Shown here in pieces: positions 1 through 64,000 of a stretch of 64,000 bases of DNA. The stretch spans positions 496,001 to 560,000 of the forward strand of contig JAHDVF020001018.1 of the NCBI GenBank assembly GCA_022606425.2, written 5' to 3'. The stretch's first letter is position 1. Every line of letters starts with the position of its first letter. The position numbers and the translations under genes are program-made. Source of the stretch: Lepidostoma basale. Lineage: Eukaryota; Arthropoda; Insecta; Trichoptera; Lepidostomatidae. Below the pieces are notes generated by a model that worked only from the letters and a program-made list of their open reading frames with translations, was not told the DNA's origin and searched no databases.

Positions 1-210
1 ATCCACAAAGACGACAATTGTCGAAAATTGGACTCCACGATTGCGCTTCATTCGAGCTACCCGTGGCGCTCATATGCCCGAAATCATATTTAAACAATAA
101 TGGCATAAAATTATCTATTAAATAAAGCCAATATCACAGGCATTAACGTTATTTTAATGTGTTTTTTTTTTTTTAATATGTATTGTAAACCTCTAAAAAA
201 ACACCCTAAA

Positions 211-389
211 TATTTACTGGTTATAATAATAAAAATAATGTTTAAAAGAACTCATGTCAACGCCATAAGTTTGTCATTAGCTTAGTTAGTTTTAAGTCAT
301 TTAATGTATATTTTTTTATAAACTATTATACAATAAGTATATTTACTGGTTATAATAATAATAATAATAATGTTTAAAAGAACTCATGT
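211..389 (+). repeat. Direct repeat pair of about 50 nt
   Basis: TATTTACTGGTTATAATAAT and TGTTTAAAAGAACTCATGTC occur at 211-258 and 340-389. The second copy has one or two extra AAT units. No coding content is seen in 1-840. Confidence 0.8.
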
Positions 390-840
390 CATAAATAGTG
401 GTCAAGTTTGTCAAAATATTTATTTTTACTATTTACAATGAACTTCAAGGAATTTCAATTCCTCATTTTTTTTTCTTAGTTATAGCGTTTCTTCTTTTAA
501 CTTCAATGAATCCCACGCGGAATATATTTGCCGTGTTGTCAATGGGACCTCCACGACTCTCGACTCCCAAGGGGCGGTAATACGTCACAATGGAAAGGCT
601 AATATTAAAAAAAAACGCATAACTCGACGACTTTTGAGAATTTTCACATAATACCTTATACGTCTACATGTTCTACTCGAGTTTTCAAGAAACGTATCCT
701 TTAGTAACGAGTACTTTTGCTTCAATTTAAATAATTATTATTTCCTTATTGAAGTGTATTTCCACGTGCCAGCCTGAAGTCAAAAGCTTTTTCAGTCTAA
801 ATTAGATGTTTATTGTTATGATGTTTGATGCTTTTATGAA

Positions 841-1290
841 ATGGATACTGGTTACTTAACAATATATTTTAAAATCAAAAACATATTTGATAATGGGGTT
901 CTGGTCCCAACCCTTATGTACGGAAGCGAAGCATGGGTCTGGCAGAAGAAGGATGCGGTAGAGATGAGGTCCCTTATACGTATGTGTGGTAGAATGATGT
1001 ACGACATAATTTCAAATGCTGATATAAGAAAGGAATGCAGGGCGGAAGAAGATATTATGAATAAAATTATGAAAGGATCACTGCATTGGTTCGGACGTAT
1101 GGAGCGCAAGGATGGAGAAAGAATGGTAAATACGTTGGTCATGTAAGAAGTCGGATGAATCGACTTGCGTGTATGACTCGTTGTATGAAATTGTAGAAAT
1201 ATAGAGAGGTGTGTCAGGATAGAGTAGTGTGGCGGTTTATTCTCTCTGCCTACTCCTGCGGTGAAACGTCGTGACGGTTTGTTGTTGTTG
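841..1290 (+). pseudogene. RTE-like LINE fragment, family A
   Basis: The frame carries the post-reverse-transcriptase region typical of this LINE: LMYGSEAWVWQKKD, AVEMRSLIRMCG, and MKGSLHWFGRMERKDG. After 1146 the frame is broken, but the 3' end (GTGTGGCGG, then TCTCTCTGCCTAC) is recognisable. 5' truncated and decayed. Confidence 0.85.
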
Positions 1291-1564
1291 TTATTGAATA
1301 ATACTACAAAAAATCTAATGCTGTTACTCGTATTATCAATTGTTACAAAAATGTTTAAAAAAATAACGTCATACTAATAGAATATTTAGAATTTTAATTG
1401 TTTCTATTATAATTAAACATTAAAAAAATTTCATGAATACCAATTTACATTCATTGTTAAATTAAAACATAATTGAAGATTTTTGCACTGTGAAGATATG
1501 AGAACCATTCGAATCAAATCTGTAAGCAATTTAATATCGTGTTGTGAATAAACAATGTTAATAT

Positions 1565-1737
1565 GAATGAAAACGTCTGTTTACTAGAAGTTTTATAATA
1601 GTTTATAGGAACAACATATTTTGCTTTTCCAAGGCATTATCAAATGTTGAAAATGCCTTAAAAAAGCAAAACATGTCATTCCCATAAACTATTATAAAAC
1701 TTCTAGAAAACGGACGTTTTCATTCGTACTTGTTATT
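1565..1737. repeat. Foldback element, family P
   Basis: Arms carry AATGAAAACGTC-GTTT, CTAGAAGTTTTATAATA and a central pair AAGGCATTATC / AATGCCTTA with CAAAACATGTCATT. The same family recurs at 4285, 20510, 33826, 37005, 41805, 42287, 50405, 50775 and 53485. Confidence 0.82.
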
Positions 1738-1799
1738 GATATATAGTTTTACATCGTTATATTTTCATACGTTTTAATTATTAATATGTAGTTTTACAT

Positions 1800-2172
1800 C
1801 ATTATAATTATTAAATACAAGAAGTGAATGCGGTGCGAATGATGGTGTTATGAACAAAATAATGAAAGGATCATTAAGATGGTTTGGACACGTGGAAAGA
1901 ATGAATGAAGAAAGAATGTTAAAAAAAAGTTTATGTTAACGATGTAAATGGAACAAGAAATAGAGGAAGGTCGAGGAAAATGTGGCACGATAAAATTAAT
2001 CATATGTTGAATGTCAGCCATGTGAGGAATCAGAGAAATCGACGCTCGTGCATGACACGATGTAAGAATGTTAAGGAAGTGAGAGAAAAATGTCAGGAAA
2101 GAAAAGTGTGGCAGGCCATTCTTTCTGCCTACCCCTTTGGAGATATGGCGTGATGGTTAGTTAGTTAGTTAC
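1800..2172 (+). pseudogene. RTE-like LINE 3' fragment, family A
   Basis: Nucleotide match to the copies at 32637-33415 and 6180-6515, from the codons for SECGAND through the 3' end, finishing in a GTTAGTTAGTTA tail. Frameshifted in a poly-A run near 1920. Confidence 0.85.
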
Positions 2173-2747
2173 ATCATTATTCAGGAAGCAATTTTCAAAA
2201 TTTTTATTCACAATAAAAGTGAAGGTAAATAGTGAAAAAGAAAAAAATACTTTTGAAAGATTGAGAAGAAATTTCCAATCATGAATTGTATGATTATGAT
2301 TTCTAATGGACGCCGTGGATAGAATAAAAAGGTTCATTCATTTACCCAAACGGAGCATAAAAAAGATTGATACGTACGTATTACTAAGGTACCCACAATG
2401 GTCCATGAAAAATAATGAAATTCTTTGTTTTCTATTGCAAACCGTTTCTTAATATACGGACCCATTATTTGAGAAGAAGTTCCCTAATGCGGTCATTCCA
2501 CCGATACATCACGCGCTGAATTAAGGACGATGGGAGAAAAATGAAAATATTATAAGGGTTCACTGTCCCCTGAAATCTGAGAATAAATTGCTAAGATTTA
2601 CTTCCGCGAGGGTCCGCATATATTGGGGGTAGCCCATTATTTAATACATTAACCTCACATAATGCTGTACATAATGCTATGTAATAACGACACAGTTTCC
2701 CGGAATTTCCCGCAATTACGTGCGTTAGGTATACAAAAATCTTATAT

Positions 2748-2940
2748 AATGTTTTTTGTGAATGTATACTTATACTTGTATACGAATACTGGATTTTACC
2801 CATGGTGGGTGATTAATTCATGAAATTTAATTGTATCTCAATAGAGACGAAGATGCAAACTGGAAACTGAGTTATTCAGTATTCCGGTGAAATCCAGTAT
2901 TCGTATACAAGTGTAAGTATACATTCACAAAAAATATTGT
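2748..2940. repeat. Inverted repeat pair
   Basis: Arms at about 2748-2805 and 2886-2940 match in reverse complement (TGTATACGAATACTGGATTT and its complement). The left end of the 2832-3375 MITE sits in the loop, so one element has inserted into the other. A partial match lies at 9888-9930. Confidence 0.7.
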
Positions 2941-3375
2941 AATCATGCTGGTCAATTCTTTGGAATATACATAGGAGTGACATCTCCAGGCGGCTTCTAA
3001 CAATGCGCTAATGGCGACAGCCTTCACATTGTGTTAATAAAGTAGTTCTGCTAAATGCTAAAAATTAATCTCCATAGATGGCGTTAGTGTGTGGATTATA
3101 TAGATTAATCTTAAAAAGATTAACATATGTAATCAAAATCTACATAGATAGCGTATTGAAACTGACATGTGAAGCTAAGCATAGATTTGTAACATATATA
3201 CAACCTCCAAAAATTTGTCTTACATGGTTATAAAGAAATATGTGGAATGGGGAATATTGTAATTACATTAAGCGTGCGCTTAACCCAACCAATGACAGGT
3301 CAGAAGTCCTGTAAACACCTTGATCAACCATATTCAGTTTCCAGTTTGCATCTTCGTCTCTATTGAGATACAATT
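2832..3375. mobile_element. MITE with about 45-bp terminal inverted repeats
   Basis: TTAATTGTATCTCAATAGAG at 2830 and its reverse complement at 3356-3375, each extending to a GACGAAGATGCAAACTGGAA block. Related copies at 9622-9900 (one end) and 48059-48430 (both ends). Inside are dispersed GCGCCATCTAT-type motifs. Confidence 0.78.
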
Positions 3376-3479
3376 AATTTTCTTATATTATATAATGTAT
3401 TGATATTCGCAGACTCCAAAGAATTTTATTATACTCTTGCAGGAAGCGATAAATTTGTGATATTATATAATATCTTAAC

Positions 3480-3605
3480 GAATTAAATGGAACTATAAAA
3501 AGAGGAAGACCAAGGAAAACGTGGTACGATCAAATAAATCAAATATTTAATGTCGGCCACGTAAGGAGTCGTCACGTGCGAACATGACTTCTTTTCCGAT
3601 CTCAA
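3480..3605 (+). pseudogene. RTE-like LINE internal scrap, family A
   Basis: About 120 nt matching the NGTRNRGRPRKTWHDQINQ region of better copies. Both ends are lost. Confidence 0.75.
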
Positions 3606-4284
3606 TCTAATGATTGGTCTGCAGCAAGGCGACGCATCTCCTCTTCCACTCCGTGGCAATTTTTTAATAATAATGCTTATGAACGGAATTATAAAAAGTA
3701 TGTATTTTTTTTAAATATTTTCATTATGAACAAAATGAAATTTAATAAATTATATATTTTTTTTAGTTTCCTCGTTACATCCTACATATATCGCTATTTC
3801 CGTGATCGTAATAACCGAGATCGACTTATATGCTTTTCTGCACTTGATTGATTTCACTAATGGCTAAATTGATATTTTTCATTTTACGTAATATATAATA
3901 CACGGAAGACTGATGCTGTCTCAAAATTTCATAAAGTACGGTAAGTACCCCCTCAACTAGATATCAACAATTTTTTTAAGAATCGACCCTTTCAAGATTG
4001 TAATTTCATTTTTATTTTTTAAGAACTAAATGAAGAAGGCAGCGGAAAACCATTCCAGTAACACACTTCTTAGGAAATCACTGTGGCGAGAAAGCATCGA
4101 TATTTAATATACGAGGGCTGTTTTTTAAGTGAAGACCGTTTGAAAATAAAAAGCAAACGAAACAAATTTTGATCAAATGTATAAATAATTATTTGTTAAA
4201 AATCCATAAAGTTAATATCAATTTTCGTTAATTACCATATTCTCTCCATTTACTAGTGTATTTCAACAACAACGAGCTGAAATT

Positions 4285-4405
4285 TCGTCACATTTGATGC
4301 CTTAGAAGGGCGAAACATGTCATTCCCATAAAATATAATAAAACTTCTAAAAAACTGACGTTTTCATTCGTATTAATTATTTAATATGGAGTTTTATATG
4401 ATTTT
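4285..4405. repeat. Family P foldback, one arm
   Basis: GATGCCTTAGAAGGGCGAAA, CATGTCATTCCCATAAAATA and TTTCATTCGTATTAATTATT. Left arm missing. Confidence 0.78.
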
Positions 4406-5192
4406 TCAAGAAACAATAAATAAGAATAATCTTTAATTACTTTTTTATAATTCAGTAACCAATAGTTCACTTTTTTTAACGTATTAACGAAGAGCATTCA
4501 TATACTCGTACGTAGGTACTAACATTTTCTCCTTTTCCTACCATTCGCCGATTTTTCATGTATAAAGTAACTACCTCTGTACAAACGCAAGCTTGCACGA
4601 AACTTTTACCTTACACACCTGTTAGTGATGCGAAGTGTAAAGAACGTAATTACTAAATTCGTATTGAAAATTCTACGAGAATCGAGAACGAGAGAATTCT
4701 GTTAATGATGTAACAAAACAGCGGAGAATTATGATCCATAAACCACAACTGTTATCCTTGCTGACATTTAACTAATACAATAAGGACAGCGTGGTCTATA
4801 TATCATTATAAGTGACAAGACATAAAAAATAATGATCGCAAACAAAAGTTACACTTGCACTCTGTTTGTTTACAGGGAAAGAGAGTTCAGAATGTTAGCC
4901 AAGAAAACAAAGCGTGAAAAATATTATGTATCTGTATATTATCGTCATTTTGATTTTTTTATTTAATTTACTATTTATCGGTACCCAAAAGTGACATTAT
5001 GAATATTTATTTTGTTGGTATACAAACAAAGCGGATAATGTACGAGTATAGTTGTAATAAGTAACAAAACACATATACTCGCATCTTATTAGCAACGAAC
5101 AAACTGGATAAGCTATCATTGCGTAGATTTTCACTGTTGGCAGCAATATGTTTTGTGTGATTTTGGGTAACAACGTGTGATTTCTCCTTCTC

Positions 5193-5231
5193 GACCGATG
5201 TTTCGAAGATCATTGCAGTCTCCATCTTCAG
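5193..5231 (-). ncRNA. Hammerhead-like motif in a foldback
   Basis: CTGAAGA, extra T, stem II GGAG/CTTC, GAAAC, a loop ATCG, GTC. A broken partner core lies at about 5270-5283 (CTGAAGATGG) in the facing arm; the pair makes an inverted repeat from 5172 to 5322. Confidence 0.48.
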
Positions 5232-5395
5232 GGTAATGTGGTGGTGGTAATGAATAATAAAGATACCACCACCCTGAAGATGGACAGTCGAGAAGAAGAA
5301 ATCACACGTTGTTATCCAAAATCACAAAAAACATATTGAAAACTGTTAATTTAAATAACTTTGTTTTTGTATCACAATTGTATTTTATTTCACGC

Positions 5396-5431
5396 GACAG
5401 CTGTTTCATCAACCTATGTTGACATCATCAG
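5396..5431 (-). ncRNA. Hammerhead-like motif, third family
   Basis: Minus strand: ACGC/GCGT stem I (4 bp), CTGATGA, extra T, stem II GTCAAC/GTTGAT (6 pairs with one G-T), GAAAC, AGCT, GTC. Stem III would be the palindrome ACAGCTGT. Relatives are at 19835, 19899, 38657, 38727 and 57950. Confidence 0.55.
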
Positions 5432-5989
5432 GCGTTACAATAATATATCAAATGTCAAATTTTCGTGATTTTTCGAATCTTTATATAAAATTTACAAAAT
5501 TACAGTTTTAAAATGTAAAGGTATCATAGTGTTTCGGCCAAAACAATGCATTTTCAAAACATATTGGATAAGCTGGATCATAAGGTAACCGGGCCTACTT
5601 ATTATCATCGCGGAGGGATTAGCTGGGGGCAAAAACTGCAGAGGTCGCCTTAGAGACCCCAATATGGATCAAGAAAATACTGGTTGAAACAAAACTGAGT
5701 GGAACGAACGATTGGAGGCTTGTTGCAGACCAATCCTCAAGATTGTAACCGTAAAGAAAACAATTCAATTAGATGTGCACACCAAGTTTGTAATACTTAC
5801 AGTGCAATTGTTATTCACCACCCTTCATTGTAAACAACTGTCAGGTAAAATAAGATATAAGCATAAGATAAAGAAACGTACAAAAATCAAGTGCAAAAAG
5901 GCAAAAGCAGAATATAAAAAAGATATATTCAAATCAGGTCACATAAGATAATAGAATGGTACAAATAAAAATACAGATCAAATAAAGAA

Positions 5990-6075
5990 CTAAAAACTAA
6001 CCACCACGCGATTTCCCCGGAGGGGTAGGAAGGGAAGACGACCGCCACACTGTTATTTCCTGGCATAACTTTTGT
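5990..6075 (-). pseudogene. RTE-like LINE 3' tip, family A
   Basis: Minus-strand 3' end with the conserved GTGTGGCGG, CCTACCCCTCCGGGG and a short TTAG tail. It is truncated just inside the 3' end. Confidence 0.7.
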
Positions 6076-6179
6076 AAATGAAAATGCATATCAAGTAAAA
6101 TTATTTTAATATATGTCAATGGCATGATTCGCCTTGCCAAATGATAGATGCATCTCTCTTAAAATATAATAAAACTTCC

Positions 6180-6515
6180 GAAAAAATATAGAGTATCGAA
6201 TGAAAATATAAGAAGTGAATGCGGTGCGAATGATGGTGTTATGAACAAATTGGACATATGGAAAGAATGAGTGAAGAAAGAATGGTAAAAAAAAAACTAT
6301 GTTAACGATGTAAATGGAACCAGAATTAGAGAAAGATCGAGGAAAACGTGGCACGATCAAATAAATCAAATATTGAATGTCGGCCACGTGAGGAGTCAGA
6401 GAAATCGACGCGCGTGTATGACACGAAGCGAGAGAAATATGTCAGGAAAGAAAAGTGTGGCAGTCCATTATTTCTGTCTACCCCTTCGGGGAGATGGCGT
6501 GATGCTTAGTTAGTT
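6180..6515 (+). pseudogene. RTE-like LINE 3' fragment, family A, with internal deletion
   Basis: It begins at the codons for YSIEYRMKI-like sequence and loses about 50 nt between the MNK and the GHMERM region (near 6248). It ends in GCGTGATG and a TTAG-repeat tail. Confidence 0.82.
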
Positions 6516-7139
6516 AGTTACAACATGATCAATGGGGTAGTATATTTTTCAGAATGAACCGTTCGAAACAATTGAACAGTATAAAATAGAACACAAACAA
6601 AATTTTCTTTAAATTATAGTGTGTGTGGTAACCACACAATACATGTTGTATTGAAATAATACATTTCTCCAGTTTTCTAAGATAGTTCTCCATCATTTTT
6701 TCCTAGAATATTTCCACCTCTGCGTAAATCTTACATGAAAGTATTACAACCTTTGAACACTAGCACACTGGTTGTTTGTTACCTTTCCTCTCTGGTTTTA
6801 TCACCGATCGTAAATCCTCACTATAGGGTGTGCGCCTCTAGTTATCATACACTCCCACTTCTACTCACTTCTAAGTAGGGAGTTCAATCCCGGGAATATG
6901 CTCCCGTAAATTAAGCCCGAGATTACGGCTTATGAAACCCTTAAGAATTACGATTTTTTTTTTGTTTGTTATATCATCGCAAAAACATAATTATTGTTTG
7001 GATAATCCATTTTTGTCGGAAACACTTTTATATCATACTACAACTTTATAAACAGTTTTATTGGAAGCACGGTAATATCACAACTTAATTTCTAAGCATT
7101 ATTACTAAAGCGCTTGGCCCGGACATTGAAATAAAATAA

Positions 7140-7680
7140 AGAACTGAAGTTGCACGAGCTGCATTTAAAAAAGATGAGAACCTTCTTTTTCAACGATAAT
7201 CTTAACCTGAAACTCCGACAAGGCATGATTAAATGTTATATATGGTCTGTTCTACTATATGGTTGTTAAACCTGAAAGTAAATGTAATGAACCGGTTGGA
7301 GGCGTTTGAGTTGTGGATATACGGCAGAATTCTCCGTATACCGTGGACCGATACGGTCAGTAATGCAGACGTACCACAGAGAATACGTACCAGAGCTAAT
7401 AGAGAGCTGTTGTTGAGTGTGAAAGTTATAAAGGTCTCATATTTGGGTCATGTGCTAAGGGGAGAAAAATACCACCTCCTTAGACTGATATTAATGGGTA
7501 AAGTGGAGGGACGTGGGAGAGTTTGTAGAAAGCAGTTGTCCTGGCTGCAGAACATAAAAATATAGACAGGAATGTCAAGAATTCAGAACCTGTTCCAAGT
7601 GGCGCAGGACATAGATGCCTTTGCTACAGTGATCGCCAACGTTAAGGAGACCTAACACGGCACCGAAAGAAGAAAAGAAA
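7140..7680 (+). pseudogene. RTE-like LINE fragment, family C
   Basis: A different LINE family, with MNRLEAFELWIYGRILRIPW, VSYLGHVLRGEKYHLL and LMGKVEGRGR, then a 3' end CCTAACACGGCACC followed by an AAGAAG-rich tail. The frame is interrupted at the VLLYG*KPES region. Confidence 0.85.
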
Positions 7681-8024
7681 GAAGAATTTCTATGATATTG
7701 TTTCGAGAGGTGCTTTGTCAGCCGATGCTGTCATCATCGGGTGTTATTATTGGGTAGTATTAATTATTGGTATTGTTTTATTGCCAAATATAAGTTGTTA
7801 ATAAAAACCTTCTATGACTGATTAATGGAAAGAGTAGACGTTTTAAAGTAAAATTTCACAGCAATATTTTTTAATCTACAATTTTTGGTGTTTCTTAATA
7901 ATCTTTAAATAATAAGAGAATTTTAAACTCTGGTAGGAAGCCATTACTTGGTGGTTTGACATATTTAAAAAAAAATAAACACTCACTTAGTATCATAAAA
8001 ACCATTTTATATAGCTAGTAACGC

Positions 8025-8057
8025 CAGCCGGTTTCACTTTGTAGCGAGCTTCATCAG
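8025..8057 (-). ncRNA. Decayed hammerhead-like motif
   Basis: CTGATGA, extra A, GCTCGC, then a damaged second strand, GAAAC, CGGC. Two arms of CTATACACAAAC lie beside it (8064-8100). Confidence 0.35.
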
Positions 8058-8154
8058 GGCTATACACAAACTGTTATAAATAGTTTGTGTACAGCCCTAA
8101 TGAATGATTTTAAAGAAAATTTATATATTAAACGCAATTCTAAACAAAATGACG

Positions 8155-8350
8155 ACTTTCGTGGCTGAGTGGTAAGTGCATTGACTGCCACCCTCAAGGT
8201 TCCGGGTTCGATTCCCGGCGAGGGCAGTGTGATTGTCACACTGTATTTGGTCTGGTGTAGAATTCACGTGACAATAAAATGGCGATAGATTAGCTACCTA
8301 CCACATGTCACGAGAATCACTAAGATAGCTATAATACCATTTACATCGAT
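8155..8350 (+). mobile_element. tRNA-derived SINE, head and body
   Basis: The head carries an RNA polymerase III A box (TGGCTGAGTGG) and B box (GGTTCGATTCC) in correct order and spacing for a tRNA. The body GTGTGATTGTCACACTG, AGAATTCACGTGACAATAAA is shared by all copies. The 3' end is missing. It is a SINE, not a tRNA gene: the acceptor arm cannot form. Confidence 0.88.
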
Positions 8351-8429
8351 TTGGCTCATACTGATTCAACAATAAAAAATATTGAAATAAAAATAAATAA
8401 ATAAATGAAAATAAGAAATATACATATTA

Positions 8430-8592
8430 ATAGTTGGTAGAAGGCAGTTGTCCTGGCTGCAGAACATAAAAAATTTAGCAGAAATGACCAGAGTCCAAAA
8501 CCTGTTCCGAGTGGCGCAGGACAGAGATGCCTTTGCTGCAATGATCGCCAACATTACGGGGACCTGACTCGGCACCGGAAGAAGGAGAATTA
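8430..8592 (+). pseudogene. RTE-like LINE 3' scrap, family C
   Basis: Matches the last 160 nt of the 7140-7680 copy (GCAGTTGTCCTGGCTGCAGA, then GACCTGACTCGGCACC and a GAAGAAGG tail). Confidence 0.82.
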
Positions 8593-8598
8593 ATAATT

Positions 8599-8772
8599 AA
8601 TGGCAGTGTGATTGTCACGTTGTTTTATTAGGTCTGGTGTAGAATTCACGTTCACGGCAGTTAAATGGTGATAGAAAAGCTACCTATCACATGTTATGAA
8701 AATCAATATAATAGGTAAGAACAAAACTGTATACAGTAATTAAGTTCATAGGACCTGTTATGTACAATTAAT
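8599..8772 (+). mobile_element. tRNA-derived SINE, 3' part
   Basis: Begins at GGCAGTGTGATTGTCAC and runs to the CCTGTTATGTACAA end. The tRNA-like head is missing. Confidence 0.82.
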
Positions 8773-8904
8773 AATAATGGTAACAATAATAATAAATAAT
8801 ATTAATAATAATAAAAATAATAATGTTCATATAATGAATTATTTTATCTCATCGAAATCCAATTATTTGTATTGCGCGTTTTGATAAATACAAAAAATAA
8901 ACTA

Positions 8905-9355
8905 ACTAACTAACCATCTCGCCGTCTCCCCGAAGGGGTAGGCAGAAAGAATGGACTGCCACACTTTTCTTTCCTGACATATTTCTCTCGCTTCCTCAAC
9001 ATTCATACATCGTGTAATGCACGCGCGTCGTTGCTTTGACTTCTCACATGACCGACATTCAATATTTGATTTATTTTCCTCGGTCTTCCTCTTTTTCTGG
9101 TTCCATTTACATCGTTAACATATACTTTTTTACCATTCTTTCTTCATTCATTCTTTCCATGTGTCCAAACCATCTTAATGATCCTTTCATTATTTTGTTC
9201 ATAACACCATCATTCGCACCGCATTCACTTATTATGTTTTCTTATTACACAGAGTATCCACACATTCGTCTAAGAGACCTCATTTCTACTGCATTTATTC
9301 TACTTGCATCCTTCTTTTGCCAGTTCCATGCTTCGCTTCTATACAAAAAATATGT
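8905..9355 (-). pseudogene. RTE-like LINE 3' fragment, family A
   Basis: Minus-strand copy from the GSEAW region to the (TTAG)n tail, which lies at the low-coordinate end. Small indels break the frame. Confidence 0.85.
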
Positions 9356-9621
9356 ATGTAAAATGAACGGTGAGTAATTAGAATCCCGGATTTATCCAAG
9401 CCAAGTATGCTTATATCGAGATTAGATTCCCTATTCATGAAGGGTCAATATTCATGTACTTAAGCACTTAGACCCTGTCCAATCTTTCATAATTAGAAAA
9501 TTTATGTCAATATTAAAATCGTGAGCGTATCATATCAGTTAACTGAGTCTGTTGAAAATAACTTTATTTATAGTATAAAGTTGTTTCATTGACCGTTCCG
9601 TTTTAAAACTAAAATAACTTA

Positions 9622-9910
9622 ATTGTATCTCAATAGAGACGGAGATCAAATTGGAAACAGAATATGGTGATCGAGGTGTTTACAGGACTTATGGCCTTTA
9701 TTGGTTGGGTTAACCGCATGCTTTATGTAATACAACATTCCCCATTCCACCCTTCTTACGACCACCATGTCTGACATTTTTTTGGAAGTTGTATATATGT
9801 TAATATGTAACACCAAACTTCACATGTTAGTTTCAATCTACACACTAGCGCCATCTATGAAGATTAGCCATCAATAAAATCCAGTATTCGTCTACAAGTA
9901 TTTGTATACT
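9622..9910. mobile_element. Partial MITE, same family as 2832-3375
   Basis: One terminal repeat (AATTGTATCTCAATAGAGAC) and the body with ACAGGACTTATGGCC and TTGGTTGGGTTAA. It then runs into the CCAGTATTCGT repeat also found at 2748-2805. Confidence 0.7.
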
Positions 9911-10619
9911 AAAATGTTACTAAAAAAAACGTTGTAATAAATGTGACTTGTGTGTATATTATACATTCAATTTAATAAATATTATTATAATTTAATATAA
10001 CAAAAAACTTACAGCGAGCATAAATAAATGAACAACAATAAATGAACAGGAACAACAACAACACCCTTTCATTTGATATATAAGTAAAAGTATTGCCTCA
10101 TTTTACACCGTGGAACGACGTCTGGCGTTCGAAATATTTGCGATAACTGTAAATAAGTGTTGTAAAAATAATACACGCGTTATTCAAATGTAAATCCACA
10201 ACAAGTGATAGCGAATATAAAATAAACTCTAAGGAATCGTCATTTTTTTACGAACAGTGTGATAATGCAAAATAGAGACAAAATTTCTCATTTGTATAAA
10301 CAAATATTAATTCTACATTTAAAATATTTCATTTTAAAAAATAAATTCTGAAAACAAAATATTTGCTTTGCTTTGAAGTATTTATTCAAATCAAAATATT
10401 CAACTATATATATATATATTTTTTTTTTTTCGAAAATCGTGTTTGTACTATTTTGATTTAACGATAAAAATCAAATATCTATGTTTTTTTTTTATCGAAT
10501 GTGAAATTAAGCATTTCACAACTCAATCGACAGTACATATATATTTAAATGAATTAATAGAGGGTAGGGGAGTAGGAGAGATGGTGAATTAATAGAGAAG
10601 GGGGAGTAAAGGGGATCCT
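9911..10619. other. AT-rich sequence, no gene seen
   Basis: Low-complexity stretches only, including a TA run at 10398-10412 and T runs near 10425 and 10480. Confidence 0.6.
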
Positions 10620-10945
10620 ATTGACTCTTCGAGCGGTGCATGGCCATCACCGTGGTGATGGCCATGCTACGCTGGAGGATTGATCTGATCCCAAGTACCT
10701 ATCCACACCTCATCGACTTTGGTCTCCCTTGGAAACTATGCGAAATGTTAGAGATCGAGTGTGAATAACCTCGGTGGATAATATTGATGCATAGGCTAAC
10801 GTGGAAGGACACCTCGCCTACCCGCCTGGCAAGCGTGGCGTTGTAATGCCGACTACCCTCCGTATGACATGTCATACATGGAGAAGTATGGGTGAGACCT
10901 ATGTCCAGCAGTGGACGACAACGGCTGTTAAAGAAGAAGAAGGAG
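10620..10945 (+). pseudogene. LINE 3' fragment ending GETYVQQW with an internal palindrome
   Basis: The end reads MGETYVQQWTT then the AAGAAGAAG tail, as in family G. The upstream part differs from the other family G copies and contains a 30-nt hairpin at 10638-10667. It may be a separate subfamily. Confidence 0.65.
10638..10667. repeat. Perfect 14-bp hairpin
   Basis: GCATGGCCATCACC, GT, GGTGATGGCCATGC. GC-rich and perfect, inside a LINE 3' fragment. Confidence 0.85.
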
Positions 10946-11138
10946 AGATTCACATGTAATGTTACTAAAAATATAACACCTGGCGCCCCTGGAAATGACG
11001 CATAGTCGAACAAACCTTCCACCACAATACCAAGATAATGAGGAGAAATGAAACCTTAATATGAATATAAAGAAGAATAAATGAATTAATACAATAATGA
11101 CGACAATTTTAAAGCATTTAAATAAATGGAAAACTTAC

Positions 11139-11293
11139 CCCTATTACGGCGAATGATTCTCCGTATTATGCATTCACTGGAGATTCGAGCCGTGACCTCA
11201 GGACTGTGACGCAAGCGATCGACCTCTGCCTTCACATGCCTGCGTGGGCGCATTCCCCCAGAGACGACCGGTGATCCTTCGAATCGGAAGTTT
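11139..11293 (-). CDS. Candidate isolated exon
   Basis: A 155-nt open segment lies between acceptor ATTTTAG and a strong donor, GTAAGT. It enters in phase 2 and leaves in phase 1. It encodes an arginine-rich peptide including VSGGMRPRRHVKAEVDRL and SSECIIRRIIRRN. It is GC-rich against AT-rich flanks, like the exons of the gene at 22655-46953, and lies on the same strand. It may belong to that gene or to another. The intervening 11 kb did not yield a phase-matched link. Confidence 0.5.
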
Positions 11294-12059
11294 CTAAAAT
11301 CATTTAAAATTGACATAAATAGTCGTTAACCTTTCCTTTACTGTTCTAAAATTGTCCGCGTATTACGGTATTGTTTAAACACTACACAATTCTAAATGAG
11401 AGTTTGAAATCTGAAAAATGAAACATTCATTAAAAATTACTGCAAATTTTATCAATGTAATTCCAAAAAGCATTAAATATTAATGTTATTTCTAAACACG
11501 AGTCATTGGCAAAAGCTCATACAAAAAGCAAATAACCACTGGAAAATATCTATCTCTCTCGTGCTCGCGAATATTATAGTAGCGAGAGTACAGCTGACAC
11601 AGATTTGAGCAATGCATGTATATGTAGCGTGAGTAATACTTAAAGAGTGAGCAAGATGGTCACGTTCGACACGTTTGATTGTGTTACTGGAAAAAAATAC
11701 TTTTTCTAAATATTTCTGAAAGATGAAATTTAAAAACACGGTTCAGTTATGTGGAAGTCAACTTATACCCTGATATTATAAGATAATTAAGAACCTATGT
11801 TTTATTATTATGGCCGAGCCATAGATGGCTCCCTTCGCCTACCCGAAGCTGTTATGGGCGTAGCGGCGCCTTTCGTCAGCTTCACTTGTGCACTCCCTAG
11901 GCCCGTCCCCCGTCCACGCGGGACTTACGTTAAAAAAAAAAGTACGTATATTTGCAACAAAGGTAGACCCAGACCACATTTAAGCTACGCTAATCTCCCT
12001 CGATGTCCCGTCGTACACACATAGCAATATGTTTTATTATCAAAATTTGATTCACATCT
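11294..12059. other. No gene supported
   Basis: Short open frames on both strands without codon bias. 11797-12024 (ending at the LINE boundary) is GC-richer and holds CGTCCACGCGGGACTTACGT, possibly a repeat, but I cannot name it. Confidence 0.5.
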
Positions 12060-13215
12060 AACAGAGAAGGTTTTGGCCGAGGACCGAAAACTTTTCTGCG
12101 CGTTTGTGGATCTGCAGAAAGCGTATGACCGAGTTGATAGGAAAAAACTTTGGAAGGTCTTGGCCGAGTATGGAGGGGGCACAAAACTGATACGCGCGGT
12201 CGCATCCCTCTATGAGGAAAGCACCGCTTGTGTCAGGGTTAACGGGCTGTCACATCTTGGTTTGACATCACCAAAGGTGTCAAACAGGGTTGTGTGATCT
12301 CCACGTGGTTGTTCTATCTATACTTGGACAAGTGTATGAAAGAACTTGAAGGTATAGATGTTGGTGCTAAGATGATTGTTTGTCAGTCAGATGTTTGTTA
12401 TATGCAGACGATGCAGTGTTAATCGCCGACAGAAGAGAAAATTTGCAAGTCTTAGTGTCAAGGATGTATGAGGCATGCAAAAAGAGTAACTTGGTGATGA
12501 ATGAGTCTAAATTTAAAGTGATGGTTTTCAAGGAAGAAGAATGTATGACGATTTGTGATATAAGTGCGATGGGCGAGAAATTGGAGTAAGTTACCGAATT
12601 TTAGTATCTGGGAAGCATGTTTACAAGAGACGGAAAAATGGAGAAAGACATCGAAAGGAGGGTTGGTGCTGGGAATAAAATAAATGGCGCACTCAAAGTC
12701 ATTACTGCAAATAGAAATATATCAACAGAAGCAAAGATGGCAGTAACAATGGTGTTCTAGTGCCAACCCTCATGTATGGAAGTGAAGCTTGGAGCTGCAA
12801 AAAGAAGGATGAAAGCAGGATAAAAGCCGTAGAAATGAGATCACTAAGAAGAATGTGCAGGAAAACGTTGTCTGCTAGAATACCGAACAATGAAATAAGA
12901 AAGAAATGTAAGGCAGATGACTGCATCATGGATAAAATTAAAAAAGGATCCCTGAGATGGTTTGGACATATGGATCAAATGGATGAGAGTAGAATGGTTA
13001 AAAAAGCCGAGAACGACCGAGGAAAACATAGCATGACCAAATTAATCAATTAATAAAAGGCGGTCACATTCGAAGTCGGAATAATCGACGTGCGTGCATG
13101 GTACGATGTATGAATGTAGAGAAAGCCCGAGAGGTATGCCAGGACAGAGCATTGTGGCGATCCATCCTCTCTGCCTACCCCTTCCGGAAAATAGCGTGAT
13201 GGTTAGTTGATTCAC
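12060..13215 (+). pseudogene. RTE-like LINE reverse transcriptase relic, family A (longest copy)
   Basis: The only copy that still shows the catalytic core. FCAFVDLQKAYDRVDRKKLW (12105 on) is the conserved RT motif before the palm; VKQGCVIST follows after a frameshift near 12270. LLYADDAVLIADRRENL (12395 on) is the YADD metal-binding box. The C-terminal GSEAW, MRSLRRMC and SLRWFGHMDQMD blocks follow from 12770. At least three frameshifts make it non-functional. The endonuclease domain is missing, so it is 5' truncated. The 3' end is the usual GCGTGATGGTTAGTT. Confidence 0.9.
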
Positions 13216-13598
13216 ATTCAAAATTTAAACTTGATTTTTATTCCATTTTAACTTATCCATCGCACCACGTGAGGCTTTCCGCCACTGCCCCTATATATTA
13301 TTAGAACAGCATTCTCAGGCAACTCTGCAAACTTTAGCAATCAACTTTGCGGATGTTCACTAATTAAAATAATGAAATCAGAGGGAACAAATCGAACTGA
13401 TCTGTTGATTTTGCTAACAAGTATCGATTCAACTCGGAATAACGCCAACTTTTGTAATCAACCACAAAAAGTCAAAGAAAAATAATGCGTATAGAAGCTT
13501 TTACAACATTTGTTAAAATGTTTTAAATTATTATTCTATGTTTAATCGCAATATTCATAGGTACTTGAATATAATGTACATTAATATGCGTCATATCT

Positions 13599-14010
13599 GA
13601 GGCCGCAAGGGCAAGAGTGGTCTAACCCCAAATTTAGACAATGGAGATAAATGCGATTGAAAATTTGACGTTTTTTCCCCATTTTTTTTAACTATATGGG
13701 TTAGGGTCTTCTTTAGTGATAAACCTTGTTTGTTTGGTGAATGTCTTTAGAATAGTATTTTGAAATATTGGGAAATATAAAGTTTAAGGATATTTTTTGA
13801 TGGATACTTTTAATAGACCACATTTGACTCCATATATTTTGATTTTTTGTCAGAGCAAAAGAAGTATTTATGGCGATATCTATGTTTCCACTTGAAAATT
13901 GTGGTTAGATTGATTTTTCTTTTATAGTAGGTCACAAATAGGTGTGGGTTAGACCAGTAACTCAATTTTTCAAAAGATGTTGGTTAGACCACTCTTGTCC
14001 TAGTGGTCTC
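13599..14010. mobile_element. MITE with about 30-bp terminal inverted repeats
   Basis: The left end GAGGCCGCAAGGGCAAGAG-TGGTCTAACC is matched by the right end in reverse complement (GAGACCACTAGGACAAGAG-TGGTCTAACC). The interior is AT-rich and non-coding. Confidence 0.75.
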
Positions 14011-14186
14011 ATCTATAGGTCAGATGTATCCAGACTGACATATTACGGGAAACAAACCAAATCAAATGAAAACGAAATAAACTCACCATCGTTTTTTTTT
14101 ACCGTTACCAAATATCACATAATTCATGAGACTAACAGGCAAATAACAGCATAATAGACCTTTGTGGCATACTGGCAACAGCTATT

Positions 14187-14640
14187 TCATTTCATTTCAT
14201 TTTCGTTTATTTGAATAAAAAAAAAAATTAAATACAGACATATAATTCCAGATCGTTTGCAATTACATTAAAGCATAAAAAACATTAAGATTAAAAATTA
14301 GAAAGAATCATAACATTGATATTTCATCCCTGAGGCAACTCACACTATCACGAAATATGTCGACCTCCGAAGCGACCTGATTAAGCAATGAGATTGCCCT
14401 ACCTACAAGCATAACCATTGGCAGGTTGGTTCTGCAGCGCGGCAAATAAAACAATCTGTGCTGTCTTTCACGAAGGTAATTATCAGGGACAAATAGACCT
14501 ACGTCACTAAGGACATCGGAGTTATGTACGAGTATATGGCCGCCAATCAGCTGAAAGAAGTGAACTCCCAAGTGGATATTCCTCCTTCTCTACAATGATT
14601 GGTAGTTTAGCATACCTAGCAAGAATTCAGTCGGAAAGAG
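14187..14640 (-). pseudogene. Jockey-like LINE 3' fragment
   Basis: Minus-strand reading GVHFFQLIGGHILVHNSDVL, GLFVPDNYLRERQHRLFYLP and LVGRAISLLNQVASEVDIF matches the C-terminal region shared by 45775, 55085 and 59435. The 3' UTR ends in a TTTCAT-rich run at 14187. Confidence 0.87.
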
Positions 14641-14644
14641 CCCA

Positions 14645-14797
14645 CACCGAAGGTCCCGGGTTCAATTCCCGGTGATCTGGTAAAATTCACGTGACAATAA
14701 TAATAGCGATAGATTAGTTACCTATCACATATCATGAGAATAAATAGCTAAAAATATGTATACGATAATTGGGTTCAAATAACCTGATGTATACAAT
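14645..14797 (+). mobile_element. tRNA-derived SINE, B box and body
   Basis: Contains GGTTCAATTCCCGG (B box, one change) and the body, ending CCTGATGTATACAA. The A-box half is replaced by LINE sequence at 14640. Confidence 0.8.
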
Positions 14798-14923
14798 AGC
14801 TTTGAAAGCAACGGGAAACTACCATGTTGTAAAGGCCCAAGTGGCGACACAAGAACCCAAAGATAAATAGAGCGGGAAAAGAGGAAAAAACAGCATAATT
14901 ACTGAACGGGTGTTGGTCTAGGG

Positions 14924-15738
14924 CAGTGGTCCCCAACCTTTTTGTCGCCGCGGACCGGTCAACGTTTCATAATTTTTTTAAGATAATCAAATGATTTTAC
15001 TGAAATCTCTTGATGGAAGTTCATTTTAAATAATAATTAAATAAAACGATGTTTTTTAACTACTTCCACTTTTGTCTTTATTTAGACAGCGACCGGTTTC
15101 GCCAGGCTCGCTGGCATCGACAGACTGGTCACCAAAAGTGGAAGTAGTTAAAAAACATCGTTTTATTTAATTATTGTTTCATAATTTTACCGCGGCCCGC
15201 TAGGGGGGGGGGGCACATTGAATGAAGTGTTTATTTTTTATTTAATAACAATATACAATAATAAAATTTACAACTGTGGTACATAAGTTATAGTGACAAA
15301 TAATAGTAGAGAAAACGCAAGGTTTGTGGGAAAAATTAAGAAAAAATATATAATAACAATGAAGGATTATTAAGTTTCAGATATTTTTTTAATTTTATTT
15401 TGGATTCATGGGTATTTTCAATATTTTTAAGGTTCAACGGAAGGTTGAAAGTATTTTTTTCCAAGATAGAGAAAAGAATTTTGAGAAAGCTTAGGGTTTA
15501 ATATCGGGATTTTAATTTTATTCTGATATCTTGCAGTTGCAGATATATTAACTTGAAAGTTATTTAAAGTGTGAATGGGTTTTCAACGAAATAACAATTT
15601 TAAGCTGTTATTAAGTTTTATTGGATATATTCGATTTTTCAAAAGTAATTTTGATTTTTAAGCAGGCCCTTGCGCAGCCTAGTACCATTTGGTCCACGGC
15701 CCGGTATCGGGCCGCGGCCCGGGGGTTGGGGACCGCTG
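14924..15738. mobile_element. hAT-like non-autonomous DNA transposon
   Basis: Ends are CAGTGGTCCCCAACC at left and its imperfect reverse complement (GGTTGGGGACCGCTG) at right. Both sides carry the 8-bp target duplication GTCTAGGG (14916-14923 and 15739-15746), the length typical of hAT elements. No transposase frame. It contains a nested foldback insertion at 14977-15175. Confidence 0.88.
14977..15175. mobile_element. Foldback element nested in the hAT-like element
   Basis: Flanked by 13-bp direct repeats, GTTTCATAATTTT (14964-14976 and 15176-15188), which look like its target duplication. Arms beginning AATAAAACGATG and its complement can fold over about 45 bp. The loop holds GCCAG-CTGGC stem and GAAACCGGTC on the minus strand, the hammerhead-like core described elsewhere, with a damaged first box. 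Confidence 0.8.
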
Positions 15739-16134
15739 GTCTAGGGGACAAAAGGCTTGGCCCCTGATGCAGGGGCAAGCAACACACGATTCGATTCCAT
15801 TTTCATAATAATTAACTATTTTCTGCTTATATTGGAGATTGTATGATCAGTTATAATATCATCGATTTACATAATAGATGCTGGTCTTTTCAAATAAATA
15901 AATAAAAATGAGAATTTACTTATTTATTTCCTATGACCATACGAAATTGATGATTTTCCTCCAAGCTCCTCGATCCTGCGCCTTTTGCTCCCAGCAGTCC
16001 GATTCGCCCAACCTAGTCAGATCACCCAGAACATTATCCATTAGGCGAAGTCCTAAACCTTCCAAGAGGTCTTACTCCAGTTGGTCTAGACGCGTACAGG
16101 GTCTTAATTGCTCTTGAGAATTAAAGTCGTCATT

Positions 16135-16590
16135 ATTCAACGTCAATAGCGCTGGGTTAGCCATGTCATAAGAATGCCTGAGACTAGAGTCCCAAAGAAA
16201 ATTCTATACTCTCAGCTTAATCTAGAAAATGTTAAAACGAAGAACAGTGGAAACGTTTCAATGACTACCTGAAAGCGAACCTCCAAATGTGTTTTATTAA
16301 TTAATAGTGAATGCTGGGCCAAGACTACAGGGGATATACCTACATGTTACATGTAGAACAACAGTACAAAAAGCACGCAAAACTTCGAAACACACCGTAG
16401 AGCCGAGGACGCAGTTAAGAAAAGGATTCGAAAGGAGGGATACTCTGAAGACATTGGCGAACCCACTGCCAATATTTTCCCTTGCTCTAGATGCCTCAGA
16501 GTTTATGTGTCCAGGATTTGACTCTTTCACTATATGAGGACCGACATTCGTGATGGACAGTCTTTCTTGGATACCTGGAACAATCGATGA
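16135..16590 (+). pseudogene. LINE 3' fragment with a terminal zinc-finger-like motif
   Basis: Plus-strand reading gives RWVSHVIRMPETRVPKKILY, then HRRAEDAVKKRIRKEG and FPCSRCLRVYVSRI-LFHYMRT. The last is the CxxC...H(x)nH-like end seen at the C-terminus of some insect and mollusc LINE proteins. Frames are broken. Apparent long frames on the minus strand and near 16550 are shadows. Confidence 0.7.
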
Positions 16591-16799
16591 TGTTGATGAT
16601 GAGTTAACGAGAAACAATGTGTTCCAAGTCTTAACTATTCTTTTTATTTTTTTACTTATAATGTATTACATACCAGAAAAATACAAAAAATATATATTTT
16701 TTACTATATTTTCCATAATCTTCGTTGTTCTTGCACGTTTTGTAATTTTTCATTAGAGACTATCAATATTAAATAAATAATATGGTGTTATTCTGGCTA

Positions 16800-17604
16800 T
16801 ATTGATCATACACTATCGCCCTCTGACTAAATGAGACTGAATTTAATGAGCGAGTTTGTTCCTCCAGATAAAGGGGTGTTTTTAAAATACATTGGCATAC
16901 TTAACTCATTTTGAGAATTTTTAACAATTATGCCCTTGTCTTACCGAATTTGCGATATAGACAACTCCTCTATTTGATTTTTTAAAGATATTTTATGTAA
17001 TCGTATATGTATGTCAGGATGAATATGGGTTAAAGGCTTGTTCTCAACATTTTTTTAATTTTAAATAATATCAAATGAAATGATGTAAAACACGTTTTTT
17101 TTAATTATAGATAGACGTATAATATATAGACATATTGAATTGTAATAGTTTCGTAAGATTACTGGCAAATAAGCGTTTAAAATAATCCTTGCAGGAAATC
17201 TTCATATTATCTAAAACCAGCACCAACATTAGTTGAATTGATGGAGTATTCAGCAATCGACAGCAGTCAATCAACTTCCAGAAAAACCACCGAAAGATAC
17301 CGAGATAATTTGACATCTTCATCCCAGGAACAGGCTTAGAGAAATAACTGGACACAATCCTAAATAAAGTAGAAGAAGAAGAAGACTTAGCATTACGGCA
17401 ACAGTCTTTTATTAAATTCGCACACTGATGTCTACCTAAATTGTTTTACCAAATACTACAGGACAATAAATTTTATTGACTGATATCGCAATCTCAAAAC
17501 AGTCCATTTTTGACAAAACGTATTTTCCCAAAATGCGAACGATTTATTATGTCTCATATTGATTCATTTATTTATAAATCAATATACAAAAAGAGGACCA
17601 CAGA
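16800..17604. other. No gene; LINE tip at 17330-17390
   Basis: AT-rich. A minus-strand open frame at 17101-17355 overlaps family F LINE sequence on the plus strand and is rejected. Confidence 0.55.
17330..17390 (+). pseudogene. LINE 3' tip, family F
   Basis: GAGAAATAACTGGACACA and a GAAGAAGAAGAAG tail match the end of the 31900-32280 copy. Confidence 0.72.
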
Positions 17605-17790
17605 CTACCTGATTAAACCGAGGAAATTCATGAGACCTCTTTTGGGAAGATATTTTATAACTCTTTTTGTATAATACAACAATGCCCTTCCGTTCGGTGG
17701 TTTCAATTTTACCTCCATACCTTCAATAAATTTGCTATTCACAATCGAATCTATAAATCTCGCGACCGTGAGTCGATATATATTCCGTAT
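17605..17790 (-). CDS. Possible exon or repeat-derived open frame
   Basis: An open minus-strand frame reads VNSKFIEGMEVKLKPPNG and then a basic stretch, ending at a possible donor (AATCAG then GTAGTC). It could be a further exon of the host gene, but it would leave in phase 2, no acceptor in it has a good pyrimidine tract, and I could not link it in frame to exon 16. The plus strand is also open here. Weak. Confidence 0.25.
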   Translation of the reverse strand: MRNIYRLTVARFIDSIVNSKFIEGMEVKLKPPNGRALLYYTKRVIKYLPKRGLMNFLGLIR

Positions 17791-18124
17791 ATAAAAATAT
17801 AAATGTATTCCGTACACATACATACATGAAATTTTAAATATCGAATCAAAACAAATCAAATATTTTTTTTCAGAATTTTTTCACTTGTTATATCTTTCGA
17901 TAGTATTAAGTTGAATTGGAAAGTAAATGTACAGTCGAACTCGGTTATTACGAGAAATATGGGACCGACTGAATTTGCTCTTTATAAGTATCACTCGTTA
18001 TATCAGAGAAGAGGTATTTTTAAACGCTTTCGAACATTCCCATCACATAAAGACATGAAGTATCTGGAGCGGTCATATAACACTATATATACCTACTATA
18101 TATAATATATACATTAAAAAACAC

Positions 18125-18155
18125 GACATGTTTCGGAAGATACCTCCATCTTCAG
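18125..18155 (-). ncRNA. Hammerhead-like motif, second family
   Basis: Minus strand: stem I ACAC/GTGT, core CTGAAGA, extra T, stem II GGAGG/CTTCC (loop TAT, one G-T pair), GAAAC, AT, GTC. The surrounding arms at 18112-18186 fold back on each other. Confidence 0.57.
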
Positions 18156-18189
18156 GTGTATCCTCCGAAACATGTCGTGTTTTTTTAAT

Positions 18190-18774
18190 ATTTTTTTAAT
18201 AATTAGTGGTTTAAACAAAGTTATTTTTAATTTCCTAAGTATTTTACTATGGAATTCCACAGTGTAATGCCTTGGCGTTCAATTTTACACTAAAAGTTGC
18301 AATTCAAACAAAAATACAGAATTAGAAAAAATTACACTCCCGTTACAAACGTATTACATTTTTCTCTTAATTCACTTTTGTTACAACATTTTTAATTGAT
18401 GCTTGTTTCATTGTTTTCAGTCTTATTGTTCTGGATTTCCCCTCAAAGCACTCGATCCATTAAATTAAATATTAATTTTAAAAATTGTCGTTAAACGATC
18501 AACACATTATTAGTTTTTAAAAAAATAACGATAAATTTGCTCAGTATGCCCGAGAAGTAGCTCGTTATAAAAGTGAATAAGTATATGGATAAAATCCTAA
18601 ACTCAAATGTCAACGAATGTTTTCTCATTATATCCGAGATCTCTCTGTTTCCATGATCTTAATAACCGAGTTCGACTATGTTTTTAAAAGTTAATGAAAA
18701 ATTTACTTTTTGTTAGTATTTTGCAGTGAATCAGTTGATAATTGAATCAATGGTACGTACCTGTGGAAGAACTG
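18190..18774. other. No gene; AT-rich
   Basis: Contains CTCGTTATATCCGAGAT-type scraps that recur near 3770, 17990 and 22540 (phrases like CCGAGTTCGACT), so an unnamed dispersed repeat is present. Confidence 0.5.
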
Positions 18775-18855
18775 TTCTGTAAAGCACATGACAGGGAAGC
18801 ATTTGCCACAATGATCGCCAGTGTAGGACCTAACACGGCTTACGAAGAAGAAAAA
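18775..18855 (+). pseudogene. RTE-like LINE 3' tip, family C
   Basis: About 80 nt matching the family C terminus (GCATTTGCCACAATGATCGC, then CCTAACACGG and GAAGAAG). Confidence 0.72.
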
Positions 18856-19624
18856 TTGAAGGCTGGTGATTACAAAGTAGTTTAAACATGAAACATAGAA
18901 ATATTATTTATTTCACGGGTGGCATCCTTGAGGTGATGTTTGAACTATATAATATTATTCAATCACTTTGCACAGTTATTGGCTTTTATGTTTAACACCA
19001 ATTGGAATCAAAAACTTATTTTTGACATTTATAATACTTAGAAACTTTGTACTGATCAGTCGTCAATTATTGAAGAGTAAAATATGACGCGTAACGTTAA
19101 TTTTATTCTTACCTACTCTTGTAATGTTACAATTCCTGTTGATGTTCATAAATGTACTTACTTTGAGAGTAGTAAAAATACAAATATTGTAAACAATGTT
19201 CATAACCATTTCAGGTCGTCAAATAATAAAAATATTTTTAAAGTGCAAATATATTTTAAAGTGAAACAGATATTATATTAACGTGGTCACATGTATTTGA
19301 GAATGAAACGTAACGATATATATTTTTTAGTTTATACTTTCATAATGGAACAAAACGGCTTTAATAATGTGACAAATGCCGTTTTACCATAGACATTATG
19401 ACAAAGTCGCAAAAAAATATTTTTGATAAATAAATATATAGTTTTTAAAACAATTATGTAAAATTACATAATTGCTGTTTTCTAGAATTTATTTTATGTT
19501 TCATGTGAGTAATATTTTTCACCTTGCTAAGGTCTTTTTAAATTATTTTATAAGGCGAAACAAGACACTCCGATAAAATATCATAAAATCTCTTAAATAA
19601 ATGATGTTTTTATCAATATTAGAT
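18856..19624. other. No gene; AT-rich
   Basis: One family P-like scrap at 19545-19610 (AAGGCGAAACAAGACACTCC). The small plus-strand open frame at 19084 lacks any recognisable feature. Confidence 0.5.
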
Positions 19625-19770
19625 ATTAAGTGGTGGAAGGATGATCTGAACAGACACGTCGGAATAACCTGAATGCAGTCTGCACAGGACGGAGTGACAT
19701 GGAAGCGAATGAAAGAGGCCTTTGTCCAAGAGTGGACGGGAATAGGCTGAGGAAAAAGAAGAAGAAGAAG
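19625..19770 (+). pseudogene. RTE-like LINE 3' fragment, family G
   Basis: The terminal 130 nt (GTGGAAGGATGATCTGAAC, then GAATGAAAGAGGCCTTTGTC) and a GAAGAAGAAGAAG tail. Related minus-strand copies lie at 27565, 35625 and 41520. Confidence 0.8.
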
Positions 19771-19825
19771 ATATTAATTTGGATCACTGTTATTATATGA
19801 CAATTAACTTATTTAAATTCTATGA

Positions 19826-19945
19826 AATTGTCGCGACAGCTGATTCGCCAACCAGTGTTGGCATCATAAGGTGTTACAAAATCTGTTGTTTGTAATACCC
19901 GATGATTCTAACGTTGGTTGGCGAAACAGCTGTCGCGACAATTAC
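19826..19945. repeat. Foldback with two facing hammerhead-like cores, third family
   Basis: Arms AATTGTCGCGACAGCTG and its complement enclose minus-strand core 19835-19870 (CTTATGA, T, GCCAAC/GTTGGC, GAATC, AGCTGTC) and plus-strand core 19899-19934 (CCGATGA, T, TCTAAC, GTTGGC, GAAAC, AGCTGTC). Each has one or two damaged core bases. Confidence 0.72.
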
Positions 19946-20509
19946 ATATAATTAAAATAAATACATAGTGTTGGAATAATAGTGTTCTGATTCAAATAGT
20001 TAATAATATTGAAGTGTCATAGTGTTTCCCCCCAAACAGCGGATTATAATATTTACATGTAATTCTGGTATTTAAATAATAAAATAAAACATAATTGTAT
20101 TTTTGGTACATATTATATTTTTCCAAAATAAAATGTTCATATCATTGAAAATAAATACATGAAAATGTAAACAGTGATGATACTCGTATTCATGTAATTT
20201 TACAATATCTTTTATTGGAAATGGTACATCTTCTTCTTCGTCGTCTAAACAGCAAGCTATACAAAACTAGGGAGTTCAAAAATAGGACCATATTTCACTC
20301 TTGCCATTATAGTTAATGTTATAGTAACACTGCACTTGGATGCATCATCCTTTCCATTAATGAATCTCGAGAAATAATTTGAATGAAAATTAAAAAAAAT
20401 GGACAATAGATTTTATCAAATGTAAACTGAATTAATAGCTAAGAAAAGGTTGATCTGCACTGATCAACAAATTGATAAGAAATTAAGCATTTTGTCTACT
20501 TATTTATTG

Positions 20510-20735
20510 TTTTTTGAACTATGATGTATAACTCCATATTAAATAATTAATACGAACGAAAACGTGTGTTTATTATATTTTATATAAATGAAATGTTTCA
20601 CCCGCCTAAAGCATTATGAAAAAATGTGACATCACATTTGATAATGCCTTAGACAGGAAAAACATGTCATTCAAATTAAATATAATTAAACTTCTAGAAA
20701 ACAGACTTTATCATTATTATTAATCATTTTGTCCA
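20510..20735. repeat. Foldback element, family P
   Basis: Both arms are present, with TTGATAATGCCTTAGACAGG and AAAACATGTCATTC in the right arm; more decayed than the 33826 copy. Confidence 0.8.
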
Positions 20736-21484
20736 CTTTACTACTTTAAATACATGTTCGCGGCGAATATTTTAATTAAAATATTTTATCAAATTTCTTA
20801 AATGTATGGGAAAATTATAAACACAATTAAAATCAATGGACCCAATGTAATTAAGTTAATATTATTCTATTCGAGCAACTTTTATATAATACAAAATACT
20901 TTATAAACTGTAAGCATTTCTACAAAACGAATCTATACGTATTATGGACTTGTCAATATTATTATTACGATTCAAAAAAAGAATGTGGAAATGTCTAACA
21001 CGGATTACGGCTACAACTACGACTGACCCACGATTAAAATATGGTTTGCGTCATGGATAAAGTTTATCTCTAGGAACCGAGAGATGGCGTTGTCTGTCGC
21101 GTCCAGGATGGGGTACTGCGCCTTGCAAAATTGAATGGGTCATCTGCGAATGAAATAAAATGTAATTAAGTATCTTGTGTCAAATATCTATATCAAATAA
21201 ACGAATAATGTAATTACAATTTCAAAAAACAATAGCAATAAATTAAACAAATTTGACAATTTAGAAATCCTCAAGTCTGTGAAATTAATTGGGTGAAAAC
21301 ATAATTAATAATCAGATTCCTCATTTTATTCCTTTCTCCTTAAATACTCTGTCTACATTTCTCCCAAGTTCCTATTCCCAATCATATGCAAATTCAACAT
21401 TTATTAATATCTATATAAATTATGAATTTTCAAATGTTTTTTTCTAAATTACAATTTTATTTATTATATTTTTATATTATCATC
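20736..21484. other. No gene; AT-rich
   Basis: A GC-richer patch at 21060-21130 (GAACCGAGAGATGGCG) may be a relic of an element, unidentified. Confidence 0.45.
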
Positions 21485-21752
21485 ATGTCGCACCGTGAGT
21501 GTATAGACCGAGATAAGTGCAAATATACATTTTGGAGATATGGGAGTTCAGTGACTATATTGCTTGGAAAAACTGTTTTTTTTTTAATAAACCAATGATT
21601 TTCGGTTTATAGTAATATACATATAAACCGAAAATCATTGGTTTATTTTTAAAAAATCAGTTTTTCCAAGCAATATGAAGTCTTTAAACTCCCATATCTC
21701 CAAAATTTATATTTGCAGTTATCTCGGTTTTACACTCACGGTGCGATGTATT
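21485..21752. repeat. Long near-palindrome (foldback element)
   Basis: Nearly the whole 268 nt folds back: TCGCACCGTGAGTGTA at left matches TACACTCACGGTGCGA at right, through CCCATATCTCCAAA and CCAATGATTTTCGGTTTAT to a loop near 21615. Single copy in the window. Confidence 0.85.
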
Positions 21753-21920
21753 ATTATTGTTTAATATTATTATTTATTAGTTCTTACAGTTAAAAAAATA
21801 ATTAATAGTACTTATAACAAATAGCCCAGGTTGATTTTTAAATTTGAATTGTTATATCGAATTTTAAATGCGTTTTTTATATTAGTCTTTCATTGTTTAG
21901 TTTTTATTATATTTTTAGAC

Positions 21921-21951
21921 CTGAAGATGGAGGTTTCCTCCGAAACATGTC
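21921..21951 (+). ncRNA. Hammerhead-like motif, second family
   Basis: CTGAAGA, extra T, stem II GGAGG/CCTCC (5 perfect pairs, loop TTT), GAAAC, AT, GTC. Stem I is weak here (AGAC against GTGT). It is followed by sequence also found after the 18125 motif. Confidence 0.55.
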
Positions 21952-22654
21952 GTGTTTTTTAATATTTTGTGGATCAAACAAATTTATTTTCCGTTTTCTA
22001 AGTATACAATTACAATTTAGTTAATAAGAAAGAAATAATCAATTATTGGTTTTATTGAGACTTTTTTTAGATCTAAACTGAGAACCCTTATTTTTCATCT
22101 TTCATACCCAAAGTAAAACCCAATTTATATATTATATTATATTATTTTCCAACTGATCACGAATATTAGACAAAGTGTTCATATTTAGATTTTTAGATTT
22201 AAAACACGTCTCAATGCGCCCTATAGGTGAATAATCACGAAAACGGCGCTTTAAAAAAAAGCGTAGGTACTATTCTTATTAATAAAAAATATATCTCGTT
22301 TTTGAAAATATGCCTAGATATAATTATGAAACATGAAACAAAAATAGGTACTTTCATTTTCAAGATAATTTTTTTAAATTCTCGGTATCTTTGTTTAGCT
22401 CACTCCAAATTACAATATATACGAGTAAAATCGAACTTGGACTCGACAGACCAACTGAATTTGCTCGTTATATCAGAGATTGTGTATTTTTAAATGCTTA
22501 CAAAAATACCCATCACATGAAGACATGAGGTATCTGTTTCCTCGTTATATTCGAGATCTCGCTATTTCCGTGATCGTAATAACCGAGTTCGACTGTATAT
22601 TTAGGTATGCTATCGATTTTTTCTTAACCAAATTAAAGCAGTGTAAAAACTTAC

Positions 22655-23152
22655 CACATCGTATTCCGAATGTCCACTAGAATACAAAGGAGAAACCTTA
22701 AAAGCATCTCCGAAAGGAACATCAGTTGTACTAACACCAGGAAGAGCCGATCTTCTTGCTGCGTGATGCAATCTCGCTTCCCTACAAGTTCCCAACAAAG
22801 AGTCGGTCGAAACCTTCAACTCAGAAGCAGAATTCCTTCCCAAAGTATTAACAACTCCATACTTATCAAAATTTATTTTTGCATTGTTCCCGGACTTTCT
22901 TCCTACAGAAGAGGCCCTATATTTTTCTCTGCCAGGTCTTGCCTTTTTGCTTATATCTCTGTTGAATTCTAAGAATGCCGCGTGAGATTTTTTCATGTTT
23001 GAATCTCTAATCGCTTCTCTACAAAGGTTCATATAATGGTCTGATAATGTAGTGTTCTGTTCTAATTCCCGAAGAGTAGTGTTACTCAAGTATTCTTTCT
23101 GCACTTCTAGATCTAGTCGGTCGTCTTTTGTGCGTGATGATGGACTTAGGCA
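22655..23152 (-). CDS. Host gene traced exon 16 (residues 1002-1167)
   Basis: Acceptor TATTTCAG and donor GTAAGT; phase 0 in and out, 166 codons. It encodes a charged segment with KDDRLDLEVQKEYL and LRELEQNTTLSDHYMNLCRE, a basic part with RDISKKARPGREKYRA, and ends SGHSEYDVV. The clean donor shows that the gene continues to the left. I could not find the next exon with matching phase. Confidence 0.85.
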
Positions 23153-26100
23153 CTGAAATAATTTAATATATTTAAATGATATTATTATAGTACATAACAA
23201 ATGGAATCATCAAATGAATATTTTGTAAAGTTGACCATAAGAAAATAACGATCATATACGGTTTACCATGTTCTTGACATATCTATTTAATTTTACTACT
23301 CAAGTTAGAACCTTAAAAGGTGATGTGTAAACTTTGCATGTTTTTAAGTTTGTGTTTTCTTAGTGTTTGTTTTTATATTTTCTTAATGTTTTTTTGTAAT
23401 TGTGTAAGATATTTTAGTTTCTAAGTTTGTGTTTTGATATTTCCTAAATGCTTTTATAAGTTTGTAAACATTGTAATATACTTAGTTTCTATGTCTTTGA
23501 TATTTCCTGATTGCTTTTGTAATTTTGTAAGATGTTCTAGTTTTTAAGTCTGTGTTATGAAATTTGCTGAATTGTTTACGATTGTTGTACCACATATTCT
23601 TTTGTAATTATTAATAATAAATAATATTTATAAATAATTAATAATTATTATTAATAATTAATAATTATTAATAATAATTATGAATAATTATTATAGATCA
23701 CCGCAAAGCACCACTTATGGAACAGGGTCCAACAAATATGGCGATAACTTCATATATATTTTTTTTCTTTCAAATTTGGGTCAAATCAAGTTAAAACAAA
23801 ATATAATAATTTTATATTTTTGGTTTTATAAAATATATTAAATTACTGTAAATTTTTGTTTATTTAAAATACTAGTTTTTTTCATACATCTGACTGCCCC
23901 TAGCAACTTAGGGAACGATTTGTAGCTCTCTTTAGTCACTGTGCTTTAAAATTGTAAGTTTTTTAAATTACTATCGAGTATATTTAATTTCATTTACCTC
24001 GGATTCTGTAGAGCTATCCGGACTCGAAAGACCTTTCTTTTCAGATTTTTTACTACTGCTCTCATCCCCAGACATTGCGTCGATGTTTCTTCTTCTATAA
24101 TATTGCCTCACAGAAGCGCGAACTTTTTGCTGCAGACTTGTTCTTTTGGGACTGAAAAATTTATACAAAATGGTTGTTGTATTAAAAATATATCCACTAC
24201 AGGTTGTCATAGTATCTCTCATAAGATAATCGGTTGAGAGTTAACATACATACATACGAACCATCACGCCGTTTCTCCTCAGGTGTAGGCAGAGAGAAAA
24301 GACCGCCACACTACTCTATCCTGACACAACTCTCTAGCTTCCTCCACCTTCATACAACGAGTCATACAAGCACGTCGATTCTTCCGACTTCTAACATGAT
24401 CAACCTTTAAAATTGTATTAATTTGGTCACGCCATATTTTCCTCGCTCTACCTCGACTCCGTACTCTATTTACATCATTAACGTATACTTTCTTAAACAT
24501 TCTTTCTCCATCCATGCGCTCCATATGTCCGATCCAACGCAGCGATCCTTTCATAATTTTTTTCATAATACCTTCTTCCCCTCTACATTCCTTTCTTATA
24601 TCAGCATTTGAGATTCCGTCGTATATCGTTATATCACACATACGTCTTAGGGACCTCATCTCCACGCATTTATTCTGCTCTCATCCTTTTTCTACCAGTT
24701 CCATACTTCGCTTCCATACATAAGGGTTAGGACCAGAACTCTATTATGAACGGTTGTTTTCGCTTTCATTGATAAATTATTGTTTCCAAAAAACTATTTT
24801 TAAAGCTCCTTTTACATTGTTCACTATTTTTTAAAGTTAACTTCGAGATAATGAAATGAATTATTGCAAAGTTATTATCGCTTTGACGATTGATGTCTTT
24901 CATATTCGTGAAAGTACGTTCAGAAGACAAATACTCTTGACTTTGGAATGTATCTTGTATTCCTAATGTCGAACCATCTCTCATGCGTTCCTGGTATTAT
25001 AAATTAATTATATTATACCTGTTCTCAATAGATGCCTTAAAATATAATTGTTGTTTGTAATATCTTTTGAGAAAATAAGCTGATTTGATTTGATTTGAAA
25101 AAGTTACTACGAACCTTTTTTAAATATTGCATCAAGGGAGTAAAACTGTGGAATTCCTTAAAACAATTTTTTAATGGATTGAATAACTTTTTTTCACTTT
25201 TGAGTTTATTTTTCTCGACATGTTTCGAAGGTTTTACACCTTCATCATCGGGAAAACGATTTCAACTCAGTTGATTATGAATGTATAATATATAACCTAT
25301 AAAGAGGAACACTTTAAGTACCTGGGCATTATGATTACATAATCTATGGACCCAGATATGGAAGTGAAGTGCAGGATCGAAGCAGCCCATAGCTCATTCA
25401 ACAAAATGAGATCAATATTCTGCAATGACAACTTGAACTTGAAACTAAGGCAGAGAATGTTGAAGTGCCATGTCTGGCCTGTATTACTCTATGGCTCGGA
25501 GACTTAGACCCTGAAAGTGCACACTTTGAACCGGTTGGAAGCATTCGAGATGTGGTTGCACAGGAGAATGCTTTGCATACCGTGGACAGATTCCGTCAGC
25601 AATTTGGAGGTTTTGAGGAGAGCCAACTGTAGTAGACAACCGCTAAGATCCGTAAGATTTCATATCTGGGTCACATTCTGTGGGGAGATAAATACAGTTT
25701 GCTCCAACTAATACTGATAGGAAAAATTGAGGGGCAGCGTGGTCCTGGTAGAAGGCAAACGTCTTGGCTGTGCAACATAAGAGACTGGACCGGGATGAGA
25801 CATGTGGGGGAGCTGTTCCGGGTTGCGCAAGATAGAGAAGCCTTCGCCGGAGTGATTGCCAACGTCAGGGGGACCTGATACGGCACGCGAAGAAGAAGAA
25901 AGTAAGAAAAATTAACTTAAAATTGGAACGAACTGTGTTTTAATTCATAAAAAAATCGTTACTATATATCACTAAGCAAACACAGTTATCTTCAATGTAC
26001 TTGTTATACCATACTCATCTAAGTTTAATGTTTGTTCTATTTTCAAAATGTCCTTCACAGTTTAATATGACTAATCAATCAAGTCGTAGAGTATACAAAT

Positions 26101-29100
26101 CATATCAGTGTCAGCACCTGAGAGTGTAATTATGCCTGTGTGTAGAGGGTGGGGGGTGTGGAAGAGGTCCAGATGCCCTCCTTCCTCCTCTTGCAAGGCG
26201 GTGTAGGGCTTTCAGAGCTCCGGCTCTTTCCTCTTTACCAGATAGCCATCCCGACAGCTCTTGTAAAACCTGGTTAAGATAATCAGAAATGTTAAAACAT
26301 ATATACATTTATGTATGGAATAGATATGTTATTAATACGAATTTAAACTTCTTGTTTAGAAGATTTATTAAATTATATTTGAATGACATGTATCGCTTGT
26401 CCAAGGCATTATCAAATGTATCGAAAATCATACGCGTTTTTGTTTATATACACGAGTTAAAGGAGCACAATACAATAATTAAGGTAATTGCCGTGGCCCA
26501 ATACATTGTTTAAAACAATTAAGGAATAAACTCTCCTACATTCTGGGTTTTTAATAAGACTATCATAAGACCGGTAGTCACCTACGGCTGTGAGACATGG
26601 TCTCTAACGCAGAGAGAGGAAGGCAGGCTGGCAGTTTTTGAGAGGAAAATACTGAGAAAAATTTTTAAACCCACGCTGGAGAATGGAACTTAAGGAATTA
26701 AAAGAAACCTTGAACTTGAAGTACTGATTAACCAGGAAACAGTAGTGATATTCTGTAAGTCTCAACGCCTACGGTAGGCTGACCATGTGGAGAGAATGCC
26801 AGAGGGTAGAACACCACAAATCATATCCAGATGGGTGCCCCGCGAAAAGAGAGCCAAGAGGCAGACCGAGGAAAAGATGAGCGGATTGCGTGGAAGAAGA
26901 TTGGGAAAAAAATGGAAGGAGCTGGGGAACGGAGAGAGATGGCCAGAGACAGAAGTCAGTGGAGGACTGTTGTGGAGGAGGCCAAGTCCTACACCGTGAT
27001 GTAGCGCCGAGATATGAATGAATGTATTCTGGGGTTTATGTATTAGGCCACGTAAATTATTTTGATTACCATATTCCGCTCAACGCTCCAAAAACAACGC
27101 GTTTGATTTTCGCTACATTGGATAATGCCTTATACAGGAAAACATATTATTCACAATAAACAGATTTTTTTTTAATACAACGGGTTGTTTGAACCCAATT
27201 ACTGTATACAATTTGTTTTTTGCTATTATATTGATTCTCGTGACATGTGAAAGCTAGCTAATCTATCGCAATTTTAATGTCACGTGAATTCTACAACAGA
27301 CCAATGACGGTGTCACAATCACACTGCCATATCCAGGAATCGCACCCGGGACCTCCGGTATGGCGGTCAGAGCTCTTACCACTCTGACACGAAGGTCGTA
27401 ATGATAATATGAAGCACTCACTTTGTGGTGCTTCATATTATCACATACATTTTTAACTTACAGATATAAAATAATAAAACACTTTGTGTTTAACCAAAGT
27501 TTAGTTATTATACTGTCCAAGCGAAACTAGTTGGCATCAATTATTATAACCATATTCTTTTTATTCTTCTTTCTCAGCCTATTCCCGTCCACTCCTGGAC
27601 AAAAGCCTTCTCCATTCGCTTCCGTATCACTCTGTTCTGCGCAGACTGCATCCAGGTTATTCCGACATGTTCAGATCCTCCTTCCACCGTAGTTGCGGTC
27701 ACGCCGCACTTCGCTTTGCCGTCCACGGTCTCTAAGTCAGCAGTCTTTTTGTCCATTTTTCGTTTGAGCTTCTGGCTACGTGACCTGCCCATTGCCATTT
27801 TAGAGTCGCTACCCGGTGGATGATGGCAGTGACCTTTGTTTTTTCTCTAGCCGTATCGTTTCTGACTCTGTCTCTTAGGCTTATTCCTAACCATACTTAT
27901 TAAAAACAAAGTGTTTTACTATTTTATGTCTATAAGTTTAAAATATAAGAAACATCTATAAAATGGACATTATCATTCGTATTAATTAGTCAATTAAAAT
28001 ATTATTATTAATGGTGAAATTAATGAAACGCTGATAGTAAAGTAAATTATGCTACTCATCAACATATTTTAGTAAAATATAGCAATTTTAGTCAATTATA
28101 GCAGAAATGTAAAGAGATTAAGCCTCACGCAGCGTTCCATGGAAAGACATATGCTCGGCGTCAGTCTCCGAGATAAAATCAGAAATGAGGAGATTAGACG
28201 CCGAACAAAAATATTGGACATCATGGAACGATTAGCGAGACTGAAGTGGCAATGGACGGGTCATGTGGCGAGACAAAGTGAGGATAGATGGACCCAGAAA
28301 ATAATAAGGTGGAGACCATGGAAAAATAGGAGAAGCGTCGGCAGGCCGCAAAAAAGGTGGGCCGACAACATTGCTGCCGTGGGGGGGGGGGGGGGAATGT
28401 GGCTGCAGCTGGGAGAAAATAGAGACGAGTGGAAAGGAAGGGAAGAGGCCTATGTCCAGCAGTGGACCGATGAAGGCTGACGAAGATGATAGCAATTAAG
28501 TTTCATATTATTTTTTTTAATTAATATCAAAGGACTTACGCTATATCTCTGCATGTTAATAAGAGCCCTAATGACACCCTTATATTCACGGTGCGGGGCT
28601 AAAGCTTGCTTTCGTTCTAATACCAAGCTCAAAGGAGTTGCATCACGTAGGCAGCAATGCAAACTCGACTCGTCATCATCTATATTAACACAAAAAAACT
28701 TATAAATACAATTATACGTTAAAAACTAACTAACCATCACGCCGTCTCTCTGATGGAGTAGACAGAAAGAATGGACTGCCACACTGTACTTTCCGGGCAA
28801 ATTTCTCTCGCTTTCTCGACATTCATACGTCGTGTAATGCACGCGCGTCTATTTCTCTAACTCCTCACGTGGCCGACATTCAATATTTGATTTATTTGAT
28901 CGTGCCACGTTTTCCTCAGCTTACCCCACCACACCTACACAACGTTGGGTGTGAGTTTTTTTTTATTTTTATATATATTGGGTTGAACGATGGTGAAATT
29001 GTTTCTCCAGTACAAAAAGAGAGTGAGGATGAGATGATGATGAAAGCTCAAAAGAGGATGATGAAGGAGAACGTATCAGTCATGGAGAAGCTTTTACAGC

Positions 29101-32100
29101 ATTAGTAACTGCGCTATAATGGTTTGAAGAGGAAGGAGAAATCACCTCAATTCAATTGATTTTATAAAAACGAATCCGTGCTTTAGCTGCAAAAAAAGAC
29201 GAGAATTTCTTATTAGTCTTTTTTTATATGCTTTGTATATACAATACTATTATAACTTTTTCAAAAAATTTAATTAAATATCAAACATGTTTCGGACAAC
29301 CGGTCCTTCCTCAGTGATATTATAAAGACACATATTTAAAATATTATAAAATTGTTTACAAATTTTATCAGTTTTGAAAAAAATACTCAAAATCAGCCAA
29401 AACTGATCATAAATATTTGTAAACAATTTTATAATATTTTAAATATGTATCTTTATAATATCACTGATGAAAGACCGGTTGTCCGAAACATGTCTGATAT
29501 TTAATTTAATTTGTTTTAAAAGTTAGTGTTGTATATCATCATCGGCTGTCCCTCGTGTCCGAGGAAGACTGTCCTTCACGGTTGTGGGTCCACATGTGAC
29601 TATATAGCGTTGTATATACAAAGTATATAAAAAAGAAAAAGACAAATACTCGTAAAACATCGACAACACAGAGTATGGCGAACATAGAAGAGAATTTCTT
29701 GTTAAAAAAAAAACCTCTAATTATTTCTCCAGTACTGTAGAGTAATGTAAGCCATTTTATGTACATATGCTATATACTCGTACATACAAGTACCTGTATT
29801 TGTTTTCCCAGTAAAATTTATAATTTTAATAATCAATAATTGAGCCAAGAAAAAAAAATCTATTTACCTACACCTTAGTTTGCTAAAAGAATTAGCGCCT
29901 TTTTGATCCGGAACACCTCCGGTCCTAATTATACCGGATAAACCAAGTTCTACTGTATGTTTATTGTTTAAATCACGAATTACATTCGTCGTCAGGTTAT
30001 TTAGAATACATTCATAGCTCAAATATAATATTTATTTATTTATTTTAGGGTAACAAACAGCGAATGAGCATATATATAAAAATACACAAAGAAGTACTCA
30101 AATAAGGCCAATTACATGTTTAAAAATATAAATGAATGAACAGAGTTAACATTATAGACTTATGAAACGAGATTTAACTAAACTAAAATCAAGATAAAAC
30201 TAACTAAGGTAATAGTATAAAAATTAACAAAAAGATAATAATAATAATACAAGTAAAGGAATATTACATTATTGCACTATACACACCGAAAAGTTGTTGC
30301 AAATATTTTTTTTAAATCGAGTGTTTAGGTGGAAAACATCGATTGCATTAAAGGATTTGTTATAAGTGTCATATATCCGGTACATTGCCGCGCTCTGAGC
30401 GTAATTGGTGCGATAAGCAGGAAGGTGGAATACTTGGCTCGCGGTGTGTCTTGTACGAAACATAGGGGTATTAATGGTCAATTTGCTAAGAAGTTCGGAG
30501 TTATCAATTCTGAAATGTATGATTTTGTGAAGTAGCATCATATCGTTTAGTGTTCGTCTATCTTGGAGAGAGTCTAAGGATAATATATAATCTATAACAA
30601 GAAACGCACGAGTGGGAGTAGCACAATAACATCCTCATAAGGGAGATAGCTTACACTTATAAAAATACTAATAATATTGAAAACGAAAAGAATTGCTTAC
30701 CATAGTCAAGACAACGTTTTTCCCCGCTATGATTGACTTCTTCCAAAACCATCGGTCTCGGCACCCCATTCTTCAATCTTATTGTATCACCTATAGACCA
30801 GTAGGAACCAAAGATTTTCTCTGAGTTCCTCAAGGTGCTGTACTTTGAAGAAATACTTCGCAGGGTATGGTATTTGCTATCTGCAGTCGCCACAGTATCG
30901 ATTGTTCCAGTTGTACTCCTCAATGTATGCGTTTTAGAAATATCCCCGTTAGACGCACTGCAGTCGGCTTTATCGCTCGAAAGTATTTCCTCGCTCTTGC
31001 TTGTTTGGACAACCCCTTCAAATCTGTGATAAAAATAATTTAATTAACTAACTAACCATCACGCCGTCTCCCCTAAATGGTAGGCAGAAAGAATGGACTG
31101 CCACACTTCAACCGATGTGGCACTCCATCTTTCTCTTTTCGCCCCGCAAGAGATGCGGTGTGATGGGTTGCGAACCTCATCGCCACCAATAGGCATCTCC
31201 CGCGCACATTTCGATCGTCCAACGTCCACAAAATAAAATAAAATTACAAAATAAAAATAATTTAACACATTATGTTCTTTTATATGGTGCACTTGTCATC
31301 AATTTTATGTCATAATTTAATTATTAATCCCAAAAGATTTTTTTTGAACTTCCGTTAGAATAACTTATTTAGTGATGTGACATTATTAAAAATAATTTAA
31401 AAACACTTTTGTTCTTTTTACACCACTTTATTTTTAGAGCGTTTGTCATTTCTAATCACTGTTTTTCCCACCTTTGTTATATTTTTTTTTGTAAAATTGT
31501 CAACAGATTCCGCATACTTAATTGTAACTATAACTAATCACAATAATGAGTTTTTTGACGTATAATTATTACAACTGTTATTTTAATTAACTGTAGGTAA
31601 TTAGGTACCTAACTCAACTCCAGCAAGAACTTCAAAATTCTATCAAAGAAATTATTCAAATTGACATTGGAACAAATGCACATAAGGGTTCGAAAAATCA
31701 CGAAAATTAATTTTAACAGTTGTCGAAACTCTCCACATGAACGAAAAAATTGGTGTAACACCTGATAATGCCAACATCTTTTGCCGAAATAAAAAAAAAA
31801 TTAAAAATTGTAATATCATAACAGCGTTTAAATATCAACAGTTGTAAATAGTTTTATTATATTCATTTCTATTTCATTTTATTCGAATCTCCAAGAATAA
31901 GACCTATAATGACATATGGAATAGAAACGAGAGCTGACACCATCAGAACAAAAAGTCTCCTAAGAACCACAGAAATGAAGACTCTCCGATCCGTTGCGGG
32001 AACGACACTCCGAGACAAAATAAGAAATTCTGAAATAAGAAAGATCTGCAATGTAGAAGATGTCGTGCGATGGGGAAGACTAAGAAGACGCTACTGGAGA

Positions 32101-35100
32101 GATGTGTAAAAAGCATGTTCTGAAAGAGTGATAAATATAGCCTCAAAAAAGTACCAACAGGAAATCGACCTGCAGGAAGACCACCTAAAAGATGGCGAGA
32201 CAGTTGGACATATGCATCCCAGGAACAGGCTCCGAGAAATAACAGGACACAGTCCTAAATAAAGCAGAAGAAGAAGAAGAATAAGATTTTTATTCTACCG
32301 AGTATCGATCGTCTGGTGGCAGAATAAAAATAAATACATTAAAAATAATTAATTGCAATGAACTTCGTGTCGTGATAAACCAAAGTTCAGCTTACCCCAT
32401 TGCTTCGTTATCTAAACTACAGATGAATGCTTCCACAACACATTGTTCGGCCATGTTCAACTTGGCAGTCAGTCTATTCTTCTTATTGGCATGAAAACTT
32501 TTCCATTTATCTCTTTCCCGGGCGTCTTCCGGTAGGCTTAGATCGAATTTCATGTCCTCTCCATTCGATTTTGGGAAAACTAACCTTAACACTACACAAA
32601 ATATAAAAAATAAATTAATAATCATCACATAAAAAGTATGCATGCGAAATGATCTGATGATGAATGTTAATAAGTCAAAGGTAATGATTTTTGAAAAGGA
32701 AGAAACCACGACAGTCTGCAACATTAGCGTGAATGGTGAAAATTTGGAGCAAGTAGTTGAGTTCGTGTATTTAGGTAGTATGTTTACAAGAGATGGGCGA
32801 GTGGAGAGGGATATTGAAAGAAGGGTTGGGGCAGGCAACAAAGTGAATGGTGCACTTAAAGTTGTCATCGCAAACAAAAACCTATAAAAAAAGCTAGAAT
32901 GGCAGTGCACAATGGTGTTCTTCTACCGACCCTTATGTATGGAAGCGAAGCATGGAACTGGCAAAAGAAGGATGAAAGTAGAATACATGCAGTTGAAATG
33001 AGATCTCTTAGAAGAATGTGTGGATACTCTGTGTATGATAGAGTGCCGAATGAAAATATAAGAAGTGAATGCGGTGCGAATGATAGTGTCATGAACAAAA
33101 TAATGAAAGGATCATTAAGATGGTTTGGACATATGGAAAGAATGAATGAAGAAAGAATGGTAAAAAAATTATATGTTAATGATGTAAATGGAACCAGAAA
33201 TAGAGGAAGACCGAGGAAAACGTGGCACGATCAAATAAATCAAATATTGAATGTCGGCCATGTGAGGAGTCAGAGAAATCGACGCGCGTGCATGACACGA
33301 TGTATGAATGTTGAGGAAGCGAGAGAAATATGTCAGGAAAGAAAAGTGTGGCAGTCCATTCTTTCTGCCTACCCCTTCGGGGAGACGGCGTGATGGTTAG
33401 TTAGTTAATTAGTTTTAAAAATGATTTCATCAATTTGGTCACAACTCAAATTTGTATTTTTTTAAATTATTTGTAAATTACATAGTACAATTATATGTAA
33501 TTGGCTTTCGTGGTTGAATTAATGCACTGCTACAACTATTACACTTAATATCTTGTAACTCTTTTCCATTAAATAATTTAACCTTGCATTTTGTCGCTGT
33601 TTACACAATGCATGGGAAACTTTCAATTAAAAGTGGGATGAAGTGAAAACACGAGTGCTTCTTTTTGCAAGTGTATTTTAAATGTCTTTATGCCCTGTAT
33701 CTAATATGCCTTTATGTATGCCTTTATCTAATATGCCCTGTATCATCGATAAAAATAATGTAGGTCACTACCAAAAAAATAATTGGATTTCTAGAAAACG
33801 GACGTTTTCATCAATAATAAATACGTAATATGAATTTATTGTTTCTCGAACAATGATGTAAAACTCCATATTAAATAATTAATACGAATGAAAACGCCAG
33901 TTTTCTAGAAGTTTTATTATATTTTATGGGAATGACATGTTTCGCCCTTCTAAGGCATTATCAAATATAATAAAACTTCTAGAAAACTGACGTTTTCATT
34001 CGTATTAATTACGTAATATGAAGTTTAACATCGTTGTTCAAGAAACTTAATATAAGTAAGTAACAAATGACATTCGAAAATCTAAGTAAGGCGAAACATG
34101 CCACTCTCACTCTCCCAGTCTCTTATAATATCATAGAACTACGATTTCATCAATATAAAATTCTTAATATATTATTCACATACTTGTTTGTCTGATTTAA
34201 ACTTACCAGTTCCAGATTCCGTAACTGTTTCTAAAGTATCCAACATTTTTTCTGCCCATTGCCAACCCTTCGACGCCGCTTCGACTAGTCCCTGCGCTGG
34301 ACTAATACTTCCGTCATGAACTAATTTAGCAAAAGATGTCAAAGCATCAAATTCCTTATTACAAATTCTCGTCTTGAATTCCTCAAGATGCCAGCTGTTT
34401 TCGTGAGAAGTCACAAACAGCAGCTCCAAATAAGGTTTTAATACAGGTGAGAGGTATTTTTTATCTTCGTCGACAGCTTTGTACAGCCACTTTAACAAAG
34501 TTCTTATAAGTATGCAATCGTCAGTCAGGTCTTCTTTCTGCGTATCTGAATCTCTTCGAACTGCGTCAATTAAATACGTAGCAGAAGCGTCGTAACAGCT
34601 TTTGAGTTTGTGGCGTTTGAGCGTATCTTTGGAAGAAGCTTTCGGGGTGTTTGATGTTCTTTTTAAGTCTTTGTTAGGCAGTTCATCAAATATACCACCT
34701 GATACGTGAGTTTTAAGGAAATAGTCTCTAGCTTGATCCAATATTATGGCTAGCAGGTGGATCAGATCTTCAATTGGATCTTGGGGTTGAATTATAGTCG
34801 TTGAAAGTCCGCCTTGAAACCATTCGTTGGAATCCTAAAATAAATAATCACACGTTTTAGACAACTTCAATGATATTAACTAAGAATTCAGTACGGACGT
34901 AATGGTTTTAATTCAATGTCTCGTGCTGTGCTTTTCTTTGTTATTCATTGACTTCAAGTAATATTTATTACATTAGTTTTATATATTCAAAAAATCTTAG
35001 TGAATACATTCATCTGCGCTCTACTATCTGCATAAAGTAGAATTTAGTGTTCTAAATTACGAATTTAAAAAAAATCACACATTCACAAATTGTATAAATC

Positions 35101-38100
35101 TCGTACGCTATCCTAACCTCCTATACAATAACAAAAAATATTAATATTGGTTAGAGAAATTTTTCCATACGGTTCGTCGTAAAAAATGAAAAAAATAATA
35201 AATAAAAGTACCCATTTAAATAAAATCTGGACTAGAAATTCTACAGCGAGCTACTGAAACAAGTCGGAACTGAAGAACAAGTTGAATAAGACCACTTTTT
35301 TTTCATTATTTACTCGTAAATAATATTTCTAACACATTCATTCCACTATTATCATATTCTACACACCTTCAAGTTGGAATAGGAACTTCATTGTGATCCA
35401 TTATTATAATTTCTCTCGCAGGTGTGCTCTCAGAGAGTGTTCAAATATTTTGGTCGCATAGCCCTGAGAGATCAGAACCTTGAAAGGTTTCTAATAACGG
35501 TCAAAGTAGAAGAAAAGCGACCATTCGGACGGCCACTGACCCGCTGGTACAATCAAATCGGGGCACTGACTGGCCTCTTCACAGCTGCAGCCTGAAGATG
35601 ACGGAATCGTATGACCGTGGTGGATGGTTCTTCTTATTCTTCTTCCTCAGCCTATTCCCGTCCACTCCTGAACAAAGGCCTTCTCCATTCGCTTCCATGT
35701 CACTCTGTCCTGTGCAGACTGCATCTAGGTTATTCCGACGTGTCTGTTCAGATCATCCTTCCACCGTAGTTGCGGTCGCCCTGCACTTCTCTTTGCCGTC
35801 CACGGTCTCCAAGTTAGCAGTCTTCTTTTCCACTTTTCATCTGAGCTTCTGGCTACGTGACCTGCCCACTGCCATTTTAGAGTCGCCACCCGGTGGATGA
35901 TGTCAGTGACCTTTGTTTTTTTTTTCTCACCGTATCGTTTCTGACTCTAGGCTTAATCTTTACATGGTGAATGGTTATCGGGATGAAAACGACTCTCAGT
36001 CATGAAGAAAACGACTATGAAGAGACGAGAGAGCGATGGTTTGCATTTATCAAAATGAAATTCGAATTATTCACGAAATTTTGTTTTTGAACTTACTTAC
36101 TAAGTGTGCATTATTAAGATTCACCTGTATAACAACCTGCCTTGCAGTTAGCAGCCCCCTCGCCGCCGTAGCTAGGTAGGCGAGCTGCCTGGGCGAGTAG
36201 GGCGCCGCTCCAGACCCGGCGCCTGCCAGCCGCCCTCCTCGCGTGCCCCCGGCAGGCGTCGTCTCCTGCAGCAGCAGCGCCCAGCGAGTCACCAGGGCGG
36301 CCTCCAAACGCGAGCGGCCCCATGCAACATCTTCATCTACAATGAAAAGCCACCATCTAAATTATATAACTAACTAACTAACTAACCATCACGCCGTCTC
36401 CCCAAAAGGGTAGGCAGAAAGAATGGACTGCCACACTTTAATCGATGCGGCACTCCATCCTTCTCTTTTCGCCATCGCGAGAGACGCGGTGTGATGGGTT
36501 GCGAACCTCATCGCCACCAACAGGCATCTCCCGCGCACACTTGGATCGTTCAACGTCTACATAAAAAAATCTAAAACAAATTATCTGAAATACAACGATA
36601 TCAAATAAAATAACAAAGACAAATAATTGAACACATATTGTTACTTTAGATGGTCAGCTGGACGATCCGGACATTTGGGTTTTTTTCATTTTTATTCCAC
36701 GTTATCCACTGGTTTTTTTTTAATTTACTGTAATTAGGCACTTAAAACAATCCAACACCAGCAAGAACTTCAAAATATTATTGAAGAATTTATTCAAATT
36801 GTCATTGGATCAAATGAAAAATTTCTTTTTATATTTTTAAATTATATCAAAACATAAATAGCCAAAAGCCCGAATATCGTCAAGAAAGATTACGAGAATA
36901 TTTTGAATACAAGAGAGCAAGAGAGGAATACTCCGATTCTCTCAGAAAGTTTTTCGAAATACAATGCGCAAGCCCAAAAACGTTTCTGATTTATTTATTG
37001 TTTCTTGAATAATGATAGAAGACCCCATATAAAATTATTAATATGTATGAAAAAACGATAGTTTTCAAGGAGTTTTATTATTTATGTATGACATGTATCG
37101 CCCTTCTAAGGCATCAAACATTTGATGATGCCTTAGAAGGGCGAAACATGCCATACATAAATATTATAATAAAACTCCTTGAAAACTATAGTTTTTTCAT
37201 ACATATTAATAAGTTTCTGATTTATTTAGAAATTTGTTCTGATTATTGTTGTATGAAAATAGTGTAGAAAACAAAAAGAGAACAATAAAGGGTAGTTTAT
37301 TGTAAAAAATTTAACATGTTTAAAAAAAAAAATTCCATTAAAAGTTCAAACTTATAACGTAAAGCTGTAAATTACTGTGAACCGCGTATTTTACTGTAAA
37401 AAATGTTTTTAAATGATAGAAAATCTTTACTTCGGTGAATTTTTCACGGGATGTAACTAGTTATATTATTAATTATGTACGATCATAATATCCTTCAGGA
37501 GCAAGGAAGATTCCTCCACATATGGTATTACTATTATATAACGATTGCACCCGGCGCCCCTGGAAACGACGGTCAAGCCTTCAAGTGGCAAAAGAATAGG
37601 AGAGATAACCCCATTTGCAGGGCCACCCCTTTAAAACTAGAACGCCATTGACACTTTTTTGCAATGAGCCAGAAAAAATAATAGTCGTCAAATCAAGAAG
37701 ACAGTTGGAAGATATCAAGAAAAAACTGTCAGGTTTTCACATTATTAATAATATATGTACCTACCTATCTATATTCATGTTTATACTGCCAGAATAATTA
37801 TAGTCTGCAAATATTTGCTTCCATATTTTGATGACACACAAAATAGTTTACAAGGGGATTGCTAAACACTCAGCAAATTATGGTATTGATGTCATTTTAA
37901 TTCCATAGAAAAATATATTTAAAAAACTAACCTTATGCGATACGTTTTGTCACTCCAATACACGTTGCCAATTAGCCGTCATTTCACGACAATTAAAATT
38001 CAATACTTATGTTACAATTATACTTATTTAATTTAAAAAAAAAACTGTTTCAATTTCTCGTGATTGCGCAATAAAACGATAATTATTGAAAACTAATAAT

Positions 38101-41100
38101 AAAAATAGCTAGCACTTATAATGTTATGAATAAGTCGAATTGAAAAGTGTCATGGCGGATGGCTAACTACAAGTGTACTGAGTCTACCAATAGTGATAAA
38201 GAAGAAGAAGAATAAATACCTGTATGTTGCAATTAATACTGTGAAAAATAAGTGACGGCAACAATTAAAATGTTTACCGTTGGCCATCTGCGTCGCCTGC
38301 GTGTGCATCCTGCAGAGGAATCCTACAAGACACGCCGCGTCCCCTCTCCAATCCCTCTCCCCCACCCTCGCTCCTCTCCACACAGACAGCTTGACGATGT
38401 CACAGCCAGGGAAGAAATAACTTCTTCCACTCTTAGCCATCAGCTGACCTAAGATTCTGTAACGATTTAGGGAATTATTTAATGATACTTGAACGACGAA
38501 GGTGCATAGGAACAAGCAAACTCAAGTAAGGAAAAGATAATAATAAAAAATTGGATGGTCCATTGTTTTGGCCGAAACACTATGATATTTTAACAATTTA
38601 TAACTGTTAATTCAAAAAGTTTGTTTTATATCACAATTGTATTTATTTTACTTTACAACAGCTGTTTCATCAACCAATGTTGACATCATCAAGTGTTTCA
38701 TTTATTTTAGTGTTAATGACGGCAACCTGATGATGTCAACATTAGTTGATGAAACTGCTGTCGTAAAGTAAAATAAATACAATTGTGATATAAAACAAAG
38801 TTTTTGAATTGACAGTTATAAATTGGATGATTTACAGAGCGCCATTTTTCTGAATTAATCATCTCAAGAGGGCTGTATACTCAAACTTTTTTTAGTATTA
38901 CGCATGTATCGATCTCTACATATGTGCGAAATTGTTTGGACAGACAACTTACGTATCTATGATGCAGAGAACATGGTGCGCGAGGTGCGTGGAAGACCAG
39001 GCGCGCAGATCTCCTGCTGGACCACGAGCTGCTGGCCTCTCTAGCCTCCACAGTAGAGCCTCCTCTACCATGTAGCGGCTCACGGCTCTTAAGGGTGGCT
39101 GAAATGGCATCAATAAAATATTTTTTATTTAAACTAACTAACTAACCATCACGCCGTTTCTCCGAAGGGGTAGGTAGAAAGAATGAACTGCCACACTTTT
39201 TTTTCCTGATATATTTCTCTCGCTTCCTCGACATTCATACATCGTGTCATGCACGCGCGTCGATTTCTCTGACTCGGAGTTTGCTGATCGAAGCCTAGAT
39301 TGCCGCAAGTTAGGGCTATCAGCAACACAAAGTTCAGATATACAAGATTATATTATAATTATACATTTGATAATATGTTTTCTCTAAACCCCTTGTTGAA
39401 ATTGTTTTAATGTCAGATTGTCAGACTCACTTGTCCGTTTTCTCTGAGGTGTTTAAGAACTGCTCCCAGGGCTTCTGAAACTCGAGCCGCGGCCTCCCCT
39501 CGAGATCCTAGTAAGGACCGGGCCCCTTCGGCCCAGAGCTGCCAGCCCGCACAGCGCTCTGACCACTGCACGCCAGTCGCGGGGGCTCCACCAACGATGT
39601 AGAAGCCCTGAATATAAAGAGTATTTTTAAAGACCGTGCCACACTGTTTGAAACAAGCTCTCCACAGGGGTGACCTTGGTGGAGAGCTGTGGAGCCCACG
39701 GTTGGTGTAGTGTCCACATACTGTTGTAAACAAGCTCTCCACATGTGGAATGCGTGTTTAAACGGTGGATCCACACGCATACTATGCGCATCCGTTCACA
39801 AAGTTAGTTGAAGGTCAAACGAATTTTGGTTTCAAGCAAGTGTCTACACAGTTTTAAACCGCCGGTGGAGACCGAAGTGGAGAGATTGTTTAAAACAGTG
39901 TGGAACGGCTTTAATGGATAATAAGTATATAGGAATTAATGCTAGACTTTTATTTCTGCTATTAATTAATTGGTTGGAGGCGAAACTGCACGATTTTGTG
40001 TCCTTCAATGTTCATATTATGTTGTCTTGTACATTAATAAATAAAATGAAAACTTCTTCTTCTTCTTTTGTCATATCCAGTTTCTTTGTTCGTTATCACT
40101 TCTGAAAAGGCTCCACTCTCCTTATTCCAGTCCAGTCTTTAGCACCTATGATTAATCATAATCGTTTGAGCATCCAAGACGTTTGTCTTCTCAAAAGAAC
40201 ACGTCGTCCTTCAACCTTACACATTATCATAAGTTGGAATAGCTCATAACTGTCACCACGCAAGATGTGACCCATATTGAAAAATTTTAGGGACCTTATT
40301 ATATTTTTATATTCTCCACTGCAATGAGTTCTCTTCAAGATTTCTGGTTTCCTGACCAAATTTGTTCCAAGTTATTTAAATCATTCTTCCGTATAATCAT
40401 ATTTCGGATGCTTTCAGGCATAATAAATGTTCACAGAATATCAAATCAAATCAAATCAATTTATTTCATCAATAGACCTTACAAAATTAAGGTTTGAGGA
40501 ATCTATTGAGAAAAAGTCAATCAAATTTGTTTAAACTTCGACAGCGTCAGCATACACTGTTTCATCCCCCAATATGCAGAATCAACGTTCATCTGGTGAT
40601 GGAAATGGGGAGAGCATTCAAACTGCCTAACATTATCACTATTAGATTATTAATTAAAATGAAACAATGTTTAAGGTATAAAGTAGTAGCGGTGTAGAAT
40701 TCCCGTGACAATAAAATGGCGATATATTAGCTACCTATCACATATCACTAGAACCAATATAATAGCTAAAATAAATTGTATATGGTAATTGGGTTCAAAC
40801 GACCTGTTGTATACACAAAATAAAAATAATAAAAAATAAAAATATTAATGGGAGAACAACATTTTAAACATTCTTATCAACAGCTCTATATATTGTACCA
40901 TAATCTTTGGTTACAACAATGCATATTCCTGAAATCATTTCGTTTATTGATGTTATTTTTTTAGTATTATATGCTGAAGAAAAAGTTTATTTTTTGTATA
41001 ATTACCGTTTGTGCTGCACTATAGAAGAGCAAGGCATCTGGATGGCCCAATGGGGCCCTGTTAGGGAAGTCGCTTCCAGCCGGCCACCCACTAAAGGGCA

Positions 41101-44100
41101 CCGCTAGAAGCAGCTTGGCTTCCGCCCCCTGCGCCCCCAGAACCCCTCCAGCCATGCGGACCCGAACCCAGGGAGACCCCTCCACTATCGCCACACGGTA
41201 TCCTCGCTGATCGGCCTCGCAGTCTTCGTGAGCTGCAATACATTTAATTAAATACAATCGATTTACTTTTTACGTACCTTCTACAACAACATTTGCATAT
41301 TTATTGATTCTTGAAGTTTTTCATCTTCTTCTTCTTCTTTTTCTTCTTCTTCTTCTTCGTTTTCTTCTTCTTCTTCTTCTTCGTTTTCTTCTTCTTCTTC
41401 TTCTTCTTCTTCTTATTCTTCTTTTTCTTCTTATTCTTCTTCGTTTTCTTCTTCTTCTTCTTCTTCTTCTTCTTCTTCTTCTTCTTCTTCTTTCTCTTCT
41501 TCTTCTCCGTATTTTTCTTGTTCTTCTTCTTCAGCCTATTCTCGTGCACTCCTGGACACTCGTCCGAGCTTCTGGCTACGTGACCTGTCCATTGCCACTT
41601 TAGAGTCGCTACCCGGTGGATGATGTCAGTGACCTTTGTTTTTTCTCTCAACGAATCGTTTCTGACTCTGTCTCTAAGGCTTATTCCTAACATGGCTCTT
41701 TGGGTCACTCATATTTCTCGGCACTTTGTTTGGACAATGTTACAGTTTCGAGGCCATAAGAAGCAACTGGCAGCACACAAAATTATTTATTTTCATTTAA
41801 AATTCCATAATAAATAATTAATCCGAATGAAAACGTCTGTTTTATAGAAGGGAATTGGATGTTTCGTCTTGCTAAGACATTATCAAATGTGTATAAATAA
41901 AACATTAGCTATGCGAAACATGTCATTCCTATTGCTTAAGAAACAATAAATAGTTCAATGTTAAGTAATATTTCAGGTACAAGCTACAAGTGACTACTAG
42001 CAGTCAAATCTACCCAAAGCAAATGTGCTAGTTGATGGCACGTTAAAATAAAGATGGCGAAATCGAGTCGACGCCATTTTTGTACGAGAATAGAACTTCT
42101 ATCTAATTATTACCATCTCCATAGTGACACTGCTGCTCTGAGGGCAAATCCCTCAGGTGTGGGTATACCGTAGGCGGCACTAAAAGCCCTGGGTCACCGC
42201 CTTCAGGGCACTCAGAACTCCCAGCAGCCCAAGCCAAGACTTCCACCCATCTCTCTACAACTTTATCCCTGAAATAAATATTAAATAACAATTAATACGA
42301 ATGAAAACGCCGCTTTCCTAGAAGTTTTTTTTATAATCAATGGAAATGACATGTTTCGCCTTTCTTAGGCATTACCAAATGTCCCATAAATTATAATATA
42401 ACTTCTATAAAACAGACGTTTTTATTCGTATTAATTATTTAATATGGAGTTTTACACCATTATTTAAGAAACACAATTACTAAATAATACACTTAAACAT
42501 GAAAATTAAATATTTTTTAGGATATTTTTCATAAACTTATGTTTCGTCATAATCTGATATAAAAAATATGTAAACGAAATCGAACTAAACAAAACAATAT
42601 AAATTGAAAAAATTATGCGTTAGCAAAAAGGCGGGAAATAGTTTTCACTTCCAAAAGCTCTACTTATATAAATAAGTGAATTTATCACTCTTCACTTGGA
42701 ATGAGTATTTATATTATTATAAACTGTTAAATAAAAAAACATTGTTATATGTATCAAAATTGTATTTTTACTGTTTCGTTATTTAATAATGTATAACACT
42801 GTTAATATCCATTTTTTTTTTTAAAGATTGAAATCAATAAATAGGATTAGAATTTGTTTTACAATCTTCAACTTTGATTTACTCGTACAAAATATTTTTC
42901 ACAACACAATATATTATCATTTATGATATAGTATAAACTCTAAATATTTAATATAAAAAGTGGATACTAACGGTGTTGTGGAAATTTTTCTACCAAATTA
43001 AAAATGGAATTCCACAGTGTTAACGCCTTAACATCATATTAAAATCATTTCCATTTTTAAAATTTAAAACTTAAAGCCGTGCCACACTGTTTTAAACAAG
43101 CTCTCCACATCGGTCTCCACCGGCGGTTTAAAACTGTGTAGACACTTGTTTGAAATCAAAATTCGTTTGACCTTCAACAACCTTTGTGGACGGACGCGCA
43201 TAGATGCGTGTTGTAAACACGCATTCCACATGTTGGGCTCCACATTCCACCAATGTCACCCTTGTGGAGAGCTTGTTTCAAACAGTGTGGCACGGCCTTT
43301 ATTCTCAATGGTGTTAAGATTTTTAATTATTTTTACCGATTTTAAATAAACCGCATTTGTGAACAGGTATCCAACAAAGAAACCTTTGTTTTAATGGCAA
43401 CACTTAATTAAAAATGATATATTGTAGTTACCTTCTCAAGAAGCCGCTCTCTGTGAGGAAGTCCTCCCAGAGTCGCGTGTCCTCGGGGCGCAGGCGCGCG
43501 CAGCCCGGGGGTCCCTCCGCCACCGCGCAGTGCCCCTTCAAGGTTTCCATAACTACCAGGTACTCCAGAGAACGGGATTTGATCTGCAAGTCATAAATAC
43601 ACGTAAAAAAATGATTGCAATAGTCCATGCCTCTATTCAAATAATCTTATATATACAAATTAATGTTTGTGTGTTCGTTCCCTATGCGTTCACGCATCGT
43701 TCATCCGACTGAGATGAAGCTTTGTACAGTTGTTGTTGCCAATATTGCCCTTTCAACTTGGAGCCGATAAAGAATTGGAAAATAATGAAAAGGGGCATTA
43801 GTTAATATGTGAAGTAAGTATATGTTAACGATGCAAATGGTAAACTCCAGGTGTTTATAAATAGGTGCCTTCACTCAATATTCAAAATCTATTGGCCCCA
43901 AACGGTGTCAAATGCCGTTCTCTGGACTATGGCAGGCGAAAAGCCAATTAGAGAACAAGTCGCTAGACGCAAATGGCAGTGGATCGTTCACACTCTGAGA
44001 CAAAACCCAGCCTGCATCGCTCAGGGCGCACTAGACTGGTCCCCTATGGGGGAAAGAGAAAGCGAGCGACAAAAAGAAGAAGAAGAACCATCAAGTCGTC

Positions 44101-46953
44101 TCTCGGAAGGAGTAGGCAGAAAGAATGGACCGCCCCACTGTTCTTTCCTAACATTTTTCTCTCGCTTTCTCAATATTACATACATATTATAACACTTTCA
44201 TTTCAGTGCATCCACTTCTTATATTTGCATTTGACACTATATAAATAGAATTAACCGATGACATTTGATTATCCTCACCATTCTATGATTGTTCAAATAG
44301 ACGATGTATTTGGATTTGAAACGTGAATCCTTTTTTGCTGCTCCGGATATAATTCCCTGCACCAATTTCTCTGCAATTATCTCCATTTCCTCGGATAAAG
44401 GCTCTGAAACAGATTTGGATATTGTGAACAACACAAATAAAATGAAAGCTGAAAACAATATCAACATTCTAGCCATATACAAAGGCAGCCAACTATTTTT
44501 AAAAATAAAATATTTGTGTACAACTAAGAACCACAAAAACGTATTATTTAACTACGTCTTAACTAAAACACTTAATAAATTCTCTCTCATTCTTTCCATG
44601 TGTCCAAACCATCTTAACTACCCTTTCATTATTTTGTTCATAACACTTTTATTCGCATCGCATTCTTGACAACATTTAATAATGGCCCAGAAAGGGAAAA
44701 CATATCACTCCAATAAAATATGATGAAACATCTAAAATCAAACGTAATTCTAAAGTATTTTTTTTTTTATGTTAAATAATTTAAAACTATCCTATCGCCA
44801 TTCATCTTTTACATTATCTAACAATCCAATATATTGAAGTTCTCACTTAGGAAACTCTTACTATGTTATTTAAGTACTCTAAATAAGGTCAATATGAGAT
44901 TCCTACTTACCCAATTATATTAGAACAGCGTGCGTATCATTTCAATATTAGCAAATAAAATGTTATATTACATAATAAATTTAAATTCGTACGTGATGTT
45001 AATGTATGAAGGTGTACAGATATGGCCATTGTTAACATAATAATGACCGGCCGACCGGAAGTAAGCACATGAGCGCCCTGAATAACGGAAGTTAATCAAT
45101 GCTGTGCGAGTAATGAGAGACGAGATAACCGGATATTTCCATTTTTTTTATTAATATTTAATATTTAAAAATATTATGTTTCCTGCTTGTATCACTGTAT
45201 TCTTCTTCACAAAATAATCCACTTTGATTGATATCATATTTAAATATACAATTTTCTTTTTTCTGCAGCATTAGTAGGTAGATTAAACTTATAAATGATA
45301 AGAGAGATGATTTGCTCTTGTATGTTGGAATCATGACCAAAATGTGAAACATAAAGAGCTGTACTTCATTATTTTGGCAGCACTAAATAAATTATTGATT
45401 CAAATCAATCAATCAAATCAAATCAATCAAATCAGTTTATTTCATCAACAGACATTACAAAATTTATTTTTAAGGCATCTATTGAGAACAGGTAAAATAA
45501 TATATTGTGTATAGTATACTACCAGAAACGCATGAGAGATGGTTTAACATTAGGAAGACAGGATAATCTCCAGAATTAAGAGTATTTGCCTTCTGAACGT
45601 AATTTCACTAACATGAAAGACGTCGATCTCCGATTCTACGTGATTATATTATATACGAGTATATCTGCTCATTTAATAATATCCTACTAAGGCGAGACAC
45701 ACCACTCTTATAAAATATGATTCATCTTCCATAGATCGCTTGTTATTCACAATATTTAATAACTAAAGAATTTGTTTTTAGGAATGCCAAGATATTTTCG
45801 AACACTCAGGTACTTCGGGTATTGTATAATTCCCTGGTAAGAAGTCGGCTGGAATATAGTTCCACTATTTGGTCACCGCCTGGGATCCGATATTTTCTGA
45901 TGGTGGAGCGAGTGCGCTTTCTTTACCTCAGGGAGCGCGGTTATTACCCGTGGCTTTTTCCGACTAAATTATAGCTAGGTATGCTAAGCTACCAATCATT
46001 GGAGAGAAGGAGGAATATGCACTTGGGAGTTCACTTATTTCAGCTGAATGGCGGCCATATCCATAACTCGAATGTCCTGAGTGATGTAGGTCTATTAGTC
46101 CCTGATTCTTGACCTTCGTCAAAAACAGCACAGATTGTTGGAACCAACCTGGCAATGGTTATGCCTGTGAGTAGGGAAATCTGATTACTTAGTCGGGTCG
46201 CCTCGGAAGTCGACATATTTCGTGATAGTGTGAGTTGCCTCAGGGATGCAATATCAATGTTATGATTCTTTATAATTCTTAATCTTAATTTTTTTATGCT
46301 TCTCTTATAAATTCTTATAATGTAATTGCAAACGATCTGGAATTATATGTCTGTAATGTTTGTGATTTTTATTAAAATAAATGAAATGAGATGAAAAATA
46401 TAAAGTTTTATGTATTTTTTAATCAACAAAAAAATTAAACTCAAACACTTGTTTCACTAAAACTACGGACACACCAAAGTGTTGAATTTTACTCGAATAT
46501 TCGATTTGAAAATAAATGTAAGTAGGTATATAAATTTATAATCTTTAACTTTGTGCTTTGCTTTAATTGATCAATTCATAAATTAAATTAAATATAACAG
46601 CTTTATCAATAGCATGATAAACTTATTTAAATAAAATAATTTGACAACGCTGTCAAATCAATCTCTATCAATTTCAACAGACAGCAACCGAAACACTTCG
46701 GTGTGTCCGTAGCCTTAGCATTCTTATTTTATTGTGGTAATATAAAACGTATCAATATATGTTTCTTACCTTCCCTCTCATCATCCGTCAGTTTTTCAAA
46801 TTGAGTGTTGAGCGCCCTTAGCTGCTTGAGCGAGAACCGGAGCTTAGAGTTGGGCAGATGGAGCGTGGTTCCCGCCACGTCCGGGGGTTGCACAGCACTT
46901 GGAGTACACCCCATCTCTACAACTCCAGTTTCGGCTTCGGCCTCCAAGTCCGA
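22655..46953 (-). CDS. Large multi-exon host gene, 16 traced exons, partial at both ends
   Basis: Sixteen exons on the minus strand join in frame into 1,167 codons (3,501 nt) without a stop. Every intron begins GT and ends AG, and the phase leaving each exon matches the phase entering the next at all 15 junctions. The first traced exon starts at an acceptor and the last ends at a GTAAGT donor, so more exons exist on both sides. The protein has no signal peptide or clear membrane segment in this part. It shows helical stretches, an alanine, glycine and arginine-rich middle (about residues 281-470) and a serine, lysine-rich late part (about 950-1001). I do not recognise the family. Very large scaffold or ubiquitin-ligase proteins of the HECTD4 type are a guess only. 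Introns are mostly transposon relics. Confidence 0.85.
23595..23690. repeat. AT-only simple repeat
   Basis: TAATAATTAATAATTATTA units; low complexity. The surrounding 23153-23997 is an AT-rich host intron with TTTGTAATTTTGTAAG-type diverged repeats (23330-23560) and no gene. Confidence 0.8.
23998..24151 (-). CDS. Host gene traced exon 15 (residues 950-1001)
   Basis: Acceptor TTTTTCAG and donor GTAAAT. It enters in phase 2 and leaves in phase 0. It encodes a basic stretch (KVRASVRQYYRRRN) and a serine, lysine and glutamate-rich run (ESSSKKSEKKGLSS), probably a disordered linker. A second usable acceptor (CTGCAG) lies 24 nt inside the exon, but it would be needed only if exon 14 were skipped; it would then keep frame with exon 13, so alternative splicing is possible. 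Confidence 0.8.
24250..24735 (-). pseudogene. RTE-like LINE 3' fragment, family A
   Basis: A 128-residue open frame holds MRSLRRMCDITIYDGIS, MKGSLRWIGHMERMDGERM and VWRSFLSAYT. It sits in the host gene intron between exons 14 and 15, in the gene's sense orientation, about 100 nt upstream of the exon 15 acceptor. Confidence 0.87.
24895..25105 (+). pseudogene. Jockey-like LINE 3' UTR fragment
   Basis: Matches the end of the 59435-60460 copy (AAATACTCTTGACTTTGGAA, then CTCAATAGATGCCTTAAA) and finishes in the (GATTT)n tail. Confidence 0.8.
25217..25251 (-). ncRNA. Hammerhead-like motif, fourth family
   Basis: Minus strand: TTTTC/GAGAA stem I (5 pairs, one G-T), CCGATGA (U to C at the second base), extra T, stem II GAAGG/CCTTC, GAAAC, AT, GTC. 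Lies in the intron between host exons 14 and 15. Confidence 0.5.
25310..25905 (+). pseudogene. RTE-like LINE fragment, family C
   Basis: Long copy: AAHSSFNKMRSIFCNDNLN, RQRMLKCHVWPVLLYGSE, LNRLEAFEMWLHRRML, then frameshifts and the terminal AKDREAFAGVIANVRGT-like region with an AAGAAGAAG tail. Intronic and antisense to the host gene. Confidence 0.85.
26118..26269 (-). CDS. Host gene traced exon 14 (residues 900-950)
   Basis: Acceptor TTAACCAG and donor GTGCTG. It enters in phase 0 and leaves in phase 2, as exon 15 requires. It encodes a helix (VLQELSGWLSGKEERAGALK), an arginine, glycine-rich stretch, and a proline, histidine-rich segment with PLPHPPPSTHRHN. Without this exon the join from exon 13 to exon 15 would be out of frame and run into a stop. 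Confidence 0.8.
26540..27020 (+). pseudogene. RTE-like LINE fragment, another family
   Basis: Encodes KTIIRPVVTYGCETWSLTQR, FERKILRKIF, ADHVERMPEGRTPQI and WRRPSPTP near the end. No AAGAAG or TTAG tail; it ends GATATGAATGAATG. Intronic and antisense to the host gene. Confidence 0.82.
27178..27405 (-). mobile_element. tRNA-derived SINE, near full length
   Basis: Minus-strand copy from the tRNA-like head (27405) to the CAACCCGTTGTATT end with T-run at 27171-27178. Located in the host gene's intron between exons 13 and 14. Confidence 0.87.
27565..27895 (-). pseudogene. RTE-like LINE 3' fragment, family G
   Basis: The minus-strand frame MAMGRSRSQKLKRKMDKKTA to EKAFVQEWTGIG is the family terminus. 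Same family as 35625-35965 and 41520-41710. Confidence 0.83.
28085..28495 (+). pseudogene. RTE-like LINE 3' fragment, family G
   Basis: The frame contains MERHMLGVSLRDKIRNEEIR, RLARLKWQWTGHVARQSED and EEAYVQQWTDEG. A run of about 14 G in the middle (28381-28394) encodes an artificial glycine stretch and is a likely slippage expansion. Confidence 0.87.
28540..28679 (-). CDS. Host gene traced exon 13 (residues 853-899)
   Basis: Acceptor TTAATATAG and donor GTAAGT. It enters in phase 1 and leaves in phase 0. It encodes DDDESSLHCCLRDATPLSL, LERKQALAPHREYKG and ends LINMQRYS. An RTE-like LINE tail of the same orientation ends about 42 nt upstream of the acceptor. Confidence 0.83.
28722..28930 (-). 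pseudogene. RTE-like LINE 3' fragment, family A
   Basis: Minus-strand 3' end with the tail at 28722. It is sense to the host gene and ends about 42 nt upstream of the exon 13 acceptor. Truncated at about 28930, where an unrelated TTTTTTT-rich stretch begins. Confidence 0.83.
29284..29314 (-). ncRNA. Hammerhead-like ribozyme motif
   Basis: Read on the minus strand: AATATCA (stem I), CTGAGGA (fits CUGANGA), one extra A, stem II GGAC/GTCC with loop CGGTT, GAAAC, AT, GTT, then TGATATT, which pairs with AATATCA over 7 bp. All conserved core bases are present. The cleavage triplet is GTT; GUU-type sites are tolerated. The unpaired A between CUGANGA and stem II is unusual. Confidence 0.55.
29464..29494 (+). 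ncRNA. Hammerhead-like ribozyme motif, complete three-helix copy
   Basis: Stem I AATATCA pairs with TGATATT over 7 bp. The core is CTGATGA, an extra A, stem II AGAC/GTCC (one A-C mismatch), GAAAC, AT, GTC. Cleavage would fall after 29494. Stem III is only ACATGT, which is self-complementary, so two RNAs could pair; short stem III hammerheads are known to cut as dimers. Confidence 0.6.
30040..30600 (-). pseudogene. Jockey/CR1-like LINE C-terminal fragment
   Basis: The minus-strand frame holds LLHKIIHFRIDNSELLSKLT, FRTRHTASQVFHLPAYRTNY and NAIDVFHLNTRFKKNI, the typical end of jockey or CR1 reverse transcriptases. The 3' UTR ends in a TAAATAAATAA tail near 30045. Confidence 0.8.
30701..31023 (-). 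CDS. Host gene traced exon 12 (residues 745-852)
   Basis: Acceptor TTTATCACAG and donor GTAAGC. It enters in phase 2 and leaves in phase 1. It is serine and threonine-rich at first (about 60 residues, probably disordered) and then holds FGSYWSIGDTIRLKNG and LEEVNHSGEKRCLDY. The second part reads like a small folded beta segment. The tail of a sense-oriented non-autonomous element lies only about 20 nt upstream of its acceptor. Confidence 0.85.
31041..31760 (-). mobile_element. Non-autonomous element B with LINE-like 3' end
   Basis: Copies at 36368, 47341 and 55905 share the same layout. Read on the minus strand, each begins in unrelated AT-rich sequence, passes a GC-rich block (GATGAGGTTCGCAACCC, GGGAGATGCC) and ends with the same roughly 75 nt as the family A LINE, including the (TTAG)n tail. 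It has no coding capacity. This copy lies between host exons 11 and 12, tail about 20 nt before the exon 12 acceptor. Confidence 0.8.
31900..32285 (+). pseudogene. RTE-like LINE fragment, family F
   Basis: Reads MTYGIETRADTIRTKSLL, TEMKTLRSVAGTTLRDKIRN and IRKICNVEDVVRW, then PPKRWRD-like sequence and an AAGAAGAAG tail. One frameshift near 32105. Confidence 0.83.
32396..32591 (-). CDS. Host gene traced exon 11 (residues 680-745)
   Basis: Acceptor TTTTGTGTAG and donor GTAAGC. It enters in phase 1 and leaves in phase 2. It encodes VFPKSNGEDMKFDLSLPED, a charged segment with RERDKWKSFHANKK, and LNMAEQCVVEAFICSLDNE. A LINE copy of opposite orientation begins about 45 nt upstream of the acceptor. 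Confidence 0.85.
32637..33415 (+). pseudogene. RTE-like LINE fragment, family A, best preserved
   Basis: Two adjacent open frames cover about 245 residues. The first (32642-32887) reads MNVNKSKVMIFEKEE and VEFVYLGSMFTRDGRVERD. The second (32899-33393) reads VLLPTLMYGSEAWNWQKKD, MRSLRRMCGYSVYDRVP, SLRWFGHMERMNEERM, and ends AYPFGETA then TGA. A single lesion near 32886 separates them. The tail is GTTAGTTAGTTAATTAG. It lies in the intron between exons 10 and 11, antisense to the host gene. High intactness suggests it is the youngest copy here. Confidence 0.92.
33826..34057. repeat. Foldback element, family P, best two-arm copy
   Basis: Symmetric arms: TTGTTTCTCGAACAATGATG, AATACGAATGAAAACGCCAG and AGAAGTTTTATTATATTTTA, then the core GACATGTTTCGCCCTTCTAA followed by the inverse arm. 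The right core is deleted. Confidence 0.83.
34207..34834 (-). CDS. Host gene traced exon 10 (residues 471-680)
   Basis: The largest exon, 628 nt. Acceptor CTAAAATTTTAG-like TTTTAG and donor GTAAGT. It enters in phase 0 and leaves in phase 1. It starts DSNEWFQGG, carries a helix ending LLAIILDQARDYFLK, a lysine, serine-rich linker, then a long helical part with TLLKWLYKAVDEDKKYL, LKPYLELLFVTSHE and SKGWQWAEKMLDTLE. Codon use and helical periodicity are clearly those of a real protein. No catalytic motif is evident. Confidence 0.9.
35420..35612 (+). pseudogene. LINE 3' fragment, another family
   Basis: The reading VFKYFGRIALRDQNLERFLI, then GKRPFGRPLTRWYNQI-like sequence resembles the GHIAR...EGKRxRGRxPxRW block of RTE-like LINEs. 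Confidence 0.7.
35625..35965 (-). pseudogene. RTE-like LINE 3' fragment, family G
   Basis: Closely matches 27565-27895, with an AAGAAGAAG tail at 35628-35645. It follows a plus-strand LINE tail (35420-35610), giving a tail-to-tail pair in the intron between host exons 9 and 10. Confidence 0.82.
36125..36336 (-). CDS. Host gene traced exon 9 (residues 400-470)
   Basis: Acceptor TTCATTGTAG and donor GTGAAT. It enters in phase 1 and leaves in phase 0. This is one of the most GC-rich exons in the window. It encodes SRLEAALVTRWALLLQE, a glycine, arginine-rich low-complexity turn, and ARGLLTARQVVIQ. The second forward frame is also open but has no helical pattern and breaks the phase with exon 10. 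A sense-oriented non-autonomous element tail ends about 31 nt upstream of the acceptor. Confidence 0.83.
36368..36845 (-). mobile_element. Non-autonomous element B
   Basis: Second copy, with four TTAG units at the tail. It is in sense orientation in the intron between host exons 8 and 9, about 31 nt before the exon 9 acceptor. Its 5' part ends near 36845, shorter than the copies at 47341 and 55905. Confidence 0.8.
37005..37207. repeat. Foldback element, family P
   Basis: Both arms intact, including two head-to-head cores. The plus-strand core (37122-37152) reads TTGATGA, T, GCCTTAGAAGGGC, GAAAC, ATGCC and so keeps the G that is changed to A in the other family P copies. Confidence 0.82.
37210..38277. 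other. Host intron (between exons 8 and 9) without other genes
   Basis: AT-rich. A CACCCGGCGCCCCTGGAAAC phrase at 37549 recurs at 10978 and marks an unnamed repeat. Nothing else is supported. Confidence 0.55.
38278..38309 (-). CDS. Host gene microexon, 32 nt (traced exon 8)
   Basis: A 32-nt stretch lies between acceptor CCTCTGCAG and donor GTAAACA. Exon 7 ends in phase 2 and exon 9 begins in phase 1. This exon takes one base, adds ten codons (MHTQATQMAN) and leaves one base, so it makes the join exact. Skipping it puts an in-frame TGA at once into exon 9. The upstream pyrimidine tract is modest. No other stretch between the neighbours was seen to fit. Strong inference from phase, not from transcript data. 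Confidence 0.7.
38657..38692 (-). ncRNA. Hammerhead-like motif, third family, left arm
   Basis: Minus strand TTGATGA (first base changed), T, GTCAAC/GTTGAT, GAAACAGCTGTT. It faces the 38727 core. Confidence 0.45.
38727..38762 (+). ncRNA. Hammerhead-like motif, third family
   Basis: CTGATGA, extra T, stem II GTCAAC/GTTGAT, GAAAC, TGCT, GTC. Stem I is only about 2 bp. It is the right core of a foldback at 38575-38825 in the host intron between exons 7 and 8. Confidence 0.52.
38953..39098 (-). CDS. Host gene traced exon 7 (residues 341-389)
   Basis: Acceptor CCATTTCAG and donor GTAAGT. It enters in phase 0 and leaves in phase 2. It encodes AVSRYMVEEALLWRLERPA and STHLAHHVLCIID, both helical. 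The tail of an RTE-like LINE fragment in the same orientation ends 32 nt upstream of the acceptor. The phase at its end does not fit exon 9 directly; a microexon at 38278-38309 repairs it. Confidence 0.82.
39131..39285 (-). pseudogene. RTE-like LINE 3' tip, family A
   Basis: Minus-strand 3' end with three TTAG units at 39131-39146. It is sense to the host gene and ends 32 nt before the exon 7 acceptor. It is cut at the codons for RRACMTRC. Confidence 0.83.
39431..39607 (-). CDS. Host gene traced exon 6 (residues 282-340)
   Basis: Acceptor TATATTCAG and donor GTGAGT; phase 0 in and out, 59 codons exactly. It opens GFYIVGG and carries a tryptophan-rich SERCAGWQLWAEGAR helix and RVSEALGAVLKHLREN. 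A piggyBac-like MITE ends 23 bases upstream of the acceptor, so the probable branch point lies at or inside the element boundary. Confidence 0.85.
39631..39910. mobile_element. piggyBac-like MITE
   Basis: Flanked by TTAA on both sides (39627-39630 and 39911-39914). Termini AGACCGTGCCACACTG and its complement (CAGTGTGGAACGGCT). Internal sub-repeats of AACAAGCTCTCCACA. It ends 23 bases upstream of the host exon 6 acceptor. Confidence 0.8.
40060..40400 (-). pseudogene. RTE-like LINE fragment, family C
   Basis: The minus-strand frame encodes NMGHILRGDSYELFQLMIM and CKVEGRR-LLRRQTSW, matching family C. The AAGAAG tail (TTCTTCTTC on the plus strand) is at 40052-40066. Confidence 0.8.
40445..40660. 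pseudogene. Two jockey-like LINE scraps, tail to tail
   Basis: 40445-40530 is a minus-strand 3' tip with (AAATC)n tail. 40535-40660 is plus-strand coding sequence (LRQRQHTLFHPPICRIN, MGRAFKLPN) of the same group. Confidence 0.72.
40687..40817 (+). mobile_element. tRNA-derived SINE, 3' part
   Basis: Begins GGTGTAGAATTCCCGTGACA and runs to the GACCTGTTGTATACA end. Head missing. Confidence 0.83.
41006..41232 (-). CDS. Host gene traced exon 5 (residues 206-281)
   Basis: Acceptor GTATTGCAG and donor GTAATT. It enters in phase 1 and leaves in phase 0. The exon encodes an acidic cysteine-containing start (HEDCEADQ), two beta-like stretches (RVAIVEG and WVRVRMAGG), then SGWPAGSDFPNR and ALLFYSAAQT. 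The alternating hydrophobic pattern suggests a beta-rich domain. A long (TTC)n tract lies about 85 nt upstream of its acceptor. Confidence 0.85.
41311..41519. repeat. (TTC)n/(GAA)n microsatellite grown from a LINE tail
   Basis: About 210 nt of TTC repeats with a few interruptions (TTCG, TTAT, TTTC). In the host transcript it reads (GAA)n. It continues the AAGAAG tail of the minus-strand LINE copy at 41520-41710, so it probably arose by expansion of that tail. Its frames are long open polylysine or polyphenylalanine readings and are not genes. Confidence 0.93.
41520..41710 (-). pseudogene. RTE-like LINE 3' fragment, family G
   Basis: On the minus strand it reads MLGISLRDRVRNDSL and ATLKWQWTGHVARSSDE, then skips to the terminus and runs into a long AAG tract (41311-41519) that continues its AAGAAG tail. 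Confidence 0.83.
41805..41945. repeat. Decayed family P foldback
   Basis: ATAATTAATCCGAATGAAAA, TTTCGTCTTGCTAAGACATT and GCGAAACATGTCATTCC are recognisable. Confidence 0.7.
42114..42268 (-). CDS. Host gene traced exon 4 (residues 154-206)
   Basis: Acceptor TATTTCAG and donor GTAATA. It enters in phase 2, completing an arginine codon, and leaves in phase 1. The sequence begins DKVVERWVEVLAWAAG, clearly a helix, then a proline-rich segment with VPPTVYPHL. A foldback repeat begins about 20 nt upstream of the acceptor (42287 onwards), so the branch-point region abuts repeat DNA. Confidence 0.85.
42287..42475. repeat. Foldback element, family P, next to a splice acceptor
   Basis: Both arms; core GACATGTTTCGCC, TTCTTAGGCATTACC. 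Its lower end lies about 20 nt upstream of the host exon 4 acceptor. Confidence 0.8.
43075..43297. mobile_element. piggyBac-like MITE
   Basis: Same family as 39631-39910, in opposite orientation. TTAA on the left (43071-43074); the right copy has mutated to TTTA. Termini AGCCGTGCCACACTG. Confidence 0.8.
43432..43583 (-). CDS. Host gene traced exon 3 (residues 104-154)
   Basis: Acceptor ACTTGCAG and donor GTAACT. It enters in phase 0 and leaves in phase 2. The exon is GC-rich (many CGC, GGC and CCC codons) inside an AT-rich intron background. It encodes SRSLEYLVVMETLKGH, a cysteine and proline-containing turn, and ends LTESGFLR. A piggyBac-like MITE lies in the intron just downstream (43075-43297). 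Confidence 0.85.
43860..44095 (+). pseudogene. LINE fragment, another family
   Basis: Frame with MAGEKPIREQVARRKWQWI, HTLRQNPACIAQGALDW and GERESERQKEEEE, the RW.GHTLR...ALDW.P.GKR pattern of RTE-like LINEs. Located in the intron between host exons 2 and 3. Confidence 0.8.
44100..44190 (-). pseudogene. RTE-like LINE 3' scrap, family A
   Basis: Matches the last 85 nt of the family (TTCTTTCTGCCTACT, CTTCGG-like) without the TTAG tail. It directly follows a plus-strand fragment of another LINE (43860-44095). Confidence 0.7.
44279..44403 (-). CDS. Host gene traced exon 2 (residues 62-103)
   Basis: Acceptor CTGTTTCAG and donor GTGAGG. It enters in phase 1 and leaves in phase 0, exactly the change needed between exon 1 and exon 3, which is the main argument that it is real. 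It encodes an amphipathic helix region (PLSEEMEIIAEKLVQGI) followed by a basic stretch ending NNHRM. Read without splicing, the same DNA mimics a small secreted peptide because the intron upstream encodes a hydrophobic run. The phase match makes the exon reading better. Confidence 0.8.
44580..44668 (-). pseudogene. RTE-like LINE internal scrap, family A
   Basis: Antisense match to the region encoding NKIMKGSLRWFGHMERM. About 85 nt only. Confidence 0.72.
45398..45640 (-). pseudogene. Jockey-like LINE 3' fragment
   Basis: The (AATCA)n tail lies at 45398-45425; the body matches the 3' UTR of 59435-60460 in reverse orientation. Confidence 0.78.
45775..46390 (+). pseudogene. Jockey-like LINE 3' fragment
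   Basis: Plus-strand reading through frameshifts: RNAKIFSNTQVLRVLYN-like start, GVHLFQLNGGHIHNSNVL, LVGQAI-LLSRVASEVDIF and a 3' UTR ending AATGAAATGAGATGAAA. Confidence 0.8.
46770..46953 (-). CDS. Host gene traced exon 1 (residues 1-61)
   Basis: Acceptor CTTTCAG precedes the exon and a GTAAG donor follows. It enters in phase 0 and leaves in phase 1. The peptide is acidic at first (EAEAET) and then holds the motif KLRFSLKQLRALN followed by TDDERE, which looks like a conserved helix. An internal methionine (VEMGC) could serve as a start, but the good acceptor and the open frame argue for an upstream exon. I found no convincing upstream exon in the 17 kb to the right, so the preceding intron is long or the gene's 5' part is outside the window. 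Confidence 0.8.
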
Positions 46954-47340
46954 CTGAAAGTAATATATCACCTCTTCAATTTTTCCAGTTAAAAGATTTG
47001 TTAATAATATTGTTTGAACAAAGCGAAAATAACGCAAAGTGTTATACATATATCGCACGCTTAATAGTAAACTGACTGATTATGGTTTAGGTCATAATTG
47101 AGTTAACATTGACAGAGGCTTGTTTTAACGCTATCCATCTATTTTTCACAATGTTAACGCTACCATTCGTACGTACGATTATCGTTCACAATGTTAACGC
47201 TATCCATTCGTACGTGTTTTTCGACTGTTTTTGTTAAAACACCGACTCATGTCAGATTGAGCAAAACTTGTTTTTTTGAGTTAAGATAGTGTTCTATTAA
47301 GCGTGCGATATGTAAATTATGTAATACTTTGTTTTTTTTT

Positions 47341-47978
47341 TAACTAACTAACTAACCATCACGCCGTCTCCCCGAAAGGGTAGGCAGAAAGAATGGACTG
47401 TCACACTTTAACCGATGCGGCACTCCATCCTTCTCTTTTCGCCCTGCGGGAGACGCGGTGTGATGGGTTGCGAACCTCATCGCCACCAATAGGCATCTCC
47501 CGCGCACACTTCGATCTTCCAACATCCACAAAATAAATCTAAAACAAATAATATAAAATACAATGATATAAAATAAAAAAAATTTAACACAAAATGTTAT
47601 TTTTAGATGGTGCACATATTGTATATTATATGATTTAATTAATGTTCCACGTATCCACCTTTTTTTCAATTAGCAGTAATTAGGCACTTAAAACAACCAA
47701 CACCAGCCAGAACTTTAAAAGAATATTGAAGAAATTATTCAAATTGTCATTGGAACAAATGAAAAATTTATTTTTACACCTGTCAAAATTCTTTATATAA
47801 ACGAAAAAACTTGTATAATTTTGACATCAAAACAGCACAAACGTATTACGTGTCACAATTAACTATTATAAAGTGCGGCAACAATCAAATTGACCAAAAC
47901 AATTCACTTATACACGTAATTTCTCCAAATTTACGGGAGCACCACATGAACCAAACCAAATTTTCAAAATCAGAACCA
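47341..47978 (-). mobile_element. Non-autonomous element B, long copy
   Basis: One of two copies sharing a 5' boundary after AACCAAATTTTCAAAATCA, giving a unit of about 640 nt. The tail at 47341 is three TTAG units. An open frame of 105 codons in it is not shared by the other copies and is judged chance. Confidence 0.83.
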
Positions 47979-48058
47979 GAATTGTTTTTTTTTAATGTAT
48001 ACAAATACCTACTTGTAGACAAATACCGGGTTTCACCCATTTCGGGTTAATCATTTTT

Positions 48059-48430
48059 AAGGATTAACTGTATATCAATAAAGACGAAGATGTAAATTTT
48101 TTTTTTAACAGAATATGGTAGTCGAGGCGTATACAGGACTAATGACCTGTCATTGGTTGGGTTAAGCGATCACTTTATGTTAACAACATCCCCATTCAGC
48201 CCTCCTTATGACCACCACGTCTGACAAATTTTTGAAAGATGTGTATATGCTACTATGTTAAAAACACTTCACATTTTAGGTCAATCTACACTAGCGCCAT
48301 CTATTAAGAATAAATGTAAGCATTAAGCAGAAAGTCTTTATTAATGCAATGTAAAGGGCTACCATATTCTGTTTTCAAAAATAAAACAATTTATATCTTC
48401 GTCTCTATTGAGATACAATTAATCCTTAAA
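48059..48430. mobile_element. MITE, same family as 2832-3375
   Basis: Begins AAGGATTAACTGTATATCAA and ends with the reverse complement (GATACAATTAATCCTT). 372 nt, non-coding. Confidence 0.78.
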
Positions 48431-48784
48431 TATTTAATCCTTGTTGCTACCCGTGAAATATACACGGAAGTAAAGATTGTTTATCCTTCGAAAATTGGTT
48501 CACTGTACAACCATTATCATTAAAAAGTTTTAACTGTAATTTTTTTGTAATTTTTGTAAAAAAAATTTTCACACACGTGAAAATTTTCACAATTAACAAC
48601 ACCAAATTGTTCTCCATTTGTGTTCTACACTACTTTCATACAACAATAATCAGAACAAATTTCAAAATAATCCAGAAATGTTTTCGGGCATGCGCACCGT
48701 GTTTTCGAATTACTTTCGGAGAGAATTTAAGTATTCCTCTCTCGCTGTCTCGTATTTAAAATGTTCTCATGCTCTTTCTTAACG

Positions 48785-49150
48785 ACATAGGTTTTTACCT
48801 ATCATATTTGCCAGAGGAATAGGCGTAGTGAATGGACCGCCACACTGCTTTATTCTGACATACCTCTCGTGTTTCCTCTGCATTTATACATCGTTACACG
48901 TACGTTCGTCGATATTTCCGACTTCGAATGTAGCCATGCAATGTTTCCCTCGGCTGTTCTCGACTTATTTTTCCATTCACACTACTTATGTACAATTTAT
49001 GAACCATCTAAGTAATCCTTATTAAATTTTACTTAGAATGCAATCATCTGCTCTACATTTCTTCCTTCTTTCGTCGTAGGTATTCTATCATCGTTTTCAT
49101 ACACATTCTTCTCAGTGATCTCATTTCCACTGGATTAACTTGTGCAAACA
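48785..49150 (-). pseudogene. Old RTE-like LINE 3' fragment, family A relative
   Basis: Minus-strand match, heavily diverged, from the AVEMRSL region to the 3' end. Many indels; older than the other copies. Confidence 0.65.
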
Positions 49151-49199
49151 GTACTCTTTCTATCATCGTTACGTGGGACATTCTTCGTCAACGCATTTT

Positions 49200-50085
49200 G
49201 AATAAAATCACTTTTTAAACGATATTTTCTTACAAACCAAATCACTATAGCAATAACTGAATATATCAGTATCTTCCTCGAATATCAAAGAATAAATAAA
49301 CACACACAAGAGAATCCTGATGTGTATACGTAAGACTACTGAATAGGTAGTCAGAATCCTAGGCAATATGTTATTGACGAATGATGAAATAAACGAACTT
49401 TTCACTCGTCATTCAGACTTAAAAGGACATACTAACTCTGTATAAAATGTTTCATTCTCGTATTCTTAAGATCTTTTATTTGCTGTAATTAAAAATATTG
49501 TGTTTTGTGTTATTGAGAAATAGATTTGTGTTTGTGACCATGTATGCTAGCCCAAGTGTTAACTAATCAAATCTATCTCAAAAGATCGATTTTACTTTAG
49601 AATTATAGATAAATGGGACTCATTAGCTGATTGTTTTCAATTATACGAGTAAATCATACTATAACTGTTTTAAATCGTAGAATCATGGCATTTAGAAAAA
49701 GTATACTAATCAACAAATGTAAAACGATATTAAATCTAAATACACACGTATCAAATATATATTTGGATTTATAATATAATGGTGGTCCAGAATGTTTAAT
49801 ATGAAAAGTTTTGCAAATTGAAAATTGTGTTTAACGGCGATAACCCAGACCATAAAGCGTACAATTTCAACAAGTGCATGTCTCGTGTGATGTGAAATAA
49901 GATGTAGATCAGCGAAAAGGCTATGCAAGATTTATTCCAATTAAATAACGATAACGCATTAGCTTTTATACAAGTCATCTTGTCTAATAATTAATATTTT
50001 TAATTGAAATTTCTTGGTAGAAGTTCATTTTATAAAATGAAATCAAAAAAATATATAAAATATATTTATTATTATATACTAGCTG
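49200..50085. other. No gene; AT-rich
   Basis: Short open frames only, none with a coding pattern. Confidence 0.55.
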
Positions 50086-50335
50086 ACCCGGCGAACTTCG
50101 TACCGCTTCAGAATCAATAAGTATTGCGTTAACTTATAAGCTGAATTAAATTCAGTTTTTTTATTATATTAAGTTTAAATTAATACTTTTTTCGTGATTT
50201 TTTCCGATATTCTGCTATTCGGGACGGAGACAAATCTAACAAATCAAATATCATAAAAATCGGTCCAGCCGTTCTTGAGTTAATGGTGTAACTAACACGA
50301 CTTTGTTTTATATATGTATATGTATATAACATAGA
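50086..50335 (+). repeat. Widespread insect dispersed repeat fragment
   Basis: Contains CTGACCCGGCGAACTTCGTA at the start and AAAATCGGTCCAGCCGTT near the end, a combination found scattered through many insect genomes. Ends in a TATATATG-rich run. No coding capacity here. Confidence 0.6.
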
Positions 50336-50404
50336 TTAAATATGCTTCCAATTGTGCTACACAAGTGGAAGCACACTAAATATATAAAAATAAAGAAATT
50401 TTGT

Positions 50405-50642
50405 TAATATGTATGAAAAAACGATAGTTTTTAAGGAGTTTTATTATAATATTTATGTATGACATGTTTCGCCCTTCTAAGGCATTATCAAATGTGATAA
50501 AGCCTTTGATAATGCCTTAGAAGGGCGAAACATGTCATACATAAATATTATAATAAAACTCCTTGAAAAGTATCGGGTTTTTTTCATACATATTAATAAT
50601 TTAATATGGAGTTTTACATCATTGTTCAAGAAACAATAAAAA
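50405..50642. repeat. Foldback element, family P
   Basis: Two head-to-head cores around 50480-50530 and symmetric arms ending ATATGGAGTTTTACATCATT. Very close to the 37005-37207 copy. Confidence 0.83.
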
Positions 50643-50774
50643 AGATATTTTGTATATATTTTTTTTGTTTTCATTATCAACTAGTCTAATTTAGAATTGT
50701 ATCACCAATACAGCTTTTTTAATTATTTTTTCGCATAATGATAAATAAAAGTAAACATATGTAGTAAACATGAT

Positions 50775-50885
50775 ATGTTTCGCTATGTTTAGGCATTATC
50801 AAATTTTTATATTGTTTAAACATTTGATAATACCTTAGCAAGGCGAAATATGTTATTCTCATTAATAAGTAATAAAACTTCTATT
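50775..50885. repeat. Foldback core pair, family P relative
   Basis: TGATATGTTTCGCTATGTTT and AATACCTTAGCAAGGCGAAA face each other around a short loop. Confidence 0.72.
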
Positions 50886-50889
50886 TGTA

Positions 50890-52239
50890 TTATATTACTC
50901 TAGTAAAAATATTTTAGTGAATTTATCTGAACAAATAATAAAATACGTAATATTTTAGAAACGCACAGTTTAAAACATATATGTATTTTTGTACCTACCT
51001 AATACTAGATGAGTTTTTTATTATAACAAAACGCGAAATAGCACGAAACACAAGATTATCCCATAAAACTTCACTGCAAACACTAGACTAGTCTAGAAAC
51101 AAATAGTTAGTTAATACGTATAATCTCTAGTCAAAATCTCAGTCTGCATGACATCGCCACATTAGGGAGCATTCGAACACGTTAGGTGGTGCTCGGTCGC
51201 ATTCCTCTCCGATAAACTAATCGCCACCAAAACTAGATGACAACTAAATCGTTTGTGTTGACTGTATGTGGAGATAATTTTTTCATGGTAATTCACCTTT
51301 GTTGATGTTCTATCTACCTTATTGTGCACGTAGGTACTTAGGTAGGATCCGATACAGTCAATTATAAAAATATATATACAACGCTTTAAATTAACCTGTC
51401 CGCTGGTATGACAGTACCAGTACTATTGCACCAACAAATAATTTTCCGAGTACCGAACGATACCGGCATCTATTAACCATTTGTCACATTTTTTTAAATG
51501 TAACTATAATACCGACGGAGTAATTCTCATATTAAAAAATTACGTGACGTCATCACTCTCGTGTTAATTGCCAACCTTTTAATATCATGCTGCGGTGTTA
51601 CACATACATTATTGTGTTTGAATAATTTTGTCTGGAAAGAGAAAAAAGATTTGGTACTTCTATTTGTGTTAAATAAATTAATCATTTCTTGTTAGTTGAT
51701 TATTTATGAAAAAAAAACATTATTTTTTTTTCTTTTAAATAGATTCATATTGATTTTTATAATAGTTCCTAAGTAAAAATGTATAGTAATTTAGTATTCT
51801 ATTATTTGGCTTTGAATTATTTTATTTTGTTATAATATAAGTTAATCAGCTATTCGTTATTTGTTTTGAAACTCCTTGGTATAAACATGTGCGTAAATTA
51901 TCAATGCGATAGTTATTTTTATTTTTTATTTTTTTCTCAGGACTTTTTTGGTAATTTTTTTAGACTTTATCACGTATCTTGATATGGAATCTACTACACG
52001 ATTAGGTACTCCAAAATGTAAAAATAAAAAGATGTAAACATTGATATGTAGGTATACTGGAGATATAGACAAGTCCCATATTTACGTAACAATATCATCT
52101 GCACATGTGCAGATGTGCAGATGTTTTTGTTACATTAAAAAGTGACAAAGACGACTTCAGAAATTACAGACACACTTCCATTCTCTCTCACTCACATGTA
52201 CCTACATTAATTATGCAGATAATAACGAACAGAAAATAT
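50890..52239. other. No gene; AT-rich with one GC-richer patch
   Basis: The patch 51120-51260 (GACATCGCCACATTAGGGAG, GGTGGTGCTCGGTCGC) is not open in any frame for long and has no second copy here. Confidence 0.5.
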
Positions 52240-52490
52240 CTAACTAACCATCACGCCGCCTTCTGAAGGTGTATTCAGAAATAATGGACCGCCACACTGT
52301 TCTATCCCCTGGTATAAATTTCTCAATTCCTCAACATTCATAAATCGTGGAATGCGCGCACGTTGATTTCTCCGACACTTTACATGGCCGACATTTTATA
52401 TTTGATTGGTTTGAAAGTCCTACGACGACGTTAACGGGACTAGAAATAAAGGAAGACCAAGAATAACATGGCAGGAACAGGATAGAAAAT
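52240..52490 (-). pseudogene. Two RTE-like LINE scraps in head-to-head arrangement, family A
   Basis: 52240-52410 is a minus-strand 3' end with TTAG tail. 52410-52490 is plus-strand sequence for the NGTRNKGRPR region. The inverted junction suggests a twin-priming-like or rearranged insertion. Confidence 0.65.
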
Positions 52491-52979
52491 AAGCTGGATT
52501 TTTTTTATATAACAGGTAATTGTAAACAAATTTCGTGTAAAATCAAATAGCATTGAACATGCTGGTAGATCATTTGCTCTAATACAATTGTGGCAGACTG
52601 TACTTACATTGTTAAAAACGCGTGTCTATTGAAATAATCTGCCCATACGCACACATCCATACTATGCATATATGCATACTTACATGTCGCGTTAAATTAC
52701 GAGTTCATAGGTATTCGTCAATAAATACTGTGTGTACATAAAAATTAGTTTGTAATTGTATGTATGTATAAGTGTATAATCAGTGCAAATGTAGGTAAAA
52801 TAACCTTCAATTTTTCACTCATTCTTTAATAATAAATAATTAAAATCCGACATGTAAGTGATATTAAGAAATTCGGTTTTTATTATTCCTTTAATTTCTT
52901 TCAATCCGTTTGAAATGTGTCGCCTTGTTAGGAGAGCATCAGAACATTATTTTTATACAATATTTAAATTTATGATGAT

Positions 52980-53470
52980 CTAAAGTGGGTGATAGACGGG
53001 CGAGCAAGTACGCGTACTTATGGCTCGACGACCTTTTTCGCTCGTGTGTCACCGTAAGTACGCGTACTTTAAAACCGCCGAGTAAGTTCGTCGGCGATCC
53101 AACCGGTTTGAAATCTTACTCGTAGCTCGTCTTGGCTCGTACGTGTGGCAGCACTGCGAGCCGCGAGCCGCCATTTTGTACGATATAATTCCTAAATACG
53201 ATATAATTATAATACGATATAATTATAATACGATATAATTATAATACGATATAAATACGATCCTAAATACGATATAATTATAATACGATATAATAAATAC
53301 GATATAATTATAATACGATATAATTCCTAAATAACACAAAGCTTCTTCAGTGGACGACATCGCGATACGGTATGAGTAAGTTGGCGCGTGTATCGCCGAC
53401 GTCGAGTCAAGTAAGTTCGCGATCTTAAAAACCGCAGACTTTAAGTTCGTACGTCTATCACCACCTTTAG
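52980..53470. mobile_element. MITE carrying an internal tandem array
   Basis: Terminal inverted repeats CTAAAGTGGGTGATAGACG and CTAAAGGTGGTGATAGACG (the latter in reverse at 53470). GC-rich shoulders frame an AT-rich core that holds the tandem array at 53178-53335. Confidence 0.75.
53178..53335. repeat. Tandem array, unit about 16 nt
   Basis: Repeats of ACGATATAATTATAAT, with variants containing AATTCCTA. An open minus-strand frame across it (YYNYIV repeats) is a product of the repeat, not a gene. Confidence 0.88.
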
Positions 53471-53484
53471 ACGTCATATTTAAA

Positions 53485-53660
53485 AATATTAGTTTTCTAG
53501 GAGTTTTAATAAATTTTATGGGAGTGCCATATTTCGCCTTGCTAGTGCAATATCAGGTGTTTATATTTGATAATACTAATGGTGTAATACTAGCAAGACA
53601 AAACACGAATAAAATATATAATATATTTAATGTAGAATTTTACATCATTGTTCAAACAAA
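53485..53660. repeat. Decayed family P foldback
   Basis: TAGTTTTCTAGGAGTTTTAA and GTGCCATATTTCGCCTTGCT mark one arm; GATAATACTAATGG and AGCAAGACAAAACACG mark the damaged other. Confidence 0.68.
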
Positions 53661-53764
53661 AATAAATAAAATAAATATTTTTTTTGTACGCAAATTTTTA
53701 AATATCTAAATAAAACATTTAATCGTTTATTATGTGAATGCTTGGTTTAGTATATTTGAAATTC

Positions 53765-54240
53765 TTATTGAAATTATATTTTATTTCATATACGCATGTT
53801 GAAAGTAGAATAAATGCAGTAGAAATGGGATCTCTAAGACGAATCTGTGGCAAATCTGTATATGATAGAGTGACAAATGCAAGTACAAGAAGTGAATGTG
53901 GTGCGAATGAAAGTGTTATGAACAAAATAAGGAAAGGATCATTAAGATGGTTTGGACACATGGAAAGAATGAGTGAAGACAGAATGGTAAAGAAGGTATA
54001 TGTAAACGGCGTGAACGGAGCTAGAAATAGAGGAAGGCCGAGGAAAACGTGGCACGATCAAATCAATCAAATATTGAATGTCGGTCACGTGAGGAGTCGG
54101 AAAAATCGACGTGCGTGCATGACAAGATGTATGAATGTAGAGGAATCGAGAGACGTAAGTCAGGACAGAACAGTGTGGCGTTCCATTCTTTCTGCCTACC
54201 CCTCCGGGGAGACGGCGTGATGGTAAGTTAGTTAGTCAAA
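53765..54240 (+). pseudogene. RTE-like LINE 3' fragment, family A, open frame
   Basis: An uninterrupted frame carries ESRINAVEMGSLRRICGKS, SLRWFGHMERMSEDRM, a GRPRKTWHDQINQ block and ends AYPSGETA then TGA, with a GTTAGTTAGT tail. The 5' truncation point lies at the ESRIN codons, about 53795. Confidence 0.88.
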
Positions 54241-54249
54241 TACTTATTA

Positions 54250-54342
54250 ATTGACACGATGTATGAATGTTGAGGAAGCGAGAGAAATATGTCAGGAAAG
54301 AAAAGTGTGGCATTCCGTTCTTTCTACCTGCCGCTTGTGTAT
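54250..54342 (+). pseudogene. RTE-like LINE 3' scrap, family A
   Basis: A second partial copy of the same region (TRCMNVEEAREICQERK) 15 nt downstream of the previous copy's tail, truncated before the terminus. Confidence 0.75.
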
Positions 54343-54553
54343 TTTATCATATATAAAAGTGTATTTTATCATTTCAATAGATTTGTCAATGATTCTGATA
54401 TAAACTAATGATTCTTAGGTCTAGAGTCAATCGTTTGTCCACTGGACTTCTTTGAAACTGTTTCCCGCCATAGCTAGATAAAGAAAATTACGATAATAAT
54501 CTAGAAACACTTCTTTGTTGTTTTTCCCTATTTTATTTTTGTTTTATCAAATC

Positions 54554-54585
54554 AACTTGTTTCGCTCCCGACGGAGCTTCGTCGG
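54554..54585 (-). ncRNA. Hammerhead-like motif, sixth family
   Basis: CCGACGA, extra A, stem II GCTCC/GGAGC, GAAAC, AA, GTT. One core base is changed. The facing arm ends near 54660 (GGTTTGATAAAACAAAAATA). Confidence 0.4.
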
Positions 54586-54815
54586 AAAGCTTCGCTTACA
54601 TACAAATCAAACTAAGGATTAATATAGATTGGTTTGATAAAACAAAAATAAAGTAGTGAATTTCAAGTAGAAAGGTGTTTTTTAATTATTTTTTATGACG
54701 CCTAACCACTAATAAAGTGCTTCATATAAAAGTAAAGAATATAACGATTATATATTTTTCTTTCTTTGTAACAATACTTTATTTTTACATACAAATAAAA
54801 TTTTATTAATTTACA

Positions 54816-54848
54816 ATCATGTTTCGGGACACAGTAGCCCTTCATCAG
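54816..54848 (-). ncRNA. Hammerhead-like motif, fifth family
   Basis: TTACA/TGTAA stem I, CTGATGA, extra A, stem II GGG/CCC, GAAAC, AT, GAT. The cleavage triplet has one change (GAT for GTC). Confidence 0.45.
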
Positions 54849-54929
54849 TGTAATTAAACATGTAGTATATACAAAATAAAACAAATTTTATTAGGAATGT
54901 GGTCAGTTTTTTTTTTTGTTTTTTTTTAT

Positions 54930-55078
54930 GTATACAACAGGTTGTTTGAACCCAATTACTGTATACAATTTATTTTTTAGCTATTATATTAATTCTCGTG
55001 ACATGTGATTGGTAGCCAATCCATCGCCATTTTATTGTCACGTGAATTCTACACCAGACCAAAACCAGATATAGACCA
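54930..55078 (-). mobile_element. tRNA-derived SINE, 3' part
   Basis: Minus-strand; runs from a T-rich tail (54907-54928) to the middle of the body. Confidence 0.83.
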
Positions 55079-55084
55079 GACATA

Positions 55085-55745
55085 TAATAGAAAAATGAAT
55101 GAAATTTATTCTCAAAATGCTTGATTTTGTCATCAGAAACGCCAAGATCTTTCGTAATATTCAGGTGCTGAAGTTACTGTGTAGCTCTCTAGTGAGAAGT
55201 CGGTTCGAATTTAGTTCCATTATCTGGGCGCAGCAAGAGGTTCGATATTCCCTGATAGTGGAGAGGGTGCAGAAGAAATTTCTGCGATACCTCTATCTTA
55301 GGGAGTATGGATATTATTACTCTTTCCGACTGATTACTTGCTACGGATGCTGAGCTTCCAGTCACTTGAGAGGAGACGAGACTTGGGTGTTCACTTCTTT
55401 CGACTGATAGGCGGTTGTATACACAATTCAGAAATCTTGAGTGATGTAGTGATGTAGGTTATCTCCCGCGATGCAGAACCAACCTGCCAATGGTAATGCC
55501 GGTAGGTAGAGCAACATCTTTGCTAAATCGTGTCACCACGGAGGTCGACGTATTTAGTGAGAGTGAAGTTGACCTGAGGGAGGCGCTGTCTCTGACATTG
55601 TTATAATTGTGAGTTCATCATTTTATTTCATTATATGTTATTTACAGTTGTATCTCAAACTTTTTGATATTAATATTATGTATCATTGGTGTATTGGAAT
55701 GTAGTTCTGTGATGCTTTTGATATGTTTAAATAAGTAAATGAAAT
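55085..55745 (+). pseudogene. Jockey-like LINE 3' fragment
   Basis: MKFILKMLDFVIRNAKIFRN, LCSSLVRSRFEFSSIIWA and VERVQKKFLRYLYLREYGYY are in one frame, then frameshifts. A TGATGTAG duplication at 55443-55456 is local slippage. The tail is an AATAAATGAATAAA run. Confidence 0.85.
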
Positions 55746-55904
55746 AAATAAATGAATAAATCAATTTAACGTCAATCCAATATTTGGTTTATTTCCTTTG
55801 TTGTAAGAAATTACTTGAACCCTAATAAGAACTTTAAATTATTATTTTAAATTTTAAATTGAATCATAATATTTGTTATAACAAAAGCATAAACGTTCCA
55901 AAAT

Positions 55905-56580
55905 AAAAACTAACTAACTAACCATCACGCCGTCTCCCCGAAAGGGTAGGCAGAAAGAATGGAACGCCACACTTTAATCGATGCGGCACTCCATCCTTCT
56001 CTTTTCGCCATCGCGCGAGACGCGGTGTGATGGGTTGCGAACCTCATCGCCACCAATAGGCATCTCCCGCGCACACTTCGATCGTTCAACGTCTACATAA
56101 TACATCTAAAACAAATTATATGAAATACAATAATATAAAATAAAATAACAAAGAAAAATAATTTGACACATATTGTTATTTTAGATGGTGCACTTGTCGT
56201 CAGCTGGACGATCCGGACATTTGTGTTTATTTAATTTTAATTCCACGTTATCCACTGTTTATTTTTTTTTAATTTACTGTAATTAGGCACTTAAAACAAT
56301 CCAACACCAGCAAGAACTTTAAAATATTATTGAAAAATTTATTCAAATTGTCATTGGAACAAATGAAAAATTTATTTTTACACCTGTCAAAATTATTTTT
56401 ATAAACGAAAAAACTTATATAATTTTAACACCAAAACAGTGAAAACGTATTTTTTGTCACAAATAACTATCATAAAGAGCGGCAATACTCAAATTGACCA
56501 AAACAATTCACTTATCCACGAAATATCTCCAAATTTACGGGAGCTCCATATGAACCAAACCAAATTTTCAAAATCATATT
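55905..56580 (-). mobile_element. Non-autonomous element B, long copy
   Basis: Closely matches the 47341-47978 copy over its full length and shares its 5' boundary, about 675 nt. The 3' tail is at 55905-55920. Confidence 0.83.
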
Positions 56581-56670
56581 AATGTAATAATGTCCAAAAT
56601 AAATCTTTATAATATTTGTCAGATTATGTAAACAACAATTTTATAATATTTTTATAAATATGTTTCTTTA

Positions 56671-56702
56671 CTGGAAAAAGGACTGTTTGTCCGAAACATG
56701 TC
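56671..56702 (+). ncRNA. Decayed hammerhead-like motif
   Basis: CTGGAAA replaces CTGANGA, so the catalytic box is broken, but stem II (GGAC/GTCC), GAAAC and ATGTC are perfect. Confidence 0.5.
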
Positions 56703-56847
56703 TATATAATTTTATTTGTTTAATAAAAGTGTTGTATATACAAAGTGTATAAAAAAGAAAAATTGAAAAAAAAACATCTTAACAATCCAAAATATGGCGT
56801 ATATAGAAGAAAAATAAATAAATGAATATATAGGAAAGAAAACGACG

Positions 56848-57099
56848 ACCTTCGTGGCAGAGTGGTAAAAACTCTGACTTCCATACTGAAGGTCCCGGGT
56901 TCGATTCCCGGCGATAGCAGTATGATTGTCACACTGTCTTTGATCTGGTGTAGAATTCACGTGACAATAAAATGGGGCGATAGATTGGCTACCTATGTCA
57001 CATGTCACAAGAATCAATATACTCGTATTAGCTAAAAAATAAATTGTATACAGTAATAGGGTTCAAACGACCTGTTGTATACAAAAAAAAAAAAAAAAG
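56848..57099 (+). mobile_element. tRNA-derived SINE, full length with poly(A)
   Basis: The only copy here with every part: A box TGGCAGAGTGG, B box GGTTCGATTCC, the conserved body, the CGACCTGTTGTATACA end and an uninterrupted tail of about 16 A. The intact promoter boxes and clean tail suggest a recent insertion. Confidence 0.9.
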
Positions 57100-57879
57100 A
57101 TTTATTGTATGTTAAATAGTGTAAATTATAATTACGCATATAGTTTTCATGCATAGAATTACGGCTATCACTTTTATGGACTCCAAAGTTATTTTTATCA
57201 CGTGTGAGCTATCCTGTAATGCGAGGGAAATTTTCTGTAAACGTCACACGCGATATCGTTTTGTTTTGTTCCTTTTATAAAAGTTTAAATGCGCGCTGTT
57301 GAAAGGTGCGTCCCTCCCCCTCCCACTCTAACCTCCGAACTATTTCAATCTTATTCTATTCATAAAAACTTCAATACGAAGCCCAAAGGAAATCAACAGT
57401 TTTCAGTTACACGCATGCCTAGCTTGTTGATGAAAAATTGGGAACATTACGGATAATACGTATACATTTTCTGATGGACTTACATACTGTTTAAGAAATA
57501 ACTTACTTTAAAAAAATTCGTATTAAATCACCATAATTAAACACTTGAACAAAATCAGCTACAATAACAAATATATGGGTTTTTTTTGTTTTAATCAATC
57601 ACATTAAAAGGGTTTTTTAATTTATTTATTCCGAGGGCGGAATCGATTTGCTTTTTTCTATTTATACTGCCTTTTTCTTCGTGATAACTTATTTATTCAT
57701 GTAAGACTGATTCTTAATATTTCTATAGTACCTAAGTAAAATTATTTCTAAATAATATGGAACTAAAATCTAGTTACGCACAGAATAGAACCCGAGTCCC
57801 TAGATCAGGAGTCTCTGTCTCAAACCCATATTATTTTAAAAAATTAAATAAAAAATTATATTTCTATATCAGCAAAATT
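57100..57879. other. No gene supported
   Basis: AT-rich, with a pyrimidine-rich TCCCTCCCCCTCCCACTC at 57311. No recognisable element. Confidence 0.5.
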
Positions 57880-57990
57880 ATGTCAAAATTGTCGCTATGA
57901 GCTGTTTCACCAACTGATTTTGGCATTATCGACATGTTGATTGGAACATCTGATGATGCCGACATGGTTTGGCAAAACAGCTATCGTGAA
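57880..57990. repeat. Foldback with decayed hammerhead-like cores, third family
   Basis: The right core (57950-57985) is CTGATGA, T, GCCGAC/GTTTGGC, then AAAAC instead of GAAAC, AGCTATC. The left core on the minus strand has lost CTGATGA. Confidence 0.65.
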
Positions 57991-58269
57991 AATATCAGAA
58001 AAAATCGATTAAATAAATTGTGATATTACAACAATGTTTCAAATTAAACAGTTGATGTTGTTGAAATACTATAGTGTTTCCCCCAAAAAATTTCCCAAAA
58101 AAAATTATTATGTTGTTTTAGGAAATATGCTAGATAAATAAAATCATACAAGAAGAAAAAACATTATTATAATTTGTAAAAATGTATATTATTGAATTCC
58201 ATACATTTGAATTCGAAAAATGAACAGATAATATAGTTCAAAAAAAGTACCTACTTAAATTATGTTTAT

Positions 58270-58600
58270 AGCAGTCCACTAAGAGGTGGACTCGTACATA
58301 AAATTAATATCGCATTGGCAAATGATTAAAATACACTTGTTCCTACGTACAGAAGGTCCGATTTGAAATAATGCAAACACAATGACCGAAATTGGACATT
58401 GTTCAACGCTTTTCATTAGGCGAGGCGGCTGGACAATGAGACCAGAGCAGTTAGCTCTTACCAAGCATCCGGCCAATACAATTGCCGTTCTCATTAACTA
58501 CGTATAATAAACAGGTAGGTATATATACTTGTACCACATTATGTATACATACTTACAAGTACAAAATTCATATATTTCAAAAATCATATAACTTACTTAA
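58270..58600 (-). other. Short minus-strand open frame of unknown nature
   Basis: 71 codons from 58494, starting MRTAIVLAGCL, with a GTAAG right after the GCTTG codons. It could be a short first exon with a hydrophobic start, but nothing in frame supports it. Confidence 0.15.
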
Positions 58601-58604
58601 CCAA

Positions 58605-58985
58605 TAATAACATATGGCGTTGAAGCAAGGGCAGACACAGTAAGGACCAAACAAGTTTTGAGGACTTCCGAAATGAAGACACAGAGGACGATAGCAGGCA
58701 AGACACTGAGGGATCGCGTGAGGAACACCAGAATAACATAGATATGTGAGGTTGAGGATATTATTAGATAGAGCAGACAGCGAAAAGGGGACTGGTACGG
58801 TCATGTTCAAAATGGACACCACCAGACTCCCCTACATTGCATTGCATAATCAACCTCATGGGACTCGCCCTCGTGGAAGACCTCCTGAAAGATGGAAGGA
58901 CAGCCGGGAATCTACCTCACAGGAGGAGCAACACTCTGGAGAACAGACCACATAGGTCTACAATAAGGAAAAAGAAGAAGAAGAT
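58605..58985 (+). pseudogene. RTE-like LINE fragment, family F
   Basis: YGVEARADTVRTKQVLRTSE and KTLRDRVRN match the 31900 copy. A second part encodes GTRPRGRPPERWKDS. AAGAAGAAG tail at 58973-58983. Confidence 0.8.
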
Positions 58986-59059
58986 ATAACTTACTTGTCA
59001 GGGTGTCTGAAAAATCTGATCTGGAAGAATTACCAAATGCGTATTGACAGCACGGTCAG

Positions 59060-59282
59060 AATTTATAAAATATGCGTGAGACCTATCATGACGTATGCTG
59101 TCGAGACGCGGGCGACAATTTACGAACCAAGGGTCTGCTAAGAATTTCTGAAATAAAGGTTCTAAGATCCATTAGGTACTGGAATAACTCTCCGAGTCGT
59201 GTCCGTAACGCAGACATCAGAAAAACTTGCGTAATAGAGGACATCGTTCGGAGGAGTACATCAAGAAGAAGATACTGATGTT
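59060..59282 (+). pseudogene. RTE-like LINE fragment, family F
   Basis: Encodes MTYAVETRA and RNADIRKTCVIEDIVRRSTS across two frames; the 3' end is missing. Confidence 0.75.
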
Positions 59283-59434
59283 TAATACATGATGTTTAAC
59301 AATGAAATCCATACTTTTTTTTTGCACAATTACTTATATGTGCAGTAAAGTCATGACAATTGACAACTATTATTGAAACCGACTCTAGCGCCATCTCTCG
59401 GTGAATCATATAAACTGAAGGAATCAAAATGATA

Positions 59435-60465
59435 TTGCGAAGGTGATAAACTTCTCGCGATTTCTTTTATTTGCCGATGATCTGAAATTATTCCTAGAAA
59501 TTAACAATCCCGACGACTGTCTTCGCCTCCAGCCTGACATTGATAATATTGTTAACTGGAGTCACAGTAATAAAATGTACTTCAATGTCTCTAAGTGCGC
59601 TATGCTATCGTTTACTAGAGCATTGAGAACTGTGTATTATAGATACACAATGAACAACCAGCAACTAACACACGTATCTACGATCAAGGATCTTGGGATC
59701 ATTTATGAGAGTAGGCTGACTTTTCGTGCACATATCGAGAGGATTTGTGACATTGCACTGAAGATGTTGGGCTTCATCATTCGGACCGGAAGAGTTTTCA
59801 GAAATCCCAATGTGCTCAGAGTCCTATACAACGCCGTTGGTTCAGAGCAGACTCGAAAGTGGTTCTGTGATATGGAGTCCTCACGAGGCGAGATATTCCG
59901 TTATGCTGGAGAGAGTTCAGAAAAAATTTCTGAGGTATCTCTACATGAGGGAGTATGGTAGTTATCCGTGGCTCTATCCCACGGCATTTCTTTTAGGAAT
60001 GCTCGGAACCAATTCTTTACAGCTTCGAAGAGATGGACATCTCATAACCCATTTCTTTAAATTAATCAGGGGATATTTCGAGAACTCGGCCGTGCTAGAG
60101 GGTGTTGGTCTTTTTGTCCCTGATAGATTTCTCCGACAGCGACAGCACAGATTGTTTTACCAACCGGCCACCAGAACCAATCTGCCTCTGGTGACACCGG
60201 TGGGAAGAGCAATTAGTCTGCTGAACGCGGTCTCCTCGGAGATCGACGTCTTTTATATTAGTGAAGGTACGTTCAGGGGACAAATACTCTTGACTTTAGA
60301 AAGTATGTTGTCTTCCTAATGTCTAACCATCTCTAATGCGTTCATGGTACTTTGTTGTATTTTTATAATATTTTACCTGTACTCAATAGATGCCTTAAAC
60401 ATTTTCCTGTTTGTAATGTCTTTTGAGTTAATAAACTGATTTGATTTGATTTGATTTGAAAAATG
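59435..60465 (+). pseudogene. Jockey-like LINE reverse transcriptase fragment, best copy
   Basis: Two overlapping frames cover about 290 residues. FLLFADDLKLFLEINNPDDC holds the FADD catalytic box. STIKDLGIIYESRLTFRAHI and FLRYLYMREYGSYPWLYP follow, then PDRFLRQRQHRLFYQPATRT and GRAISLLNAVSSEIDVF. One frameshift near 59850 separates the frames; the domain upstream of FADD is missing. Ends with CTCAATAGATGCC and a (GATTT)n tail. Confidence 0.9.
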
Positions 60466-60529
60466 ATGCACATTTTGAGTCCTTCAATTAACGAAACTTC
60501 AAAATAACAATAGGAGCAACCTTTTGGCG

Positions 60530-60855
60530 TGGATGAGACCATAATGTTACATGATATTATAATATGTTACTTTTATTTTAACTTTTAATTTTTTTTTATT
60601 TTTTACTACTATTATTATGTTTAACTCTCAATCATTTTGTTTGACCATATTTTGCCTTAGCTTAAATTCAATTAACTGTTTATTGTATTTGTGGTAGCAT
60701 GTAATTGGCTTTATTTATTATTTTTCTTAATGTTTCTTAATTAATATATTGATATCGCTGTATGCTGCCCTTACTGAATTAATAAATCGCCCTTGAGGTG
60801 ATTACATCACAAAAACGGCGCTTTAAAAGTTAGCATATTATTATTATTATTAAAC
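60530..60855 (+). pseudogene. LINE 3' UTR with (ATT)n tail
   Basis: Non-coding; the end AAATCGCCCTTGAGGTGATT, AAAACGGCGCTTTAAAA is followed by (ATT)n. A short match lies at 22215-22260, so it is a dispersed repeat. Confidence 0.6.
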
Positions 60856-61074
60856 AATCATAAACCGATTTCTCCTTGGAATTATTAGAATCAAACTCTT
60901 TAATTTTTATAAACATTTTCTGCACTTTCATTTGCTTTTCTTTTTTTAACTGCCAATCACTTATACTGCTGACCGGTTTCGATCAACAGAAAAATTAATC
61001 AGAAAAATAACTACAGTTTTATGAAATCAAGTAGTAATCATGTGTAATCACAAATTTAATGGTAATTAATTCTA

Positions 61075-61440
61075 CTGTGTATGATACAGTGTCGAATGAA
61101 AATATAAGAAGTGAATGAGGTGCTAATAAAAGTGTTATAACAGAAGATGGTTTGGACACATGGAAATAATGAATAAAGAAATAATGGTAAAAAAGTATAT
61201 GTTTATGATGTAAATGGAACTAGAAATAGAGGAATTCCAAGGAAAACGTGGACGATCAAACAAATCAAATATTGAACGTCGGCCGCGTGAAAAGTCTGAG
61301 AAATTGACGTGCGTGCATGACGCGATGTATGAATGTTGAGGAAGCGAGAGAAGTGTGTCAGGAGAGAAAAGTGTGGCAGTCCTTTATTTCAGCCTATCCC
61401 TTCGGGGAGACGGCGTGATGGTTAGTTAGTTAGTTAGTTA
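61075..61440 (+). pseudogene. RTE-like LINE 3' fragment, family A
   Basis: From the codons for YDTVSNENIRSE to a tail of four TTAG-type units. Several small deletions, for example in the MNKIMK region. Confidence 0.85.
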
Positions 61441-61444
61441 AAAT

Positions 61445-62499
61445 CAATAATACAATGTGTATTTTCGACACTTGGTCAAACGAAATGTACAAATACTAGA
61501 CAAAAAAATATCGATAAAAACAAGATTTTTTAAAGATTAAATTATGAAATTTAATAAAAACATGTAAAAATAAGTCTATCTCAATGATCCAGTTTATAAG
61601 TAAATTTTTTTTACAAATTTCAGAGTTTTTTTTAAGAAGTTTCTGTTAGATATTGCTAGTTTTTTTTAGCTAGGTTGACTTTCTAGCTTTTAAATGAGAC
61701 TACTTTAAAGAAAATACGCCGCTTACTTGAAGAGAGAAAAAAATAAAAAACATATGACGAGTTTTTCAATTTAAAAAAATTAATGCGTCCTTATTTCTTA
61801 AGTAGATAACTTTAAAAAAAAACGCATTTTCATCGATATTTTTTTCTAATGTTCGCACATTTTGCTTTGATCAAGTGTCGAATATACACATTGTATACAA
61901 ATGGTCCAAAATATTTTTAATATTGCAAAAATAGAGAGATAATTTTATTTTATTGTATATTTAATTTTGTTTTATATTGTGATATATCGTTTGGGTAACA
62001 GTAATATAAAAAGTCATATTGCATATATTTATGACACACTGAACTCACCATGGTGAAAATATTGACTACCTGAAGTCAATCAAAATTGTAACTTTAAAAA
62101 ATATAGTACACGTAATAGAAATTTAAGAACTTTATATTTCGTCTTGATTTATTATTTTCGAAAAAAAAAATATCAAAAAAGCGTTTTACTAAAAGTTCTC
62201 CACTACATCTACAATACATGACGTCAGAAAAGTTTCACTTCAACTGAATCCTCCTGGGAAAGTGTGACCTCACACCCTCCGTGTCGGAGGCCTTCAATTA
62301 TAGTTGCTTGCAATATCTATGATGCTTGTAGAAGGGTGCGTTCCATTCTTATATAAAATAAAACAAAGCCATAAAGTCCCGATATTTTTTTACGCTGAAC
62401 CATAGTTTACTATTCAACATATATAATGCGAATCGTTTGCAAACATTTTCAAGGGTTGGAGAATTTTTCTGTATTTTTTTTTAAATAACATTAAAAAAT
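61445..62499. other. No gene; AT-rich
   Basis: The flanks 61460-61500 and 61850-61900 share TTTCGACACTTG / CAAGTGTCGAATATACACA, TTGTATAC in inverted form, so this may be another foldback of about 450 nt. The interior is AT-rich and unopened. Confidence 0.5.
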
Positions 62500-62620
62500 A
62501 TATTTATACCACGTGACGAATCGGTGAAATCGGCGTGCATGCATGACATGATTTATGAATGTTAAGGAATCGAGAAAGGTATGTCAAGAAAGAACAGTGT
62601 GGTGGTCCAACCTTTTTTCT
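62500..62620 (+). pseudogene. RTE-like LINE scrap, family A
   Basis: About 110 nt matching the region RRACMTRCMNVEE to VWWSN. It shares a distinctive GTGAAATCGGCGTGCATGCA variant with the copy at 63095-63380, so the two are close relatives. Confidence 0.75.
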
Positions 62621-63094
62621 TATATTTTTAACATCCACCGCGAGAATTCATTTAAAAACATTAGTATTTTTTTTTAAATCTGTCTTAGGCATGCTTGTAG
62701 GTACATAAAAACAGAGAATAAGCATAACTTTTAACCCCCATTGTTTGACTGACTTCATTTGCAGTAAAAAAAAGATCTCCAATTGCGGTTTTCAACATTT
62801 TACAGCTCAGACAGAGTCATCGTGATATTAAGTACAATTTAGTAGTAAAGTAACCTAAGTACACGTAAATAGGTTTATTCGGTAACTTCAAATATGAACT
62901 GCAATTGTAGTTTGAAACCAATGTTTTTTACTTCAAATGTAGTCAGTCACACTATAAGCGTTAAATGAACAATATGATTTTTTTAAGTATTTACTTATAC
63001 TCTTATATACAATAATATAGTCAATGTACCATTACAATAATCATGTTGAAACTAATTAAATTTATTCAACCATTTTATATATTCATAAAATATT

Positions 63095-63380
63095 CAAACG
63101 GGGTCATTAAGATGGTTTTCACACATGGGAGGAAGAACGAAGAAATTATATGTTAACGATGTGAACGGAACAAGAAATACAGGAAGACCGAGAAAGCGTG
63201 GCACGATCATATCAATTAAATATTAATGGTCGACCGCGTGACGGATCGGTGAAATCGGCGTGCATGCATGACACGATTTATGATTGTTAAAGAATCGAGA
63301 GAAGTGTGCCAGGAAAGAACAGTGTGGTGGTCCAATATTTTTTTCTATTAATTCAGGAAGATGGTGTGATAGTTATTTAG
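63095..63380 (+). pseudogene. RTE-like LINE 3' fragment, family A
   Basis: Covers the SLRWF region to a diverged 3' end (GGTGTGATAGTTATTTAG). It shows the same substitutions as 62500-62620. Confidence 0.8.
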
Positions 63381-63549
63381 TACGTTAATATATTTAAAAA
63401 ATCACAGTCGTTTAGTATTGTATTTTATTTTATTCAATGTATTTTACCATGTACGAGTATTCTAGTGTTTACCTTATTTGTCTTTTTCTTTTTTATATAC
63501 TTTGTATATACAACACTAACTTTAAAAAAAAAACTAAAATTACATATCA

Positions 63550-63580
63550 GACATGTTTCGGACAACCGGTCCTTCTTCAG
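63550..63580 (-). ncRNA. Hammerhead-like ribozyme motif, best copy
   Basis: On the minus strand: CTGAAGA, extra A, GGAC-CGGTT-GTCC (4 perfect pairs), GAAAC, AT, GTC. Flanks ATGTATCA and TGATATGT form an 8-bp stem I with two G-T pairs. All core bases fit the hammerhead consensus except the one extra base before stem II. It lies in a one-armed copy of the 29262-29515 element. Confidence 0.62.
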
Positions 63581-63729
63581 TGATACATATTATAAAGATA
63601 CATATTTAAAATATTATAAAATTGTTTACAAATATGATCAGTTTTGACAGATGTTATAAAGATTTATTTTGTAACGTTTATGCTTTTGTTATAACTAATA
63701 TTATGAATCAATTTAAAATTTAAAAGAAT

Positions 63730-63801
63730 AATTTAAAGTTCTTATTGGGGTTCAGGTAATTACTTACAATTTAAAGTTCTTATTGGGGTTCAGGTAATTA
63801 C
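63730..63801. repeat. Tandem duplication, 38-nt period
   Basis: AATTTAAAGTTCTTATTGGG followed by GTTCAGGTAATTAC occurs twice (63730-63763 and 63768-63801). A reverse-complement single copy with further matching flank is at 55800-55900. Confidence 0.85.
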
Positions 63802-64000
63802 AACAAAAGAAGAAAGTTTAATTATTAAAAAAAAAATCAAAACAGTGTTTTTACTTATCAATGTGAGTGAAAAAAATTATTCCATATTATGGGATATTAT
63901 TTGGGTGATGTATTTAATATTATAAATACAATAATAGTTAAATGCTGGTTTATAATTGCGTAAAGCAATTTATCTTTAATTTGATGTGAACATATTAAAT

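What the first reader, a model, noticed from the sequence alone, without database searches (positions are those of the whole stretch)
29262..63660. A hammerhead-ribozyme-like core recurs in at least six foldback families
Independent repeats on both strands share one pattern: CTGANGA, one extra T or A, a 4-6 bp stem, GAAAC, a short self-complementary stem III (ACATGT, ACAGCTGT or ACCGGT), then GTC. Stem II sequences differ between families (GGAC/GTCC, GGAGG/CCTCC, GTCAAC/GTTGAT, GAAGG/CCTTC, GCTCC/GGAGC, GCCTT/AAGGGC), yet pairing is kept, which is covariation and not simple copying. Hammerheads with minimal stem III are known in Penelope-like retroelements and in retrozymes. No Penelope reverse transcriptase or GIY-YIG frame is visible, so these would be non-autonomous relics. 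Motifs outside the given span: 5193, 5396, 8025, 15088, 18125, 19835, 19899, 21921, 25217.
Basis: partly seen in the sequence, partly recalled or inferred. Interest (0 to 1): 0.88.

Follow-up and report, generated by a model that had tools for sequence, protein, structure and literature searches.

The report
Penelope retroelement copies carrying hammerhead-like motifs
The repeated ribozyme-like motifs are real: they are the ends of Penelope-type jumping genes, present in thousands of copies in this animal genome, and the places where young copies end suggest that they were copied from RNA which the ribozyme had not cut.

Summary
CTGANGA...GAAAC occurs 10 times in the window, 0.61 expected; one sub-pattern has 13,970 exact copies in the 769-Mb genome, reversed control 0. 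A covariance model built from genome copies outside the window finds 17 window motifs at E<0.01. Stem II covaries. No Rfam hammerhead matches, even at E<=10.

The motifs belong to pseudo-LTRs of Penelope-like elements (PLEs). The genome holds PLEs with open RT + GIY-YIG frames and such motifs in or beside them. Window 14983-15132 is 99.3% identical to one such end.

The foldbacks look like single insertions: divergent arms, often 9-15 bp target duplications, and a 34-44 bp 'tail' (ATG plus first codons) on exactly one arm in 56 of 56 readable cases from four families. In young copies of two families 27 of 46 arms begin at an initiator-like site at or just upstream of the motif, none at its cleavage site. 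I infer two-ended priming on uncleaved RNA.

PLE hammerheads are known: new member of a known kind. Cleavage was not tested.

The parts
29201..29211 (.). target-site duplication GAGAATTTCTT, left copy
   Evidence: the string occurs at only two places on the + strand of the window, 29201 and 29690
29212..29689 (.). PLE insertion of the GGAC family: divergent arms, left arm without tail, right arm with tail
   Evidence: inverted repeat 29244-29366/29412-29534, 89%; ends read by eye
29284..29314 (-). hammerhead motif, GGAC/GTCC stem II, triplet GTT
   Evidence: R1 match 5.2e-9
29464..29494 (+). hammerhead motif, CTGATGA, outer stem II pair broken (A/C)
   Evidence: R1 match 2.7e-8
29656..29689 (+). 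tail with ATG GCG AAC ATA GAA, the start of a PLE-like reading frame (MANIE)
   Evidence: the same kind of tail in 11 genome insertions and in two P2 copies (L059, L070)
29690..29700 (.). target-site duplication GAGAATTTCTT, right copy
14965..14976 (.). target-site duplication TTTCATAATTTT, left copy
   Evidence: the string also occurs once elsewhere, 24549
14977..15176 (.). PLE insertion of family P1: 14983-15132 is 99.3% identical to the end of an element with an RT/GIY-YIG frame (L039 6160-6309, tail included); 15133-15179 is the tail-less inverted arm, 97.9%
15091..15123 (-). hammerhead-like motif of P1, core CTGTCGA (A6 changed to U)
   Evidence: R1 5.7e-6
15177..15188 (.). target-site duplication TTTCATAATTTT, right copy
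63550..63580 (-). hammerhead motif, GGAC family, single arm
   Evidence: R1 1e-8
18125..18155 (-). hammerhead motif, GGAGG family, in foldback 18077-18224
   Evidence: R1 1.2e-9
21921..21951 (+). hammerhead motif, GGAGG family
   Evidence: R1 1.6e-9
5396..5431 (-). hammerhead motif, GTCAAC/GTTGAT, stem III ACAGCTGT
   Evidence: R1 7e-6
38594..38825 (.). foldback of the GTCAAC family, with R1 matches 38649-38700 (-) and 38719-38770 (+)
   Evidence: no target duplication recognised
19782..19987 (.). foldback with motifs 19835-19870 (-) and 19899-19934 (+), stem II GCCAAC/GTTGGC and TCTAAC/GTTGGC
   Evidence: weak in R1 (0.32 and 0.049)
25217..25251 (-). hammerhead-like motif CCGATGA, GAAGG/CCTTC
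   Evidence: R1 5.9e-5
54815..54848 (-). hammerhead motif, resembles that of family P2 by eye
   Evidence: R1 4.1e-5
8025..8057 (-). decayed hammerhead-like motif, GCTC, resembles family P3 by eye
   Evidence: R1 0.027
5200..5231 (-). hammerhead-like motif in foldback 5144-5338
   Evidence: weak in R1 (0.17)
50416..50581 (.). foldback with two TTGATAA (U3-A8) motifs, stem II GCCTT/AGGGC
33926..33972 (-). TTGATAA motif of the same family
   Evidence: R1 0.0024
   Evidence: R1 1.5e-5
   Evidence: R1 2.1e-4

Best explanation
The motifs are type I hammerheads with a very short palindromic stem III. They sit in the pseudo-LTR (promoter and 5' UTR region) of Penelope-like retroelements. The foldbacks are insertion products: the element's endonuclease cuts both target strands about 9-15 bp apart, and reverse transcriptase extends both DNA ends on sense RNA, starting at two sites 34-44 nt apart near the start codon. 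Each cDNA runs to the RNA 5' end, at or a few nt upstream of the hammerhead, or stops elsewhere, and the two cDNAs are joined head to head. Because a start site lies just behind the RNA 5' end, many products are foldbacks of a few hundred bp that carry one or two hammerheads and no gene. Shown: motif, covariation, association with RT/GIY-YIG frames, geometry, tail rule, target duplications, shared arm starts. Inferred: two-ended priming, the transcription start, and that template RNA was not cleaved. Not shown: any ribozyme activity.
For: Genome counts with zero reversed control. Covariation: 93% of cells paired against 62.6% shuffled, score 0.792 against 0.203, 0 of 500 shuffles each. RVT_1 and GIY-YIG in the 758-codon frame of L039; motifs in its 456-bp inverted arms and beside families P2, P3 and P4. 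Window copy 99.3% identical to a P1 end. Neighbours from one search within 620 bp are all divergent: 7 of 7, 10 of 10, 9 of 9 in three lists of 100. One tail per insertion, 56 of 56 readable. Matching flanks beyond the control maximum in 12 of 16, 12 of 13, 6 of 10. Arm starts at one initiator-like site: 17 of 26, 10 of 20; at the cleavage site 0 of 46.
Against: Rfam finds no hammerhead. Stem I is only 2-5 pairs in several families. P1, whose copies are 92-100% alike, has A6 changed to U, a position where a natural A6C variant cleaved below 0.1 per min (PMC3088659 passage). No transcript data, so the start site is inferred. Matching flanks exceeded the control in only 4 of 9 older P4 and 0 of 13 GGAC insertions (the GGAC query lacked the tail, so its ends were set wrongly; only the window copy was re-read). 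P4 insertions L101 and L106 share one inner junction with the tail on opposite arms, which independent events would not predict. In vitro a related PLE showed no start-site difference between strands (PMC11167929).
Confidence: 0.82

Rival explanations
1. Non-autonomous retrozymes: small hammerhead RNAs that circularise after self-cleavage and are moved by another element's enzymes, as in plants and some metazoans.
For: High copy number, type I hammerheads, and metazoan retrozymes reported in insects among others (PMC7229834, passages).
Against: Those are short tandem repeats. Here copies are inverted pairs, their ends are the start-codon region and an initiator-like site, no arm starts at the cleavage site, and the same ends occur on elements with RT/GIY-YIG frames.
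Confidence: 0.06
2. Foldbacks arise by self-priming: a cDNA folds back and primes its own second strand, or antisense RNA self-primes, as proposed for bdelloid Penelopes (PMC3846280).
For: Head-to-head orientation and many junctions with both arms at the same place: 8 of 13 in P4, 5 of 10 in P3.
Against: A copied arm should carry the same tail as its template arm; here exactly one arm has it in 56 of 56 readable cases. In P1 the two arms mostly stop at very different places, for example q1862 and q2484.
Confidence: 0.12
3. MITE-like DNA elements with terminal inverted repeats that carry the motif by chance.
For: Foldback shape and target duplications.
Against: Arm lengths and junctions vary between copies of one family; outer ends are offset by the tail; ends match RT-encoding elements.
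Confidence: 0.02
4. The motif no longer acts as a ribozyme; the sequence is kept because it is an initiator, a start codon context or the RT binding site. (Not exclusive of the best explanation.)
For: P1 core A6U (10 of 10 distinct held rows); no arm began at the cleavage site; ribozyme mutants did not impair PAc insertion in vitro (PMC11167929).
Against: Stem II covaries, and the 3-8 core pair is changed on both sides together in P4 and in the GCCTT family, as expected if the RNA fold is under selection.
Confidence: 0.3

Closest known systems
Hammerhead ribozymes of Penelope-like elements (Cervera & De la Pena 2014; not held, abstract recalled; described in PMC6155905 passages)
   Same: Minimal type I hammerheads without a proper helix III in the flanking repeats of PLEs; widespread in metazoan genomes (recalled)
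   Different: Here four coding lineages in one genome are tied to their motifs; two variant cores (U3-A8 and A6U)
PAc, Poseidon of Anolis carolinensis (PMC11167929, parts 1-3 of 4 read)
   Same: Hammerhead at the pLTR/ORF junction, extra U after CUGANGA (my reading of the printed template RNA), internal RT start at two sites that define the tail, both DNA strands cleaved and extended, unprocessed RNA used for insertion in vitro
   Different: Here the genome copies show one tail per insertion and templates that reach past the motif
Penelopes of Adineta vaga (PMC3846280, passages)
   Same: Inverted pLTRs, a 31-bp tail on one arm, 8-10 bp target duplications, partial tandem copies
   Different: Low copy number there; the authors favoured self-priming on an antisense template
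Retrozymes (PMC4918200 listing only; PMC7229834 passages)
   Same: Hammerheads in retroelements
   Different: Circular RNA of unit length; direct tandem, not inverted, repeats
Natural U3-A8 hammerheads (PMC3088659, passages)
   Same: Compensated change of the C3-G8 core pair, reported active in vitro
   Different: Here fixed in a PLE family with 1,530 exact copies

Membership tests
Penelope-like elements | One reading frame with RT and GIY-YIG endonuclease | tested here: met
   L039 758 codons: RVT_1 1.4e-13, GIY-YIG 6.6e-5. Met for genome elements; the window copies hold no coding sequence beyond the tail
Penelope-like elements | pLTRs, often with one inverted copy | tested here: met
   456-bp inverted arms, 99%; divergent neighbours
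Penelope-like elements | Tail of about 30-45 bp at one end, made of the first codons | tested here: met
   56 of 56 readable insertions in four families
Penelope-like elements | Target-site duplications | tested here: met
   Both bounded window insertions; 12 of 16, 12 of 13, 6 of 10 and 4 of 9 beyond control; 0 of 13 for GGAC, where ends were set wrongly
Hammerhead ribozyme | Conserved core CUGANGA, GAAA, UH triplet | tested here: met
   CTGANGA in 14 of 20 aligned motifs, GAAA in 19 of 20; exceptions P1 (A6U), P4 and GCCTT (U3-A8), L058, 25217, 19835, 19899; triplet lost in 54815 and 8025
Hammerhead ribozyme | Covarying stem II | tested here: met
   the measure 'pairs with a change on both sides' alone is not above shuffles (4 against 3.1, 92 of 500)
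Hammerhead ribozyme | Match to the Rfam hammerhead models | tested here: not met
   none at E<=10; I take the very short helix III as the reason. Hence 'hammerhead-like' until cleavage is shown
Hammerhead ribozyme | Self-cleavage at the triplet | not testable with these tools
   needs RNA
Retrozyme | Direct tandem repeats cut at the ribozyme, circular RNA | tested here: not met
   inverted pairs and no arm start at the cleavage site; circular RNA itself was not tested

The most novel reading that the evidence does not exclude
PLE integration is obligately two-ended: one reverse transcription starts at the tail site and one at the inner site in every event, on RNA that begins at the pLTR initiator and has not been cut by its own hammerhead. 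The ribozyme would then not make the template but serve another step, such as cutting read-through multimers or removing templates, and the thousands of hammerhead foldbacks are by-products of priming near the RNA 5' end.
Probability: 0.5. Interest if true: 0.68.

Novelty: new member of a known kind. Interest (0 to 1): 0.5.

Why it matters
What the hammerhead does for Penelope elements is open. Thousands of copies in one genome act as a record of the RNAs that were actually inserted, and that record says, in two families, that they reached past the motif. The one-tail rule separates two published ideas on how inverted pLTRs form. Families with standard, U3-A8 and A6U cores in one host make a ready test set.

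Tried and rejected
Rfam at gathering and relaxed thresholds: no hammerhead. A reading in which the transcription start cuts off stem I and so disarms the 5' ribozyme: possible in P4, where A472 lies inside stem I, but P3 starts 15 nt upstream of its core, so it is not general. Treating the foldbacks as fixed-length MITE-like families: junctions vary. Target duplications of the GGAC family with a query that lacked the tail: uninformative. Target duplications of seven other window foldbacks: none recognised by the same test. No PLE coding piece in the window. Literature: eight searches; one search finds 0 papers that hold hammerhead, Penelope and Lepidoptera. I make no claim that the tail rule or the uncleaved-template evidence is unpublished; Cervera 2014, Arkhipova 2017 and Craig 2021 were not held. 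My notebook has slips mended here: the P4 cleavage site is q509/510 (not 511-513), the older P4 set has 6 readable insertions (not 7), and P4 motifs with U3-A8 among held copies are 21 of 23 (not 22 of 22).
Full report
Observation. The pattern CTGANGAN{6,30}GAAAC occurs 10 times in the window, 0.61 expected, 0 of 100 shuffles reach 10. A stricter descriptor with stem II and a palindromic stem III gives 5 against 0 in 200 shuffles, and 4 against 0 when stem I is also required. The whole genome (769 Mb, 1,572 contigs, unnamed) has 9,210 places within two mismatches of the GGAC motif and 13,970 exact matches of CTGANGAN{9,19}GAAACATGTC; the reversed control patterns give 0 in both. Model R1, from 12 genome copies outside the window, finds 17 window matches at E<0.01; several of its seeds are of the same families as window copies, so this is a check of consistency more than an independent discovery. 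Rfam reports no hammerhead at all. The named proteins among the best 120 relatives of the PLE frame come from a moth, a butterfly, beetles and a locust; that the host is a moth or butterfly is inference.

Covariation. In 20 motifs (12 from the window, 8 from elsewhere) stem II pairs form in 91.3% of cells. Over the five pairs tested (four of stem II and the 3-8 core pair) 93% of cells pair against 62.6% in shuffles and 29 cells are changed on both sides against 9.0; no shuffle of 500 reaches either. Two weaker measures: further pair types 14 against 10.6 (11 of 500), pairs with a change on both sides 4 against 3.1 (92 of 500). In a second count on the window and the loci held then, with no stem II filter, 79% of positions pair against 52% (largest shuffle 64%). 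Pair 10.1-11.1 is G-C or G-U in 18 of 20. The extra nucleotide after the core is T in 30, A in 17 and G in 2 of 49 distinct motifs. The same extra U stands in the PAc template RNA printed in PMC11167929 (my reading).

The coding elements. GIY-YIG (PF01541) has 62 matches, 150 of 542 candidates being scored; at least two (L047, L048) are not PLEs. L039 has a 758-codon open frame with RVT_1 and GIY-YIG, framed by 456-bp inverted arms, 99% complementary, each with CTGTCGATGCCAGCGAGCCTGGCGAAACCGGTC. Its 5' part appears to be cut off, since the frame runs into the inverted arm. With this protein 59 of 3,702 candidates were scored and all 59 match; beside P1's own copies there are further families, 38-46% identical, with open frames of up to 873 codons, one of them about 190 kb away on the window's contig, and C308 and C502 hold head-to-head tandem arrays. 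From flanks of 13 of these elements (20 pieces), P2 (CTGAAGA-A-GGGGC..GTCCC) stands beside four and P3 (CTGAGGA-A-GCTCG..GAGC) beside five, and P4 (TTGAAAA-T-GCC..GGC-GAAACAAATTTGTA) beside the other four, read by eye. In window families, 15091-15123 is P1 itself; 54815-54848 resembles P2 and 8025-8057 resembles P3; the GGAC family shares with P2 a tail that reads ATG GCG AAY ATA GAA GAA. For GGAGG, GTCAAC and GAAGG I found no coding partner.

Foldbacks are insertions. In the first 100 listed places of three searches, neighbours within 620 bp are divergent in 7 of 7, 10 of 10 and 9 of 9 cases; between 620 and 4,000 bp there are 4 more divergent pairs and 6 of other orientation. The 620-bp limit was set after seeing the list, the first two lists share at least one pair, and the second mixes families. 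In family P1 16 distinct inverted insertions, the window one included, all have one arm that ends with the tail and one without, and all differ in their inner stops (overlapping loci L014/L037/L045, L030/L034/L044 and the near-identical L039/L040 counted once; the query itself ends at the tail; six further copies, L020/L051, L021, L028, L031, L032 and L046, showed one arm only and are not counted). In GGAC 11 of 11 fetched insertions have one tail, read by eye (in L002 the second arm is a 57-bp piece 269 bp away), and so has the window's. In P4 13 of 13 in the young sample and 6 of 6 readable of 9 in the earlier set (L080, L083, L087 not readable). In P3 9 of 9 readable of 10 (L119 runs off the fetched piece; L127 and L130 are cut as well, and L131, left out by the script's filter, has one tail and an arm 16 nt short). 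Together 56 of 56 readable. Matching flanks exceed the mismatched-control maximum in 12 of 16 P1 (L039 lies in an AT repeat and L017's match is not adjacent), 12 of 13 young P4, 4 of 9 older P4 and 0 of 13 GGAC (wrong ends), and 6 of 10 P3. In the window GAGAATTTCTT frames 29212-29689 and TTTCATAATTTT frames 14977-15176.

Where the cDNAs stop. To avoid picking copies by their motif I searched with pLTR pieces that lie downstream of it. For P4 (40 of 643 candidates scored, 49 matches) I fetched 20 regions covering 31 of the 49; the tandem arrays (C308, C348, C502, C580, C652), C1363, one C927 and one C999 match were left out. Thirteen insertions show both arms: 17 of 26 arm starts fall at q469-473 of L061, 2 at q476, 7 elsewhere. 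The cleavage site lies between q509 and q510; the nearest starts are q496 and q521. A472 stands in TCAGTT, which matches the arthropod initiator (recalled). For P3 (40 of 110 scored, 42 matches, 20 regions fetched) 10 insertions passed: 10 of 20 arm starts fall at q234-239, at A236 in TTAGTT, 15 nt upstream of the core; the nearest to the cleavage site (q282/283) is q276. In P1, a set picked by GIY-YIG and so rich in long copies, 0 of 32 starts lie within 9 nt of the cleavage site (q2695/2696); two (q2708, q2712) lie 12-17 nt behind it and two (q2651, q2654) just in front of the motif. Two families with different distances between start and motif argue against a mere RT stop at the fold. The simplest reading is run-off at the RNA 5' end, on RNA that still held its motif.

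Variant cores. P4 has U3 and A8 in place of C3 and G8: 100 of 100 listed of 1,530 exact places where all four combinations of Y3 and R8 were allowed, and 21 of 23 held P4 motifs, the other two having A3-A8. The GCCTT/AAGGGC family of the window has U3-A8 in 7 of 8 copies and U3-G8 in one. Natural U3-A8 hammerheads are reported, and such variants cleave in vitro (PMC3088659 passage). P1 has U6 in 10 of 10 distinct held rows; a natural A6C ribozyme cleaved below 0.1 per min. If P1 does not cleave, its spread shows that cleavage is not needed for mobility; this is a prediction.

Known and new. PLE hammerheads, inverted pLTRs, tails and internal RT starts are known: PMC6155905 (passages), PMC3846280 (passages), PMC11167929 (parts 1-3 of 4 read). 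In PAc both strands are cut and extended, two RT starts define the tail, and ribozyme mutants do not change insertion in vitro. What I add is the genomic counterpart: one tail per insertion across four families and, in two, templates that reach past the motif. The self-priming idea of PMC3846280 does not predict the one-tail rule; two-ended priming does. Why one start site is used at each end rather than either at random is unexplained.

Limits. No RNA data; no cleavage assay; scored candidates are the best matches, so young copies are over-represented; transcription starts are inferred from DNA; L101 and L106 share a junction with tails on opposite arms and may not be independent.

Noticed in passing
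window 29536-29608: A 73-bp insert inside the right arm of the 29.2-29.7 kb insertion, flanked by an 8-bp repeat GTTGTATA (29528 and 29609); looks like a small DNA element.
   Followed up: partly
L101 and L106 (G000 C473 and C887): Two P4 insertions have the same inner junction (q476, TTATATATTTTTTATAT, q393) but the tail on opposite arms; copying of an already inverted element, or a shared template, is possible. Unexplained.
   Followed up: no
G000:C308:2095637-2108493 and C502:2506-14849: Head-to-head tandem arrays of PLE units about 2.95 kb apart, most with open frames.
   Followed up: partly
window 50453-50862, 37114-37160, 42340-42386, 26377-26423, 33926-33972: A family with core TTGATAA (U3-A8) and stem II GCCTT/AGGGC; stem I is only about two pairs; four of the eight copies are weak in R1 (E 0.024-0.21).
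   Followed up: partly
window 8155-8226: tRNA-Trp gene by ARAGORN close to the motif at 8025-8057; Rfam tRNA score just above its cut-off (32.4 against 29).
   Followed up: no
window 32860-33393 and 53738-54220: Two open frames that share NIRSECGANDSVMNKI / STRSECGANESVMNKI and the stretch after it; probably decayed pieces of one repeated retroelement family.
   Followed up: no
L047 (G000:C102) and L048 (G000:C729): GIY-YIG frames of 623 and 621 codons that look like bacterial UvrC (recalled), perhaps bacterial sequence in the assembly.
   Followed up: no
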